Source of the DNA: Sphingomonas endolithica
Lineage (GTDB): Bacteria; Pseudomonadota; Alphaproteobacteria; Sphingomonadales; Sphingomonadaceae
NCBI RefSeq assembly: GCF_025231525.1
Contig: NZ_CP103057.1
Location: forward strand, 1,257,001-1,321,000
Direction of reading: 5' to 3'
Length of the DNA stretch: 64,000 nucleotides
Below are positions 1 through 64,000 of this stretch, piece by piece; position 1 is the first letter of the stretch; every line of letters starts with the position of its first letter. The translations under genes and the position numbers were made by a program. The notes beneath the pieces were generated by a model, which was not told the DNA's origin, did not search any database, and worked only from the letters and a program-made list of their open reading frames with translations.

Positions 1-57
1 CGACAATGCAAACTTCACCCCTTGCCATAAAAACTACCGCCCGTTACACAATGGTGG

Positions 58-85
58 TTGACGCGCCGCAGCATCGTTTTATATA
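58..85 (+). promoter_or_regulatory. Predicted sigma-70 promoter of the RND efflux operon
   Basis: TTGACG at 58-63 and TATATA at 80-85 are separated by 16 bases, a good housekeeping-type promoter. A CCG-N7-CGG pair lies just downstream (about 87-99) and could be an operator half-site pair for a TetR-type repressor; that is inference. The rest of 1-343 contains no convincing gene, so it would be a leader of roughly 250 bases before the first start codon. Confidence 0.5.
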
Positions 86-343
86 CCGCTCAGTACGGAA
101 GCCAGGTCCTGATGTGGATGCGGCAGCAGCCAGGGGAATGGCGCCGATGAGTGTAACGCCAAGCTAAAGCAATCGCGGCCGGCAACGCCCGCCGCCTCCA
201 ATTTTCAGCGACGCTCGGGAGTCAGTGCAGAGGCATTGTCCGGCAAGCGATCGATCTCGCCTTTTCGATCGGCGGCAACGCGCGGACCCTGTCCGCGGGA
301 ACCCTTCCGCTCGCTTACTCACTTCGCACGAAGGGGAAACCCC

Positions 344-736
344 ATGGCCTATCTCGATCTCGACAACATGTTCCCGGCACCTTTGGGCAGCCGCGGCACC
401 ACCCCTGCCCCGGCCCCCGGCCCGTCGGGCTTCACCGCGCTCGAATGGAGCGTCATTGCGCTCGCCAAGAACGACACGATCGGCAGCCTGGCGACGCCGG
501 GCCGCGTGTCGCGCGCGCTGGGTGGCGTGTTCGGGCTGAGCACCGCGTCGCGGCTCGCCGATCCCAAGCTGGAAGCGCTGCGCCGCATGGCGGTTCACGC
601 CTGGCGCCGGGGCTTCGCGCTGCCGATGGCGGAGATCAATCGCTTCATCGCGGCGGGCTTTGGCGAGGCGCAGATGGAGACGCTGGTCGCTAGCGTCACT
701 GGCCTGCGCGTGGCGGCGAATGGCCGGAGCGCGTAA
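344..736 (+). CDS. Conserved small protein at the head of the RND efflux operon, function unknown
   Basis: This 130-residue protein has no recognised domain. It opens with a Pro/Gly/Ala-rich segment (residues about 8-26) followed by a mostly helical, Ala/Leu/Arg-rich body. No signal peptide or membrane segment is apparent, so it is probably cytosolic. The start was chosen because a purine-rich AAGGGGAAA sits just upstream; an in-frame upstream start at 236 would only add an unconvincing Arg-rich extension. The stop is one base before the adaptor start, so it is almost certainly co-transcribed with the pump. A role tied to the pump is inferred from position only. Confidence 0.75.
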   Translation: MAYLDLDNMFPAPLGSRGTTPAPAPGPSGFTALEWSVIALAKNDTIGSLATPGRVSRALGGVFGLSTASRLADPKLEALRRMAVHAWRRGFALPMAEINRFIAAGFGEAQMETLVASVTGLRVAANGRSA

Positions 737-737
737 C

Positions 738-2012
738 ATGAACATGGTCACGCCGATCGACGCCGAGACGGCGCACGCCGAACCCTTGCGCGAGCGCGTC
801 TCCCGCATGCCGCGCTGGCAGCGCACCACGGCCATCCTGCTTCCCGTCGCGCTGCTCGGGGTGGTCGGCTACAAGGTGTTCGATTCGGACCCCGCCGTCG
901 CCGCTGCGCCGCCGCCCGCCAACGTCACCGTGGCCAGCCCGCTGGTGCGCCAGGTCAGCGAATGGGACGATTATGTCGGCCGCTTCGCGCCGAGCCGCGC
1001 GGTCGAGATCCGTCCGCGTGTCGCCGGTGAAGTGACCGGCGTGCATTTCCGCGATGGGGACATCGTGCGCGCCGGGCAATTGCTGTTCACGATCGACAAC
1101 CGTCCCTTCGCCGCGGCGCTGGCCGAGGCCCGCGCCAATGTCGCCAGTGCGGCGAGCGCGCTGGCGCTCGCCCGCACCGATCTCGGCCGGGCGCAACGCC
1201 TGGTCGCCGACGAAGCGGTCTCCGCCGGCGAGGTCGACGCACTGCGTGGTCGCGTGCAGGCGGCGGTCGCGGCACTTGCCGCCGCCAATGCCCGCGTCCG
1301 GGCGCGGGCGCTCGACGTATCGTTCACGCAGGTCCGCGCGCCGATCGGCGGGCGCATCTCGGATCGCCGTGTCGACGCCGGCAACCAGGTGGCTGGCGGC
1401 GAAGGCACCGGCGGCACGGTGCTGACCACGATCAACGCGCTCGACCCGATCTACTTCAACTTCGACGGCTCCGAGGCACTGTACCTGAAGACGCAACGCG
1501 CGCGTCAGCCTGGTGCCGCGCCCGCCGCGGTCGAGATCCAGTTGCAGGACGAGGCGGAGCATCGCTGGAAGGGCCGGCTCGACTTTACCGACAACGGGCT
1601 CGACCAGCGCTCCGGCACGATCCGCGGCCGTGCGGTGCTGGCCAATCCGGGTTACTTCCTGACGCCCGGCATGTTCGGCAACATGCGGCTGGCAAGTGCC
1701 GGCACCAAGCCCGCTCTGCTGATCCCGGACGATGCGATCCAGACCGATCAGGCACGCAAGGTCGTGCTGGTCGTGGACGGCAAGAACGTCGTCTCGCAAA
1801 AGCCGGTCGAGTTGGGGCCAGTGGTCAGCGGGTTGCGGGTGATCCGCGCCGGACTGACACCGAGCGATCGAATCGTCATCACCGGCACGCAGTTGGCGAT
1901 GCCGGGGGCGACAGTGGCACCCAAAGCCGGGCGGATCACCGCGCAAGCGGCGGGCGCTGCACCGACGGTCGCACCGCCGATTGCCGGCGAGGCGACGATC
2001 GCCTCGCGCTGA
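738..2012 (+). CDS. RND efflux periplasmic adaptor (membrane fusion) subunit
   Basis: This is the HlyD/AcrA-family adaptor that bridges the inner-membrane pump and the outer-membrane channel. A single N-terminal membrane anchor (about residues 29-46) is followed by a biotinyl-lipoyl-like half (RPRVAGEVTGVHFRDGD), an Ala-rich alpha-hairpin (about 120-180), the second lipoyl half (VRAPIGGRISDRRVDAG) and the beta-barrel and membrane-proximal domains. At 424 residues it is of normal family length. There is no lipobox; the anchor is a plain transmembrane helix, unlike AcrA. The start was chosen for its one-base spacing from the preceding stop; a second ATG lies two codons later. Confidence 0.95.
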   Translation: MNMVTPIDAETAHAEPLRERVSRMPRWQRTTAILLPVALLGVVGYKVFDSDPAVAAAPPPANVTVASPLVRQVSEWDDYVGRFAPSRAVEIRPRVAGEVTGVHFRDGDIVRAGQLLFTIDNRPFAAALAEARANVASAASALALARTDLGRAQRLVADEAVSAGEVDALRGRVQAAVAALAAANARVRARALDVSFTQVRAPIGGRISDRRVDAGNQVAGGEGTGGTVLTTINALDPIYFNFDGSEALYLKTQRARQPGAAPAAVEIQLQDEAEHRWKGRLDFTDNGLDQRSGTIRGRAVLANPGYFLTPGMFGNMRLASAGTKPALLIPDDAIQTDQARKVVLVVDGKNVVSQKPVELGPVVSGLRVIRAGLTPSDRIVITGTQLAMPGATVAPKAGRITAQAAGAAPTVAPPIAGEATIASR

Positions 2013-2030
2013 CCGCACCATGAAGGCCCC

Positions 2031-2112
2031 GTCATCCTGACGCACGTCAGGATCCAGGGTTTCGACACGATACCGCTGCTTGGCTCTGGGTCCTGACGTT
2101 CGTCAGGATGAC
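2031..2112. repeat. Palindromic REP-like element inside the efflux operon
   Basis: GTCATCCTGACGCACGTCAG near 2031 is matched in inverse by CCTGACGTTCGTCAGGATGAC ending near 2112, so RNA across the adaptor-pump gap can form a long hairpin with smaller hairpins inside each arm. The GTCATCC...GGATGAC ends resemble the element at 5372-5465. It probably affects mRNA stability or relative expression within the operon; that is inference. Confidence 0.75.
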
Positions 2113-2153
2113 AGGTTGGGTGAGCTGCGTCCTTTTTCCAAGGAAAAATCCCC

Positions 2154-5100
2154 ATGCGCTTCTCGCGCTTCTTCATCACCCGGCCGATCTTTGCCGCGGT
2201 CATTGCGGCGGTGATCACGATCATCGGTGCGATCGCCTATTTCGCGCTGCCGATCTCGCAATATCCCGATATCGTCCCGCCGACGGTGACGGTCACCGCC
2301 AGCTATCCCGGGGCCTCGGCCGAGACCGTCGCCGAGACCGTCGCGGCGCCGATCGAGCAGGAAATCAACGGCGTCGACGACATGCTGTACCAGTCGTCGC
2401 AATCGACCGGCGACGGCAACGTCACGATCACCGTCACCTTCAAATCGGGCACCGATCTGGATGCCGCGCAGGTGCTGGTGCAGAACCGCGTCGCGGTCGC
2501 GATCCCGCGCCTGCCGGAGGAAGTGCAGCGGCTCGGCGTCGTCACGCGCAAGACCTCCCCGGACTTCCTGATGGTCGTGAACCTGATCTCACCCGACAAT
2601 TCGATCGATCGCAGCTACATCTCGAACTACGCGCTGACCCAGGTCAAGGATCGCCTGGCGCGCATCGACGGCGTGGGCGACGTGCGGATGTTCGGCGCAC
2701 GCGATTATGCGATGCGGGTGTGGATCGATCCCGGCCGCGCCGCGTCGCTCGACTTGACGGCCGGCGAAATCGTCCAGGCGTTGCGCGCACAGAATATCCA
2801 GGTCGCCGCCGGATCGCTCGGCCAGCCGGGCTCGACGCCCAGCGGCAACGCCTTCCAGCTCAACATCGAGACGCAGGGCCGCCTCAAGACGCCGAGCGAG
2901 TTCGGCGACGTGGTCATCCGCACCGATCCCGACGGTCGCCAGGTCCGCGTGAGCGACGTGGCGCGCGTCGAATTGGGCGCCGCCGATTATTCCTCGAACA
3001 CCTATCTGTCGAACCAGCCGACGGTGATCCTTGCCGCCTTCCAGCGCCCGGGCTCCAACGCGCTGGCCGCCGCGCAGGCGGTCGAGCACGAGATGGACAC
3101 GATCTCGAAGACCTTCCCCAAGGGCCTCGAATATCGCGTGATCTACAATCCGACCGAGTTCATCGCCCAGTCGATCGACGCGGTCTATCACACGCTGGGC
3201 GAGGCGATCCTGCTCGTCGTGCTCGTCGTCATCGTCTTCCTGCAGAAATGGCGCGCGGCGATCATTCCGGTGGTCGCGATCCCCGTCTCGCTGATCGGCA
3301 CGATGGCGGTGCTGCTGCCGCTCGGCTACTCGCTCAACAACCTGTCTTTGTTCGGCCTGGTGTTGGCGATCGGCATCGTCGTCGACGACGCGATCGTCGT
3401 GGTCGAGAATGTCGAGCGCAACCTCTCCCGCGGCATGACGCCGCTGCAGGCGGCGCAGACGTCGATGAACGAAGTGTCGGGCGCATTGGTCGCGATCGTG
3501 CTGGTGCTGCTCGCGGTGTTCCTGCCGACCTTGTTCCTCAACGGGCTGTCGGGTGCCTTCTACAAGCAGTTCGCGGTGACCATCTCGGTCGCCACCGCAA
3601 TCTCGCTGCTCATCTCGCTCACGCTGTCGCCGGCGCTCGCCGCCTTGCTGCTGAAGGAGCATGATGGCCCGGCCAAGGGTCGCTTCGGCCGGATCACCAA
3701 GCGCGGTGCCGACTGGTTCAACCATGGTTTCGAACGGCTGAGCGACCGCTATTCCAAGCTGACCCGCGCTCTGGTCGTGCGGCCCAAGCGCATGATGGTG
3801 ACCTATGCCGGGCTGATCGCCGCGACGATCGGCATGTTCTGGGTGACCCCGGTGGGCTTCATCCCGGCACAGGACCAGGGCTATTTCCTGACCGTGATCC
3901 AGCTGCCGCCGGGCTCGTCGCTCGAGCGCACCGATGAAGTGATGCGCAAGGTCGTCGCGCGCATCCTGCCGATCAAGGGCGTGAAGGGCTCGGTCATGCT
4001 GGCCGGCTTCGACGGCCCGTCGCAGACGCTCGCGCCCAATAGCGCCGCAGCCTACGTTCCCCTGATGTCGTTCGAGGAACGCGCGAAGCTCGGCGTCACT
4101 TATGCCGGGATCATGAACGAGGCGCGTACCCGCACCGCCGACATCAACGAGGCGATGTTGCTGGTGGTGCCACCGCCGCTCATCCAGGGCATCGGCTCGG
4201 CCGGCGGCTATCGGATGATGGTGCAGGATCGCGGCGAGCATGGCTATGCCGAGCTCGGCAAGACCGCCTTCGGTCTGATCGGCGAGGCCAACAAGACGCC
4301 CGGCCTCAGCCAGATCTATACCTTCTTCAACACCGCCACGCCGCGCGTCTTTGCCGATATCGACCGGCGCAAGGCGAACCTGCTCGGCATCCCGCCGGAG
4401 CGCGTGTTCGAGGCGCTCAACGTCTATCTCGGCTCGACCTTCGTCAACGACTTCAACATGCTCGGCCGCACCTACCGCGTCACCGCGCAGGCGGACACGC
4501 AGTTCCGATCGAGCGAGGCGGATATCGCCAACCTCAAGACCCGGTCGAACTCGGGCGCGATGGTGCCGATCGGATCGGTGTCGACCTTCGAGAACAAGAC
4601 CGGCCCGTACCGCGTGACGCGCTACAATCTGTTCCCGGCCGTGGAGGTCGATGGCGATACCGCGCCGGGCTACAGCTCCGGCCGCTCGCTGGACACGATG
4701 GACCAGCTCGCGAGCAAATTGCCCGCCGGTTATAGCGGGGAATGGACCGGCATTGCCTTCCAGCAGAAGATGGCCGGCAGCACCGCCGGGCTGGTCTTCG
4801 GACTGGCGGTCCTGTTCGTCTTCCTCGTGCTGGCGGCGCAATATGAAAGCCTGACGATGCCGCTGGCGATCATCCTGATCGTGCCGATGTGCCTGCTCGC
4901 CGCGATGGCGGGGGTGAACCTCAGGGGCATGGACAACAATGTCCTCACCCAGATCGGCTTGGTCGTGCTGATCGCGCTGGCTGCCAAGAACGCGATCCTC
5001 GTGGTCGAATTCGCCAAGCAGGGCGAGGATGAGGATGGATTGTCGCCGGTCGATGCGGCGGTCCGCGCCGCGCGCGACCGCCTGCGGCCGATCCTGATGA

Positions 5101-5345
5101 CCTCGTTCGCGTTCATCCTGGGTGCCGTGCCGCTGCTGATCGCGACCGGCGCGGGTGCCGAGCTTCGCCAGGCGCTCGGCACCGCGGTGTTCTTCGGGAT
5201 GGTCGGCGTCACCGGCTTTGGGCTGCTCTTCACGCCGACCTTCTACGTCGTCGCCCGGGGGCTGGCCAAAAGGTTCGAGCGTCGTGCGCCGGAGACAGCA
5301 CACGCCGCGCCGCACGCCGGGCCCCATCCCCAGCCAGCCGAATAG
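2154..5345 (+). CDS. RND multidrug efflux pump, inner-membrane permease (HAE1 family, MexF-like)
   Basis: This proton-driven trimeric antiporter exports drugs or lipophilic compounds from the periplasm and inner membrane. The N-terminus (FSRFFITRPIFAAVIA) and LPISQYPDIVPPTV motif are typical of HAE1 pumps. Transmembrane helix 4 keeps the proton-relay Asp pair (GIVVDDAIVVVENVE), and helix 10 keeps the essential Lys (LAAKNAILVVEFAK). At 1063 residues it is full length. The phrase RLGVVTRKTSPDFLMVV looks closer to MexF/BpeF than to AcrB, from memory. It forms a tripartite system with the flanking adaptor and outer-membrane factor. The substrate cannot be read from sequence. Confidence 0.97.
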   Translation: MRFSRFFITRPIFAAVIAAVITIIGAIAYFALPISQYPDIVPPTVTVTASYPGASAETVAETVAAPIEQEINGVDDMLYQSSQSTGDGNVTITVTFKSGTDLDAAQVLVQNRVAVAIPRLPEEVQRLGVVTRKTSPDFLMVVNLISPDNSIDRSYISNYALTQVKDRLARIDGVGDVRMFGARDYAMRVWIDPGRAASLDLTAGEIVQALRAQNIQVAAGSLGQPGSTPSGNAFQLNIETQGRLKTPSEFGDVVIRTDPDGRQVRVSDVARVELGAADYSSNTYLSNQPTVILAAFQRPGSNALAAAQAVEHEMDTISKTFPKGLEYRVIYNPTEFIAQSIDAVYHTLGEAILLVVLVVIVFLQKWRAAIIPVVAIPVSLIGTMAVLLPLGYSLNNLSLFGLVLAIGIVVDDAIVVVENVERNLSRGMTPLQAAQTSMNEVSGALVAIVLVLLAVFLPTLFLNGLSGAFYKQFAVTISVATAISLLISLTLSPALAALLLKEHDGPAKGRFGRITKRGADWFNHGFERLSDRYSKLTRALVVRPKRMMVTYAGLIAATIGMFWVTPVGFIPAQDQGYFLTVIQLPPGSSLERTDEVMRKVVARILPIKGVKGSVMLAGFDGPSQTLAPNSAAAYVPLMSFEERAKLGVTYAGIMNEARTRTADINEAMLLVVPPPLIQGIGSAGGYRMMVQDRGEHGYAELGKTAFGLIGEANKTPGLSQIYTFFNTATPRVFADIDRRKANLLGIPPERVFEALNVYLGSTFVNDFNMLGRTYRVTAQADTQFRSSEADIANLKTRSNSGAMVPIGSVSTFENKTGPYRVTRYNLFPAVEVDGDTAPGYSSGRSLDTMDQLASKLPAGYSGEWTGIAFQQKMAGSTAGLVFGLAVLFVFLVLAAQYESLTMPLAIILIVPMCLLAAMAGVNLRGMDNNVLTQIGLVVLIALAAKNAILVVEFAKQGEDEDGLSPVDAAVRAARDRLRPILMTSFAFILGAVPLLIATGAGAELRQALGTAVFFGMVGVTGFGLLFTPTFYVVARGLAKRFERRAPETAHAAPHAGPHPQPAE

Positions 5346-5371
5346 GCCCTGCTGATGGCACTCCACCAAAC

Positions 5372-5465
5372 GTCATCCCCGCGCAGGCGGGGATCCATAG
5401 CCTCAGCCGTCCGGCCAAGAAGCGCGACGTCAGCCACTATGGATTCCTGCCTGCGCGGGAATGAC
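5372..5465. repeat. REP-like palindrome (GTCATCCCCGCGCAGG family), copy 1
   Basis: An outer inverted repeat, GTCATCCCCGCGCAGGCGGG against its near-complement ending in GGGAATGAC, encloses a short variable centre. A second copy is at 43663-43756. It lies between the pump and outer-membrane-factor genes, so it would be transcribed as a hairpin within the operon. The two copies show this is a dispersed family rather than a gene-specific attenuator. Confidence 0.85.
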
Positions 5466-5510
5466 GGCGAAATTGGCCGCAATGGCCCGATCACCAACAG
5501 GACACACAGC

Positions 5511-6908
5511 ATGAAGTCCCTCCTGCTCGCCAGTCTCTCCGCGCTGACGCTTGCCGCCTGCGCCGCCGGGCCGAACTATGTCGCGCCGATCACCCCACCC
5601 ACGGCCGCCGCTCCGTTCGTCACCGCCAACGCTGCGACCGTGACCAGCCCGGCGGACGACAGCTGGTGGCGGATGTATAACGATCCGGTGCTCGACGGCC
5701 TAGTACGCGATGCGCTGGCCGCCAATACCGACATCCGGGTGGCGGTGGCGCGGCTCGATCGCGCCCGCGCATCGTTGCGCGGCGCACGCAGCGATCGCGA
5801 GCCGCAAGTGAATATCGGCGCGAGCGGCAGTTATGGCCGCACCTCGCAACTCCAGTCGTTCCAGGGCATCGACCGCGAACGCGCGACCTATGATGCCGCG
5901 CTGGACGTGAGCTACGAAGTCGATCTCGCCGGCCGCGTGCGCCGCAATATCGAGGCCGCACGTGGCGATGTCGGCGCGGCGCAAGCGGATGCCGATGCGG
6001 TGCGCGTGGCGATCGTCGCCGACACCACCCGCGCCTATGTCGATGCCGCCTCGGCCGCCGAGCGCCAGGCGGTGGCCGAACGCATCGTCGATCTGCTCGG
6101 CAAGTCGGCGACGCTGACGAACAAGCGAGTCGAGGCCGGACGTGCCGCGAAATTCGATTATGTGCGCATCGCCACGTTGCGCGACCAGCGCGCGGCACTC
6201 GTGCCGGCGATCGCGGCCGAGCGTCAGGCGGCGCTGTTTCGCCTGGCCACGCTGACCGGACGCACGCCGCAGGAGCTGCCGACGGTGGCAGCGGCGCGCA
6301 CGACCACGCCGCGACTCGTCCGTCCGATCCCGGTCGGCGACGGCGCCGCATTGCTTGCCCGCCGTCCGGACATTCGCGCGGCCGAACGCCGCCTGGCCGC
6401 CGCCACCGCGCGGATCGGTGTCGCGACCTCCGAACTCTATCCGCAGATTTCGCTCGGCGGTTCGATCGGCTCGACCGCGGCCAATCTGGGCGACGTGTTC
6501 ACCGGCGGTGCGGTCCGCTGGCTGCTCGGGCCGCTGCTCAACTGGTCGGTCAACCAGTCCGCCGCGCGCGCGCGCATCGCCGCCAGCGAAGCCGACACGC
6601 GCGGCGCACTCGCCAGGTTCGACGGCCAGATCCTCACCGCGCTCGAGGAGACCGAGACCGCGCTGTCGACCTATGCGCGCGAACTCGACCGCCGCACGCA
6701 ATTGCAATCGGCGCGCGACAATGCCGCGATCGCCGCGCGCATCACCCGCGCCCGTCAGCGCGAGGGGCAGATCGACTTTCTCGACGTGCTGGATGCCGAA
6801 CGCACCTTTGCCGATACCGACGCCGATCTGGCGACGGCGGACGCGCGCATCGCCGACGCGCAGATCGACCTGTTCCGGGCGCTGGGCGGCGGCTGGCAGG
6901 CCGGCTGA
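5511..6908 (+). CDS. RND efflux outer-membrane factor lipoprotein (NodT/OprM family)
   Basis: This is the trimeric outer-membrane channel of the tripartite pump. The lipoprotein signal MKSLLLASLSALTLAAC places the acylated Cys at residue 17, followed by the family's GPNYVAP motif. Two repeated OEP domains follow, with ARRPDIRAAERRLAAATARI near the middle (about residue 290) and FLDVLDAERT in the C-terminal repeat. At 465 residues it is full length. In-frame sequence extends upstream to 5355, but this part is the REP element, so the start with the signal peptide is clearly right. Confidence 0.95.
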   Translation: MKSLLLASLSALTLAACAAGPNYVAPITPPTAAAPFVTANAATVTSPADDSWWRMYNDPVLDGLVRDALAANTDIRVAVARLDRARASLRGARSDREPQVNIGASGSYGRTSQLQSFQGIDRERATYDAALDVSYEVDLAGRVRRNIEAARGDVGAAQADADAVRVAIVADTTRAYVDAASAAERQAVAERIVDLLGKSATLTNKRVEAGRAAKFDYVRIATLRDQRAALVPAIAAERQAALFRLATLTGRTPQELPTVAAARTTTPRLVRPIPVGDGAALLARRPDIRAAERRLAAATARIGVATSELYPQISLGGSIGSTAANLGDVFTGGAVRWLLGPLLNWSVNQSAARARIAASEADTRGALARFDGQILTALEETETALSTYARELDRRTQLQSARDNAAIAARITRARQREGQIDFLDVLDAERTFADTDADLATADARIADAQIDLFRALGGGWQAG

Positions 6909-6972
6909 GGGTTGGATGAGCTGATACCGACCGGTTCATGTCGGGCGATGGCGAGGCGCGGGCTGGGTGCAG

Positions 6973-7000
6973 GTGTCTCGACTTCGCTCGACACGAACGG
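6973..7000. repeat. Half copy of the GTGTCGAGC-type palindrome
   Basis: GTGTCTCGACTTCGCTCGAC followed by ACGAACGG is one arm of the palindrome present in full at 21861-21925 and 36738-36807. The opposite arm is missing here. It lies 53 bases before the large 148-bp element in the same 314-base gap (6909-7222). That gap contains no gene. Confidence 0.7.
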
Positions 7001-7053
7001 ACGGGATTTACCAAGTCAGCGCGCCAAGGTCCGGATCTGACGTAGCGCCACCC

Positions 7054-7201
7054 CCCGTTCGTCCTGAGTAGCCATCGAGTAGCCCGCAGGGCGTATCGAG
7101 AGGGCGTATCGCAGGACACGCGCCCGCGCGCTCCAAGGTGCTTCGATACGAGCCCTTGATACGCGCTTCGCGCTACTCGGTCTCCACTCAGCACGAACGG
7201 G
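7054..7201. repeat. Cloverleaf intergenic repeat, copy 1 of 3
   Basis: This 148-bp imperfect palindrome begins CCCGTTCGTCCTGAGTAG and ends CTCAGCACGAACGGG. Copies 2 and 3 are at 36968-37116 and 56932-57079 in the same orientation. Within the arms are two small hairpins, here GCCC-GCA-GGGC and GCGC-TTC-GCGC, which face each other when the long arms pair, giving a four-way junction. It lies between convergent genes (outer-membrane factor and PepSY protein), where it could also act as a bidirectional transcription stop. Confidence 0.9.
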
Positions 7202-7222
7202 TACAGGTGAAGTCGGTCAACT

Positions 7223-8701
7223 CTAGCTGGAAGGCCGGGAACCAGCGCCTGCCTCCCGGCCCTCACCCGCCTGGAACCGCCGCAACACGACCAGCGACAA
7301 CAGCGCCCCCAGCACCATCACGGCATCCAGGGCCAATATCGCCGGCGCAGCCGGCCGCAGGATGATCGCGTGGCCCAGTCCGGTTGCGATCAGGCAGGCG
7401 AGCAACACAGTGCGCAATTGCTCGGGCACGATCCACAGCGGTCGTGCAACCGCCACCGCCAAGCCGGCCGCGAGCAACCCCCAGAACGCCGCTACCAAGA
7501 ACGCATCCGGGCCAGCCACGCCGCGCAGCCATGCGGTCCAGACCAGCGCCAGCGGCGTCCCCCAGATCACCACCGCCCAGCACGCCTCCAGCCGATCGCT
7601 GCCCATGCCGCGCCGCCGCCGCTTGCCCAGCCACAAGGTCGTGCCGGTCGAGGTGATCACGCACAGCGCCAGGCCGAGCAGCAGATAGGCGATCTCGACC
7701 GGCAGCCCGCCGAAATTGCCGAAATGCAGGTTGTAGGTCGAGGCGGCGAACTGCTGGCCCCACGGCCCGTTGGTCAGACCGACCGGACCTTGCCAGCGGC
7801 CCGCCGCATCGAAGCGATAATCCTCGCCATAGACCAGCCGCCGCGGCAGTGCCGCCAGGATCTGGATATGCTGCCCGCGCGTGCCGGGATCGTGGACGAT
7901 GACATAGGTCGGCATGGCCGCCGGCACGCGCGCGTGCAGCGTCGCCAGTGCCGTGGCGATGTTCGCCAGCGGCGCAGCATTGGCGTCCGGCATGCCCTCC
8001 GGGCCATAGATCGGGGCGTAGATCTTTTCGAGATTGCCGCCGGTATAGGCCTTGGCCAACACGCTATAGCCCACGCCGCTCAGTCCGATGAACGCCCCGG
8101 TCAGCGTGACCGCGAGCGCGAAGGGCAACGTCCACACGCCGAGCCGGTTGTGCCAGTCGGCGCGCGCGATCTGCGGATCGTGCCGGGTGCGCAGCCAGAA
8201 GGCGTCGCGCAGGATGCGCGGATGCGCGAGCACGCCGGTGATGAGCAACGCGGCCAGCGCCACGCCCAGCGCGCCGACCAGCAACATCCCCCAGGTCGCC
8301 GGCAGGTGCAGATATTCGTGCAGTCCGATGACCATTTCGGTCCAGCTATGCGCCTCGCGTCCGGCCACGCGACCCTGCCCGTCGACATACCAGCCGCCAT
8401 GGTCGGTGGTCGCAACCGCACGTGGCAGGTCCGCATTCGGCATGCGGAGATAGAGGTGCGTCGTGCGCGGCTTGCCCGCGTCTTGGGCGATCGCCGCCGC
8501 TACTCCCGCCTGCGCCGCGCTGGGCGTCAGCGCGGTCACCTCAGCGATGGTCGGCTGTTCCCAGCGCTGCCAGCGATCGTGGATCACCACGACCGCGCCG
8601 GTCAGCGAGACGATGTAGAGCAACGCGCCGGCGAGCAGCCCGATCGCGGCATGGCCGCCGAGCGCACGCTGCACCAGGGTCTGGGGTTGGGGAGCGGGCA
8701 T
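7223..8701 (-). CDS. PepSY-associated transmembrane protein of an iron-type locus
   Basis: This 492-residue inner-membrane protein belongs to the PepSY_TM (PiuB-like) family, often encoded beside siderophore receptors. Visible hydrophobic segments are near residues 14-35 (AAIGLLAGALLYIVSLTG), 130-170, 195-225 and several towards the C-terminus. His-containing motifs typical of the family are WTEMVIGLHEYLHLP and ADWHNRLGVWTLPFA. Its ATG overlaps the stop of the upstream gene by one base (TGATG), so the two are translationally coupled. Family members are proposed to act in ferric-siderophore reduction or transport; the exact role here is unknown. The usual partner receptor upstream is reduced to a remnant. 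Confidence 0.85.
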   Translation of the reverse strand: MPAPQPQTLVQRALGGHAAIGLLAGALLYIVSLTGAVVVIHDRWQRWEQPTIAEVTALTPSAAQAGVAAAIAQDAGKPRTTHLYLRMPNADLPRAVATTDHGGWYVDGQGRVAGREAHSWTEMVIGLHEYLHLPATWGMLLVGALGVALAALLITGVLAHPRILRDAFWLRTRHDPQIARADWHNRLGVWTLPFALAVTLTGAFIGLSGVGYSVLAKAYTGGNLEKIYAPIYGPEGMPDANAAPLANIATALATLHARVPAAMPTYVIVHDPGTRGQHIQILAALPRRLVYGEDYRFDAAGRWQGPVGLTNGPWGQQFAASTYNLHFGNFGGLPVEIAYLLLGLALCVITSTGTTLWLGKRRRRGMGSDRLEACWAVVIWGTPLALVWTAWLRGVAGPDAFLVAAFWGLLAAGLAVAVARPLWIVPEQLRTVLLACLIATGLGHAIILRPAAPAILALDAVMVLGALLSLVVLRRFQAGEGREAGAGSRPSS

Positions 8702-9243
8702 CAGGACAGGCTCCACAGGATCGTGCCGAGAATGGCTGCGCCGGCGGGCGGCGCGATCATCCGCATCGCCGTGGCGCGCGTCATCTGCCACGCCATCAGC
8801 ACGCCCCATAGCACAGGCTGGAGGAACAGCGTCAGCGCGAGCGCATCCGCCTCGCCAGCGCCGGCCCGACGCGCCAGCGCCTGCATGCCGAAAGTGAGCC
8901 ACTGCGCCGCCACGAAGCCGATCGGGACGACGAGCACGAATACGAACAATCTCCGGGCGATGTCGGCCGGCCGATGCGGCAGCGTGATCGAGGGTATGGT
9001 ACGCGCGGGCCGGCGCACCTTGACGGGTGAGCGCCATCCGGTGTGCAGCACGAGGGCGATCGCGACGGCCATGCCGGCCACCGCACCCACCGCCACCCCC
9101 CATGCGCCATCGTTCGCCGCCAGCAGGAACAGCCCGCCGACGCCCAATGCCCAGCCGAGAGGCGCGACGCCACGGCGGCCCGACCAGCCGAGCCGCACCA
9201 ACAGCATCGCGGCCATGATCGTGACGAGCCCCAGGATGATCAC
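8701..9243 (-). CDS. Small multi-pass membrane protein of the iron-type locus
   Basis: This 180-residue protein has about five hydrophobic segments (for example residues 1-15, 28-41, 46-66, 93-112, 138-150) and no soluble domain. It sits between the receptor remnant, 20 bases upstream, and the PepSY gene, with which it overlaps by one base. Small membrane proteins of this kind commonly accompany PepSY/TonB-receptor operons in Proteobacteria. I do not recognise a named family with confidence. Function is inferred only from context (ferric-siderophore handling). Confidence 0.8.
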   Translation of the reverse strand: MIILGLVTIMAAMLLVRLGWSGRRGVAPLGWALGVGGLFLLAANDGAWGVAVGAVAGMAVAIALVLHTGWRSPVKVRRPARTIPSITLPHRPADIARRLFVFVLVVPIGFVAAQWLTFGMQALARRAGAGEADALALTLFLQPVLWGVLMAWQMTRATAMRMIAPPAGAAILGTILWSLS

Positions 9244-9263
9244 GCCAGCGCCCCCGCCGCGGA

Positions 9264-9485
9264 TCAGTACCGCACGCTGATCGTGGCGAGCGCGGTGCGC
9301 GGGGCGCCGTAATAGCCGTTGCTGCCATCGGTCTGCACGCCCGTCACGACGATATCGTCGATCGCCGGCTCTTCCCTGCCGCCTTGCGTGTCGGCGGCGC
9401 GCTGCGGATCGGTCACCGCCGGCGGTGCAGATGGTGTGGTAGAAGCCGCCGCGGCCGCAGCCAGCAACGCGATGATCGCAGTCAT
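9264..9485 (-). pseudogene. Internally deleted TonB-dependent receptor remnant (signal peptide, TonB box and last strand only)
   Basis: These 73 codons encode a signal peptide (MTAIIALLAAAAAAS), a short linker, an intact TonB box (DDIVVTG) and then, about ten residues later, YYGAPRTALATISVRY ending in a terminal aromatic residue. That ending matches the final beta-strand of siderophore-type receptors. The plug and nearly the whole 22-strand barrel, normally about 600-700 residues, are absent. The reading frame is intact across the joint and AGGGAG lies before the ATG, so a short secreted peptide could still be made, but it cannot transport anything. It heads the operon with the two downstream membrane genes. 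An assembly collapse is the main alternative to a real deletion. Confidence 0.8.
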
Positions 9486-9528
9486 GGTGAGTGTCTCCCT
9501 GAGCGGGGGCACTACTCCGTGATCAATC

Positions 9529-9547
9529 GTTATTGCAAGTCATTATC
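9529..9547 (-). promoter_or_regulatory. Fur-box-like operator upstream of the receptor remnant
   Basis: The 19-base site, read leftward GATAATGACTTGCAATAAC, matches 13-14 of 19 positions of the classical Fur consensus depending on orientation. It overlaps the stop codon of the AraC gene and ends about 44 bases before the start codon of the receptor remnant. Iron-repressed control of the leftward operon is an inference that fits the gene content. Confidence 0.5.
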
Positions 9548-10465
9548 GATAAGTCGCCTCAAGGCCTGTGGGGATGAGTCGAAGGCGCGGCGAAAGGCAT
9601 GCCCGAACGCACTTTGCGAGGTGTAGCCGATCCTGTCCGCTATGCTGGCAACCGTCCCGTCGCCGCGGGTCAGCGCTGCGCGGGCGAGCGTGAGACGCCA
9701 AGCGCGGACATAGGAGAGCGGCGGTTGCCCGACGCGACGGGTGAACTCGGCGGAAAATGCCGCGCGCGACATGCCCGCCAGGGCGGCAAGTTCTGCCACC
9801 GTCCAGGGGCGCGCGACATCGTCGTGGATCGCTCGCAGTGCCCGGCCGATACGAGCGTCGGACAGTGCGGCAAGCCACCCGATGTCAGGGGCATCGGGGC
9901 GGCCGGCATAAGCGCGGATCGCCTCCACCAGCAGCACATCGGCAAGCCTGGCCCCCACGATCTCGCTGCCCATCTTGCCGCGATCCGATTCGCCATTGAT
10001 CAGGCCGAGAATGGTCGCGACCGCCTCGGCCGATGGCGACGATCGAGGAACGATCATGAACGGCGGCAGCATGTCGAGCAGGAAGTCTGCGCTGCCGGCA
10101 CCGAACGTGACGGTGCCGCCGATCCCGATCGTGTCGTCACCCCCAATGCGCGCGACGTCACTGTCCCTATACAGCTCCTGCCCATCGATCGGGTTCTCGG
10201 CGGGGTCGCTCGCAATGGCATAAGCGGACCGGCCGAGCACGCACACATCGCCCTCGTTCATCAGATGAGGCGCGCAGCCGGGAAGCATCATCCACTGACT
10301 GCCGCGCAGCAGGGCCACGAACTTCAGCCGCTCTATCGCCGGAAAGGCAAAGGCCCAGCGCCCCGACGCCTCGATCCTGGTCCGCCGCGTGACCCGTGCG
10401 CCGAGAACGTCCAGCACGTCGGACAGTGGATCGATGGCGGTTTTGGACGATCGCGACAATTTCAT
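9530..10465 (-). CDS. AraC-family transcriptional regulator with N-terminal cupin-type domain
   Basis: The protein has 311 residues. The N-terminal about 190 residues look like the AraC-type cupin sensing domain (WMMLPGCAPHLMNEGDVCVL). The C-terminal about 100 residues hold the two helix-turn-helix units, WTVAELAALAGMSRAAFSAE and then VASIADRIGYTSQSAF with the FRRAF continuation. It is divergent from the SDR gene with 62 bases between start codons, a common regulator-target arrangement, so the SDR is the most likely target. The start was set at the Met before KLSRSSK; a longer in-frame start at 10504 exists but would overlap the divergent promoter. Confidence 0.88.
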   Translation of the reverse strand: MKLSRSSKTAIDPLSDVLDVLGARVTRRTRIEASGRWAFAFPAIERLKFVALLRGSQWMMLPGCAPHLMNEGDVCVLGRSAYAIASDPAENPIDGQELYRDSDVARIGGDDTIGIGGTVTFGAGSADFLLDMLPPFMIVPRSSPSAEAVATILGLINGESDRGKMGSEIVGARLADVLLVEAIRAYAGRPDAPDIGWLAALSDARIGRALRAIHDDVARPWTVAELAALAGMSRAAFSAEFTRRVGQPPLSYVRAWRLTLARAALTRGDGTVASIADRIGYTSQSAFGHAFRRAFDSSPQALRRLIDNDLQ

Positions 10466-10527
10466 AGACGGTGTACCATAGAGTATCTCGGTCACCCCGC
10501 CCATCTCCTGTGTCGAGGAGAATGACG

Positions 10528-11262
10528 ATGGGTATCGAAGGCAAAATTGTCGCCATCACCGGCGCAAGCAGTGGAATTGGCCGCGCGACCGCGGCGCTGC
10601 TGGCCGGACGCGGCGCGTTCGTCGTGCTGGGCGCGCGCCGCCAGGATGCGCTGGCTGAAGTGGTGGAGGCGATCACCGCTGGCGGCGGGAAGGCCGTGTC
10701 CAAGGTGACCGACGTGCGCCGGCGCGACGATCTCGAAGCGCTGGTCGCGCTCGCGGTGGAACAAGGCGGTCGGCTCGATGTCATCATCAACTGCGCCGGG
10801 ATCGGGCCGATCTCCCGTCTGGACGCACTGGACGTCGAAGGCTGGGACGCCATGATCGACGTGAACCTGCGGGGCACGCTTTACGGCATCGCCGCTGCCC
10901 TGCCCGTCTTCGCGCGCCAAGCGAGCGGACATGTGATCAACGTCATTTCGACGGCCGGCATCAAGATGGTGCCGACGATGGGAGTCTATGCCGCCACCAA
11001 GAATGCCGTTCGCACGGTGACGGAGATACTGAGGCAGGAGGCAGGACCGCACCTGCGCGTGACCGAAGTGTCCCCGGGAATGATCGCCACGAATTTCGGC
11101 GACAGCATCACCGACCAGCCGACCAAGACGATGATCGAGGGGCAGATCGGCGCGATCGCCATCCCGCCCGATGCGATTGCGCGCGGGATCCTCTATGCGA
11201 TCGAGCAGCCGCCCGAAGTGGATGTCGGCAGCATCGTGATCCGTCCGACCGCGCAAGGCTGA
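10528..11262 (+). CDS. Short-chain dehydrogenase/reductase (classical SDR)
   Basis: This 244-residue cytosolic oxidoreductase has the NAD(P)-binding GASSGIGRA motif near residue 14, a structural NCAG (near 90), catalytic Ser in NVIST and the YAATK active site (near 150). GAGGAG lies 7 bases before the chosen ATG; an ATG six bases earlier would be too close to it. The closest type, from memory, is the YdfG/serine-3-dehydrogenase-like group, but the substrate cannot be determined. The divergent AraC gene is its likely regulator. Confidence 0.9.
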   Translation: MGIEGKIVAITGASSGIGRATAALLAGRGAFVVLGARRQDALAEVVEAITAGGGKAVSKVTDVRRRDDLEALVALAVEQGGRLDVIINCAGIGPISRLDALDVEGWDAMIDVNLRGTLYGIAAALPVFARQASGHVINVISTAGIKMVPTMGVYAATKNAVRTVTEILRQEAGPHLRVTEVSPGMIATNFGDSITDQPTKTMIEGQIGAIAIPPDAIARGILYAIEQPPEVDVGSIVIRPTAQG

Positions 11263-11320
11263 ACGACGCGCTGCCGAGCAAAGCGCCGGCCGCCTGAACG
11301 TCACGGTGCGGGCGGCTGGG

Positions 11321-11393
11321 GTGGAGCGGCGCGGCGGCCCGCGTGCTGCGGCTTGCGGGAACGAAGCATACCGATCGCCCCGCCCCGCTCCAC
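11321..11393. repeat. Inverted repeat between SDR and SulP genes
   Basis: GGTGGAGCGG at 11321-11330 is perfectly complementary to CCGCTCCACC at 11384-11393, with 53 bases between them. The 284-base gap 11263-11546 has no gene. The hairpin lacks a T-run, so an intrinsic terminator is not supported. Its role is unknown; it may influence read-through from the SDR gene. Confidence 0.4.
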
Positions 11394-11546
11394 CGCAGCG
11401 TCGGTGCACTCGATCTGGCCAAGCATTGTGCTGCGCCGAGATGACAGGCGTGTAACGTTTGATTGCTGCGCTGCAATAAAGGGAACAGGTTGATCGGGCT
11501 TACGTCTAGAACGGACTGGTTCGCCGCCAATTTGGCCGCCGCTGAC

Positions 11547-13133
11547 ATGAGGTCCGTCTTGCCGTTACCCTTATTGAAGACCCTGCGCGTCGACTTCCCC
11601 GCATCGATCGTCGTGTTTCTGGTTGCCCTGCCATTGTGTCTGGGCGTTGCTCTTGCCTCCGGAGCGCCGCTCTTCTCGGGCGTGATCGCCGGCATCGTCG
11701 GTGGCATCGTCGTTGGCGCCTTGTCGAAATCGCCTTTGTCGGTCAGCGGCCCCGCCGCCGGTCTGACGGTGATCGTGTTCGCCGCGATCGAGCGGCTGCC
11801 CTCGTTCGAGGCGTTCCTGCTGGCGGTGATGCTGGGCGGCATCATCCAGGTCGCGCTTGCCGCAACGCGCTCGGGCATCGCCGCCGAATTCGTCCCCTCA
11901 TCGGTCATCACTGGCATGCTGGCGGCGATCGGCGTGATCCTGATCCTCAAGCAGGTGCCGCATGCGCTCGGCTACGACGGGGATTTCGAAGGCAGCTTCG
12001 AATTCCTGCAGGCGGACGGCAGCAACACCTTCTCCTCGATCATCACCGCCGTGCGGCAGCATCTCTCGGCCGGCGCGATCCTGATCGCCTTGGCCAGCCT
12101 CGCCTTCCTGTTCTGGTGGGACAAGGCCCGGCCCAAGGATGGCCCGCTGCGTTTCGTGCCGGGCCCGCTGGTCGTGGTGCTGATCGGCGTCGGCGGCAAT
12201 GCGCTGCTCGGGCTGATCAAGCCCAACTGGCAGTTGCAGGCGACACACCTGGTGCAGGTACCGGTGGCCAAGAGCTTCGGCGAGTTCACCTCGTTCTTCG
12301 CCACGCCCGATTTCTCGCAGATCGGCAACGGCGCGGTGTGGACCGTCGCGCTGACGCTGGCGATCGTGGCCAGCCTCGAATCTTTGCTCAGCGTCAAGGC
12401 AGTCGACGAGCTCGATCCGCAGCGCCGCACCACGCCCAAGAATTGGGAAATGATGGCGCAGGGCGGCGGCAACATCGTCTCCGGCCTGATCGGCGGCCTG
12501 CCGATCACTTCGGTGATCGTGCGCTCCTCGGCCAATGTCGATGCCGGCGCGCAGAGCAAGAGCTCGACGATCCTGCACGGCATATGGCTGTTGCTCAGCG
12601 TCGCGTTGATCCCGTTCCTGCTCAACCTGATCCCGCTTGCCGCGCTCGCCGCCGTGCTGATCGCCACTGGCTACAAGCTGACCAAGCCGAAGCTGTTTAC
12701 CGAGCGCTTCAAGCAGGGCTGGTCGCAATTCGTGCCGTTCGTGGTGACGATCGTCGCGATCCTGTTCACCGATCTGTTGATCGGCATCGTCATCGGGCTG
12801 GTCGTCGGCTTCGTCTTCGTCATCGCGCGCAATTTCCGCTCGGCCATCACCTTCGTCTGCGATGACGAGAATTGCCTGATCCGCGCGCGCCGCAACCTGT
12901 ATTTCATCCACAAATACGAGCTTCAGAAGGAGCTGAACAAGGTTCCCGACAATGCCAATCTGCTGATCGATCTGTCCTCCACCAACTATGTCGATCTCGA
13001 CAATGTCGACGTCATCAACGCGTTCATCAAGGGCGCCGACTATCGCGGCATCAAGGTCACGGTACGCGGCGACATCGCCGAGCGCAGCGCGCCGCTGATC
13101 AACGCACCGACTTCAGGAATCCGTTTCGCATGA
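11547..13133 (+). CDS. SulP-family anion (probable bicarbonate) transporter
   Basis: This 528-residue inner-membrane transporter has about 10-12 hydrophobic segments, starting with FPASIVVFLVALPLCLGVAL. The SulP signature region is SVSGPAAGLTVIVFAAIERL (about residues 65-85). The C-terminal about 80 residues form a STAS-like domain (LLIDLSSTNYVDLDNVDVI). Its last four bases overlap the start of a beta-carbonic anhydrase gene (ATGA), so the two are translationally coupled, which argues for bicarbonate over sulfate as substrate. The ATG at 11547 was preferred over an in-frame TTG at 11463; neither has a strong ribosome-binding site. Confidence 0.88.
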   Translation: MRSVLPLPLLKTLRVDFPASIVVFLVALPLCLGVALASGAPLFSGVIAGIVGGIVVGALSKSPLSVSGPAAGLTVIVFAAIERLPSFEAFLLAVMLGGIIQVALAATRSGIAAEFVPSSVITGMLAAIGVILILKQVPHALGYDGDFEGSFEFLQADGSNTFSSIITAVRQHLSAGAILIALASLAFLFWWDKARPKDGPLRFVPGPLVVVLIGVGGNALLGLIKPNWQLQATHLVQVPVAKSFGEFTSFFATPDFSQIGNGAVWTVALTLAIVASLESLLSVKAVDELDPQRRTTPKNWEMMAQGGGNIVSGLIGGLPITSVIVRSSANVDAGAQSKSSTILHGIWLLLSVALIPFLLNLIPLAALAAVLIATGYKLTKPKLFTERFKQGWSQFVPFVVTIVAILFTDLLIGIVIGLVVGFVFVIARNFRSAITFVCDDENCLIRARRNLYFIHKYELQKELNKVPDNANLLIDLSSTNYVDLDNVDVINAFIKGADYRGIKVTVRGDIAERSAPLINAPTSGIRFA

Positions 13134-13810
13134 AAAACTACAAGCAACTCCTGCTCGCCAACCGCGCCTGGGCGCTCGAGCTGACGGAAGAGAAAGCCGA
13201 CTTCTTCGAACGCCAGACGCACGGCCAGAAGCCCGAATTCCTGTGGATCGGCTGTTCCGACAGCCGCGTCAGCCCGGAACAGATGACGATGACGCCGCCC
13301 GGCGGCATGTTCATCCATCGCAACATCGCCAACCTGGTCAATGACGACGATCTCAACCTGATGTCGGTGGTGCAATATGCCGTCACCGTGCTCGGCGTGA
13401 AGCATCTGATCGTCTGCGGCCATTATGGCTGCGGCGGGGTCAAGGCGGCGCTCGATGGCGGCACGACCGGGCCGGTCGACGACTGGCTGCAGACCGCGCG
13501 CGACGTGGCCGGCGATCATTGGGAGGAATTGGGCAACCAGACGACGCCCGAGGCCAAGCTCAACCGCTTCGTCGAGTTCAACGTGCGCGATCAGCTCGTC
13601 AATCTCGCGCGCACCGATACCGTGCAGGCGGCGTTCGCCAAGAAGCAGGATCTCTGGCTGCACGGCTGGGTCTACGACATTCGCGACGGCCGCATCAAAC
13701 CGCTGATGGAGATCGATCGGGATACGACTCTGGAGGCAGTGCCCCACCCCAAGCGCGTGCTGCTGACCAACGACGAGATCAAGGGCGCGCCGCAGACGGT
13801 AGATTATTGA
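13130..13810 (+). CDS. can: Beta-class carbonic anhydrase
   Basis: This enzyme interconverts CO2 and bicarbonate. The 226-residue protein has the zinc-binding pattern of beta-class enzymes: Cys in WIGCSDSRVSP (about residue 42), with the catalytic Asp-Arg dyad in the same motif, then His and Cys in CGHYGCGGV (about 101-104). No signal peptide is present, so it acts in the cytosol. Coupling to the SulP transporter suggests a bicarbonate uptake/hydration pair supplying carboxylases or controlling pH. The symbol is assigned by family, not by proven orthology. Confidence 0.95.
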   Translation: MKNYKQLLLANRAWALELTEEKADFFERQTHGQKPEFLWIGCSDSRVSPEQMTMTPPGGMFIHRNIANLVNDDDLNLMSVVQYAVTVLGVKHLIVCGHYGCGGVKAALDGGTTGPVDDWLQTARDVAGDHWEELGNQTTPEAKLNRFVEFNVRDQLVNLARTDTVQAAFAKKQDLWLHGWVYDIRDGRIKPLMEIDRDTTLEAVPHPKRVLLTNDEIKGAPQTVDY

Positions 13811-13897
13811 GGGCCCGGCGGGCCGTGTGCATAGGTGACGTGAGCATGTGAAAACGGTCGCTCATCGGCGTCTGACACGTCTCAGCTGCTGGCGAGG

Positions 13898-13925
13898 CCA
13901 CATATAAAGATTTCTTTATATGTGG
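13898..13925. promoter_or_regulatory. Perfect palindromic operator upstream of the metE promoter
   Basis: CCACATATAAAGA at 13898-13910 and its exact complement TCTTTATATGTGG at 13913-13925 are separated by TT. The site ends one base before the predicted -35 box of metE. The AT-rich 28-base symmetric site resembles operators of ArsR-type methionine-cycle regulators (SahR/SamR) described in Proteobacteria, but that match is from memory. It stands out against a GC-rich background. Confidence 0.65.
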
Positions 13926-13926
13926 A

Positions 13927-13956
13927 TTGACCCTCATTGCGGAAGATGGGACATAG
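13927..13956 (+). promoter_or_regulatory. Predicted metE promoter
   Basis: TTGACC at 13927-13932 is followed 18 bases later by ACATAG at 13951-13956. Transcription would start near 13963, at the edge of the cobalamin riboswitch. The -10 box is weak; the placement between operator and riboswitch is the main support. Confidence 0.4.
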
Positions 13957-13960
13957 CGGG

Positions 13961-14161
13961 CGTCAAGGTTCTCCGGCCGCGCAGGCGCGCCGGAGCTAAG
14001 ACGGGAAGCCGGTGCGGACCTCCTTTCAGGAACACAGGTCCAAGGCCGGCGCTGCCCCCGCAACTGTAAGCGGCGAGCGGCGGTCATCGAGTGTCACTGG
14101 CGGTGCGAACCGCTGGGAAGGCCAGACCGTCGTTATGACCCGTGAGCCAGGAGACCTGCCT
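13961..14161 (+). promoter_or_regulatory. Cobalamin (adenosylcobalamin) riboswitch
   Basis: The leader contains the conserved GAAGCCGGTGCGGAC segment, the GCTGCCCCCGCAACTGTAAG core and the closing GAGCCAGGAGACCTGCC, with the peripheral CACTGGCGGTGCGAACCGC hairpin between them. These are the hallmark blocks of the B12 riboswitch in the right order and spacing. It precedes the B12-independent methionine synthase gene, a standard target: when cobalamin is plentiful, MetE is shut down in favour of MetH. About 130 bases remain to the metE start and would hold the expression platform, probably occlusion of the translation start. Confidence 0.95.
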
Positions 14162-14292
14162 TCGACGCGATAACGTCCACCGGCGGGGATCCCGGGCTGG
14201 CCGCTTGCAGCCACGCGCGCGAGCCATGTTCCGGGCGTGCGCCCTGCCTGTGACCATCCGTCTTCTCCGCCTTTCATCGGGGTATGAAGACC

Positions 14293-16597
14293 ATGACCGT
14301 CACCGTTGCCACCCTTGGCTTTCCACGCATCGGCCCGCGCCGCGAACTGAAATCGGCACTCGAACGATATTGGTCCGGCACGTCGTCCGAGACTGAATTG
14401 CTGGAGGCCGCATCCGGCCTTCGCACCGCCGCCTGGGCGCGGCAGCGCGCGCTCGGCGCCGACTGGCTGCCGTCCAACGATTTCTCGCTCTACGATCATG
14501 TGCTCGACACCAGCGTGATGCTCGGCGCGATCCCCGCGCGATACGGCGCGGCCGATGACCAGACCGACCTCGCGACCTATTTCGCGATGGCGCGCGGCAC
14601 CACCGCGCAGGATGACGGTTGCGGCCATGCGCATGCCAGCCTGACGGCGTGCGAGATGACCAAATGGTTCGACACCAACTACCATTATATGGTGCCCGAA
14701 CTCGCCGCCGGGCAGAAGCTGGCCCTGAACGGCGCCAAGATCGTCGACGACTATCGCGAGGCGAAGGCGCAAGGGTTCGAGACGCGCCCGGTGCTGCTCG
14801 GGCCTGTCACCTGGCTGAGCCTGGCCAAGGGGTGCGATGTCGATCCGTTCGACTTCCTGGACGAGGTGCTGAGCCTGTACGCCGTGATCCTCGGCCGTCT
14901 GGCCGCGGCCGGTGCCGAATGGGTGCAGATCGACGAGCCCGTGCTGGTCCTCGACCTCGCCGATCGGCAGCGTGATGCGCTGGCCCGCGCGTATGACACG
15001 CTGTCAGGCTCGGGCGTGAAGCTGATGCTGACCACCTATTTCGGCGGCCTGGAGGATAATCCGGAGTTCGCCGTGGCGCTTCCCGTCCACGGGCTGCACA
15101 TCGATCTGGTCCGCGCCCCCGATCAGATCGACGCCGTGCTGAAGGCCGCACCGAAGACGTTGGTGCTGTCGCTCGGAATCGTCGATGGCCGCAACGTCTG
15201 GCGTGCCGATCTGGAGGCGCTGCTCGATCACCTGGCGCCGATCGCCGCCGCGCGCGACGTGATCCTCGCGCCATCCTGCTCGCTGCTGCACACGCCGGTC
15301 GATCTGGCGCTCGAAAAAGAAGCTCGAGCCGGAGGTGACGCAATGGCTCGCCTTCGCCGTTCAGAAGATCGAGGAACTATCGATCCTCAAGCGGGCATTG
15401 AACGACGGCCGCAAGACCGTCGCCGCAGAACTGGCCGCCTCGGCCCGGGCCGTCGCCAATCGCAGGACGTCCCCGCACATCCACGATGCGACAGTTGCCG
15501 CACGCCTTGCAGCGGCGTCGCCGGCGATGCGCGACCGGCGCTCGCCGTATGCCGTGCGCCAGGCGGCACAAGCCGACATGCTCGACCTGCCGGCATTCCC
15601 GACCACCACGATCGGATCCTTCCCGCAGACCAGCGCGGTTCGTCATGTGCGCGCCGAGCATGATCGCGGCAATCTCGGTGACGCTGCCTATCAGCAGTTC
15701 CTGCGCGGCGAGACCGAGCGTGCGATCCGCTGGCAGGAGGACGTCGGGCTCGACATGCTGGTCCACGGCGAGTTCGAGCGCAACGACATGGTACAGTATT
15801 TCGGCGAACGATTGTCGGGCTTCGCCTTCACCGCCGGCGGCTGGGTACAATCCTACGGCTCGCGCTGCGTCCGGCCGCCGATCCTGTTGGGTGACGTCTC
15901 GCGGCCGGCCGCGATGACCGTCGATTGGTGGCGCTATGCGCAGAGCCTGACGCGCAAGCCGGTCAAGGGGATGCTGACCGGGCCGGTGACGATCCTCAAC
16001 TGGTCGTTCGTCCGTGACGATCAGCCGCGCGAGATATCGTGTCGGCAGATCGCGCTCGCGATCCGCGACGAGGTGGCCGATCTGGAAGCCGCCGGCGCAC
16101 GCGCGATCCAGATCGACGAGGCGGCGCTGCGCGAAGGGCTGCCGCTGCGTAAGCGCGACTGGCAGCATTATCTCGATTGGGCGGTCGATTGCTTCCGCCT
16201 GTCGGCCGCCGGTGTGGACGACGCCACGCAGATCCATACGCACATGTGCTATTCGGAGTTCAACGACATCCTCCCCGATATCGGTGCGATGGACACCGAC
16301 GTGATCTCGATCGAGACGGCGCGATCGCAGATGGAACTGCTCGAGGGGTTCGCACGCTATCACTACCCAAACGCGATCGGACCCGGCGTGTACGATATCC
16401 ATGCCCCACGTGTGCCGTTGCAAGACGAGATGGTCGCACTGATGCGGCTCGCGCAGGTGCATCTTCGGCCCGAACAGCTCTGGGTGAACCCCGACTGCGG
16501 GCTGAAGACGCGCAAGTGGGACGAGGTGAAGCCCGCGATCGCGGCGATGGTCGCCGCCGCCAGGACGCTCCGCGCCGACCTGGCCGGGAGGGCCTGA
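14293..16597 (+). pseudogene. metE: Cobalamin-independent methionine synthase with a +1 frameshift
   Basis: MetE transfers a methyl group from methyltetrahydropteroyl-triglutamate to homocysteine without B12. The N-terminal half reads from VATLGFPRIGPRRELK to HTPVDLALE. The frame then breaks at a run of five A (15314-15318), where removing one A restores [14 protein letters not shown] and the rest of the protein. The C-terminal half is intact, with the [11 protein letters not shown] motif and the zinc ligands in THMCYSEF and NPDCGLKTR. Repaired length would be about 767 residues, normal for MetE. As read, the first frame ends at 15663; a GTG at 15335 could start the second. GGGG about ten bases upstream favours the Met at 14293 over 14284. 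A sequencing error is possible. Confidence 0.9.
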
Positions 16598-16601
16598 ACC
16601 G

Positions 16602-17411
16602 ATGGCGACGAAGGGCGCGGCGACGGGGATCGTCCGGTTGGTCGACATGATCTTTCCCGGCGACACCAACCATCATGGCACGCTGTTCGGCGGCGTGGCG
16701 CTGGCGCACATGGACAAGGTGGCCTTTCTCGCTGCCTCGCGCCACGGCCGCGCGCCCTTCGTCACCGCATCGTGCGAACGGATCGACTTCGCCGCGCCGG
16801 CGCTCAAGGGCGAGCTGATCGAGGCGACCGGACGGATCGTCCGCATCGGCACCAGTTCGTGCGACGTCGAGGTCGATCTGGTCGCCGAGGCGTTGCTCAG
16901 CGGCGAGCGCCGCCTGTGCACGCGCGGCGTCTTCACGCTGGTCGCGGTCAAGGGCGAGACGACGAGGCTCCCGCTGCCCGCCATGCCGACGGCGACGGAC
17001 ACGACCGCCGATACGTCGCTGCACATGATGGACATGGTCTTCCCACCGCAGACCAACCATTACGGCACGCTGTTCGGGGGCGATGCCCTCCGCATGCTCG
17101 GCAAGGGCGCCTTCATCGCCGCGACGAGGGCCGCGCGCGCCGTGATGGTGATGGCGGCATCCGACCGCATCGACTTTCGCGCTCCCGTCCGCGAAGGTGA
17201 CATGACGGAGATCATCGCTGACGTGGTGATGACCGGTAGAAGCTCGATGCGGGTCAGGGTGGCACTCTGGTCGGAAGAACTGCTGACCGGCGTTCGTCAA
17301 CAAGCGGCATCGGCCGAGTTCGTGATGGTATCGGTCGATCCTGAAGGCCGCCCCAAGGCGATCGATCGCCCGCATGTTACGAGCCAGGCGCGGTTGCCAT
17401 CGAACAGCTAG
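16602..17411 (+). CDS. Acyl-CoA thioesterase with two tandem hotdog domains
   Basis: The 269-residue protein contains two copies of the same module: MIFPGDTNHHGTLFGGVAL (about residues 16-34) and MVFPPQTNHYGTLFGGDAL (about 144-162), each matching the YciA/acyl-CoA hydrolase hotdog motif with its catalytic-type Asn/His and Gly. Each is followed by a DRIDF/ERIDF strand. Such fused double-hotdog enzymes hydrolyse fatty acyl-CoA in the cytosol. It begins four bases after the metE stop, so it is probably in the same B12- and methionine-controlled transcript. The chain-length preference is unknown. Confidence 0.9.
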   Translation: MATKGAATGIVRLVDMIFPGDTNHHGTLFGGVALAHMDKVAFLAASRHGRAPFVTASCERIDFAAPALKGELIEATGRIVRIGTSSCDVEVDLVAEALLSGERRLCTRGVFTLVAVKGETTRLPLPAMPTATDTTADTSLHMMDMVFPPQTNHYGTLFGGDALRMLGKGAFIAATRAARAVMVMAASDRIDFRAPVREGDMTEIIADVVMTGRSSMRVRVALWSEELLTGVRQQAASAEFVMVSVDPEGRPKAIDRPHVTSQARLPSNS

Positions 17412-17503
17412 AACAGTGCTCCATGTTCAGTAGGCAGAGGATTGGCCTTTGAAGCCAACCACACATTTCGGCATCAACTGAAAAAGCCGTTGCGACGACA
17501 GCT

Positions 17504-17707
17504 TCAACCCCGATGGGCGGCGCGGTCGTCGCGCAGGCGGATCGCCGCCGTCAGCACGATCGTCGCACCGAAGAACGCCACCGCGCCCCACCAATAATAG
17601 CGGATCGGCATGAACTGCTCGATCACCATCTTGGTCAGCGAGAGCAATGATCCGAGGCTGGCCAGCAGCAGCGAAATCTTCAGCGCAAGATCAATCACCC
17701 GGTCCAT
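17504..17707 (-). CDS. Small two-helix membrane protein, function unknown
   Basis: This 67-residue protein has two hydrophobic stretches (about residues 8-24 and 37-56) and a charged C-terminus (RLRDDRAAHRG). GGAGAGGG precedes the ATG at good spacing, which supports a real gene. No family is recognised. Neighbours are a thioesterase end on the other strand and another orphan upstream. Confidence 0.6.
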   Translation of the reverse strand: MDRVIDLALKISLLLASLGSLLSLTKMVIEQFMPIRYYWWGAVAFFGATIVLTAAIRLRDDRAAHRG

Positions 17708-17770
17708 CGCCAGCCCTCTCCAATATCGCGCCTCTGGCTAGATCGGAGAGCTTAACAAAGGATCAGGAAC

Positions 17771-18085
17771 TCAGGCCGGCCACGCAAGGCCTGTAGGGCC
17801 GCACAACGGGCTGGTCGTGCAGCCTACAACGTCCGCGTCCGCGTCCGGCTCGTCTTCAACCGGCTTGTCCTGGCTTTTGACCGGACCCGGCGCACCGCTT
17901 GCCTCGACGAACGCAACGCCCGAGCTTTCCTGCACGGTCACCTTGCGGTCGCCGGCGGTGACGTCGTGCCGCAACTCAGGGTCATCGACGATCGGTGCGC
18001 CCTCACCGCGGACGCCGCCGGGCGCCGGCGTCTGGTGGTTTTCCTCGTCGGCCATGCCGTAGATGCGTGCTTCTGGTTCGCTCAT
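17771..18085 (-). CDS. Acidic hypothetical protein, probably disordered
   Basis: These 104 residues are rich in Asp, Glu, Pro and Gly with no hydrophobic segment. The segment VEDEPDADADV is strikingly acidic and is followed by two Cys near the C-terminus (VGCTTSPLCGP). A clear AAGAGGAACG ribosome-binding site lies before the ATG. No domain is recognised. The low complexity makes it hard to exclude a non-coding frame, but start signals and local codon use support translation. Confidence 0.6.
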   Translation of the reverse strand: MSEPEARIYGMADEENHQTPAPGGVRGEGAPIVDDPELRHDVTAGDRKVTVQESSGVAFVEASGAPGPVKSQDKPVEDEPDADADVVGCTTSPLCGPTGLAWPA

Positions 18086-18189
18086 GATCGTTCCTCTTGG
18101 GCGAACGGCGCCGCGGAATAAGGTCGGACCGCATCAACGGATCGCCGCGTCGAACGATCCGTCTGCCTCCCCACCGGTTGCCGAAGCGG

Positions 18190-18987
18190 CTAGGCCGCAA
18201 AGGGAGAGTGCGTGTCCTGCGGCACGGACGACGCGGCGGCGCGCGATCGCGCCCGATCCGCGATGTAGCGCGCGATGCGCACCTGGACCGCGGGCAGCAC
18301 CATGGCCAGCGCGCCGACGACGAGCGCGTCGAGCGTGAGCAAGGCATATTGCGCCGCGGGCGGCTGACCGGCCGGCCAGCGATTGAGCATCTGGTGCAAG
18401 ATGCCGAGCGGCACGCGCGTGACGAACATCAGCGGCAGCGCCCATAGATACAGCCAGCCGGTAGTCCTGGCCGAGGAGATCGGGCCGTCGCTGTCATTGC
18501 CGATCGCGGCACTGACGAACCACAGGAACAGCAAGGGTTCGAGCAGTTGCTGCCCCAGCCCCATCACCGCGCGCAAGGGCAGTACATGATCCTGCGTACC
18601 GCCCGCTGCGGCTGCGATCGGCTCGGCATAGATGATGATCGCGGCCGGGATCAGCTGAAACAGCACGACCCAGGCATACCGGCGAAACGCACGGTGCGAA
18701 GGCCGAAGTGCCGCCCGCCGGTCACCAAGGGCATAATAGCGTGTCACCAGGAAGCCGACGGCATAGAGGGTCAGCATCTTGGGCCAGCCGAACGCCATGC
18801 GGATCGGTGCCGCCGCGGCCACCTTGCGCACCGCCGGATCGAGCGAGAAGAAGCCGAGCTGCAGTTCGATCATGTGCTGCGCGAATTCGATGCCGATCAT
18901 CAGCGCGACGAGCCAGGGCAGCGCGCGCGCCGCGCCCCAGCCGTCACGATACGCGCCCAGCAGATTGCTGAAGAATGCCTTGATCAT
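18190..18987 (-). CDS. Multi-pass membrane protein, third gene of an XRE/DUF2975 operon
   Basis: This 265-residue protein has about six hydrophobic segments, including residues 19-35 (LPWLVALMIGIEFAQHM), 62-80, 100-120, 143-165 and 180-235, and a basic tail. The ATG overlaps the stop of the XRE gene by four bases (ATGA), so the two are coupled. The start at 18987 fits a membrane N-terminus; longer in-frame sequence upstream is the antisense-like reading of the XRE gene. No named domain is recognised. It may be regulated by, or work with, the adjacent XRE and DUF2975 proteins. Confidence 0.8.
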   Translation of the reverse strand: MIKAFFSNLLGAYRDGWGAARALPWLVALMIGIEFAQHMIELQLGFFSLDPAVRKVAAAAPIRMAFGWPKMLTLYAVGFLVTRYYALGDRRAALRPSHRAFRRYAWVVLFQLIPAAIIIYAEPIAAAAGGTQDHVLPLRAVMGLGQQLLEPLLFLWFVSAAIGNDSDGPISSARTTGWLYLWALPLMFVTRVPLGILHQMLNRWPAGQPPAAQYALLTLDALVVGALAMVLPAVQVRIARYIADRARSRAAASSVPQDTHSPFAA

Positions 18988-19196
18988 TCGCTGTCCCCCT
19001 CGACGTGTAGAATGTCCCCCGGCTGGCAGTGCAGCACGGTGCAGATCGCCTCCAGCGTGGAAAATCTGATCGCGCGCGCCTTGCCGGTCTTCAGCACCGA
19101 CAGGTTGGCGAGCGTGATGTCCACCGCCTGCGACAATTCGGTCAGCGTCATGCCGCGCGCGGCGAGCACGTCGTCGAGCTTGATCGTGACGGGCAT
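18984..19196 (-). CDS. Small XRE/YozG-type helix-turn-helix regulator
   Basis: The 70-residue protein is essentially one Cro/C1-type DNA-binding domain: LDDVLAARGMTLTELSQAVD forms helices 1-2, ITLANLSVLKTGKARAIRF the recognition helix region and LEAICTVLHCQPGDIL the last helices. It matches the short YozG-like regulators that are typically encoded next to DUF2975 membrane proteins. It overlaps both neighbours by one and four bases. It is the natural candidate to bind the twin palindromes at 19720-19756 upstream of the operon. Confidence 0.92.
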   Translation of the reverse strand: MPVTIKLDDVLAARGMTLTELSQAVDITLANLSVLKTGKARAIRFSTLEAICTVLHCQPGDILHVEGDSE

Positions 19197-19711
19197 CAGA
19201 CGGTGAGTTCCAGCTCATCGCGCATCCGCGCACCGATCTTGAAGACGCGGGCGAGCACGAACACCATCAGTACCGCAATCCAGCCGCCGAGCGACGGCGC
19301 CCAGCCGGCGGTATCGACATGGTGCGCGGCGAGCCCCCAGCTGATCAGCCCGTACGTCACGTCGAGCAATTGGATCGCCAGCAGCGCCCAGCCGACCGCC
19401 TGCAACCGCCCGGCGTTCCGCGCGACGAACGGATCGCCGCTCTGCGCGGTCGCGACGATCGCGCGCAGCCGGGTGAGCACGACGTGCACCGGCGGGCCGA
19501 CGAGCAGTCCCAGGACGCACATGAAGCGCAGCACGATTAGGATCGGCAGGACCGGCTGCGTCGTGTATTTGGCCGCAAGATGCGCCAGGATCACCGGCGC
19601 GAAGGGAAAGGACAGCAGGAGCGCGACGGCAAAGCCGACCACGCACATCCAGTTGAGGATGTTGGTCACTTTGAGAACCGTGGCGCCGATGCCCAGTAGA
19701 CGATCGTTCAT
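19196..19711 (-). CDS. DUF2975 membrane protein
   Basis: This 171-residue protein has four hydrophobic segments (about 12-35, 55-75, 105-125, 140-158), matching the DUF2975 family of four-helix membrane proteins. The family is usually coupled to a small XRE regulator, as here, where start and stop overlap by one base. It is the first gene of the three-gene leftward operon. The biochemical role of the family is unknown; proposed sensing or signalling roles are inference. Confidence 0.85.
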   Translation of the reverse strand: MNDRLLGIGATVLKVTNILNWMCVVGFAVALLLSFPFAPVILAHLAAKYTTQPVLPILIVLRFMCVLGLLVGPPVHVVLTRLRAIVATAQSGDPFVARNAGRLQAVGWALLAIQLLDVTYGLISWGLAAHHVDTAGWAPSLGGWIAVLMVFVLARVFKIGARMRDELELTV

Positions 19712-19719
19712 GCGCGACT

Positions 19720-19756
19720 CCTTATCGATAAACGATATTACCGTTTATCGATAAGG
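19720..19756. promoter_or_regulatory. Twin-palindrome operator of the DUF2975/XRE operon
   Basis: Two 15-base arms, CCTTATCGATAAACG and its perfect inverse CGTTTATCGATAAGG, flank seven bases. Each arm itself contains the palindrome TTATCGATAA, so the site offers two dimer-binding sites arranged symmetrically. It begins nine bases before the DUF2975 start codon and would block transcription or be bound by the operon's own XRE protein (inference). Confidence 0.7.
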
Positions 19757-19786
19757 TCAATCGCGTCTTGCGTTGGTAGCCGCTGG

Positions 19787-21751
19787 CTATTTCGCCATTG
19801 CCGCGCTCTGGTCGACCGCCACTACCGGCAGCCACACCGCACTTGCCTGCGCCCCGCCGCGTTCGATCGTCACGGTAGCCTTCTGGTAATCGCTCTTCTT
19901 GGCGAGGAAGATGTTGGGGACGTATTTCTGCGGGTTGCGATCATAGAGCGGGAATTGCGAGGACTGGACCTGCACCATGATGCGGTGGCCCGGCTGGAAG
20001 ACGTGGTTCACCGTCGGCAGGCGGAATTTGTAGCGCTGCACCTTGTTGGCCGGGATCGCGCTCGGGTGCGCGAAGCTGTCGCGGTAGCGGCCGCGGAAGA
20101 TGTCCATGCTGATCGCCAGTTGATAGCCGCCCATCTTGGCGTCGCTGGCCACTTCGCCGGGATAGACGTCGATCACCTTGACGACGAAGTCGCCGTCGGT
20201 GCCGGTGGTCTTGGCGAAGATGTCGGCGATCGGGGCACCGGACACGCGCACCGCCTGGGTCAGCGCAGGCGTTTCATAGGTCATCACATCCGGCCGGCCA
20301 TCGACGCCGCGCTGGTCGCTGACCAGCCAGTCGCCCCAGCGGCCGTCATCGAAGTTCACCGGGCGCGGCAAATGCGGCACGGGCTTGGACGGATCGGAGA
20401 CGTAGCTGTCGCCCCCTGCCCCGTCGCGCTCGAAGCCGAGCCCGCCGCTGGCCTGCAGATAGATCGGTTTCAGCGGCGACGCGCAGCCCGTTTCACAAGC
20501 CAGCGGCCAGGAGGCGAACTTGTCCCAATGGTTCTCGCCGGTATTGTAGATCGTCGCGGCAGGCATCGTTACGGCCGGGCCGTCCTTCAAATATTGGTTG
20601 AACAGCGGCAGCACCATTTCCTCGCGGAATTGCTGTGCGGTGTCGCCGCGCCACTGGAACGGCCCCAGGCTGCTTCCCGTGCGATTGACCTGGCTGTGCC
20701 GCCATGGGCCCATGACGAGGAAGTTGTTGCCGGTCTTGCCCTTGGCCTTCAGCGCTTCCCACGAATGGATCGCGCCGTACATGTCCTCCTGGTCCCACAG
20801 GCCCTGTTCCCAGATCGTCGGCACGTTGGACGGGTTGGCGGCGAGCAATTTGTCGAGCGCCTGGCCCTGCCAGAATTCGTCATAGGCGGGGTGCGCGGTC
20901 ATCTTCTGCCAGTACGGCAATTGCGCATAGCCGGACTTCGCCGCCCAATCGCCGGCCGAGCCCACGTCGCGGAAGTTGACGTAATCGTCATAACCGCCGG
21001 TCGGCGGTGCTTTGCCCGCGCCCTTATAGCCGGTCTGGCTGCCGAGCCAGGCGATGTTGGCCAAGCGGAACGCGCCGTTGTGGAACCAGTCGTCGCCCAT
21101 CCAGCCGTCGATCATCGGGCTTTCGGGTGCTGCGACCTTGAGCGCGGGATGTGGGTTGAGCAGCGCCATGACGACGGTGAAGCCTTCATAGGACGATCCG
21201 ATCATGCCGACGCGGCCGTTGCTCTCGGGCAGATGCGCCTTGTTCACCAGCCAGTCGATCGTGTCATAGGCGTCGGTGACGTGATCGACCTTGGTCCTGT
21301 TGAGCGGACCGATCACTGGGCGGGTGACGATGTAATCCCCTTCCGAGCCGTATTTGCCGCGAATGTCCTGGTAGACGCGGATATATCCCGCCTTCACGAA
21401 CATCTCGTCGGCGAGCGGCAGCGTGGAGAGCAGGGCCGAGCTGGTCTGGCGCTTGGCGCGGCTGCCGGCGTCGTACGGCGTGCGCGTCAGCACGATCGGC
21501 GCGTTCACCGCATTCTTGGCGACCATGATGACGGTGAACAGCTTGGTGCCATCGCGCATCGGGATCATCACTTCGCGCCGCTCGTAGTCATTGGCGGTGT
21601 TCGGCGGGGTGAACTTGGCGGGGATGTCGCCGGCAGGCGGGGTCGCGGCGGAAGCGGCGACCTCGGCGGGCGTGCTGCGGGTCGGATCCTGCTGCGCCGT
21701 GGCGGCGGTGGCAAGGCCGGCACAGGCGAGGATGGCGAGCGTGATCTTCAT
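19787..21751 (-). CDS. Secreted CocE/NonD-family hydrolase, probable alpha-amino acid ester hydrolase
   Basis: This 654-residue enzyme has a signal peptide (MKITLAILACAGLATAATAQ) and the X-Pro dipeptidyl-peptidase S15 alpha/beta-hydrolase fold followed by a C-terminal jellyroll. The nucleophile Ser is in MIGSSYEGFTV (about residue 187), the motif of alpha-amino acid ester hydrolases, preceded by YQDIRGKYGSEGDY. The acidic cluster typical of those enzymes cannot be confirmed by eye. It likely acts in the periplasm on amino acid esters or amides, including beta-lactam acyl groups in characterised relatives. It is upstream of nothing in an obvious operon and is read leftward. Confidence 0.88.
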   Translation of the reverse strand: MKITLAILACAGLATAATAQQDPTRSTPAEVAASAATPPAGDIPAKFTPPNTANDYERREVMIPMRDGTKLFTVIMVAKNAVNAPIVLTRTPYDAGSRAKRQTSSALLSTLPLADEMFVKAGYIRVYQDIRGKYGSEGDYIVTRPVIGPLNRTKVDHVTDAYDTIDWLVNKAHLPESNGRVGMIGSSYEGFTVVMALLNPHPALKVAAPESPMIDGWMGDDWFHNGAFRLANIAWLGSQTGYKGAGKAPPTGGYDDYVNFRDVGSAGDWAAKSGYAQLPYWQKMTAHPAYDEFWQGQALDKLLAANPSNVPTIWEQGLWDQEDMYGAIHSWEALKAKGKTGNNFLVMGPWRHSQVNRTGSSLGPFQWRGDTAQQFREEMVLPLFNQYLKDGPAVTMPAATIYNTGENHWDKFASWPLACETGCASPLKPIYLQASGGLGFERDGAGGDSYVSDPSKPVPHLPRPVNFDDGRWGDWLVSDQRGVDGRPDVMTYETPALTQAVRVSGAPIADIFAKTTGTDGDFVVKVIDVYPGEVASDAKMGGYQLAISMDIFRGRYRDSFAHPSAIPANKVQRYKFRLPTVNHVFQPGHRIMVQVQSSQFPLYDRNPQKYVPNIFLAKKSDYQKATVTIERGGAQASAVWLPVVAVDQSAAMAK

Positions 21752-21860
21752 GGCGGCGAACTCCTGAATATTACCGCTGCATTGCGCGGACCGCGGGGAA
21801 GATCAACCGGGTGGAGGGATTAGAAAGGCTGTCTAAGCGTTTGATTCGACCCACCCCCAC

Positions 21861-21925
21861 CGTTCGTGTCGAGCGAAGTCGAGACACCACCCGCAGGTTT
21901 CTCGACTTCACTAGACACGAACGGT
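21861..21925. repeat. GTGTCGAGC-type palindrome, full copy
   Basis: CCGTTCGTGTCGAGCGAAGT opens the element and its near-complement ending GACACGAACGG closes it. Related copies are at 36738-36807 (full) and 6973-7000 (half). It shares its outer ends with the 148-bp cloverleaf repeats. It lies between two leftward genes, so it would be transcribed in the leader of the CocE-type gene if both are co-transcribed. Confidence 0.85.
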
Positions 21926-21940
21926 CCGGGATTTCGCAGA

Positions 21941-23158
21941 TCAGCGGGCGATCGCCAGATGATGCGGGCGCTGACCGACGCGGTCGAACATGCGCGGCGG
22001 CGTATCCAGGCGGAACGGCTGCATCTTGCCGCCATCGGCGCGCTCGATGCCGATCACCCAGGCATTGGCGGATTGGCCGCTTGCGCCGCCTTCCCAGCCG
22101 TACAGCACGTTCAGCGCGAACAGCGGCACGAACAAGGGCCGGTCCTGAACGGAGAACACGTTCAGCGTGTCGCGCGGGCGCATCGCCATGCCGCTCAGCG
22201 ATATCTGCTGCCCCGGCGCCAGGACGAACGGCGCGACCAGCGGGCGGCCGATCGGTGCGGCGAAGAAGCCGCTGAGCACCGCATCCTGATCGGCCGCAGC
22301 GCTGATCAGGCCGAGATCGACGCGGATGTCGGTCGCCGTCGCCTCCCCGGCGTTGCGCACGGTGACCTCGTAATCGACCGCGGCGCTGGTCAGGTTGGTG
22401 CCGGCGCGGACCGGGCGCAGGTCAAGCTCGATCTGCGCGCGCGCCGTGCTCGCTGGGCTGGCCGCGGGGCGCAGGAACGAGGGTGCCGGCGAGGCCGGCA
22501 GCGGCGGCGCAGGCACATCCGGCGCAGCGGGCGTTGATAGCGCCGGGATCGGCAGGTCGGCAGGCGGCGCCTCCGGCAGCGCCGGCGCGTCTGGCGTCGC
22601 GACCTCGACCGAAATTTCCTCGTGATCCCATTGGTCCGTGCGCCGGCGGCGGCGACGGAACAGGGCCAGCCCCACCAGCGCAAGCGCCGCCAGAACGACG
22701 AGCGCAATGACCGCAGGTATGCGCGATCCGCCGGCATCGGCACCGCTATCCGCGACAGGCGCCACGGGCACCACCGGGGTGGCAGCCGGCAGCGGCACGT
22801 CTTCCAGAGGTACCGACGGCGTGGACGACGGCGTAGGCGTTGGCGTCGGCACAGCCAAAACCGCCGGCAGATCACGCTTGGCTGGCGGTGCGGAGGTGGG
22901 CACCGGAGTCGGCGTCGCCCGGCGGACCGGCGCGACGGGCGTTGCCGTCGGCACGGGCGCCGGCGTCGGGACGCGCGTCGGTGCCGGTGTGGGCACGGGC
23001 GTCGGCGTCGGCGTGGTCGATGGCGACGCGGGCAGCTGGAAATCCTCCAGCCCCGGCACGAGCGGTGGCGTCTGGACGTTCTGCGCGAGCGCCGCTCCCT
23101 CGACGAAGAGCAGCGACAGCGCGGCGAGGCGCACGAATTTTGCGGTAGGGGAAATCAC
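21941..23158 (-). CDS. Pro/Thr-rich single-pass membrane protein with C-terminal beta domain
   Basis: The 405-residue protein has a signal peptide ending near ALAQ (residue 26), then a Thr-Pro-rich stalk with TPTP/PTPAP repeats (about 45-125), one transmembrane helix (about 149-167, IPAVIALVVLAALALVGLAL), an RRRRRR stop-transfer, an Ala/Pro linker and a C-terminal beta-rich domain (about 240-400). The start codon is GTG. No named family is recognised. The topology suggests a periplasmic or exposed stalk with a cytosolic C-terminal domain, or the reverse if the signal is uncleaved. It is divergent from rpoB with a 356-base gap. Confidence 0.75.
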   Translation of the reverse strand: MISPTAKFVRLAALSLLFVEGAALAQNVQTPPLVPGLEDFQLPASPSTTPTPTPVPTPAPTRVPTPAPVPTATPVAPVRRATPTPVPTSAPPAKRDLPAVLAVPTPTPTPSSTPSVPLEDVPLPAATPVVPVAPVADSGADAGGSRIPAVIALVVLAALALVGLALFRRRRRRTDQWDHEEISVEVATPDAPALPEAPPADLPIPALSTPAAPDVPAPPLPASPAPSFLRPAASPASTARAQIELDLRPVRAGTNLTSAAVDYEVTVRNAGEATATDIRVDLGLISAAADQDAVLSGFFAAPIGRPLVAPFVLAPGQQISLSGMAMRPRDTLNVFSVQDRPLFVPLFALNVLYGWEGGASGQSANAWVIGIERADGGKMQPFRLDTPPRMFDRVGQRPHHLAIAR

Positions 23159-23278
23159 AGCGGCGCCTTAGGTCAGTTTGTCCGACCGCCATAGGACCGC
23201 GTTGCCCGACGCGGCAAGACGAGAGCGCGAGGCGACGAGTGGCGCCTCACGCTCCGCGGCATCGCTGGCCGTCCGTGT

Positions 23279-23307
23279 TTGACAGAATCCAACACGTTCC
23301 CTATATC
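23279..23307 (+). promoter_or_regulatory. Predicted rpoBC promoter
   Basis: TTGACA at 23279-23284 and TATATC at 23302-23307 are exactly 17 bases apart, the best housekeeping promoter match in the window. Transcription would begin near 23314, leaving a leader of about 200 bases before rpoB. The stretch 23159-23514 contains no gene. Confidence 0.75.
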
Positions 23308-23445
23308 CGCCTCTCACCGCAATCTTCGGGAAATGACGTGCCGTCGCGCAGCATGTCGATCGTATTGGAGATCGTGGTTCCAGAGACGCCGACAAGCTGC
23401 TGTTATCCGAGAAGGACGACAAGCGGCTTTTTGGCGTCTTTCTGC

Positions 23446-23471
23446 GTGCCCGCCCGGGCGTTTCCGGGCAC
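23446..23471 (+). promoter_or_regulatory. Hairpin in the rpoB leader
   Basis: GTGCCCG at 23446-23452 pairs with CGGGCAC at 23465-23471. There is no T-run after it, so it is not a simple terminator. It could be a leader element for regulation of RNA polymerase synthesis, or incidental. Confidence 0.4.
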
Positions 23472-23514
23472 TTAATTCGGCCCGCAAGGGCCAAGACCGA
23501 GGGCGAAAGACCAC

Positions 23515-27666
<4,152 letters not shown>

Positions 27667-27671
27667 CTTGC

Positions 27672-27779
27672 TTCTCCCTCTCCCCGCTTGCGGGGAGAGG
27701 GTCGGGGAGAGGGGCAGTAGCCGGGCTTAGCGCTCGTGACTACCCCTCTCCCAACCCTCTCCCCGATGGGGAGAGGGCT
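27672..27779. repeat. Large inverted repeat between rpoB and rpoC
   Basis: CTCTCCCCGCTTGCGGGGAG and CCGATGGGGAGAGGG are elements of a roughly 108-base palindrome made of repeated CCCTCTCC / GGAGAGGG blocks. The arms contain smaller hairpins (CCCCGC-TTG-CGGGG). It fills most of the 141-base gap and would be transcribed as a strong hairpin in the rpoBC message. This type of CCCTCTCCCC element is widespread in high-GC Proteobacteria. Confidence 0.85.
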
Positions 27780-27807
27780 TTAGATTTCGAGGAAGGGTCC
27801 CTTACCC

Positions 27808-32094
<4,287 letters not shown>

Positions 32095-32130
32095 TCGGGG
32101 CGCTCCGCCGAGCGACCGTATGCCGAAAAG

Positions 32131-32167
32131 AGCCGCCGTCCGGGATGTCCCGGGCGGCGGCTTTTTT
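32131..32167 (+). terminator. Rho-independent terminator of rpoBC
   Basis: The GC-rich stem AGCCGCCGTCCGGG / CCCGGGCGGCGGCT (one bulged base) closes a four-base loop and is followed by six T. It is the clearest intrinsic terminator in the window. The remaining sequence to 32366 shows no gene; TTGATG near 32272 is only a weak promoter candidate for the receptor gene. Confidence 0.92.
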
Positions 32168-32366
32168 GTGGCGCCTCCCCTGCCCTCCGCCGGAGAACGG
32201 TACAAACAGATAGGGGTGCGGTATTGCGGCAACGGTCCCGGCCCAACCGTCACACCCCAGCAACACTGGGCTTGATGCATATTGCAGTGATGTTACGGGG
32301 CAGTCGAACCCGGGGACACGCCGGGATCGCCGGGATGGGATGCAGCCTAGATATTGGGGGATATCC

Positions 32367-34622
32367 ATGAACTTCGCCGCCGCCACGCTTCGCCTCGCCG
32401 CCACTGCCTCGCTGCTGGCCATCGCCGCCCCCGCCTTTGCGCAGGATCAGACCGAGCCCGCGGCCGAGGATCAGGGTCTGGGCGACATCGTCGTCACCGC
32501 CACCCGGCGCGAGGAGCAGAGCCGCAACGTGCCGGTCGCGGTCAGCGTGATCTCCGGCGAAAAGCTCGACGTGCTCAATTCCAGCGGCCTGGATATCCGC
32601 TTCCTCTCCTCGCGCACGCCGTCGCTGCAGATCGAATCCTCTTTCGGGCGCACCTTCCCGCGCTTCTATATCCGCGGCCTCGGCAACACCGATTTCGATC
32701 CCAATGCCGCCCAGCCGGTCTCCGTCGTCTATGACGATGTCGCGCTGGAGAACCCGATGCTGAAATCGTTCCCGGTGTTCGATCTGGCGAGCGTTCAGGT
32801 GCTGCGCGGGCCGCAGGGCACGTTGTTCGGCCGCAACACGCCGGCCGGTGTCGTGAAGCTCGATTCCGCCAAGCCCGATGCAGACCGGTCCAGCATGCAG
32901 GGCAGCATCTCGCTCGGCACGTACAACACGCTGAACACCGATGTCGCGGCCAACGTGCCGCTCGGCGGCGGCTTTGCGCTGCGCGTCTCGGGGCTGGTGC
33001 AATATCGCGACAATTGGGTGACCAACACCAACACCAACACCACCGGCCTCGCCGACCGCAAGCTGGAGGGCTATAGCGACAAGGCCGGCCGCGTGCAGCT
33101 GGGCTACAGCTCGGCCGATTTCAACGCGATCCTCAACGTCCATGGCCGCGATCTCGAAACCTCGCCGCGCACGTTCCGCGCCGGTCTGTTCGCGCAAGGC
33201 AGCAACAGGTTCGTCCCCGCCTTCGACAAGGACCGCGTGTCGCTCGATGGCCTGACCAGCCAGACGCTCAGCCAATGGGGCACCAACCTGCGGTTGGATT
33301 ACCATGTCGATGGCGTCGGCACCTTCTACTCGGTCACCGGCTATGAGCGCGCCAAGGTGCAGAGCACCGGCGATATCGATGGCGGCGACACCTATACGTT
33401 CAACTTCGGCGGCACGTATCAGGTACCGGCGACCCCGCTCAACGTCGGCAAGTTCGCGTCCAACACCGGCGGCCTGACCAAGCCCAAGGAGTTCAGCCAG
33501 GAACTGCGCTTCGCCACCGACGATCTCAGCGGGCTGCGGCTGCAGGGCGGCCTATATTATTTCCACCAGGATCTGGATTACACCGAGACCTCATTTGCCG
33601 GCACCACGGTATCGACGCAGAATGTCGTCCACACCAACACCAACGAGAATATCGGCGTGTTCGGCTCGGCCGAATATCGCGCCAGCGACGCGCTGACGCT
33701 GCGCGCGGGCGTGCGCTACAGCCATGACAAGAAGCGCGATATCATCAGCGGCTTCACGCCCGATATCACCGCCGGCCTCGTCCTGCCGCTCGAAGCGCGG
33801 ACCAAGGGCAGCAACGTCTCCTGGGATGCCAGCGCGACCTACAAGCTGACCGACCAAGTCAATTTCTACGCCCGCGCCGCGACCGGCTATCTGCCCGCCG
33901 CGATCCAGGATCGCATCACCTTCGGCAGCGTGCAGACGATCGCCAACAAGCAGACGACCTTCTCGGGCGAGGCCGGCTTCAAGGGCGGCAATGCCAGCCG
34001 CACGCTGCAGTTCGATCTGGCCGGCTATTGGTGGCGCACCAAGGATCTGCAGCTGACCGCGGTCGGCGGCGTCAGCAATTCCGCCCGACTGCTCAATGCC
34101 GACCACGCCGTCGGTTATGGCGTCGAGGCGACGGTCGAGGCGCGGCCGATCCCGGCGCTGACGCTGACCGCGGGCGGCAGCTACAACTTTACCGAAATTC
34201 GCGATCCCTCGATCAGTGTCGGCTTCTGCGGATCGCTGCAATGCACGGTGACCGATCCGATCGTGAACGGGCTGGCCGTGATCGACGGCAACGATCTGCC
34301 CCAGGCGCCGCGCTTCGTCGCCAACGTCACCGCGCGCTACGGCGTGCCGGTCGGCGATGGCGAACTGTTCGTGTTCACCGACTGGGCGTATCGTAGCAAG
34401 ATCAATTACTTCCTGTACGAGGCCAAGGAATTCCGCGGCCGCGCGCTGACCGAGGGCGGGCTCAAGATTGGTTACGCCATGAACAGCGGGCTGGAGGTAG
34501 CCGCCTTTGCGCGCAACATCACCAACCAGATCCGTGCCGTCAGTGCGATCGACTTCAACAACCTGACCGGCATGATCAACGAGCCACGGATCATCGGGGG
34601 CGAGTTGCGCTTCAAGTTCTGA
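32367..34622 (+). CDS. TonB-dependent outer-membrane receptor
   Basis: The 751-residue receptor has a signal peptide ending at AFAQ, a TonB box (DIVVTATRREE, about residues 40-50), a plug domain (FYIRGLGNTDF; VLRGPQGTLFGRNTPAGVV near 140-160) and a complete beta-barrel ending in GGELRFKF with the required terminal aromatic. Sphingomonad receptors of this class import glycans, peptides or siderophores; the ligand is not evident. A GGGGG ribosome-binding site lies six bases before the ATG. A terminator separates it from the peptidase downstream, though the pairing suggests peptide scavenging. Confidence 0.93.
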   Translation: MNFAAATLRLAATASLLAIAAPAFAQDQTEPAAEDQGLGDIVVTATRREEQSRNVPVAVSVISGEKLDVLNSSGLDIRFLSSRTPSLQIESSFGRTFPRFYIRGLGNTDFDPNAAQPVSVVYDDVALENPMLKSFPVFDLASVQVLRGPQGTLFGRNTPAGVVKLDSAKPDADRSSMQGSISLGTYNTLNTDVAANVPLGGGFALRVSGLVQYRDNWVTNTNTNTTGLADRKLEGYSDKAGRVQLGYSSADFNAILNVHGRDLETSPRTFRAGLFAQGSNRFVPAFDKDRVSLDGLTSQTLSQWGTNLRLDYHVDGVGTFYSVTGYERAKVQSTGDIDGGDTYTFNFGGTYQVPATPLNVGKFASNTGGLTKPKEFSQELRFATDDLSGLRLQGGLYYFHQDLDYTETSFAGTTVSTQNVVHTNTNENIGVFGSAEYRASDALTLRAGVRYSHDKKRDIISGFTPDITAGLVLPLEARTKGSNVSWDASATYKLTDQVNFYARAATGYLPAAIQDRITFGSVQTIANKQTTFSGEAGFKGGNASRTLQFDLAGYWWRTKDLQLTAVGGVSNSARLLNADHAVGYGVEATVEARPIPALTLTAGGSYNFTEIRDPSISVGFCGSLQCTVTDPIVNGLAVIDGNDLPQAPRFVANVTARYGVPVGDGELFVFTDWAYRSKINYFLYEAKEFRGRALTEGGLKIGYAMNSGLEVAAFARNITNQIRAVSAIDFNNLTGMINEPRIIGGELRFKF

Positions 34623-34644
34623 TCCTGATCGCGGACTGAAAGCG

Positions 34645-34677
34645 CCGCCGGTGGGAATGACCCGCCGGCGGTTTTTC
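34645..34677 (+). terminator. Rho-independent terminator of the TonB receptor gene
   Basis: An 11-base stem CCGCCGGTGGG / CCCGCCGGCGG with one G-T pair and a five-base loop is followed by five T. It ends transcription 23-55 bases after the receptor stop. Confidence 0.88.
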
Positions 34678-34731
34678 ATTGTGCGGCTGCCGACGCCGGC
34701 TAGTCTCCGGGATCACCATCCGGAGATCCTC

Positions 34732-36675
34732 ATGCGCCACCTGCTCGCCGCCACTGCCCTGCTCGCGCTTTCTCCTGCCCTGGCGGCCCAGGCGCAGGAA
34801 CCTGCCAAGGTGGAGGTGCGCACCATCGGCGCGGCGACGCTGGAGAATGTGCCGCCGATCGCACCCGAACTCGCCACCGCCGTCGCGCGCTATCAGCAGA
34901 GCCGGTCGGCCAGCGTCGCCGATTGGCTGCCCGATGGCAGTCTGCTGATCGCGACGCGCTTCGGCACGACGGTGCAGCTGCACCGCGTGAAGGCGCCCGG
35001 CATGGCGCGCACGCAGATCACCTTTGCCGCGGAGCCGATCGCCGGTGGCCGGGCGATCCCGCAATCCGACCGGATCGTGTTCAGCCGCGATACCGGCGGC
35101 GACGAATGGTTCCAGATCTACACGATGGGGCCGGACGGCAACCCGGTGCAGCTGACCGAGCCGGGCACGCGCAACGATGGCGTGGCGCTGGCCAAGGATG
35201 GCCGCCGCCTGTTCTGGTCGCAGGCGATCAAGGGATCGGGCGATCGCAACATCCTGGCCGCCGACCCCGCCGATCCGGCAAGCCGCACGCTCGTCTACAA
35301 GGCGACCGGCGCGATGACGCCGAGCGACGTCTCCGACGACGGCAAGACCTTGCTCATGACGCTCGGCGTCTCCAACCGCGAGGACCGGCTGTTCACGCTC
35401 GATCTGGCCAGCGGCGTTGCGACCGAGATCGTCAAGGGAACGCCTGCCAACCTGTCCGGCGCCAAGTTCATCCGCGGCGGCCGCACGCTGCTGGCGATCA
35501 GCAATCGCGGCAGCGACGTGCAGCGGCTGGTGGAGATTGATGTCGCCACCGGCAAGATGACGCCGATCGCACCGGGCCTCAACTGGGATGTCGAGGATTT
35601 CGACCTCAGCGATAACGGCCGCGTGCTCGCCTATGTCATCAACGAGGATGGCTATTCGAAGGTCGTGGTGCGCGATTTCGTCACCCGCCGGGCGCTGCCG
35701 CAGCCGGACTTCATCAAGGGCGTGGTCAGTGGCCTGCGCCTGTCGCCCGATGGCCGCAAGCTGGCGGTGAGCATCGCCTCGGCCGCCGGGCCGGGCGACG
35801 TCTATGGCTGGGATGTCGACGGCGGCACGCTCTCGCGCTGGACCGAATCCGAGATCGGGCCGATCGATCGCGCGAGCCTGCCCGAGCCGAAGCTTGTCCG
35901 CTTCACCAGCTTCGACAAATTGTCCGTGCCGGCCTTCGTCTATCGCCCGAAGAACGCGGCGCCCGGCGCCAAGACGCCGGTACTGATCTCGATCCATGGC
36001 GGCCCCGAGGGCCAGGCGCGGCCGGGCTGGTCGCCGACCATCGCCAGCTTCGTCGATACGCTGGGCGCCACCGTGATCGTGCCCAACGTGCGCGGATCGG
36101 ATGGTTACGGCACCAAATATCTCAACCTGGACAATGCCGAGAAGCGCGAGGATTCGGTCAAGGACATCGGCGCATTGCTCGACTGGATCGCGACCCAGCC
36201 CGATCTGGATGCCAGCCGCATCGCGGTGATCGGCGGCTCCTATGGCGGCTACATGTCGCTGGCGACGATGACCAAATATAGCGACAAACTGGCCGGCGGC
36301 GTCGACCTGTTCGGTATCGGCGACTGGGTGACGTTCCTGGAGAACACCGAGGCGTACCGCCGCGACAATCGCCGCGCCGAATATGGCGACGAGCGCACGC
36401 CGAAGATGAAGGCGGTGTTCGCCCGGATCTCGCCCCGCGCCAACGTCGCCGGGATCACCAAGCCGATGCTGATCGAACAAGGCGTCAACGATCCACGCGT
36501 GCCGATGCGCGAGAGCAAGCAGATGGTGGACGCGCTCCGCGCGCGCGGCGTGCCGGTGTCGTACCTGCTGTTCGCCGACGAAGGGCATGGCTGGCGCAAA
36601 AAGCCGAACCAGGATCTTAGCCTGCGGGTCGAGATGGCGTTCCTGCGGGGCGTGCTGGGGACGGCGGGGAAGTAG
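34732..36675 (+). CDS. Secreted S9-family (prolyl oligopeptidase / acylaminoacyl-peptidase type) serine peptidase
   Basis: The 647-residue enzyme has a signal peptide (MRHLLAATALLALSPALAAQA), an N-terminal beta-propeller region (about 45-380) and a C-terminal alpha/beta-hydrolase domain. The catalytic Ser is in GGSYGGYMS (about residue 505), the Asp in GVNDPRVP and the His in DEGHGW. GGAGATCC lies before the chosen Met; upstream in-frame sequence runs into the preceding terminator. It probably cleaves short peptides in the periplasm, feeding uptake together with the neighbouring receptor (inference). Confidence 0.93.
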   Translation: MRHLLAATALLALSPALAAQAQEPAKVEVRTIGAATLENVPPIAPELATAVARYQQSRSASVADWLPDGSLLIATRFGTTVQLHRVKAPGMARTQITFAAEPIAGGRAIPQSDRIVFSRDTGGDEWFQIYTMGPDGNPVQLTEPGTRNDGVALAKDGRRLFWSQAIKGSGDRNILAADPADPASRTLVYKATGAMTPSDVSDDGKTLLMTLGVSNREDRLFTLDLASGVATEIVKGTPANLSGAKFIRGGRTLLAISNRGSDVQRLVEIDVATGKMTPIAPGLNWDVEDFDLSDNGRVLAYVINEDGYSKVVVRDFVTRRALPQPDFIKGVVSGLRLSPDGRKLAVSIASAAGPGDVYGWDVDGGTLSRWTESEIGPIDRASLPEPKLVRFTSFDKLSVPAFVYRPKNAAPGAKTPVLISIHGGPEGQARPGWSPTIASFVDTLGATVIVPNVRGSDGYGTKYLNLDNAEKREDSVKDIGALLDWIATQPDLDASRIAVIGGSYGGYMSLATMTKYSDKLAGGVDLFGIGDWVTFLENTEAYRRDNRRAEYGDERTPKMKAVFARISPRANVAGITKPMLIEQGVNDPRVPMRESKQMVDALRARGVPVSYLLFADEGHGWRKKPNQDLSLRVEMAFLRGVLGTAGK

Positions 36676-36737
36676 CGGGCGACGGTCCGCCAACCGTTGC
36701 TGAGCGATCGCCGCCCACCACGATGACTTACCCTAAC

Positions 36738-36807
36738 CCGTTCGTGTCGAGCGAAGTCGAGACACCTGCGCTTGGGATAGTGTCTCGACGACGCTCGACA
36801 CGAACGG
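36738..36807. repeat. GTGTCGAGC-type palindrome, full copy
   Basis: The element opens CCGTTCGTGTCGAGCGAAGT and closes with GACGCTCGACACGAACGG. It is the first of three different palindromes packed into the gene-free gap 36676-37125. Confidence 0.85.
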
Positions 36808-36848
36808 TTTGATGCAGAGCGATCGAGGCCTGGACGCAACCAACCGTT

Positions 36849-36916
36849 CCGTTCGTGCTGAGCTTGTCGAAGCACGTGCCCGGCAACACGCCCTTCGACA
36901 AGCTCAGGGCGAACGG
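36849..36916. repeat. GTGCTGAGC-type palindrome, copy 1
   Basis: The arms are CGTTCGTGCTGAGCTTGTCG and CGACAAGCTCAGGGCGAACG. A second copy is at 56209-56276. The outer ends are shared with the other palindrome families in this window. Confidence 0.85.
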
Positions 36917-36967
36917 CGGAGGTCCAATCGAGCTTCCGCTTCAGAGTTGATGGCCCAAGCCCCACCC

Positions 36968-37116
36968 CCCGTTCGTCCTGAGTAGCCATCGAGTAGCCCG
37001 CAGGGCGTATCGAGAGGGCGTATCGAAGGACACGCGCCCGCGCGCCCCAGAGGTGCTTCGATACGAGCCCTCGATACGGCCTACGGCCTACTCGGTCCCT
37101 ACTCAGCACGAACGGG
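36968..37116. repeat. Cloverleaf intergenic repeat, copy 2 of 3
   Basis: This 149-base copy carries the side hairpins GCCC-GCA-GGGC and GGCC-TAC-GGCC. The second differs from copy 1 (GCGC-TTC-GCGC) at four stem positions while keeping all four base pairs. It ends 9 bases before the stop codon of the leftward SDR gene and follows the rightward S9 peptidase gene, again a convergent gap. Confidence 0.9.
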
Positions 37117-37125
37117 GAAAGGAGC

Positions 37126-38118
37126 TCAAGGCTGCCCGTTACCCCCCATCGCGCCATACACCTGGCCCGTGGCATAGCTCCCACTCTCCTCCGCCAGCAG
37201 CACATAGATGCCCGCCAGTTCTGCCGGCTGCCCCGGCCGCATGAGCGGGGTGTCGCCGCCGAACTGCGCCAGTTTCTCCATCGTCGCGCCGCCCGATACC
37301 TGCAGCGGGGTCCAGATCGGGCCCGGCGCCACGCCGTTGACGCGGATGCCCTTGGGCGCGAGCTGCTTGGCCAGGCTGCGCACGTAATTGGTCGTCGCCG
37401 CCTTCGTCTGCGCGTAATCGTACAGGTCCTCGGACGGGTCCATCGCCTGCTCGCTGGTCGTACCGATGATCGACGATCCGGGCTTCAGGTGCGGCAGTGC
37501 CGCCTTGATCGTCCAGAACGGCGCATAGATGTTGGTCTTCATCGTCCAGTCGAACTGGTCGCTGGAGATATCCAGGATCGAGGCATGCGTCTGCTGCCGC
37601 GCGGCATTGTTGACCAGGATGTCGAGCCCGCCCAGCGCCTTCACCGCCTTGGCGACCATCTTCTTGCAGAACGCCTCGTCGCGCAGGTCGCCCGGGATCG
37701 CGTACCCCTTGCGCCCGGCCTGTTCGATCAGCGCGATCACCTCGCGCGCATCGGCTTCCTCGTCGGGCAGATAGTTGATCGCGACATCCGCGCCTTCGCG
37801 CGCATAGGCGATCGCCGCCGCACGCCCCATGCCCGAATCGCCACCGGTGATCAGCGCCTTGCGGCCGGCCAACCGACCCGATCCCTTGTAGCTCTGCTCG
37901 CCATGGTCCGGCCGCGGGTCCATCTGGCCGGCCAGCCCCGGCCAGGGCTGCGACTGCTTCTTGAACGGCGGGCGGGGATATTTGGTGCGCGGGTCCTGGA
38001 TCGGGGCGGCGCCCGCCGCGCCTTGCGCTGCGCCCTGTGACGGGAGGGCGGAGGCCACGCCCGCGATCGCGGCACCGCTCACTATTTGGCGCCTGGAGAC
38101 GCCGTCTTTCTTTGCCAT
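37126..38118 (-). CDS. SDR oxidoreductase with a Tat-like N-terminal signal
   Basis: The 330-residue protein begins MAKKDGVSRRQIVSGAAIAG, a twin-arginine signal-like segment, followed by a Pro-rich linker (PRTKYPRPPFKKQSQPWPG) seen in general-stress SDRs of the YdaD/YhdF type. The NAD(P)-binding motif is TGGDSGMGRA (about residue 91), with NNAA and the catalytic YAQTK near residue 238. NAD(P) enzymes with Tat signals are unusual because the cofactor must be exported bound. The substrate is unknown; relatives act on alcohols or sugars in stress responses. Confidence 0.88.
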   Translation of the reverse strand: MAKKDGVSRRQIVSGAAIAGVASALPSQGAAQGAAGAAPIQDPRTKYPRPPFKKQSQPWPGLAGQMDPRPDHGEQSYKGSGRLAGRKALITGGDSGMGRAAAIAYAREGADVAINYLPDEEADAREVIALIEQAGRKGYAIPGDLRDEAFCKKMVAKAVKALGGLDILVNNAARQQTHASILDISSDQFDWTMKTNIYAPFWTIKAALPHLKPGSSIIGTTSEQAMDPSEDLYDYAQTKAATTNYVRSLAKQLAPKGIRVNGVAPGPIWTPLQVSGGATMEKLAQFGGDTPLMRPGQPAELAGIYVLLAEESGSYATGQVYGAMGGNGQP

Positions 38119-38172
38119 ATATCTGTCCTTGCCGAGTTGCTCGATACCCGAACATTCCGCGGCGGACTTGGT

Positions 38173-38796
38173 TCACCCCGTCGTTGGGCTGCCCTCGATC
38201 GCAACGATGCGCGTGCCCAGCCGCGCCGCCTCGCCCGCATCGTGCGTGACCATCAGCACGGGCAAGCGCACGACATCGCGGATATGCTCGATCGCGCGCA
38301 TGATCTCCTCGCGCCGTGCAGCATCCAGCGAAGAGAGCGGCTCGTCGAGCAGCAGGAACGCCGGATCGCTGAGCAGTGCACGGCCGATCGCCACGCGGCG
38401 CGCCTCGCCGCCCGACAGCGAGCGCGGCCAGCGGTCGAGCAGATGGCCAATGCCAAGAAAGCCGATCGCCGCCAGGTCCAGCGGCCCCGTCCCCGCGCCG
38501 TAACCGAGGTTCGCGCCCACCCGCAGGTGCGGGAACAGCCGTGCCTCCTGGAACACATAGCCGGCGCGGCGGCGCTCGGGCGGCAGGTCGATGCCCGCAT
38601 GGCCATCGAACAGCGTCGTGCCACCGACGCGGATCGTGCCGGCATCGGGTCTCAACAAACCGGCGACCATGTTGAGCACGCTGGTCTTGCCCGCCCCCGA
38701 CGGCCCGAACAGGATCGTCACGCCCTCGCCTGCGCTCAGCTCCAGCGCGATCTGCGTGTCGCCCATCCGCTTGCGGACCGTCACGTCAAAGGACAT
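38173..38796 (-). CDS. modC: Molybdate ABC transporter ATP-binding protein, short form
   Basis: This ATPase has a Walker A motif GPSGAGKTS (about residue 32), the ABC signature LSGGEARRVAIGRALL, Walker B FLLLDEPLSSLD and the switch His in VTHDAGEA. At 207 residues it ends right after the ATPase domain, so the C-terminal molybdate-binding TOBE/Mop domain found in most ModC proteins (about 350 residues) is missing. The start overlaps modB by 11 bases. With ModA and ModB it imports molybdate for molybdenum cofactor. Confidence 0.92.
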   Translation of the reverse strand: MSFDVTVRKRMGDTQIALELSAGEGVTILFGPSGAGKTSVLNMVAGLLRPDAGTIRVGGTTLFDGHAGIDLPPERRRAGYVFQEARLFPHLRVGANLGYGAGTGPLDLAAIGFLGIGHLLDRWPRSLSGGEARRVAIGRALLSDPAFLLLDEPLSSLDAARREEIMRAIEHIRDVVRLPVLMVTHDAGEAARLGTRIVAIEGSPTTG

Positions 38797-39475
38797 GCAC
38801 ACCCCGCCCGGCCCTACGCGCCAGCATCTCCGAGGCAACGAGCGCGGCAAGCGACAGCGCGACCGAGATCGCGCTCAACCGCAGCACGGTCGCATCGCCA
38901 CCCGGCTGCTGCAGCGCGGCGTAGATCGCCAGCGGCAGCGTCTGCGTCTCGCCCGGCACATTGGAGACGAAGGTGATCGTCGCGCCGAATTCCCCGATCG
39001 AGCGCGCAAAGCCCAGCACCGCGCCCGCCAGTACGCCCGGCATGGCAAGCGGCAGCGTGATGGTGCGGAACACGCGCCAGCGCCCGGCGCCCAGCGTGCG
39101 CGCGGCCCCCTCCAGCCGCCGGTCGACCGCCTCGATCGACAGCCGCATCGCGCGGACCATCAGCGGCAGCGCCATCACCCCGGCGGCGATCGCCGCCCCC
39201 GTCCAGCGGAACAGCACGCTGATCCCGAACACCCGCTCGAGCAAGCCGCCGATTGGCCCGCCCGGCGCGAACGCCAGCAGCAACAGCCAGCCGGTCACCA
39301 CCGGCGGCACCACCAGCGGCAGGTGCACCGCGGCATCCACCAGCACCTTGCCCGGAAAGTCGATCCGCGCGAGCAGCCAGGCCAGCGCAAAGGCGAGCGG
39401 CAGCGCAACGATCAACGCCGCCGCGCCGACCTGCAGCGACAAGGCGACGATCCCCCATTCGGCGGCACTCAGCAT
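38786..39475 (-). CDS. modB: Molybdate ABC transporter permease
   Basis: The 229-residue inner-membrane permease has about five or six helices and the ABC-coupling EAA loop (EGAARTLGAGRWRVFRTITL, then PLAMPGVLAGAVLGFARSIG). This matches ModB, which pairs with ModC. Its ATG overlaps the modA stop by one base (TGATG). Full family length. Confidence 0.95.
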   Translation of the reverse strand: MLSAAEWGIVALSLQVGAAALIVALPLAFALAWLLARIDFPGKVLVDAAVHLPLVVPPVVTGWLLLLAFAPGGPIGGLLERVFGISVLFRWTGAAIAAGVMALPLMVRAMRLSIEAVDRRLEGAARTLGAGRWRVFRTITLPLAMPGVLAGAVLGFARSIGEFGATITFVSNVPGETQTLPLAIYAALQQPGGDATVLRLSAISVALSLAALVASEMLARRAGRGVHVL

Positions 39476-40239
39476 CAGCGCGCGGGGAACCCGTAGCGCC
39501 CGAAGATCGCCCGCCCGCGCGGCGACAGCAGGAAGCGGCGAAACCCTTCCCCTTCCGCATTGGTCGCGCTCGCCAGCCGCGCCAGCGGATAGACGATCGG
39601 CGGATGGCTGGCGGCAGGAAACACGCCCGCAATGCGCACCCGCGTGGAGGCGAGCGCATCGGTGCGATAGACGATGCCATACGGCGCCGCCCCGCGCTCG
39701 ACCAGTGCCAGCGCCGCGCGGACATTCTCCGCCTGCACCACATGGGGGGCGATCGCCTTCCAAGCGCCCAGCCGCTCCAGCGCCGCCTTGCCATAGCGCC
39801 CGGCGGGCACTGCCGCCGTATCCGCCATCGCCAGCGGCCCGGCGCCCAGCACCCGCGCCAGCCCGGCGGCGGACAACGGAATGCCCCCCGCCCGCCCGCG
39901 CAGCGTCACCACGACCAGCCGGTTGCCCAGAAAGTCCGCCCGCGTGCCCCGCGCGATCAGCCCCTTAGCCGCCAGCGCATCCATCCACGCCTCGTCCGCC
40001 GAGACGAACAGATCGGCGGGCGCCCCGGCCAGCAATTGCCGCGCCAGCGCCGAGGATCCGGCAAAGGACAGGATCGGCCGCTTATGCCCTGCCTTGGCCC
40101 AGGCATCGGCAGCGGCGCTCATCCCCTCCTGCAGCGAGGCGGCGGCCAGCACCAGCGGCGCACGCCGCTGCGCCACCGCCGGCGCGCCCACCAGCAGCGC
40201 CGCCACCCCCAGCAACCGCACGACCCTGGACCAGAACAT
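39475..40239 (-). CDS. modA: Molybdate ABC transporter substrate-binding protein
   Basis: The 254-residue periplasmic protein has a signal peptide (VVRLLGVAALLVGAPAVAQ), the ligand-loop motif LAAASLQEGM (about residues 32-41) and FAGSSALARQLLAGAPADLF typical of ModA. GGGAG lies six bases before the chosen Met; a Met two codons earlier directly abuts it. It is the first gene of modABC. No ModE site was recognised in the 148 bases upstream. Confidence 0.94.
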   Translation of the reverse strand: MFWSRVVRLLGVAALLVGAPAVAQRRAPLVLAAASLQEGMSAAADAWAKAGHKRPILSFAGSSALARQLLAGAPADLFVSADEAWMDALAAKGLIARGTRADFLGNRLVVVTLRGRAGGIPLSAAGLARVLGAGPLAMADTAAVPAGRYGKAALERLGAWKAIAPHVVQAENVRAALALVERGAAPYGIVYRTDALASTRVRIAGVFPAASHPPIVYPLARLASATNAEGEGFRRFLLSPRGRAIFGRYGFPAR

Positions 40240-40387
40240 CCGCATCTCCCTATCACTCCCGGCTATAACCGCGGTCCACGCCTTTGTCCCGCACCGCCCG
40301 CGCGCCGCCCCCCGCGGCATTTTGTTGGAACCCGTGAAGCCATTTTCGCTGTCCTACAAAGTACCATATCGGTTACAGCCCCGCGCC

Positions 40388-41377
40388 ATGAAAAACCTGA
40401 CGCCCACGCCGCGCGATCAACGCCCGCCACTGCCGGTCTTCACCCCGGTGCCCCGCAAATACCGCTATGACGGCTGGACCGCCGAGCGGCAGCGCGCCTT
40501 TATCGAGGCGCTGGCGGACACCGGATCGGTCACCGCCGCCGCCCAGCGCATCAACATGAGCACGGAAGGCGCCTATTACCTGCGCCGCCAGCCCGGCGCC
40601 GAGGGTTTCCGCGCCGCCTGGGAATCCGCGCTCGATCACGGCGTGCAATGCCTCACCGACATCGCGATCGACCGCGCGCTGAACGGCGTCCCCGTGCCCC
40701 AATTCTGGCGCGGCGAGCAGGTCGGCGAGAAGCGCCGCATCAACGATCGCCTGCTGATGTTCATCCTCGAGCACCACCTGCCGCATCTCTATGGCGGCGC
40801 CCTGCCCGCCGGCACCAGACACCCCGAGACGATCGCGCGCGAGGCGGCGGAGAATTGCCCAATCTGCCGCGAACGCCGCGAAAAGCAGCAGGAAACGGAG
40901 GCCAATCTGGCCGCAACCGGCACCACGCCGCTGCTGGAACGCTATGCCGCCAAGATCCGCGGCGAACGCCATCTCCGCCTCTCGGGCAACATCGTCGCCG
41001 CCGATTTCACGCTCCGCCAGCTCACCCATATCGAGCTGCTGCTCGATCTTCGCGGCACCAGCATGCGCCAGCTGATCGACACCGCCAACCGCGCGCAGCG
41101 CGGCGGCATCACCCAGGCGCCGCTTTATGCCAGCCCGGTCAGCCAGTTGCTCGACGAGCGCCGCCGCGAGGAATGGGCCAAGGCCGGCGAACCCGCCCGC
41201 CCCACGCTGACCTTCCCCGAAACCGCCCCCGAAAACAGCCTGCGCGGCGGCCCCAACTTCACCGCGCGCGACCAAGCCCGCCGCGCCGCCGAAGCGATGA
41301 TGGCCGAGGCACAGAAGAAGTGGGAAGCGGCCGCGACGGAGGAGAGCTGGGCGGCTTGGGTTGCGGGGGGTGACTGA
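40388..41377 (+). CDS. Sphingomonad-type helix-turn-helix protein, function unknown
   Basis: The 329-residue protein has an N-terminal DNA-binding-like segment, QRAFIEALADTGSVTAAAQR followed by INMSTEGAYYLRRQ (about residues 32-68), of the kind found in terminase-small-subunit or regulator-like proteins. A single CPICRERREK motif sits near residue 158, and the rest is Arg/Glu/Ala-rich and helical. It is divergent from modA, so a molybdate regulator is conceivable, but there is no molybdate-binding domain. No ribosome-binding site is visible. Confidence 0.75.
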   Translation: MKNLTPTPRDQRPPLPVFTPVPRKYRYDGWTAERQRAFIEALADTGSVTAAAQRINMSTEGAYYLRRQPGAEGFRAAWESALDHGVQCLTDIAIDRALNGVPVPQFWRGEQVGEKRRINDRLLMFILEHHLPHLYGGALPAGTRHPETIAREAAENCPICRERREKQQETEANLAATGTTPLLERYAAKIRGERHLRLSGNIVAADFTLRQLTHIELLLDLRGTSMRQLIDTANRAQRGGITQAPLYASPVSQLLDERRREEWAKAGEPARPTLTFPETAPENSLRGGPNFTARDQARRAAEAMMAEAQKKWEAAATEESWAAWVAGGD

Positions 41378-41400
41378 TCTTGGTGGAAAGCGGACGTAGA

Positions 41401-41772
41401 TCATTCCCCGAGCGTAAAGTTGACCCTGACATGCGGCAGCCACTCGCGGAGCACCTCGCTTAATAGGTCACGGCTCGTAAGTTGGCGCTCCGCCTCATCT
41501 GCATCGCCGTCGAACCCATACACGGCGGGATTATTCCGCCCCTTCACCGGTATGCCGCCACACCACAGCCCCGGTGCTGGAACCGGCCAATTAGATTGTT
41601 GGCCCCAGGCGTGATCCACCACCCAAAGCTCCCAGCCGAGCACTTCGACGCGATCCTCTCTGCAAGCGGCGACGAACGATGTCGCGTCCTCCGGCAGCAG
41701 GCCAAGCTCGCCATTCGTCGCATGGAAAGCCTGCGACCGGATGACGGGATCAAGTGAGGGTGGCCACAACAT
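41401..41772 (-). CDS. Hypothetical protein
   Basis: The 123-residue acidic protein is Trp-rich (for example LGWELWVVDHAWGQQSNWP) and has no signal peptide or membrane segment. I do not recognise a family. The ATG at 41772 was chosen over a TTG one codon earlier. Its codon use is less GC-biased than that of the housekeeping genes. It opens a run of small orphan genes up to 43462. Confidence 0.55.
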   Translation of the reverse strand: MLWPPSLDPVIRSQAFHATNGELGLLPEDATSFVAACREDRVEVLGWELWVVDHAWGQQSNWPVPAPGLWCGGIPVKGRNNPAVYGFDGDADEAERQLTSRDLLSEVLREWLPHVRVNFTLGE

Positions 41773-41795
41773 CAAGGCATTCTACCGCGAAGCTA

Positions 41796-41822
41796 AATGT
41801 CCGCTAGTGGGCGTGAGCTGCC
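41796..41822. repeat. Short dispersed repeat, copy 1
   Basis: AATGTCCGCTAGTGGGCGTG followed by AGCTGCC recurs with about five differences at 42545-42571. TTGGTGGAAAGC-GAC also occurs near 41381 and near 41836. These short shared blocks recur only in this orphan-gene cluster within the window. Confidence 0.45.
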
Positions 41823-41882
41823 ATCGTCGAAATTGGTGGAAAGCCGACCGTCTGCTTTTGAGAGCGATAACTAGAAAGCCGA

Positions 41883-42059
41883 CTACCGCGGGCCGATTAG
41901 ATAAGAGGCAAGCAATAACGCCGAGATCAGTGATCCAACCGCCCCCCAAAAGTGTCCGCGCTGGCCAGAGCGTCGATAGATGCGCCATTCTCCGATCGCA
42001 GCAGTTGCCCCCGCGATCACTCCGATAAGTAGGATGGCGAGCCAGAACGTAGATTGCAT
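41883..42059 (-). CDS. Very small two-helix membrane protein
   Basis: Reading leftward from the ATG at 42059 gives a 58-residue protein: MQSTFWLAILLIGVIAGATA, a charged loop (EWRIYRRSGQRGH), then a second hydrophobic segment (AVGSLISALLLASYLIG). GGAAGAGG lies at good spacing before the ATG. The topology and start signal support a real gene despite its size. Function unknown. Confidence 0.6.
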   Translation of the reverse strand: MQSTFWLAILLIGVIAGATAAIGEWRIYRRSGQRGHFWGAVGSLISALLLASYLIGPR

Positions 42060-42162
42060 GATCGGGCCTCTTCCAGCGTCCGCTTATGCCGAACTGGCAG
42101 AGATGAGCCTGCGTTTTCAAGTGGGCGGGAGCCGACATGGCCGAAAGTGGTGGTAATCGGAC

Positions 42163-42513
42163 CTAAAGCTGCAATCCGAACCGCGGCGCCAGCCATGTCA
42201 TCAGAACGTATAAGGCGATCGTGAGCGCGCATCCCAATGCCAGTGCTAGCCAGAACGAAAGTCCATGCCGAAGTAGCACCGGGATAACCAAAAATATCGG
42301 CAGCGACGGCAACACATACCAGAAGGTTGCGCCGGCGTGAGCCGCCATGTTTTCCGGGTCGGGCTTGTCCGACCAGAGCCATATCATCCCTATGACGGAT
42401 ACGAGCGGGAGCGATGCTACCAGCGCGCCAAAGCCGGGGTATCTCTTTGCGAGAGTGGAGGCGATGGCGATTAGCGCCCCGGAGATCAGTGCCTTCAACG
42501 CAAGGTAGTACAT
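42163..42513 (-). CDS. DUF3147 (GlpM-like) membrane protein
   Basis: The 116-residue protein has four predicted helices and the family's opening (MYYLALKALISGALIAIAST, then LAKRYPGFGALVASLPL). DUF3147/GlpM proteins are small inner-membrane proteins of unclear function; GlpM has been linked to alginate production in Pseudomonas. Neighbours give no metabolic context. Confidence 0.8.
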   Translation of the reverse strand: MYYLALKALISGALIAIASTLAKRYPGFGALVASLPLVSVIGMIWLWSDKPDPENMAAHAGATFWYVLPSLPIFLVIPVLLRHGLSFWLALALGCALTIALYVLMTWLAPRFGLQL

Positions 42514-42544
42514 GAGCCCATAGTGCCGACCTCGGCAGAAAGGG

Positions 42545-42571
42545 CAATGTCCGAATATGGGCGTTAGCTGC
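42545..42571. repeat. Short dispersed repeat, copy 2
   Basis: Second copy of the block at 41796-41822. It overlaps the last codons of the leftward gene at 42564. Confidence 0.4.
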
Positions 42572-42815
42572 CGTCCCGCTGGTCACCACTGCGACGCGCC
42601 AGGATCGCGAGCGCGATCAGCATCCCCGCAATCCCTGTGGGCAGCCCCACCAGCCAGAACCGATCGTCACTGCCAAGGTCCCAGGGCCGGGCGTGGCAGC
42701 TGGATGCGCCGGGTGCGTAGCCGCACGCAAGGTTCGTGAGCGCGGCATAGATGAGCACCGCACACCCACATACGACCGCCGCCATGGCGAAGAGGAGGTA
42801 AGACAGGAGGCGCAT
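42564..42815 (-). CDS. Small two-helix membrane protein with Cys pair
   Basis: The 83-residue protein has an N-terminal hydrophobic segment (LLFAMAAVVCGCAVLIYAAL), a short loop with two Cys (LACGYAPGASSCHARP) and a C-terminal helix (FWLVGLPTGIAGMLIALAIL). The loop would face the periplasm if the N-terminus is cytosolic, so a disulfide is possible. Family not recognised. Confidence 0.65.
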   Translation of the reverse strand: MRLLSYLLFAMAAVVCGCAVLIYAALTNLACGYAPGASSCHARPWDLGSDDRFWLVGLPTGIAGMLIALAILARRSGDQRDGS

Positions 42816-42982
42816 GTGATCCGTTCGTCTGGCGATGCCATGCGGTCAAGCACGAACCCTCGCTGACGAGCATTTGAGCGACTGTACCGGCCGGTTGCTG
42901 CTGCCCGGCTTTGTCGCAACAGAGGCCCGATGCAGGCGGCCGCCATTTGACGCTCGGCGGCGCCGGTGACATCACCTGCTGA

Positions 42983-43462
42983 ATGACGGGCTTGTCGGCG
43001 ATCCTGCGCGCTTTGGGGCTGGCATGCGGTGCTGGTCTGTATTGGTTTGCGGCAGCCTCGCTATGCTTTGCGCTCACCGGCTCGGACCCGACCGACGCGA
43101 TCAGCAGCGATGTTCCCCCGGGCACGAAGCTTGCGGTAGCGGCCACTTTCGCCGCGGCCGGCATGGTCTTCGCCCTGACCAGCCGAGCGATAGCGCGGCA
43201 AGGCTGGGCCTCTGTTCCCCGACCTCCCCATACAAGCCGCGGGACGGGCCCCGGATTTGCCGTGTCGCTCGCCAAGGCAACGCTCAGCGCCGTGTACTGG
43301 CTCGCATTCTTCTATGTCGCGGCGCCAATGTACGTTGGCGACCGGGTGACGCCGACCGGCATCGCCGCCCCCGCATTCTTCGTGCCGGTGTGGTTGTTCG
43401 TGCCGGTCACCCTGACGGTCTATGCGCTATGGTCACGATGGTGGACGCGGCGAATCGGTTGA
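42983..43462 (+). CDS. Four-helix membrane protein, function unknown
   Basis: The 159-residue protein has hydrophobic segments near residues 8-30, 48-65, 95-115 and 130-150. No conserved motif was recognised. It is divergent from the small gene at 42815 with a 167-base gap. The following 393 bases (43463-43855) contain no convincing gene, only a REP element and a Pro-rich open frame (KPKPAQGKNPAPTTPSPGP) without a credible start, which might be a gene remnant. Confidence 0.65.
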   Translation: MTGLSAILRALGLACGAGLYWFAAASLCFALTGSDPTDAISSDVPPGTKLAVAATFAAAGMVFALTSRAIARQGWASVPRPPHTSRGTGPGFAVSLAKATLSAVYWLAFFYVAAPMYVGDRVTPTGIAAPAFFVPVWLFVPVTLTVYALWSRWWTRRIG

Positions 43463-43662
43463 CCGTACGCCGACCCAGCGGGTGTGATGTCCCTCCGCCA
43501 GAGAAGCCGAAGCCGGCTCAAGGCAAGAACCCCGCCCCAACCACGCCGTCACCCGGACCCGTTCCGGGGTCCCCCGCTCCGCAAACATGCCAGTTGGTGA
43601 TTTGCGGCACCGTGGACCGCGCAACAAGCCGGCGATTGTACCGCTCGGACATGTACCACCAC

Positions 43663-43756
43663 GTCATCCCCGCGCAGGCGGGGATCCATAACCTCTGACG
43701 TCAGTACTTCAGCCGCCAAGCAAGCCGGTATGGATCCCCGCCTGCGCGGGGATGAC
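43663..43756. repeat. REP-like palindrome (GTCATCCCCGCGCAGG family), copy 2
   Basis: GTCATCCCCGCGCAGGCGGG and CCCCGCCTGCGCGGGGATGA form the arms. The outer arms are almost identical to the copy at 5372-5465, with an unrelated centre. It lies downstream of the leftward lepA gene in a gap between convergent genes. Confidence 0.88.
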
Positions 43757-43855
43757 GAACGATGCTCGAAAGGGATAGCCGCGAACACGTCCGCGGCGAC
43801 GATTAGCGACCGTCAGTCCCGAGACCAAGCCGGGCTCAGCTTCCGACGCTCGGCC

Positions 43856-45676
43856 TCACTCCTCCCCCATACGCAGCGCCGCGATGAACGCCTCCTGCGG
43901 AATACTCACGCTGCCATATTCGCGCATCTTCAGCTTGCCCTTCTTCTGCTTCTCCAGCAGCTTCTTCTTGCGCGTCGCGTCGCCGCCATAGCATTTGGCG
44001 GTCACGTCCTTGCGCATCGCGCTGATCGTCTCGCGCGCGATCACCTTGCCGCCGATCGCCGCCTGGATCGGGATCTTGAACAGATGCCGCGGGATCAGAT
44101 CCTTCAGCCGCTCGACCATGCCGCGCCCGCGCACTTCCGCGGTGCCGCGATGAACGATCATGCTCAGCGCATCGACCGGCTCCTCGTTGACCAGGATGCT
44201 CATCTTGACGAGATCGCCCTCGCGATAGCCGATCTGGGTATAATCGAAGCTGGCATAGCCCTTCGACAGCGATTTCAGCCGATCGTAGAAATCGAAAACC
44301 ACTTCGTTGAGCGGCAGTTCGTAGGTCGCCTGCGCGCGTCCGCCGACATAGGTCAGGTTCTTCTGGATGCCGCGGCGATCCTGGCAGAGTTTCAGCACCG
44401 AGCCGAGATATTCGTCGGGCACGTAGATCACCGCCTCGATCCACGGCTCGCTGATCGTCGCGATCTTGTTGGGCTCGGGCATGTCGGCCGGGTTGTGCAG
44501 TTCGATATGCGTCGTGCCCGCAGGATCGGGATGCGTGAGCTCGATCTCGTACACCACCGACGGCGCGGTAGTGATCAGGTCGAGATCGTATTCGCGTGTC
44601 AGCCGTTCCTGGATGATTTCGAGGTGCAGCAGCCCCAGGAAGCCGCAGCGGAAGCCGAAACCGAGCGCCGCGCTGGTCTCCATCTCGAAGCTGAACGACG
44701 CATCGTTGAGCCGCAGCTTGCTGATGCTCTCGCGCAATTTCTCGAAATCGTTGGCGTCGACCGGGAACAGGCCGCAGAATACCACCGGCTGGACTTCCTT
44801 GAAGCCCGACAGCGGTTCGAGCGCAGGCCGCTTGACGTCAGTGATCGTGTCGCCGACGCGGGTCTGCGCCACTTCCTTGATCTGCGCGGTGATGAAGCCG
44901 ATCTCGCCGACGCCCAGATCGGTCAGTTGCTCGATGCGCGGGCGGAAGCAGCCGACGCGGTCGATCAGATGCTGCGTGCCGGTGGCCATGAACTTGATCA
45001 GCTGGCCCTTCTTCAGCGTGCCGGCGACGACGCGGACCAGGATGACGACGCCGAGATAGGGATCGTACCAGCTGTCGACGAGCATCGCCTTGAGCGGCGC
45101 ATTGGGGTCGCCCTTTGGCGGCGGGATCCGCGTGACGACCGCTTCCAGCACTTCGCGGATGCCGATGCCGGCCTTTGCGCTGGTCAGCACCGCCTGGCTC
45201 GCGTCGAGCCCGATCACTTCCTCGATCTCGGCCTTGACCTTCTCGGCATCGGCGGCGGGAAGATCGATCTTGTTGATGACCGGCACGATCTCGTGATTGT
45301 GCTCGATCGACTGGTAGACGTTGGCAAGCGTCTGCGCCTCGACGCCCTGCGCGGCATCGACGACGAGCAACGCGCCCTCGCATGCGGCGAGGCTGCGGCT
45401 GACTTCATAGGCGAAGTCGACATGGCCCGGCGTGTCCATCAGATTCAGCGTATAGGTCTCGCCATCGTCGGCCTTGTAGGCCAGGCGCACCGTCTGCGCC
45501 TTGATCGTGATCCCCCGCTCCTTCTCAATGTCCATGTTATCAAGGACTTGCTCGGACATTTCACGTGGCGTGAGCCCGCCCGTCTCCTGGATCAGGCGAT
45601 CGGCAAGCGTCGACTTGCCATGATCGATATGCGCGATGATGGAGAAATTGCGGATCTTGTCGAGAGCGGTGGCCAC
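43856..45676 (-). CDS. lepA: Elongation factor 4 (LepA), ribosome back-translocase GTPase
   Basis: This translational GTPase has G1 [14 protein letters not shown] (about residue 15), switch [14 protein letters not shown] (about 77) and G4 NKIDLP (about 131), followed by the elongation-factor domains II and V and the LepA-specific C-terminal domain ([18 protein letters not shown]). At 606 residues it is full length. The start codon is GTG. LepA remodels stalled or mistranslocated ribosomes. Confidence 0.98.
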
Positions 45677-45770
45677 GGTTTTCTGTCGATCTGTGAAAGA
45701 GGTATTTGGGGCTGATAGCAGGATGATGCGGCAAAGCCAAAGACAGGGCGAGATTGGCGGGGTATCGTGG

Positions 45771-45783
45771 TGACTCAGTCACC
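45771..45783. promoter_or_regulatory. Short palindrome upstream of the peroxiredoxin gene
   Basis: GTGACTCAGTCAC is a 13-base perfect palindrome ending 11 bases before the peroxiredoxin start. It might be a regulator site in the 118-base divergent lepA/peroxiredoxin gap, or chance. Confidence 0.3.
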
Positions 45784-45794
45784 GGAGTTTCCCC

Positions 45795-46325
45795 ATGAAG
45801 CGTCTCGCCTTCGCACTCGCCGCTGTCGCTTACGCCCTGCCCGCGCATGCCGCGCTGCCGGTCGGCGCGAGCGCCCCGAACATCGTCACGCGCGCGGCGA
45901 AGGGCGGCAAGCAGTTCGACTTCGCGTTGAAGGCGGCGCTGCGGAAGGGGCCGGTCGTGGTGTATTTCTTTCCCGCCGCATTCACCGGCGGCTGTACGAT
46001 CGAAGCGCACGCCTTTGCCGAAGCGGCGTACGATTTCGCGGCGAACGGTGCGACGCTGATCGGGCTCAGCGCCGATCCGATCGACAGGCTGGCCAAGTTC
46101 TCGGTCGAGGCGTGCCGCGACAAGTTCCCCGTCGGCACGGCGAGCCTGAGCGTCATCAAGGGCTATGACGTGCACCTGAAGCCCGGTGCGGCGATGAGCA
46201 ACCGGACGAGCTATGTCATCGCGCCGACCGGCAAGGTGATCTTTGCGCTGACGCAAGGGAATCCGGTCGGGCATGTCGAAGGAACGCTCGCGGCCGTGAA
46301 GGCGTATCGCATGGGCAAGCGATAG
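45795..46325 (+). CDS. Exported peroxiredoxin (AhpC/TSA, Bcp-like)
   Basis: The 176-residue protein has a signal peptide (MKRLAFALAAVAYALPAHA) and a thioredoxin-fold peroxidase domain. The peroxidatic Cys lies in AFTGGCTIEA (about residue 63), replacing the common TPGCT of Bcp, and a second Cys in EACRDKF (about 105) may resolve it. Export suggests periplasmic removal of peroxides. It is divergent from lepA. Confidence 0.88.
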   Translation: MKRLAFALAAVAYALPAHAALPVGASAPNIVTRAAKGGKQFDFALKAALRKGPVVVYFFPAAFTGGCTIEAHAFAEAAYDFAANGATLIGLSADPIDRLAKFSVEACRDKFPVGTASLSVIKGYDVHLKPGAAMSNRTSYVIAPTGKVIFALTQGNPVGHVEGTLAAVKAYRMGKR

Positions 46326-46375
46326 GCCATTTCCCTCGATGCGCATCCCGACCGGCGGTGGCGCGTTGAGGGTGC

Positions 46376-46660
46376 ATGACGACGATCGATACACTCCGCC
46401 AGGAGATGGAAGCCGCCGCTGAGGCGCAGGATTTCGCCTTGGCCGCGAAGCTGCGTGACCAGATCAGCATCCTGCGCGGGCAAGCAGGCGAAGAGGCAGC
46501 GCCGGTCGATGCGACGGGACTAACACGGCAACAGCCGGGCAAGATGGGCATCGGCACCAGCCAGCAGCGCTACACCCCGCCACCCGGCTGGACGCCGCCA
46601 GCGAAGCCCGATCCGATGACACGGGGCCGCAGCACCAGAGGCAAGAGCAAGCCACGCTAG
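46376..46660 (+). CDS. Small UVR-motif protein
   Basis: The 94-residue protein has one UvrB/UvrC-type UVR motif at the N-terminus (LRQEMEAAAEAQDFALAAKL, then RDQISILR), followed by a Pro/Gly-rich, basic tail. UVR motifs mediate UvrB-UvrC contact; free-standing small forms are often of unknown partner. UvrB itself is encoded 700 bases downstream on the other strand, so an accessory role in excision repair or Clp-type regulation is possible but not shown. Confidence 0.8.
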   Translation: MTTIDTLRQEMEAAAEAQDFALAAKLRDQISILRGQAGEEAAPVDATGLTRQQPGKMGIGTSQQRYTPPPGWTPPAKPDPMTRGRSTRGKSKPR

Positions 46661-46716
46661 CTTAGACGTTGATCCTCGCCCACGACCCGCTAAGCCGGAT
46701 GGGTGAACAAAACGAC

Positions 46717-47241
46717 ATGAAAAACGTAGCGATCGTCACCGGGGCCAAAGGGCGGCTCGGCAGTGCATTCGTGCGCCGCCTGCAGCGCGACGACTTTCAC
46801 GTCCACGGCGTGGATGTCGGCGATGCGCATCCGGCCGAGTTGCTGACGCGCCGACCCTATCTGTTCGATTGCGCCTATCGGCATGGTGAGCCCGGTCCGC
46901 ATGTCGAGCGGGTCGAGGGCCATTTGCGGCAATGGCAGCGTTACGAAGCGATCTTCGTGCCATCATCGCAATGGATCACCGACGATCATCCCTATGGCCG
47001 CGCCAAGGTGGCAGTCGAGCGGCTGGCAGCGCAGTACAATGCGCTGGGCGCGCGGGTGGTGACGGATCGCATCGGTTATTTTCCGGGGGATGGTGTCGTG
47101 CCCGATCCGACCGAGCCGATGTATGCGCATCGCGTCACCGGAGACGCACTGTATGCGCGGGTCATGGCGCGGATGCTGGCGCCGCGACTGGACGTCGCGG
47201 GTGAAGTGGCGCGTGGTGAGGTATCGCTGGAGGCGGTTTGA
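46717..47241 (+). CDS. Short NAD(P)-binding Rossmann protein (epimerase-like)
   Basis: The 174-residue protein has the dinucleotide-binding TGAKGRLGSAF at its N-terminus and a YGRAKVAVERLA motif (about residues 92-103) like the YxxxK of extended SDRs. It is much shorter than a typical epimerase (about 300 residues): about 50 residues between the first strand and the active-site segment appear missing, and the C-terminus is curtailed. It may be a minimal family member or a decayed enzyme. The in-frame Met at 46669 is less likely. Confidence 0.7.
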   Translation: MKNVAIVTGAKGRLGSAFVRRLQRDDFHVHGVDVGDAHPAELLTRRPYLFDCAYRHGEPGPHVERVEGHLRQWQRYEAIFVPSSQWITDDHPYGRAKVAVERLAAQYNALGARVVTDRIGYFPGDGVVPDPTEPMYAHRVTGDALYARVMARMLAPRLDVAGEVARGEVSLEAV

Positions 47242-47394
47242 GTAGATAGCCCGATCGCTACCCAAGAGCCGTTTCGTGGTGGAAGCTGTTCCGGCTAGGT
47301 TGCTGTGACGAAGCGCTGCACGCACCATCCAACTTCCGCTACTGGGCCCCGGCCGTCGCCGGGGTACAGGGTCGTGTAAGTCTGCTCGGCCTGA

Positions 47395-49593
47395 CTACCG
47401 CCGCGATGAGCCGCCGCCCATGCGCATCTTCTGGCTCTTGCCGTAGCGGGTCTTTCGGGTGCCGGGTTTGCCTTCGTTGCTGCGGCCCATCATTGGCAGT
47501 TTCTGCTGATCCACCGGTAAGCCGAGCTCCTCCTGCTCCAACGATCGGATTTCGTCGCGCAGGCGGCCAGCGGTCTCGAACTCCAGATCGGCGGCGGCGG
47601 CGCGCATCTGCTTTTCGAGGTCCTCGATATAGGCACGCAGGTTGTGACCGACCATGTGCGGACGATCCTCGTCGATCTCGATCGTCACCTGGTCGCGTTG
47701 CGACACGTCCTTGATGATGTCGCCGATGTTGCGCTTGATCGTCGTTGGCGTGATGCCGTGCGCTTCGTTGTACAGGCGCTGCTTCTCGCGGCGACGCTCC
47801 GTCTCGTTCATCGCCCGCTCCATCGAGCCGGTGATGCGATCGGCATACAGGATCACGCGCCCATCGACGTTGCGCGCGGCGCGGCCGATCGTCTGGATCA
47901 GCGACGTCTCCGAGCGCAGGAAGCCTTCCTTGTCGGCATCAAGGATCGCGACCAGCCCACATTCGGGGATGTCGAGCCCCTCGCGCAGCAGGTTGATGCC
48001 GATCAGCACGTCGTACACGCCAAGGCGGAGATCGCGAATCAGCTCGATACGCTCGAGCGTTTCGACGTCGCTGTGCATGTAGCGGACCTTAAGCCCCGCC
48101 TCGTGCATGAACTCGGTGAGATCCTCGGCCATCCGCTTGGTCAGCGTGGTGACGAGCGTGCGATACCCGGCCTCTGCGGTCTTGCGCGCCTCGACGATCA
48201 GGTCCTGCACCTGTTCCTCGACCGGCTTGATCTCGATCGGTGGATCGATCAACCCAGTCGGGCGGATGACCTGTTCGGCGAACACGCCGCCGGCCTGCTC
48301 CATCTCCCACGGCCCCGGTGTTGCCGAGACATAGGTGGTCTGCGGGCGCATCGCGTCCCATTCGTTGAACCTGAGCGGCCGATTGTCGATCGCGGACGGC
48401 AAGCGGAAACCATATTCCGCCAGCGTCAGCTTGCGGCGGTGATCGCCGCGCGACATGCCGTTGATCTGGCCGATCGTCTGGTGGCTCTCATCGACGAACA
48501 GCAGCGCGTTCTCGGGCAAATATTCGAACAGCGTCGGCGGCGGTTCGCCCGGCATGCGGCCGGTGAGGAAGCGCGAGTAATTCTCGATGCCAGCGCAGCT
48601 GCCGGTCGCGGCGATCATCTCGAGATCGAAATTGGTGCGCTGCTCAAGCCGCTGCGCTTCGAGCAACTTGCCCTCGGGCACCAGTTCCTTCAGCCGCTCG
48701 GCCAACTCGAACTTGATCGCTTCCGTCGCCTGTTTCAGCGTCGGTCCGGGCGTGACGTAATGGCTGTTGGCGTAGATGCGGATCGAGTTGAGGCTGGCGA
48801 CCTTCTTGCCGGTCAGCGGATCGAATTCGGTGATCTCCTCGATATCGTCGCCGAAGAAGGACACGCGCCAAGCGGTGTCCTCGTAATGCGACGGGAAGAT
48901 TTCGAGATTGTCACCCTTCACCCGAAAATTGCCGCGCTGGAACGCCGCGTCGTTGCGCTTGTATTGCAACGCGACGAGCTTGCGGATGATCTCGCGCTGG
49001 TCGACCACGTCGCCCTTTTTCAGGTCAAAGATCATCGCCGAATAGGTCTCGACCGAACCGATGCCGTACAGGCACGACACGGAGGCCACGATGATCACGT
49101 CGTCGCGCTCCAGAAGCGAGCGCGTCGCGGAGTGCCGCATGCGATCGATCGACTCGTTGGTCGAGCTTTCCTTCTCGATATAGGTGTCGGAGCGCGCGAC
49201 ATACGCTTCGGGCTGGTAGTAATCATAATAGCTGACGAAATATTCGACCGCGTTTTCGGGGAAGAAGGACTTCATCTCGCCATAGAGCTGCGCGGCCAGG
49301 ATCTTGTTCGGGGCGAGGATCAGCGCGGGCCGCTGCACGGCCTCAATCACCTTGGCCATGGTGAAGGTCTTGCCCGAGCCCGTGACGCCCAGGAGCACCT
49401 GATCGCGCTCGCCGCTCTCGGTCTGCGCGACGAGTTCGGCGATCGCGGTCGGCTGGTCGCCGGCGGCGGTATATTCAGACACGAGCTTGAACGGCTTGCC
49501 GCCTTCCACCTTGTCGGGGCGGGCGGGCCGGTGGGGAATGAATGCCTGGCCCGTTTCGGGCTCGTCCAAGTTGGTGCGGATCTGGATTGCCAT
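47395..49593 (-). CDS. uvrB: Excinuclease ABC subunit B
   Basis: UvrB verifies DNA damage and loads UvrC. The 732-residue protein has Walker [15 protein letters not shown] (about residue 60), the beta-hairpin region [22 protein letters not shown] (motif II) and [20 protein letters not shown] (motifs V-VI). A C-terminal UVR motif ([20 protein letters not shown]) is followed by a basic tail. The Met chosen ([13 protein letters not shown]) fits alphaproteobacterial UvrB; upstream in-frame sequence is REP-like. Confidence 0.98.
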
Positions 49594-49642
49594 GGGTTTG
49601 GATATGGGGCCGCGGACTGCGGGGGGCAACATCGGCCATCGG

Positions 49643-49669
49643 GTCATCCCAGCCTTCGCTCGGATGACG
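49643..49669. repeat. Small GTCATCC...GGATGAC hairpin
   Basis: GTCATCC and GGATGAC enclose about 13 bases in the divergent uvrB/fpr gap. It looks like a single small unit related to the REP-like elements at 2031 and 5372. Confidence 0.5.
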
Positions 49670-49745
49670 GTGTAGTGAGCGGCTATCTCCTTCACGTCAT
49701 AAAATATCTTGCAGCATCGCACCCCGACGCGGCAGAGGACGCCGC

Positions 49746-50564
49746 ATGGATATGCCCACCCGCCCGCCAGTCACGATTCCCGATCATACCGCCTTCAACA
49801 CGGTCGATGTGCGCTGGGTGCGCCACTGGAACGAACATCTGTTCAGCTTCGCAGTCGATCGCCCGGCAAGCTTCCGCTTCCGCTCGGGCGAATTCGTGAT
49901 GGTCGGGCTGCCGACCGAGACCGGCAAGCCGCTGATGCGCGCTTACTCGATCTCCAGCCCGGATTATGCCGAGGAGCTCGAATTTCTGTCGATCAAGGTC
50001 GAGGACGGCCCGCTGACCAGCCGGTTGCAGCTGATCCAGCCCGGCGACCGGATGTACCTCGGCCGCAAGCCGGTCGGCACGCTCGTCACCGATGCGCTGC
50101 TGCCCGGCAAACGCCTGTTCATGTTCTCGACCGGCACCGGCCTTGCCCCGTTCCTCAGCCTGATGCGCGACCCGCAGGTCTATGACCTGTTCGAGCAGGT
50201 GGTGGTGGTGCACAGCGTGCGCCGTGTCAGCGATCTTGCGTTTCACGACGAGATGGTCGCGCGGCTGGCCGACGATCCGCTGGTGTCGGAGCAGGCGGCG
50301 CAGCAATTCCATTATATCCCGACTGTGACGCGCGAACCGTTCCACACCAGCAAGCGGATCGGCGCACTGATCGAGGACGGAACGTTGTTTTCGCACCCGC
50401 TGGGCGGCGCCAACGCGCTCGATCCGGAAACCGACCGGGCGATGATGTGCGGCAGCAGCGCGATGATCCATGAAATGGGTGCGCGGCTGGAGACGTTGGG
50501 CTTTGTCGAGGGATCGAACTCGATGCCCGGTACCTATGTGATCGAGCGCGCTTTCGTCGATTGA
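49746..50564 (+). CDS. fpr: Ferredoxin-NADP+ reductase
   Basis: The 272-residue FAD enzyme moves electrons between NADPH and ferredoxin/flavodoxin. The FAD site is RAYSISSP (about residue 59) and the NADP site [15 protein letters not shown] (about 118). [15 protein letters not shown] and the C-terminal ERAFVD, where the aromatic stacks on FAD in related enzymes, fit the bacterial type. It is divergent from uvrB and upstream of hemW. Confidence 0.94.
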
Positions 50565-50636
50565 GCCACCCGGGCGGAGCCGTCATCGTCTGACGCGGCT
50601 TCCCTCCGGGTGATCGGGCGAGCATAGCGCGGCGCG

Positions 50637-51809
50637 ATGTTGCGTACCGACACTTCCACCGATGCACCGCTGGCGCTGTACGTGCACTGGCCGTTCTGCG
50701 TCTCCAAATGCCCGTATTGTGACTTCAACAGCCATGTTCGCGAATCGGTCGATCAGGAAGCATGGCGCGCGGCGCTGCTGACCGATCTGGCACATGAAGC
50801 GGCGCTGCTGCCCGGCCGGACGCTGGGATCGATCTTCTTCGGGGGCGGCACGCCGTCGCTGATGCCGCCGGCAACGACCGCGGCGATCATCGACGCGGCG
50901 TCGCGCGCATGGCGCTTCGCCGACGATATCGAGATCACGCTGGAAGCCAATCCCTCCTCGGTGGAGGCAGCGCGGTTCACCGACATCGCGGCGGCTGGTG
51001 TCAACCGGGTGTCGCTCGGGCTGCAGGCGCTGGATGACCAGGCGCTCGGCTTTCTCGGACGGGCACATGATGTCGGCGAGGGGCTGGCGGCGCTGGCCAC
51101 CGCCCAGGCGGCGTTCGCGCGCGTGAGCTTCGACCTGATCTATGCGCGACCTGGACAGACGCTTGCGGCGTGGGAGGCGGAACTCGCGCGAGCGATCGGC
51201 TTCGGCACCGAACATCTGTCGTTGTACCAGTTGACGATCGAGCCCGGCACGCGCTTTGCGACCGAGGCCGCCGCTGGCCGCATCGTCATTCCGGATGGCG
51301 ACAGTGCGGCAGATCTGTTCGAGATGACGCGCGCGATCACCGCCGCGGCCGGGCTGCCTGCCTACGAGATTTCCAACCATGCGCGTGCCGGTTCGGAAAG
51401 CCGTCATAACCTCGTTTACTGGCGCTATCAGGATTATGCCGGGATCGGCCCCGGCGCGCACGGGCGGCGGGGCGGGCTTGCCACCGTGCGGCGCAAGAAG
51501 CCGGAAAACTGGCTGGCCGCGGTGGCGCGCAACCAGCACGGCATGGAGTTGGAGGAACCACTCGCGCCGGCGACGCGCGCGACCGAGGCATTGCTGATGG
51601 GGCTGAGGCTGCGCGAGGGCGTCGATCTGGCGCGGATCGCGCAGCTGGGGGCGACGACGATCCCGCAATTGATCGACTTGCCGGCATTGGAGAAGCTCGC
51701 CGCGCAGGGATTGGCGCGGCGCGACGGTGATCGCCTGCTGGTCACCGAGGCGGGAATGCTGCTGCTCGATGCGATCCTGCCGATCGTGGTGAAGATCGAC
51801 TCGGAGTGA
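50637..51809 (+). CDS. hemW: Heme chaperone HemW (radical SAM)
   Basis: The 390-residue protein has the radical-SAM cluster with the CVSKCPYCDF spacing (CxxxCxxC, about residue 21-28) characteristic of HemN/HemW, FFGGGTPSLM and SLGLQALDDQAL. It lacks the N-terminal extension of HemN, so HemW is the better call. It is involved in heme delivery to respiratory proteins. In many alphaproteobacteria it follows rdgB; here the preceding gene is fpr instead. Confidence 0.94.
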   Translation: MLRTDTSTDAPLALYVHWPFCVSKCPYCDFNSHVRESVDQEAWRAALLTDLAHEAALLPGRTLGSIFFGGGTPSLMPPATTAAIIDAASRAWRFADDIEITLEANPSSVEAARFTDIAAAGVNRVSLGLQALDDQALGFLGRAHDVGEGLAALATAQAAFARVSFDLIYARPGQTLAAWEAELARAIGFGTEHLSLYQLTIEPGTRFATEAAAGRIVIPDGDSAADLFEMTRAITAAAGLPAYEISNHARAGSESRHNLVYWRYQDYAGIGPGAHGRRGGLATVRRKKPENWLAAVARNQHGMELEEPLAPATRATEALLMGLRLREGVDLARIAQLGATTIPQLIDLPALEKLAAQGLARRDGDRLLVTEAGMLLLDAILPIVVKIDSE

Positions 51810-51874
51810 CTTGATTGGTGTGATCGCACGCGAGGCCGCTACGTAACTACCCGTCACCCAGGGCTTGTTCCGGT

Positions 51875-51925
51875 GTGACGTTGACGGGATGGCTCCCCGC
51901 TTTCGCGGGGGACCAGCAACGTCAC
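51875..51925. terminator. Nested hairpin between convergent hemW and LpoA-like genes
   Basis: GTGACGTTG and CAACGTCAC form outer arms, and CCCCGC-TTTC-GCGGGG forms an inner hairpin. The right end overlaps the last codons of the leftward lipoprotein gene. No T-run is present; a bidirectional stop is inferred from position only. Confidence 0.35.
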
Positions 51926-53142
51926 TTGCCGGCGAAGCCCGTCGGCGCGGGCGATACGACCACCGTCGTGCCGCCGCGGATCTCCTGCACCTCGAGCGCG
52001 CGTTCGGCGATGTTGTCGCGGCCGAAGCGGAACGCGCCGTCGATGCCACCGAAGCCGCCGCGATCGTGCAGCCGGCTTTCGGGGAATGGCGTGCCGATGG
52101 TCCAGTCGCGCGCGATGCGGACAGTCAGCAGCACCGCGTCATAGCCGAGACTCGACAGGCGGAACGGCGCCGCGCCGAAGCGGGCACGGTATTTGGCGGC
52201 ATATTGGCGGTAGAGCGCGTCCGGCACGCTGGCGAACCAGGCACCGTTCAGCGCCGGCTTGGCCGCTGCCGAGGCATCGGAATTCCACAATTCGGTGCCG
52301 AGCACCCGCGCGCTCGCACCATTGCCGCGCCGCAGCAGCGACACGGTGGAGGCCGCACTGCTCGCGCCGTCGGCGATCAGGACCGCCTGATAGGGCGAAT
52401 TCTTCGACATCCGCGTCACCGCAGCGGTGATCGAGCCCGGTGCTCGATCATAGGTCTGCAGCGTCACGACCTGGCCCCCCGCGCTTTCCACCGCGCGCAG
52501 GAACGAGGTCGAAGCCCGCTCGCCGTACAGACCGTTCGGCACCAGACCGGCGAAGCTCTCGACCCCCTGCCCGCGCGCATAATCGACCACGCGGCCGATC
52601 GACTGGCCGGGCACATAGCCCATCAGATAGGCGCCGTTGCCAGCAGCACTGGCATCGTTGGAGAAGCTGACCACCGGCACGCCCGCACGCTTGGCGATCG
52701 GCGTGATGATGCGGACGTCTTCGGCCAGCAATGGCCCGAGTATCAGCCGGTTGCCCTCGGCGATGGCGCGCTGCACGGCGCCCGCAGCACCCAAGGCCGC
52801 CGTATCATAGGTGGTGATGCGGAGCTGCTCGCTGCGCGCGTCCAGCAAGGCAAGCTGGGTAGCGTTGGCGAGGCTCTGGCCGACCCCGGCGTTCGATCCG
52901 GTCAGCGGCACCAGCAGCGCGACACGGTGACGCGCGGTATCGGCGGGGATGCCCTGCTCGACCTCCACCGGGCGTGCCGCCTGCGGGCGGGTCGCCTGGG
53001 GCCGATCGACCTGGACCGGTCCGCGCGGTACCACCGTCTGGCAGGCGCCGAGCAGCAAGGCCGCGCCAAGCGCGAGCGCGCGGGAAAGTGATGCGCCCGT
53101 CCACGCTATCCGCCGTTGCGGTATCGATACACCGTCTGCCAT
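51922..53142 (-). CDS. LpoA/LppC-like periplasmic-binding lipoprotein
   Basis: The 406-residue lipoprotein has a lipobox (LLLGAC, Cys near residue 34) after a longer-than-usual n-region, a Pro/Arg-rich linker, then a type-1 periplasmic-binding fold (VALLVPLTGSNAGVGQSLAN; VPVVSFSNDASAAGNGAYLM). This is the C-terminal domain type of LpoA, which activates the penicillin-binding protein PBP1A in gammaproteobacteria. The N-terminal TPR domain of LpoA is absent. It starts 11 bases from the divergent rsmI, a conserved arrangement. Confidence 0.85.
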   Translation of the reverse strand: MADGVSIPQRRIAWTGASLSRALALGAALLLGACQTVVPRGPVQVDRPQATRPQAARPVEVEQGIPADTARHRVALLVPLTGSNAGVGQSLANATQLALLDARSEQLRITTYDTAALGAAGAVQRAIAEGNRLILGPLLAEDVRIITPIAKRAGVPVVSFSNDASAAGNGAYLMGYVPGQSIGRVVDYARGQGVESFAGLVPNGLYGERASTSFLRAVESAGGQVVTLQTYDRAPGSITAAVTRMSKNSPYQAVLIADGASSAASTVSLLRRGNGASARVLGTELWNSDASAAAKPALNGAWFASVPDALYRQYAAKYRARFGAAPFRLSSLGYDAVLLTVRIARDWTIGTPFPESRLHDRGGFGGIDGAFRFGRDNIAERALEVQEIRGGTTVVVSPAPTGFAGK

Positions 53143-53153
53143 GACTGTCCCCT

Positions 53154-53987
53154 ATGAACCCTGATCTTATGCCCGGCCTCTATATCGTTGCCACGCCAAT
53201 CGGCAATCTCGGCGATCTCTCGCCCCGCGCCGCGGCGGTGCTGGCCGGTGCCGCGGTAATCGCGGTGGAGGACAGCCGGGTAACGGCGAAACTGCTGCGC
53301 CATATCGGCGTGAAGCGGCCGATGATGCCGTATCACGACCATAATGCCGAAGGGGTCAGGCCTGGCTTAGTCGCGCGGATGGGCACGGAGGCGGTCGCAT
53401 TGGTATCCGATGCGGGCACGCCGCTGATCTCCGACCCCGGCTATAAGCTGGTGCGCGACGCGCGCGCGGCTGGGCATAATGTCGTGACGATCCCCGGCCC
53501 TTGCGCGGCGGTTGCAGCACTTACCCTGGCGGGCTTGCCGACCGATCGGTTCCTGTACCTGGGGTTCCTGCCGCCCAAGGCGCAGGCGCGCGCGACCGCC
53601 ATCGCCGAAGTCGCCGCGATCCGCGCGACATTGGTGCTGTACGAATCGGGGCCGCGCCTCGGCGTGACCCTGGCTGCACTCGCCGAGGGATTGGGCGAGC
53701 GTGAGGCGGCCGTGACGCGCGAGATCACCAAGCGGTTCGAGGAAGCGGTCACCGGCACGCTAGGCGAACTCGCCGCGCGCTATGCCGAAGCACCGCCCAA
53801 GGGCGAGATCGTCGTCGTCATCGCGCCGCCGGGCGAGGCAGCGCCGGCCAGCGCGGACGATGCGGAGTTGGCCCTGACCGAGGCGCTGTCCCGCCTGCCG
53901 ATGGCAAAGGCGGTGAGCGAAGTGGCCAAGAAGCTGGGGGTGGATCGCAAGGCCTTGTACGCTCGCGCCCTGGCGATGAAGGAGTGA
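53154..53987 (+). CDS. rsmI: 16S rRNA (cytidine-1402-2'-O)-methyltransferase
   Basis: RsmI methylates C1402 in the ribosomal decoding centre. The 277-residue protein has the family motifs IVATPIGNLGDLSPRA (about residue 10), AVEDSRVTAKLL and VSDAGTPLISDPGYKLV (about 85). It ends with a C-terminal Lys-rich helical domain. The alternative Met at codon 6 is possible. Start codons of this gene and the divergent lipoprotein are only 11 bases apart, so promoters must lie within coding sequence. Confidence 0.96.
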   Translation: MNPDLMPGLYIVATPIGNLGDLSPRAAAVLAGAAVIAVEDSRVTAKLLRHIGVKRPMMPYHDHNAEGVRPGLVARMGTEAVALVSDAGTPLISDPGYKLVRDARAAGHNVVTIPGPCAAVAALTLAGLPTDRFLYLGFLPPKAQARATAIAEVAAIRATLVLYESGPRLGVTLAALAEGLGEREAAVTREITKRFEEAVTGTLGELAARYAEAPPKGEIVVVIAPPGEAAPASADDAELALTEALSRLPMAKAVSEVAKKLGVDRKALYARALAMKE

Positions 53988-54075
53988 GCTGCGGATCGGC
54001 GACTGCGATGGATTGAGCCGCTCTACTCGAACTGCGATTGGACTCCACAGGCGGCCGCGTGTCGTTGATCGATAC

Positions 54076-54107
54076 GAAAAGGGGACCGAGCCGAAGCCCG
54101 ATCCCCT
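54076..54107 (-). terminator. Rho-independent terminator of the Gly/Thr-rich gene
   Basis: Read leftward, AGGGGA-T-CGGGC-TTCG-GCTCG-G-TCCCCT forms a stem with a stable TTCG tetraloop followed by TTTTC. It lies 23 bases after the stop at 54130. It may also slow transcription from rsmI. Confidence 0.65.
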
Positions 54108-54129
54108 CATCACCTTAGCGCAAGAGCGC

Positions 54130-54579
54130 TCATTGCGGCGGCGTGGTGCCCGTCGTGCCGGTGCCGCCAGTAGTGCCGGTGCCACCCATCGTGCCGGTGC
54201 CACCCATCGTACCCGTGCCGCCCATCGTGCCGGTACCGCCCATCGTGCCCGAGCCGCTGGTCGAGCCAGGGCCGGTTGAGCCGCTCAACGTGCCGGAGGT
54301 GCTGCCCGTCGTGCCGCCCGACGTAGAAGTGCCCGACGACGACGTACCGGACTGGGTCGAACGGCGGCTGCGCTGGCTCGTGCGGTTGGTACGCTTCGAG
54401 GTGCTGGATGCCGATGGCGTCTGTGTGCTCTGCGATGCCTGGCTACCGGTCGAACCCGATGTACCCGCCGTCGTCGTGGAACCGCTCTGACCGGAGCCGC
54501 TGGTCGACGTGGCCGACTGAGCCATCAGTGCGGCAGGAAGAAGCACCGCAGTGGCGGCGGCGATTAGCTTGAGTCGCAT
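54130..54579 (-). CDS. Secreted Gly/Ser/Thr-rich low-complexity protein with GTMGGT tandem repeats
   Basis: The 149-residue protein has a signal peptide (MRLKLIAAATAVLLPAALMA) and then only Ser, Thr, Gly, Gln and a few Arg. The C-terminal third consists of about six hexapeptide units of the form GTMGGT / GTTGGT, encoded by an 18-base tandem DNA repeat (about 54150-54250). A short basic patch (SKRTNRTSQRSRRS) sits in the middle. No domain is recognised; an extracellular or surface-disordered role is likely. It is inserted, on the opposite strand, between rsmI and yraN. Confidence 0.75.
   Translation of the reverse strand: MRLKLIAAATAVLLPAALMAQSATSTSGSGQSGSTTTAGTSGSTGSQASQSTQTPSASSTSKRTNRTSQRSRRSTQSGTSSSGTSTSGGTTGSTSGTLSGSTGPGSTSGSGTMGGTGTMGGTGTMGGTGTMGGTGTTGGTGTTGTTPPQ
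54148..54260. repeat. 18-base in-gene tandem repeat
   Basis: The unit GTGCCGGTGCCACCCATC recurs about five to six times with single-base changes (ACCCGTGCCGCCCATC, CCGGTACCGCCCATC). Each unit encodes one hexapeptide of the secreted low-complexity protein. In-frame copy-number changes would be tolerated. Confidence 0.8.
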
Positions 54580-54738
54580 GATGTTTTCCTTTTCGAGACT
54601 AGTGCGCCAACAACCCCCAAGCGCTTGGGGTTGTTCCTCTTTTTGTGTCTGATGCAGATCAGCCAAGGGGTTGGCGGTCATCCGACGATTGCACGAATTA
54701 AGGGTGTGCGAGCGCTCCAAAGCCGATATTTCGGGGCG

Positions 54739-55131
54739 GTGCCCGACCGCCCTGCCCCCAAGCGCCCACCCGGCGCCACGCGCGACCGGCGCATCGCCGA
54801 AGCATCGGGCCGGCGCGGCGAGCGACTTGCCGGCTGGTGGTTGCGGCTCAAGGGGTGGCGCATCCTCGACCGCCGCGTGCGTACGCCTGCCGGCGAAGTG
54901 GATCTGGTCGCGCGCAAGGGTAATCTGGTTGCTTTTGTCGAGGTGAAGCTGCGCAAAACCACGGCCGAACTCGATTTCGCGATCGACGAACGCCGGCTGG
55001 CGCGCGTCGCCGCTGCGGCCGAAGTGCTGATGCCGCGATATGCCCGGCCGGGCGACGACATCCGCGTCGATGTCATCCTGATCGCGCCGGGCGCGCGGCC
55101 GCGCCATATCGAGAATGCTTGGATCGGCTGA
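54739..55131 (+). CDS. yraN: YraN/UPF0102 family endonuclease-like protein
   Basis: The roughly 130-residue protein carries the nuclease-superfamily core GEVDLVARKGNLVAFVEVK (about residues 53-71), with the Asp and the Glu-x-Lys of the PD-(D/E)XK-like active site, preceded by RGERLAGWWLRLKGWRILDR. A GTG at 54739 after GGGGC is preferred; an in-frame ATG at 54625 or 54652 would add a poorly conserved extension. It sits between rsmI and gshB, as in many Proteobacteria. Its biological role is uncertain. Confidence 0.88.
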   Translation: MPDRPAPKRPPGATRDRRIAEASGRRGERLAGWWLRLKGWRILDRRVRTPAGEVDLVARKGNLVAFVEVKLRKTTAELDFAIDERRLARVAAAAEVLMPRYARPGDDIRVDVILIAPGARPRHIENAWIG

Positions 55132-55214
55132 GCGGATCGGATGACAATGGCTTGCTCCCCCCCTACATCGCCGCGATACACCGTCGCCCCAGACGGGCAG
55201 ATGGAAAGAACAAC

Positions 55215-56171
55215 ATGTCGCTCACCGTCGCTGTCCAGATGGACCCAATCGAGTCGATCAACATTGCGGGCGATTCGACCTTCGCGTTGATGCTGTCGGC
55301 GCAGGCGCGCGGTCACCGGCTGTTCCACTATGCCGCCGAAGACCTGAACTATGCCGACGGACGCGTGTGGGCCCGGGCGCATCCGGTGACGGTGCGGCCC
55401 GTCGTCGGCGATCATTTCAGCTTCGATGAGCCCGTCAGCCTCGACCTGGGCGATGCGGCGGACGTGGTGCTGATGCGGCAGGATCCGCCGTTCGATCTCG
55501 GCTACATCACGGCCACACATCTGCTAGAGCGGATCGCGCACAAGACGCTGGTGGTGAACGATCCCGCCAGCGTGCGCAACGCGCCGGAAAAGGTGTTCGT
55601 GCTCGATTACCCGCAGTTCATGCCGCCGACGCTCGTCACGCGCAGCCTGGACGAAGCGCGCGCCTTCCTGGCCAGGCACGGCGAGATCGTCGTCAAGCCG
55701 CTGCACGGCAATGGCGGCAAGGCGATCTTCAAGGTCGGCAGTGATGGCGCGAACCTGTCGGCATTGATCGAAGTGTTCAACATGACGTGGCGCGAGCCGC
55801 ACATGATCCAGGCGTTCCTGCCGGACGTGGTTAAGGGCGACAAGCGCATCGTGCTGGTGGACGGCGAGATCGCCGGCGCGATCAACCGCTTGCCCGGCGA
55901 AGGCGAGATCCGCTCCAACCTGGCGGTCGGCGGTTCGGCGGTGAAGACCGACTTGACCGAGACCGAGCAGGAAATCTGCCGCGTGCTCGGGCCCGAGCTG
56001 AAGCGTCGCGGGCTGCTGTTCGTCGGGATCGACGTGATCGGCGGTAAGTGGCTGACCGAGATCAACGTGACCTCCCCGACCGGGATCGTCGCGATCGATC
56101 GCTTCAACGGCACCGACACCGGCGCGCTGATCTGGGCGGCGATCGAGGCGAAGGTGGCGGCTAGGGGCTAA
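55215..56171 (+). CDS. gshB: Glutathione synthetase
   Basis: GshB adds glycine to gamma-glutamylcysteine, the last step of glutathione synthesis. The 318-residue ATP-grasp protein opens VAVQMDPIESINIAGDSTFA, with QDPPFDLGYI (about 90), VVKPLHGNGGKAIF (about 155) and TEINVTSPTGI (about 280). Length and motifs match the bacterial enzyme. It is 84 bases after yraN and probably co-transcribed. Confidence 0.97.
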   Translation: MSLTVAVQMDPIESINIAGDSTFALMLSAQARGHRLFHYAAEDLNYADGRVWARAHPVTVRPVVGDHFSFDEPVSLDLGDAADVVLMRQDPPFDLGYITATHLLERIAHKTLVVNDPASVRNAPEKVFVLDYPQFMPPTLVTRSLDEARAFLARHGEIVVKPLHGNGGKAIFKVGSDGANLSALIEVFNMTWREPHMIQAFLPDVVKGDKRIVLVDGEIAGAINRLPGEGEIRSNLAVGGSAVKTDLTETEQEICRVLGPELKRRGLLFVGIDVIGGKWLTEINVTSPTGIVAIDRFNGTDTGALIWAAIEAKVAARG

Positions 56172-56208
56172 GCTCCCGAAGCGTTGCGGGGGGACCTTTC
56201 CACCACGT

Positions 56209-56276
56209 CCGTTCGTCCTGAGCCTGTCGAAGGCCACGCCGCGGGGCATGTGCTTCGACAGGCTCAGCACGAACGG
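56209..56276. repeat. GTGCTGAGC-type palindrome, copy 2
   Basis: CCGTTCGTCCTGAGCCTGTC and its near-complement ending GACAGGCTCAGCACGAACGG form the arms. It lies between gshB and dedA, two genes in the same direction, and belongs with the copy at 36849-36916. Confidence 0.85.
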
Positions 56277-56298
56277 CCCTAGGAAGATCAGTCCCCAT

Positions 56299-56898
56299 AT
56301 GACCGAAATCATCATCGATCTGATCGCCTGGGGCGGGTATCTGGGCATCTTCCTGCTAATGGCGGCGGAGAACGTGTTCCCGCCGATCCCGTCCGAAGTG
56401 ATCATGGGCCTGGGCGGCATGGCGGTGGCGCGCGGGCAGATGGAGCTTGTGCCGCTGATCCTGTGGGGGACGGTCGGCACCGTCGTCGGCAATTATTTCT
56501 GGTACGAGATCGGCCGGCGGCTGGGGTATCAACGCCTCAAGCCGTTCGTCGACCGCCACGGCCGATGGCTGACGATGGACTGGGAAGAGGTCGAGAAGCT
56601 GCACCGTTTCTTCCAGCGGCACGGCCAATGGGTGGTGTTCGTGCTGCGCTTCATGCCGGCCGGGCGCACGATCATCTCGCTACCGGCGGGCATGACGCGC
56701 ATGCCGCATTGGCGCTTCATCCTGGCGACCACCGCGGGCAGCGCGATCTGGAACTGCATCCTGGCGGGCGCCGGGCTGTACCTCGGCGCCAACTTCAAGG
56801 AGCTCGACCATTATGTCGGGCCGCTGGCCGTCGCCACGATGGTGGCGATGGCCCTTTTCTATCTGTACCGCGTCGCGACCTGGAAACCGCGCGGTTAG
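56299..56898 (+). CDS. DedA-family (VTT-domain) membrane protein
   Basis: The 199-residue inner-membrane protein has four or more hydrophobic segments and DedA motifs: ENVFPPIPSEVIMGLGG (about residues 23-39), GNYFWYEIGRRLG and the Arg motif RFMPAGRTIISLPAGMTRM (about 117-135). DedA proteins act in envelope homeostasis and lipid-carrier or phospholipid translocation. The start at MTEIIIDLIAWGG was chosen; upstream in-frame sequence is repeat. Confidence 0.93.
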   Translation: MTEIIIDLIAWGGYLGIFLLMAAENVFPPIPSEVIMGLGGMAVARGQMELVPLILWGTVGTVVGNYFWYEIGRRLGYQRLKPFVDRHGRWLTMDWEEVEKLHRFFQRHGQWVVFVLRFMPAGRTIISLPAGMTRMPHWRFILATTAGSAIWNCILAGAGLYLGANFKELDHYVGPLAVATMVAMALFYLYRVATWKPRG

Positions 56899-56931
56899 AG
56901 CGCGGTGACTTTAGATGGCCTCGCACCCTAC

Positions 56932-57079
56932 CCCGTTCGTCCTGAGTAGCCATCGAGTAGCGCGCAGCGCGTATCGAGAGGGCGTATCGAAGGACAGGCG
57001 GCACGCGCTCCAACGGTGCTTCGATACGAGCCCTCGATACGGCCTATGGCCTACTCGGTCTCTACTCAGCACGAACGGG
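56932..57079. repeat. Cloverleaf intergenic repeat, copy 3 of 3
   Basis: This 148-base copy has side hairpins GCGC-GCA-GCGC and GGCC-TAT-GGCC. The first differs from copies 1 and 2 (GCCC-GCA-GGGC) by a C-to-G change compensated by a G-to-C change on the paired base. It fills most of the gap between convergent dedA and xerC. Confidence 0.9.
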
Positions 57080-57099
57080 GGAGGCGGACTCGTCGTGCG

Positions 57100-57984
57100 C
57101 TAAGCCCTTGGGTGCGCGTTACGGTACACGTCGAGCAAGTGCGCGGCATCGACCGCGGTGTAGATCTGCGTCGAACGAAGGCTGGCATGCCCGAGCAGCT
57201 CCTGCAGCGCACGCAGATCGGCGCCGCGACCCAGCAGATGCGTGGCGAAGCTGTGGCGTAGCGCGTGCGGCGTGGTCCGCTCTCCCAGACCCAGCCGCCC
57301 GCGCGCGCCCTGCACCGCGCGGCGGATCAAGGCGGCGTCCAGCACCCCGCCCTTCGCACCGCGAAACAGCGCTTCCTTGCCCGCGATCGGCCAGGGACAC
57401 AGGGCGGCGTAACTCTCCACCGCCTCGCGCACCTGTGGCAGCAGCGGCACGATGCGCGTCTTGGCACGCTTGCCCGTGACGCTGAGCGTGGCGCCGAGCG
57501 GCAGGATCGCGCCGGTCAGCCCCAACGCCTCCCCGATGCGCAAGCCTGCGCCGTACAGCAGCATCAGCACCGCCCAGTTGCGCGCGGCGATCCAGGGCTC
57601 GCGCGCATTGTCGGCGACATCTTCGGCCAGCGCCACCGCCTCGTCGGGCGAGATCGGGCGCGGCACGCCTTTCTTGACGCTGGGCCCGCGCAGCCGCGGC
57701 GTCGTACCTTCGCCCGCCGCGAAGCTCAGGAACCCGCGCACGGCCGACAATTCACGCGCCGCCGATGCATTGCCGATCCCCGACGCCCGGCGGAAAGCAA
57801 GATAGGCGCGCAGGTCCGCCGCCGTGACCTCGGCCAGTCGCGCCGGCGACGACGACTCGCCCCAATGCTCCACCAGGAACGCGCTCAATCGATGCGCCGT
57901 GGCGACATAGGCGCGCACGGTGTGCGCCGATCGCCGCCGCTGCTGCGCAAGGTGATCAGCCCAGGCGGAGATGGTTTCCTGCAT
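57100..57984 (-). CDS. xerC: Tyrosine recombinase XerC
   Basis: The 294-residue recombinase resolves chromosome dimers at dif with XerD. The N-terminal SAM-like core-binding domain (ISAWADHLAQQRRRSAHTVR) is followed by the catalytic domain with Arg in GAGLRIGEAL (about 170), HALRHSFATHLL (about 240), LGHASL and the nucleophile Tyr in STQIYTAV (about 275). It is a housekeeping recombinase rather than a mobile-element integrase: no attachment site or cargo is nearby. XerC is preferred to XerD from overall resemblance only. Confidence 0.9.
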   Translation of the reverse strand: MQETISAWADHLAQQRRRSAHTVRAYVATAHRLSAFLVEHWGESSSPARLAEVTAADLRAYLAFRRASGIGNASAARELSAVRGFLSFAAGEGTTPRLRGPSVKKGVPRPISPDEAVALAEDVADNAREPWIAARNWAVLMLLYGAGLRIGEALGLTGAILPLGATLSVTGKRAKTRIVPLLPQVREAVESYAALCPWPIAGKEALFRGAKGGVLDAALIRRAVQGARGRLGLGERTTPHALRHSFATHLLGRGADLRALQELLGHASLRSTQIYTAVDAAHLLDVYRNAHPRA

Positions 57985-58122
57985 GCCAGGCTTGTAGCAG
58001 CCGCCTGACCGCGCAGCGATCCCCGAACATCGCGAACATTTGCGGCGGGAATGGTTCGGCTTGCCGCCAGGCAAGAAAAATACAGAGGAGTTATTAAGTC
58101 GCGTTGGGCTAAGCGCCTGTGG

Positions 58123-59586
58123 ATGAACGCAATGACCCACTTTCGTATTCCCCAGCTTACCGATGAAGACCGCCGCCTCAACGCCCTGATCGCCCTGGAC
58201 CTGCTCGATTCCGAACCCGAAACCGCCTTCGACGCACTGGTCGGTCTTGCCGCACAACGCTTCGATTGTCCGGTATCCCTGCTGACGCTGATCGATCGCG
58301 ACCGGCAGTGGATCAAGGCGAAGAGCGGCATCGATATCGCGCAGACCGGGCGGGACATCGCTTTTTGCGATCATACGATCCGCGGCGATGTGCCCTTCGT
58401 CGTCAACGATGCCACCACCGATCCGCGGTTCGCGGGCAACCCGCTGGTCACCGACCATCCCGACATGCGCTTCTATGCCGGCGCGCCGATCCATGTCGCG
58501 ACTGCCGAGGGTCGCCACGCAATCGGTGCATTGTGCATCATCGATAACAAGCCGCGGACGATGACGGCGGAACAGCTCGGCGCGTTGACCCGGCTCGCTT
58601 CGATCGCGGAAGCGCTCATCGCCGCGCGTTCGGCTGCACGCGAAGCGGTGTCGATCGCCGAGAGCGCGCAGGAACAGTCGCGCATGCTGCGCCGCCAGGA
58701 ACGCGTCTTCGGGCAGCTCGAGCGGATGACGATGACCGGATCATGGCGGCTCGATCTCGAGACAGATGCGATAACCTGGACCGAGGGCGTATACCGCATC
58801 CATGAGATGAAGGCCGTCGACCAGCCCGATCTGACGCAGGCGTTGCGCCATTATCCGCCCGGCGACCGCGCGAGAATCAGCCAGGCACTGAAAGGCACGA
58901 TCGAAACCGGCACGACGTACGAGATCGATCTCGATTTCTTCACCGCGCTCGGCAATCGGCGGCGGGTGCGCTCGCGCGGTGAACTGGAGATCGAGGACGG
59001 CCGCCCGGTCGCCGTCGTCGGCGTGTTTCAGGATATCACCGACAGCTACCGCGTCGAGCGCAAGCTGCGCGAATCGGCGAGTACCGACGAAGTCACGCAG
59101 ATCCCCAACCGCGCCGAGTTCAACCGCGTGCTCGAAACCGAGCTGGATCATGCTCGCCACGGTGCGGATCTGGTGCTCGTGCTGGTCGACCTCGACGACT
59201 TCAAGACCATCAACGACACGTTCGGCCATCTGGCGGGCGATGACGTGCTGCGCGCGATCGGCCAGCGGCTGCGCGCGCCATTCCTGAAGGGAAGCTTCGC
59301 GGCGCGCCTGGGCGGCGACGAGTTCGCGCTGCTGCTTACCGATCCCGAGCTGACCGCGACAGCGTCGGCGACGATCGAACGGCTGCTCGACCATCTCAAA
59401 AACCCGGTACAATCGAAAGACGCGTTGCTGCCGATATCGGGCACGATCGGATCGGCGCGGCCGGGGCCCGGCATCGACACGGTCCGCGAGTTGCTGCACG
59501 CCGCCGATGTGGCACTCTACACGGCAAAACGCGCACGCCGGGGCACGGCGCATGCTTTTACCGGCGTCAAGTTGGTGGCCAGTTGA
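58123..59586 (+). CDS. Sensor diguanylate cyclase (GAF-PAS-GGDEF)
   Basis: The 487-residue soluble protein has a GAF domain (about residues 20-165; WIKAKSGIDIAQTGRDIAFC and FYAGAPI), a PAS fold with PAC (about 200-310) and a GGDEF domain (about 325-480). The active site RLGGDEFALLL is intact, so it should make cyclic di-GMP. The five-residue upstream inhibitory RxxD site is not conserved (LKGS instead), so product inhibition is probably absent. The start codon is uncertain between Met 58123 and 58132. It is divergent from xerC. Confidence 0.9.
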   Translation: MNAMTHFRIPQLTDEDRRLNALIALDLLDSEPETAFDALVGLAAQRFDCPVSLLTLIDRDRQWIKAKSGIDIAQTGRDIAFCDHTIRGDVPFVVNDATTDPRFAGNPLVTDHPDMRFYAGAPIHVATAEGRHAIGALCIIDNKPRTMTAEQLGALTRLASIAEALIAARSAAREAVSIAESAQEQSRMLRRQERVFGQLERMTMTGSWRLDLETDAITWTEGVYRIHEMKAVDQPDLTQALRHYPPGDRARISQALKGTIETGTTYEIDLDFFTALGNRRRVRSRGELEIEDGRPVAVVGVFQDITDSYRVERKLRESASTDEVTQIPNRAEFNRVLETELDHARHGADLVLVLVDLDDFKTINDTFGHLAGDDVLRAIGQRLRAPFLKGSFAARLGGDEFALLLTDPELTATASATIERLLDHLKNPVQSKDALLPISGTIGSARPGPGIDTVRELLHAADVALYTAKRARRGTAHAFTGVKLVAS

Positions 59587-59592
59587 TCCAGC

Positions 59593-59622
59593 ATTCCCTC
59601 CGCCCGCTCGGGCGGAGGGAAT
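59593..59622. terminator. Bidirectional hairpin between convergent genes
   Basis: ATTCCCTCCGCCCG and CGGGCGGAGGGAAT form a perfect 14-base stem with a two-base loop. There is no T-run on either side, so efficiency is uncertain, but the placement seven bases after one stop and two before the other fits a shared terminator. Confidence 0.6.
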
Positions 59623-59624
59623 GA

Positions 59625-60089
59625 CTATTTCGCGGCGATCATCACCTTGGTCTCGTCGGCCGGCATACCGGACAATTGCAGCACGTACGTGCCGCGCGGC
59701 AACGTGAAGTCGACGATCTTGCGCAGGCCGGTGCAGATCGGGCCATGGCCGTGTGCGATCGACTCCAGCGCCTTGCCGCCCCGTACCACGTCGACCCGGG
59801 CGGCGTTGCTCAGCCCGATCCGGTAGGGGCCGGCTCTGGCGACCGTGAAGGACGCGAGCGCACCATTGCCCGCCTTGCCACGCACCGCCCAGCGAATCGC
59901 GGACGGCGATTGCGCGCGCAGGATCGATGGCCGGCCAACGGCAAGCCTGGCGGCCGCCGGCGCATCCCACGCCGCGAATTCCCGCGGCAGGTCACCCGCA
60001 CGTACGCAGACCGGCTCGGGCGTTTCCGGCGTGTTGGGGTGGCCCATCGCCGTTTGGGCGAGGATCAAAGCGGTCATCAGCATCGGCAC
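59625..60089 (-). CDS. Secreted small beta-rich protein, function unknown
   Basis: The 154-residue protein has a short signal peptide (LMTALILAQTAMG) and a beta-rich body with two Cys (VCVRAG and PICTGL) that may form a disulfide. The GTG start has GAGGAG seven bases upstream; an ATG two codons later is also possible. No family is recognised with confidence. The body resembles carbohydrate-binding or pre-peptidase beta-sandwich segments (ARAGPYRIGL, LPRGTYVLQLSG), which is inference. Confidence 0.7.
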   Translation of the reverse strand: MPMLMTALILAQTAMGHPNTPETPEPVCVRAGDLPREFAAWDAPAAARLAVGRPSILRAQSPSAIRWAVRGKAGNGALASFTVARAGPYRIGLSNAARVDVVRGGKALESIAHGHGPICTGLRKIVDFTLPRGTYVLQLSGMPADETKVMIAAK

Positions 60090-60149
60090 GGCATCACTCC
60101 TCGACAGCGTCCCTTCCCTCTAGCCTCCCCCAAAGCCATATGCACCCTC

Positions 60150-62321
60150 ATGTCGTCCCGCGCCCGCGTCCTCGTCCTCAATTCCGCGCTCGGGCCGCTC
60201 GATTACCGCGTGCCGCAGGGGATGGCGGTCGAACCAGGATCGATCGTCATTGCACCGCTCGGGCCCCGCCAGTTGCTGGGCGTCGTGTGGGAGCCCGAGC
60301 GCATGCCTTCCGATGCCGAGGTCGGCGACAACAGGTTGCGCAACCTGGTCGGCGTGGTGGATGCGCCGCCGCTTGCCGCGCCGCTCCGGCGATTGGTGGA
60401 GTGGACCGCGGGCTATTACCTCGCGCCACCTGCGGCGGTGGTGCGTATGGCGATGCCGTCCTCCTCCGCGCTGGAAGGCGTGAAGACGATCACCGAATAT
60501 CGCGCCACCGGCGAGTTGCCCGATCGGCTGACGCCGCAGCGTGAGCAGGCACTGCAGCGGATCGGCGACCGGCAAGGATTGATCCGCGAGCTGGCGACGA
60601 TCGCCGACGTGTCCGACGCGGTGGTGCGCGGGCTGGTCAAGGTCGGCGCGCTGGAGGCGATCGCGGTCGATATCGACAGCCCCTTCCCCTTACCCGACCC
60701 CGACTTCCAGCAACCCGCATTGTCGCCGGACCAGCGCGCCGCCTCTGCCGATCTGGTCGCTGGCGTCCAGGCGCGCGACTTCCAGCCGACCTTGCTCGAC
60801 GGGGTCACCGGATCGGGCAAGACGGAGGTGTATTTCGAGGCGGTGGCGGCGGCGATCCGCGAAGGCCGCCAGACGCTCGTCCTGCTGCCGGAGATCGCGC
60901 TGACCGAGCCGTTCCTGCAGCGGTTCACCGCACGTTTCGGGTGCGAGCCCGTCGCCTGGCATTCGGGCTTGCGCAGTTCGCAACGGCGCCGCGCATGGCG
61001 CGCCATCTCCACCGGTCAGGCGCTGGTGACGGTCGGCGCGCGTTCGTCCTTGTTCCTGCCTTATGCCAATCTCGGGTTGATCGTCGTCGACGAGGCGCAT
61101 GAGACGAGCTTCAAGCAGGAAGACGGCGTGCATTATCATGCGCGCGACGTTGCGGTGATGCGCGGCAAGTTCGAAAGCTGTCCGGTGATCCTCGCCTCGG
61201 CCACGCCGGCGATCGAGACCCGGCAACAGGTCGCGCTCGGCCGCTATGCCGAACTGAAGCTGCCCGGCCGCTGGGGGGCGGCGGAGATGCCGGCGATCGA
61301 GGCGATCGACCTGATCCAGAGCCCGCCCGACCGTGGCCGCTGGATCGCGCCCAAGCTCGTTGCCGCAATGGAGGAGACGCTCGCACGGCGCGAACAGGTG
61401 CTGCTGTTCCTCAACCGGCGGGGATATGCGCCGCTCACGCTCTGCCGCATCTGCGGGCACCGCTTCCAATGCCCCAATTGCACCGCCTGGATGGTCGAGC
61501 ACCGGCTGATCAGCCGCATCACCTGCCACCATTGCGGGCATCTGGAACCCACGCCGCGCGTCTGCCCCGAATGCGGCAACGAGGATACGTTGGTCGCGGT
61601 CGGCCCCGGCGTCGAGCGCATCGCCGACGAGGTAAAATTGCTGTTCCCGGACGCCAAGACCGCGGTCGTCACCTCGGACACGATCTGGTCGCCGGCCAAG
61701 GCGGCGGAGTTCGTCGCTCGGATGGAAGCGCACGACATCGACATCGTCGTCGGGACGCAGCTCGTCACCAAGGGCTATCACTTTCCCAACCTGACGCTGG
61801 TTGGCGTGATCGATGCCGATCTCGGGCTGAACGGCGGCGACTTGCGCGCGAGCGAACGCACGTTCCAGCAGATATGCCAGGTATCGGGCCGCGCCGGCCG
61901 CGGCGCCAAGCCCGGCCATGTCTATATCCAGACCCACAGCCCCGACGCACCGGTGATGCGCGCGCTGATTTCGGGCGATGCGGAATCCTTCTACGAGACG
62001 GAGACGGAGTCGCGCCGCGAGGCGGGGGCACCGCCCTTTGGCCGCTTTGCCGGCATCATCGTGTCGAGCGAGGACAAGGCGGCCGCGCATGAAACAGCCA
62101 CGCTGATCGGCCGCACCGCGCCGCGGCTGGAGGGCATGGAGACCTACGGCCCCGCCCCCGCCCCGCTTGCCATGCTCCGCGGCCGGCATCGCTTCCGGCT
62201 GCTGGTACATGCACGCCGCGCGCTGGACGTACAGGACGTCATCCGCGAGTGGCTCGGCGCATTGGACTGGTCGAGCAAAGTGCGGGTCACCGTGGATATC
62301 GACCCTTACAGCTTCGTGTGA
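60150..62321 (+). CDS. priA: Primosomal replication-restart helicase
   Basis: PriA recognises stalled forks and reloads the replisome. The 723-residue protein has an N-terminal 3'-end-binding domain (DYRVPQGMAVEPGSIV), Walker [15 protein letters not shown] (about residue 225), VVDEAHETSFKQED (motif II) and the paired zinc sites CRICGHRFQCPNC and CHHCGHLEPTPRVCPECG (about 430-480). Full length. The start at MSSRARVLVL fits the family; longer in-frame sequence is antisense to the neighbouring gene. Confidence 0.97.
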   Translation: MSSRARVLVLNSALGPLDYRVPQGMAVEPGSIVIAPLGPRQLLGVVWEPERMPSDAEVGDNRLRNLVGVVDAPPLAAPLRRLVEWTAGYYLAPPAAVVRMAMPSSSALEGVKTITEYRATGELPDRLTPQREQALQRIGDRQGLIRELATIADVSDAVVRGLVKVGALEAIAVDIDSPFPLPDPDFQQPALSPDQRAASADLVAGVQARDFQPTLLDGVTGSGKTEVYFEAVAAAIREGRQTLVLLPEIALTEPFLQRFTARFGCEPVAWHSGLRSSQRRRAWRAISTGQALVTVGARSSLFLPYANLGLIVVDEAHETSFKQEDGVHYHARDVAVMRGKFESCPVILASATPAIETRQQVALGRYAELKLPGRWGAAEMPAIEAIDLIQSPPDRGRWIAPKLVAAMEETLARREQVLLFLNRRGYAPLTLCRICGHRFQCPNCTAWMVEHRLISRITCHHCGHLEPTPRVCPECGNEDTLVAVGPGVERIADEVKLLFPDAKTAVVTSDTIWSPAKAAEFVARMEAHDIDIVVGTQLVTKGYHFPNLTLVGVIDADLGLNGGDLRASERTFQQICQVSGRAGRGAKPGHVYIQTHSPDAPVMRALISGDAESFYETETESRREAGAPPFGRFAGIIVSSEDKAAAHETATLIGRTAPRLEGMETYGPAPAPLAMLRGRHRFRLLVHARRALDVQDVIREWLGALDWSSKVRVTVDIDPYSFV

Positions 62322-62359
62322 GCTTGAAGCACGGTGGCTTTGCTGGAACAACTCACCGC

Positions 62360-63871
62360 ATGACCATGACGCGATTGCTGATCCTGCTGGCGATGATGCT
62401 CGGCTTCACCGCCCCGGCTCGGGCCGACGACATCTCCGCTGCCGCGCGCGGGGTCGTGCGGGTGGTGACGATCGCGGTGGTGGATGACGAGGTGGTGGGC
62501 TTTGGCCATGGCAGCGGCTTTGCCGTCGCGCCCAATCGTATCGTCACCAATGCCCATGTCGTGGAGCTTGCCGCGCGGTACCCCGAGAACGTGGTGGTGG
62601 GCGTGGTGCCGTCGGAAGGCGACAAATCGTATCAAGGCAAGGTGATCGCGATCGATACCGCGCGCGATCTTGCGCTGATCGAGTTCACCGGGGTCAAGCT
62701 GGCACCGCTCGCCGTCTATGGCGGCTCGGTCGAGGAAGGCGGGTCGGTGACGGCGCTCGGCTATCCCGGCAATGTCGATCTCGCCACCGCACGGTCGTCG
62801 GCCGATTATATCCGCCCGTTGTCGCCGATCCGCACCGAAGGCGTGTTCTCGGGCCGGCGGACGATGTCCGATGTGCAGGTGCTGCTCCACACCGCTGGCA
62901 TCGCGCGCGGCAATTCGGGCGGGCCGCTGCTCGATGCCTGCGGCCGCGTGGTCGGGGTCAATTCGGCCCTGACGCGCGGCGAGGAGGGCGATGCGAATTT
63001 CGGCTTTGCCATCGCCGATGTCGAGCTCGTCACCTTCCTGCGCGCCGCCGGCCAGCCCTTCACCGCTGCGGCCAGCACATGCACGAGCATCGCCGAACAG
63101 TTACGCCAGGATAGCGACGCCGACGCGCGTGCCACGGCCGACGCGCAAAAGGCGCAGCAGGAGGCCGCAGGCCGCGCCGAGCGCGAGCGCGCCGCCGCCT
63201 TGGTCGCCGCGGGCGATGCGGCACAGCGCACGCGCGAGAACATCATCGCGCTGGCGGCCGTATTGCTGGTGGCGGGCGCGCTTGCGCTGGCGGGCGCCGG
63301 CTTCCTCGAACTGCGCGCGCAGCGCACCGCAGCGATCTGGGTCGCGATCGTCGGTGCGCTCGGCCTGGTGGCGGCGCTTGCCGTGTTCCTGATGCGCCCG
63401 AGCGGCACACCGATGCTGCCCGTCGTCACGGCGACATCGGCCGCCGCGGTCAGCAGCGACGCCGGCATGGGCAAGCTCGTCTGCACCGTCGTCCCCGCGC
63501 GCAGCCGCATCACCGTCTCCTCGACGGCGGATGTGGCGCTCGACTGGGGCGATGGCGGCTGCATGAACGGCCGCACGCAATATGCCGAGAATGGCCGCAA
63601 GTGGGACCGCATCCTGGTGCCGGGCGAGGAGCAGACCGTGTCCGTCCTGCAATTCGATCCTGCGACGCGGATCTACACCAACACGCGCTACCTGCTGTCG
63701 GGCGCGCAGATGGACAGCGCGCGCAAGATCCGCAGTCAGGTGAAGCTGAAGGCCTGTTCGCCCGATATCGCCGCCCGCGCCAATCTGTCGACGCAGCAGG
63801 CGGCGATCCGCAGCGCGCTGCCGCCGCTGCCCAATGAGCGGATCGTCTATTCCTGCAGCGCGGCGCGCTGA
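62360..63871 (+). CDS. Exported trypsin-like serine protease with two membrane helices
   Basis: The 503-residue protein has a signal peptide (ILLAMMLGFTAPARA), then an S1-type protease domain with His in TNAHVVEL, Asp in ARDLALIEF and Ser in ARGNSGGPLLD (about residues 59, 95 and 183). An Ala/Glu/Arg-rich coiled segment (about 240-295) leads to two hydrophobic helices (about 298-315 and 330-345) and a C-terminal domain with four Cys (for example LVCTVVP, DGGCMNG). There is no PDZ domain, so it is not a classical DegP. Periplasmic quality control is plausible. It follows priA by 38 bases. Confidence 0.88.
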   Translation: MTMTRLLILLAMMLGFTAPARADDISAAARGVVRVVTIAVVDDEVVGFGHGSGFAVAPNRIVTNAHVVELAARYPENVVVGVVPSEGDKSYQGKVIAIDTARDLALIEFTGVKLAPLAVYGGSVEEGGSVTALGYPGNVDLATARSSADYIRPLSPIRTEGVFSGRRTMSDVQVLLHTAGIARGNSGGPLLDACGRVVGVNSALTRGEEGDANFGFAIADVELVTFLRAAGQPFTAAASTCTSIAEQLRQDSDADARATADAQKAQQEAAGRAERERAAALVAAGDAAQRTRENIIALAAVLLVAGALALAGAGFLELRAQRTAAIWVAIVGALGLVAALAVFLMRPSGTPMLPVVTATSAAAVSSDAGMGKLVCTVVPARSRITVSSTADVALDWGDGGCMNGRTQYAENGRKWDRILVPGEEQTVSVLQFDPATRIYTNTRYLLSGAQMDSARKIRSQVKLKACSPDIAARANLSTQQAAIRSALPPLPNERIVYSCSAAR

Positions 63872-63999
63872 TCCCGGCGACGCACCCAGGAAGGCTGCAC
63901 GATCCTGCCCCGGCGTCGTGCCACGACCAGCAGCGCGATGCCGAAGCTGGTGCATACGGCGATCGCCGGCAGCGATGCCTCGGCACCGAACGTGCCGCC
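63847..63999 (-). CDS. 3' end of an unidentified leftward membrane-protein gene (partial)
   Basis: Reading leftward from the window edge gives 50 residues before a TAG stop: GGTFGAEASLPAIAVCTSFG, then IALLVVARRRGRIVQP and a basic tail. A hydrophobic helix followed by Arg-rich residues looks like the C-terminus of an inner-membrane transporter. It overlaps the 3' end of the protease gene tail to tail by 25 bases. The rest lies beyond the window, so the family cannot be named. Confidence 0.5.
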   Translation of the reverse strand, partial: GGTFGAEASLPAIAVCTSFGIALLVVARRRGRIVQPSWVRRRDQRAALQE

Positions 64000-64000
64000 G

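Follow-up and report, generated by a model that had tools for sequence, protein, structure and literature searches.

CGTC REPs are described mostly from Alphaproteobacteria. Most are inverted dimers, which in families 2 and 3 usually join two unlike units, and they have no dedicated transposase. They lie downstream of genes and in gaps between ORFs that converge or run the same way, with some dimers enclosed in larger palindromes (Di Nocera et al. 2013, PMC3733652). REPINs are extragenic inverted doublets capable of folding into one long hairpin, with frequent compensatory changes (Bertels and Rainey 2011, PMC3116915). The element described here is best read as a REPIN-like variant near the transposase-less CGTC REPs. 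It shares with these the alphaproteobacterial host, the predominance of inverted dimers, the absence of a transposase (Y1 transposases being the ones sought), the placement at gene ends and in convergent gaps, and the inclusion of some dimers in larger palindromes. However, it lacks the unpaired terminal CGTC tag, the 8–9 bp stem starting with AT and the CCA tail of the published description, and its arms are nested and ~60 nt long. As in REPINs, the inverted doublet is extragenic, is able to form a long hairpin and carries compensatory changes, but no RAYT gene was found in the genome, the arms are nested stem-loops, and pairing in the variable stems is internal to an arm instead of spanning the doublet. 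The GTAG REPs (Di Nocera et al. 2013) are similar in having GTAG beside the apical hairpin, a gene-end location and an enrichment of TAG stops beside the copies; they differ in that GTAG is internal and repeated in this element rather than a terminal unpaired tag (the ends are CCGTTCG/CGAACGG), and no link to a RAYT was seen. No published description of this repeat family was found in the open-access text covered; repeats of this kind are frequently presented in figures.

The window, the whole 64,000-nucleotide stretch of Sphingomonas endolithica DNA that was analysed, contains three near-identical copies in the same orientation, at 7054–7201 (copy 1, 148 bp), 36968–37116 (copy 2, 149 bp) and 56932–57079 (copy 3, 148 bp), all on the + strand. 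The gene calls made here place each between convergent genes, in the gaps 6909–7222, 36676–37125 and 56899–57099, respectively. The initial annotation had reported these copies, their convergent neighbours and the variants of their small hairpins (left GCCC/GGGC in copies 1 and 2 and GCGC/GCGC in copy 3; right GCGC/GCGC in copy 1 and GGCC/GGCC in copies 2 and 3), and all of this was reproduced. Copy 1 has a C-arm on the left (7056–7117, +; predicted RNA fold −25.7 kcal/mol) and a G-arm on the right (7138–7199, −; −19.5 kcal/mol on the − strand and −16.5 kcal/mol on the + strand), each a stem-loop of its own. The corresponding RNA folds are predicted for the left (+) and right (−) arms of copy 2 (36970–37031 and 37053–37114) and copy 3 (56934–56995 and 57016–57077). 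Four candidate short relatives, with no strand assigned, are located at 21860–21924 (65 bp, same ends, GTCGAG type; genome position 1278860), 36738–36807 (70 bp; 1293738), 36849–36916 (68 bp, CTGAGC type; 1293849) and 56209–56276 (68 bp, CTGAGC type; 1313209), the second and third within the gap that holds copy 2. At gathering scores, Rfam models match a cobalamin riboswitch alone in the window and do not match the element; a MIR8788 match of 33 bits (gathering score 124), absent from the table of the larger search, was judged to be a chance match to a palindrome.

The window copies are members of a family far above chance expectation, the arm pattern (with up to two mismatches) having 82 matches in the complete genome and its reversed form one. 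BLAST, with 40 of 91 candidates scored, places the element at 47 positions, some of these being one place matched on both strands. Delimitation required both inverted ends, and 42 of 48 places yielded long elements of 114–185 bp on this criterion, leaving six undelimited; one 199-bp call that fused a short repeat with a long one is excluded. In these 42 two inverted repeats form one unit, and 40 of them are C/G dimers with arms of unlike type, such that a long perfect palindrome is avoided. One listing contained at least 120 stretches, with 80 loci among those listed, and one match comparison covered matches of 200 bp or more, self-matches excluded. Counts of short relatives are lower bounds because they derive from the first 100 of the 125 places with CCGTTCGT. 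Across the genus, 92 of 295 genomes have a match to the element, and some hold copies in tandem.

Each element consists of two stem-loops in inverted arrangement, and each arm has its own branched hairpin. From its own end inwards, an arm contains an outer stem, GAGTAG/CGTATCGA, a middle stem that usually carries an A.G mismatch, a second GAGTAG/CGTATCGA, and the apical hairpin. The letters of GAGTAG/CGTATCGA vary little while those of the stems vary, although this near-invariance is partly produced by the method, since the pattern used to parse arms (up to five or six substitutions permitted) contains the motif letters. In the host genome 56 of the 84 arms match the two-motif pattern and comprise 44 distinct arms.

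The stems pair within arms and not between them. Of 80 arms scored, 66 have an apical stem that pairs completely inside its own arm (shuffled mean 22.8, maximum 38 in 5000 shuffles; four further arms without a hairpin match were left unscored); cross-arm pairing is complete in none of 76 comparisons. Similarly, position s of the outer stem, which differs between arms, pairs locally in 78 of 84 arms and with the opposite arm in none of 42 cases. Because this position pairs inside the arm and never across, the conserved fold corresponds to two arm-local stem-loops. Of the cells in 28 arms taken from other genomes, 97.2% are paired, and the covariation score is 0.506, against 0.184 (sd 0.018) for shuffles and at most 0.135 for slid controls, with one of the 14 pairs (the basal G-C of the apical stem) belonging to the arm-parsing pattern; pairs changed on both sides number 8 against 6.1, a value reached in 39 of 500 shuffles. 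RNAalifold recovers the same helices unprompted, and the apical stem is fully paired in 236 of 274 distinct arms (shuffled mean 51.5, maximum 72). The covariation of the outer and middle stems is partly one old event counted repeatedly, since C-arms and G-arms represent two lineages. Folding of the entire single strand into one long hairpin is predicted to be more stable (−86 to −96 kcal/mol), which counts against the two-hairpin reading. The initial annotation had drawn the copies as a cloverleaf with a four-way junction: its compensatory changes are present, and covariation is strong over arms of this and other genomes, in keeping with a fold maintained by selection or by a process acting on single strands, but a cloverleaf requires arm-to-arm pairing, and the single junction is unsupported because the variable stems do not pair across arms.

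The long copies are concentrated at gene 3′ ends. Twenty-eight of the 42 lie in convergent gaps, 13 in tandem gaps and one in a divergent gap; 49 of 402 element-free gaps are convergent (Fisher 4e-14; 5e-11 when element-free gaps are restricted to those of at least 60 bp), and the suspected bias towards convergent gaps is borne out. At least one gene 3′ end adjoins 41 of the 42, at a distance of 64 bp or less in 30 of these 41.

By a slight balance of the evidence, the elements are probably nested hairpins joined into REPIN-like inverted dimers, which spread rarely as single-stranded DNA and are retained beside gene 3′ ends. In keeping with this, at one orthologous site the element is present in 22 of 30 genomes, with at least six changes on the flank tree; the scan of the tRNA at this site covered all 30 loci. 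The mobilising enzyme may have been lost, may be supplied in trans, or may lie outside the Y1 families that were sought. The sequence features suggest a 3′-end function, in which each arm would act on the strand where a transcript enters that arm first and the folded arm would block or protect transcript 3′ ends; with one arm for each entry strand, both converging transcripts would end in a folded arm. Each right arm in the window is predicted to fold more stably on its entry strand than on the opposite one. On the entry strand G.T pairs outnumber A.C pairs by 76 to 49 (identical stems collapsed; p 0.02), a small excess that is carried by the apical stem (32 vs 14) and is not seen in the outer (30 vs 24) and middle (14 vs 11) stems. 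In tandem gaps the G-arm is entered first in 9 of 13 copies, by our own tally of a small sample.

A possible, though on the whole unlikely, alternative is that these are neutral or selfish palindromes that cluster at 3′ ends through purging elsewhere; template switching during replication and gene conversion could keep their stems complementary without selection. The single divergent copy among 42, where 70 of 231 element-free gaps of at least 60 bp are divergent, is expected if promoters are purged, and matches in just 92 of the genomes surveyed also fit. At the orthologous site entire apical hairpins, with their loops, recur in separate branches, again as this explanation would have it. The closest relative offers no informative empty site for copy 2, because a different gene lies beside the corresponding place. 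Two copies of the 183–185 class are 99.5% identical, such that some copying or conversion is recent though no enzyme was found. However, palindrome repair does not predict the stability of GAGTAG/CGTATCGA amid varying stems, an outcome that the arm pattern favoured. The excess of G.T over A.C on one strand also counts against this alternative.

It is doubtful, but conceivable, that the element is a strand-specific RNA module. GAGUAG/CGUAUCGA would form an internal loop recognised by a protein or RNase, twice per arm and with one arm per strand, and one palindrome would give defined, protected 3′ ends to both converging mRNAs; the gene-end slot would be selected for such a structure, with unrelated REP families replacing each other there.

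Movement of the elements as REPINs by a RAYT (REP-associated tyrosine transposase) is improbable. The inverted dimers, the GTAG directly 5′ of the apical hairpin, the tandem copies in some genomes and the absence of target duplication are all consistent with it, but the complete host genome has no match to the Y1 transposase profiles PF01797 and NF047646, with E. coli positive in both controls. The co-distributed RAYT/Y1 transposase that the initial annotation envisaged is not supported: PF01797 is found in 9 of the 92 genomes with the element and 24 of the 203 without (Fisher p 0.69), and 19 loci around Y1 matches contain no CGTTCG..GAG repeats of the element type.

A MITE (miniature inverted-repeat transposable element) mobilised by a DDE transposase is very improbable. 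The terminal inverted repeat CCGTTCGT/ACGAACGG and the occurrence of CCGTTCGTnnTGA at 125 sites, against 4 for its reverse, are in its favour, but target duplications of 2–9 bp show no excess over shuffled flanks for the 42 elements, in a comparison made at nine offsets of the core ends, as opposed to those of the older, outer palindrome. Equally remote is a bidirectional intrinsic terminator, also proposed initially. Strong hairpins do lie near both stops of convergent genes, but there is no terminator-like site or T run around copy 2 (36600–37300), and the T run that should follow the GC-rich stem of a terminator (at least five T in eight bases, starting no more than two bases from the end) occurs at 4 of the 84 outer sides of long copies and is lacking at 80.

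If the REPIN-like reading is correct, large populations of such repeats can arise and persist even where no RAYT is resident, and the unit of compensatory change within them would be the individual arm, not the hairpin as a whole. The many variants, together with an orthologous site in 30 genomes, allow a direct test of whether REP-type repeats behave as parasites or as 3′-end RNA elements.

The three copies at window positions 7054–7201, 36968–37116 and 56932–57079 are present as the initial annotation described, and belong to a larger repeat family. The window is bases 1257001–1321000 of a 4.09 Mb one-contig genome, in which the arm core GTATCGAnnnnnnGTATCGAAG has 82 matches with up to two mismatches (reversed control, 1). 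Sorted by eye, these fall at 48 places, and the stretches fetched around them yielded 42 delimited long elements of 114–185 bp, the other six places being left without delimited boundaries. The same genome contains at least 26 candidate short relatives of 65–90 bp with the ends CCGTTCGT and ACGAACGG seen in the long elements, and the end pattern CCGTTCGTnnTGA occurs at 125 sites (reversed control, 4). In a motif scan of named genomes, Sphingomonas appears in 73 of 80 titles among the matches listed (at least 120 stretches); the other seven are uncultured, Sphingomonadales or Proteobacteria bacterium. None of the 48 places lies in the 777 kb between coordinates 1447365 and 2224426, and a gap as large arises in 0.3% of random placings. 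Close same-orientation repeats of copies or arms occur in other genomes, at 264144–264896 of contig C1 in genome G010 and at 1502–1838 and 573–753 of the retrieved stretches L192 and L337.

Each long element is an inverted pair of arms; 40 of the 42 pair a C-arm with a G-arm, and none pairs arms of the same type. The initial annotation had proposed compensatory stem changes within a four-way junction formed between the arms; the compensation holds, and the junction gives way to pairing within each arm. In this genome the apical-hairpin stem is completely paired inside the arm in 66 of 80 arms; none of 76 comparisons between arms gives full pairing. Position s of the outer stem pairs within its own arm in 78 of 84 arms and with the opposite arm in none of the 42 elements. 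The longest uninterrupted stretch of pairing between the two arms of an element measures 6–12 bases (median 8).

Covariation was measured in 28 distinct arms from other genomes. Paired cells make up 97.2%, with the basal pair of the apical stem preset by the arm-parsing pattern, and both sides are changed in 67 cells (shuffled mean, 20.9). The covariation score is 0.506 against 0.184 (sd 0.018) for shuffled arms and 0.135 for the best slid control; by a weaker measure, eight pairs are changed on both sides compared with 6.1, a value matched in 39 of 500 shuffles. RNAalifold, given the alignment alone, returned identical helices. The apical stem is fully paired in 236 of 274 distinct arms (shuffled mean 51.5, maximum 72) and in 119 of 149 distinct apical hairpins (23.8, maximum 37), in both cases against shuffles that ignore kinship. 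The pattern used to parse every arm contains both conserved motifs and allows up to six substitutions, so the invariance of the motifs is partly by construction.

The arms are modular. In short relatives, GAG..TCGA closes a single stem with a small loop; in the 148-bp elements the place of this loop is taken by a nested stack of outer stem (GTsCT/AGsAC), GAGTAG/CGTATCGA, middle stem, GAGTAG/CGTATCGA again and apical hairpin. The middle stem carries an A·G mismatch in 36 of 44 arms of this genome and 54 of 77 from other genomes. ViennaRNA draws GAGTAG/CGTATCGA mostly as G-C and A-T pairs flanking a GTA/GTA loop; tandem G·A pairs, known for their stability, are a possible alternative. Eighteen elements of 169–185 bp have an extra hairpin in one arm, in six of the eight elements of 114–135 bp an arm encloses a nested hairpin of the short type, and at one orthologous site some species (genomes G024, G203 and G173) show partial deletion of an arm's stack.

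Searching with the flanking sequence of one copy placed the best-scoring 30 loci, from 30 genomes, at a single site between a conserved gene and an opposite-strand tRNA-Asp gene, the latter found in all 30; the copy at 982189 of this genome belongs to it. The element is present in 22, and by eye the remaining gaps contain a different palindromic pair (G018, G204, G307), a CGTC-like pair (G101, G108, G181) or no clear pair (G063, G121). On a flank tree with good support on only 9 of 27 inner branches, presence changes at least six times; the minimum is eight changes for the right apical stem and ten for the left. Stem states CTCC/GGAG and CTTC/GAAG alternate as compensated pairs, with G216 (CTCC/GAAG) and G285 (CTCT/GGAG) as apparent intermediates. 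Because whole hairpins recur at this site, conversion between copies is possible.

Long copies lie preferentially at gene ends, and the convergent setting noted for the three window copies extends to the family: 28 of 42 are in convergent gaps, 13 in tandem and one in a divergent gap, compared with 49 convergent among 402 element-free gaps (p 4e-14), with gene positions from our own gene caller and element-free gaps drawn from element-centred stretches, the window and three control stretches. Among element-free gaps of at least 60 bp, 36 of 231 are convergent (p 5e-11) and 70 of 231 divergent (p 3e-5). Genes ending within 60 bp of a copy stop at TAG in 16 of 39 cases versus 87 of 442 (p 0.004), and a T run directly follows the element on 4 of 84 outer sides. 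A tyrosine recombinase gene on the minus strand (57100–57918), nearest to XerC and scoring under the XerC cut-off, has its end some 21 bp away from the third window copy.

Read inward, stems contain 155 G·T and 67 A·C oppositions, excluding the middle mismatch, or 76 and 49 (p 0.02) with identical stems collapsed; the excess comes from the apical stem (32 versus 14) and is absent in the outer and middle stems. The right arms of all three window copies fold better on the inward strand than on the complementary one. The pattern would favour the strand entered by a converging transcript, and may equally reflect a single-stranded DNA step.

Within 45 bp outside the long copies of this genome, TGATGACTT occurs on 35 of 84 sides when two mismatches are allowed (reversed motif, 1), and on both sides of 11 of 42; near short relatives it occurs on 5 of 52 sides. 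By eye, the consensus beyond each element end is CTAGAG..TGATGACTT, its TAG being the stop codon of some genes. This outer palindrome also occurs without the long core (e.g. 1337529, 2239821–2239878 and 2708838; stretches L176, L179 and L170) or enclosing a short relative in its place (3552230; L185), so that long and short cores seem to be housed in an older, roughly 58-bp palindrome. No target duplication was found at the ends of the long-element core. The CGTC-type REP dimers described by Di Nocera et al. (PMC3733652) likewise sit inside a larger palindrome in some cases. By that family description, inverted repeat pairs in the window at 5370–5466 and 43661–43757 (CGTCATCCCCGCGCAGGCGGGGATCCATA type) and at 2028–2115 (CCCGTCATCCTGACG..CAGGATCCAG) look like such dimers. 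The window also contains a cobalamin riboswitch (13950–14177, plus strand, 106 bits) and an 18-bp tandem repeat (54149–54274) overlapping called ORFs.

A REP-associated tyrosine transposase (RAYT), proposed initially as a possible mover, is not supported: models PF01797 and NF047646 have no match in this genome (E. coli was positive in controls), and PF01797 is found in 33 and the element in 92 of 295 genomes, with both in 9 (10.3 expected, p 0.69). With two candidates scored per genome, absence here means that a 149-bp probe had no good match, and partial matches count as presence (45 bases in G009). By rpoC, G108 is the closest relative (94%), and it is outside the 92; in G181 (90%), copies are 91–92% identical. 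Within this genome, the 14 copies of the 142–147 class average 88.5% identity (maximum 96.6%) and the 15 of the 183–185 class 91.9%; identity in the latter reaches 99.5%, so copying or conversion has in part been recent. We regard the family as REPIN-like with nested arms; its nested-arm structure and gene-end bias are well supported, and we infer a role for the element at 3′ ends.
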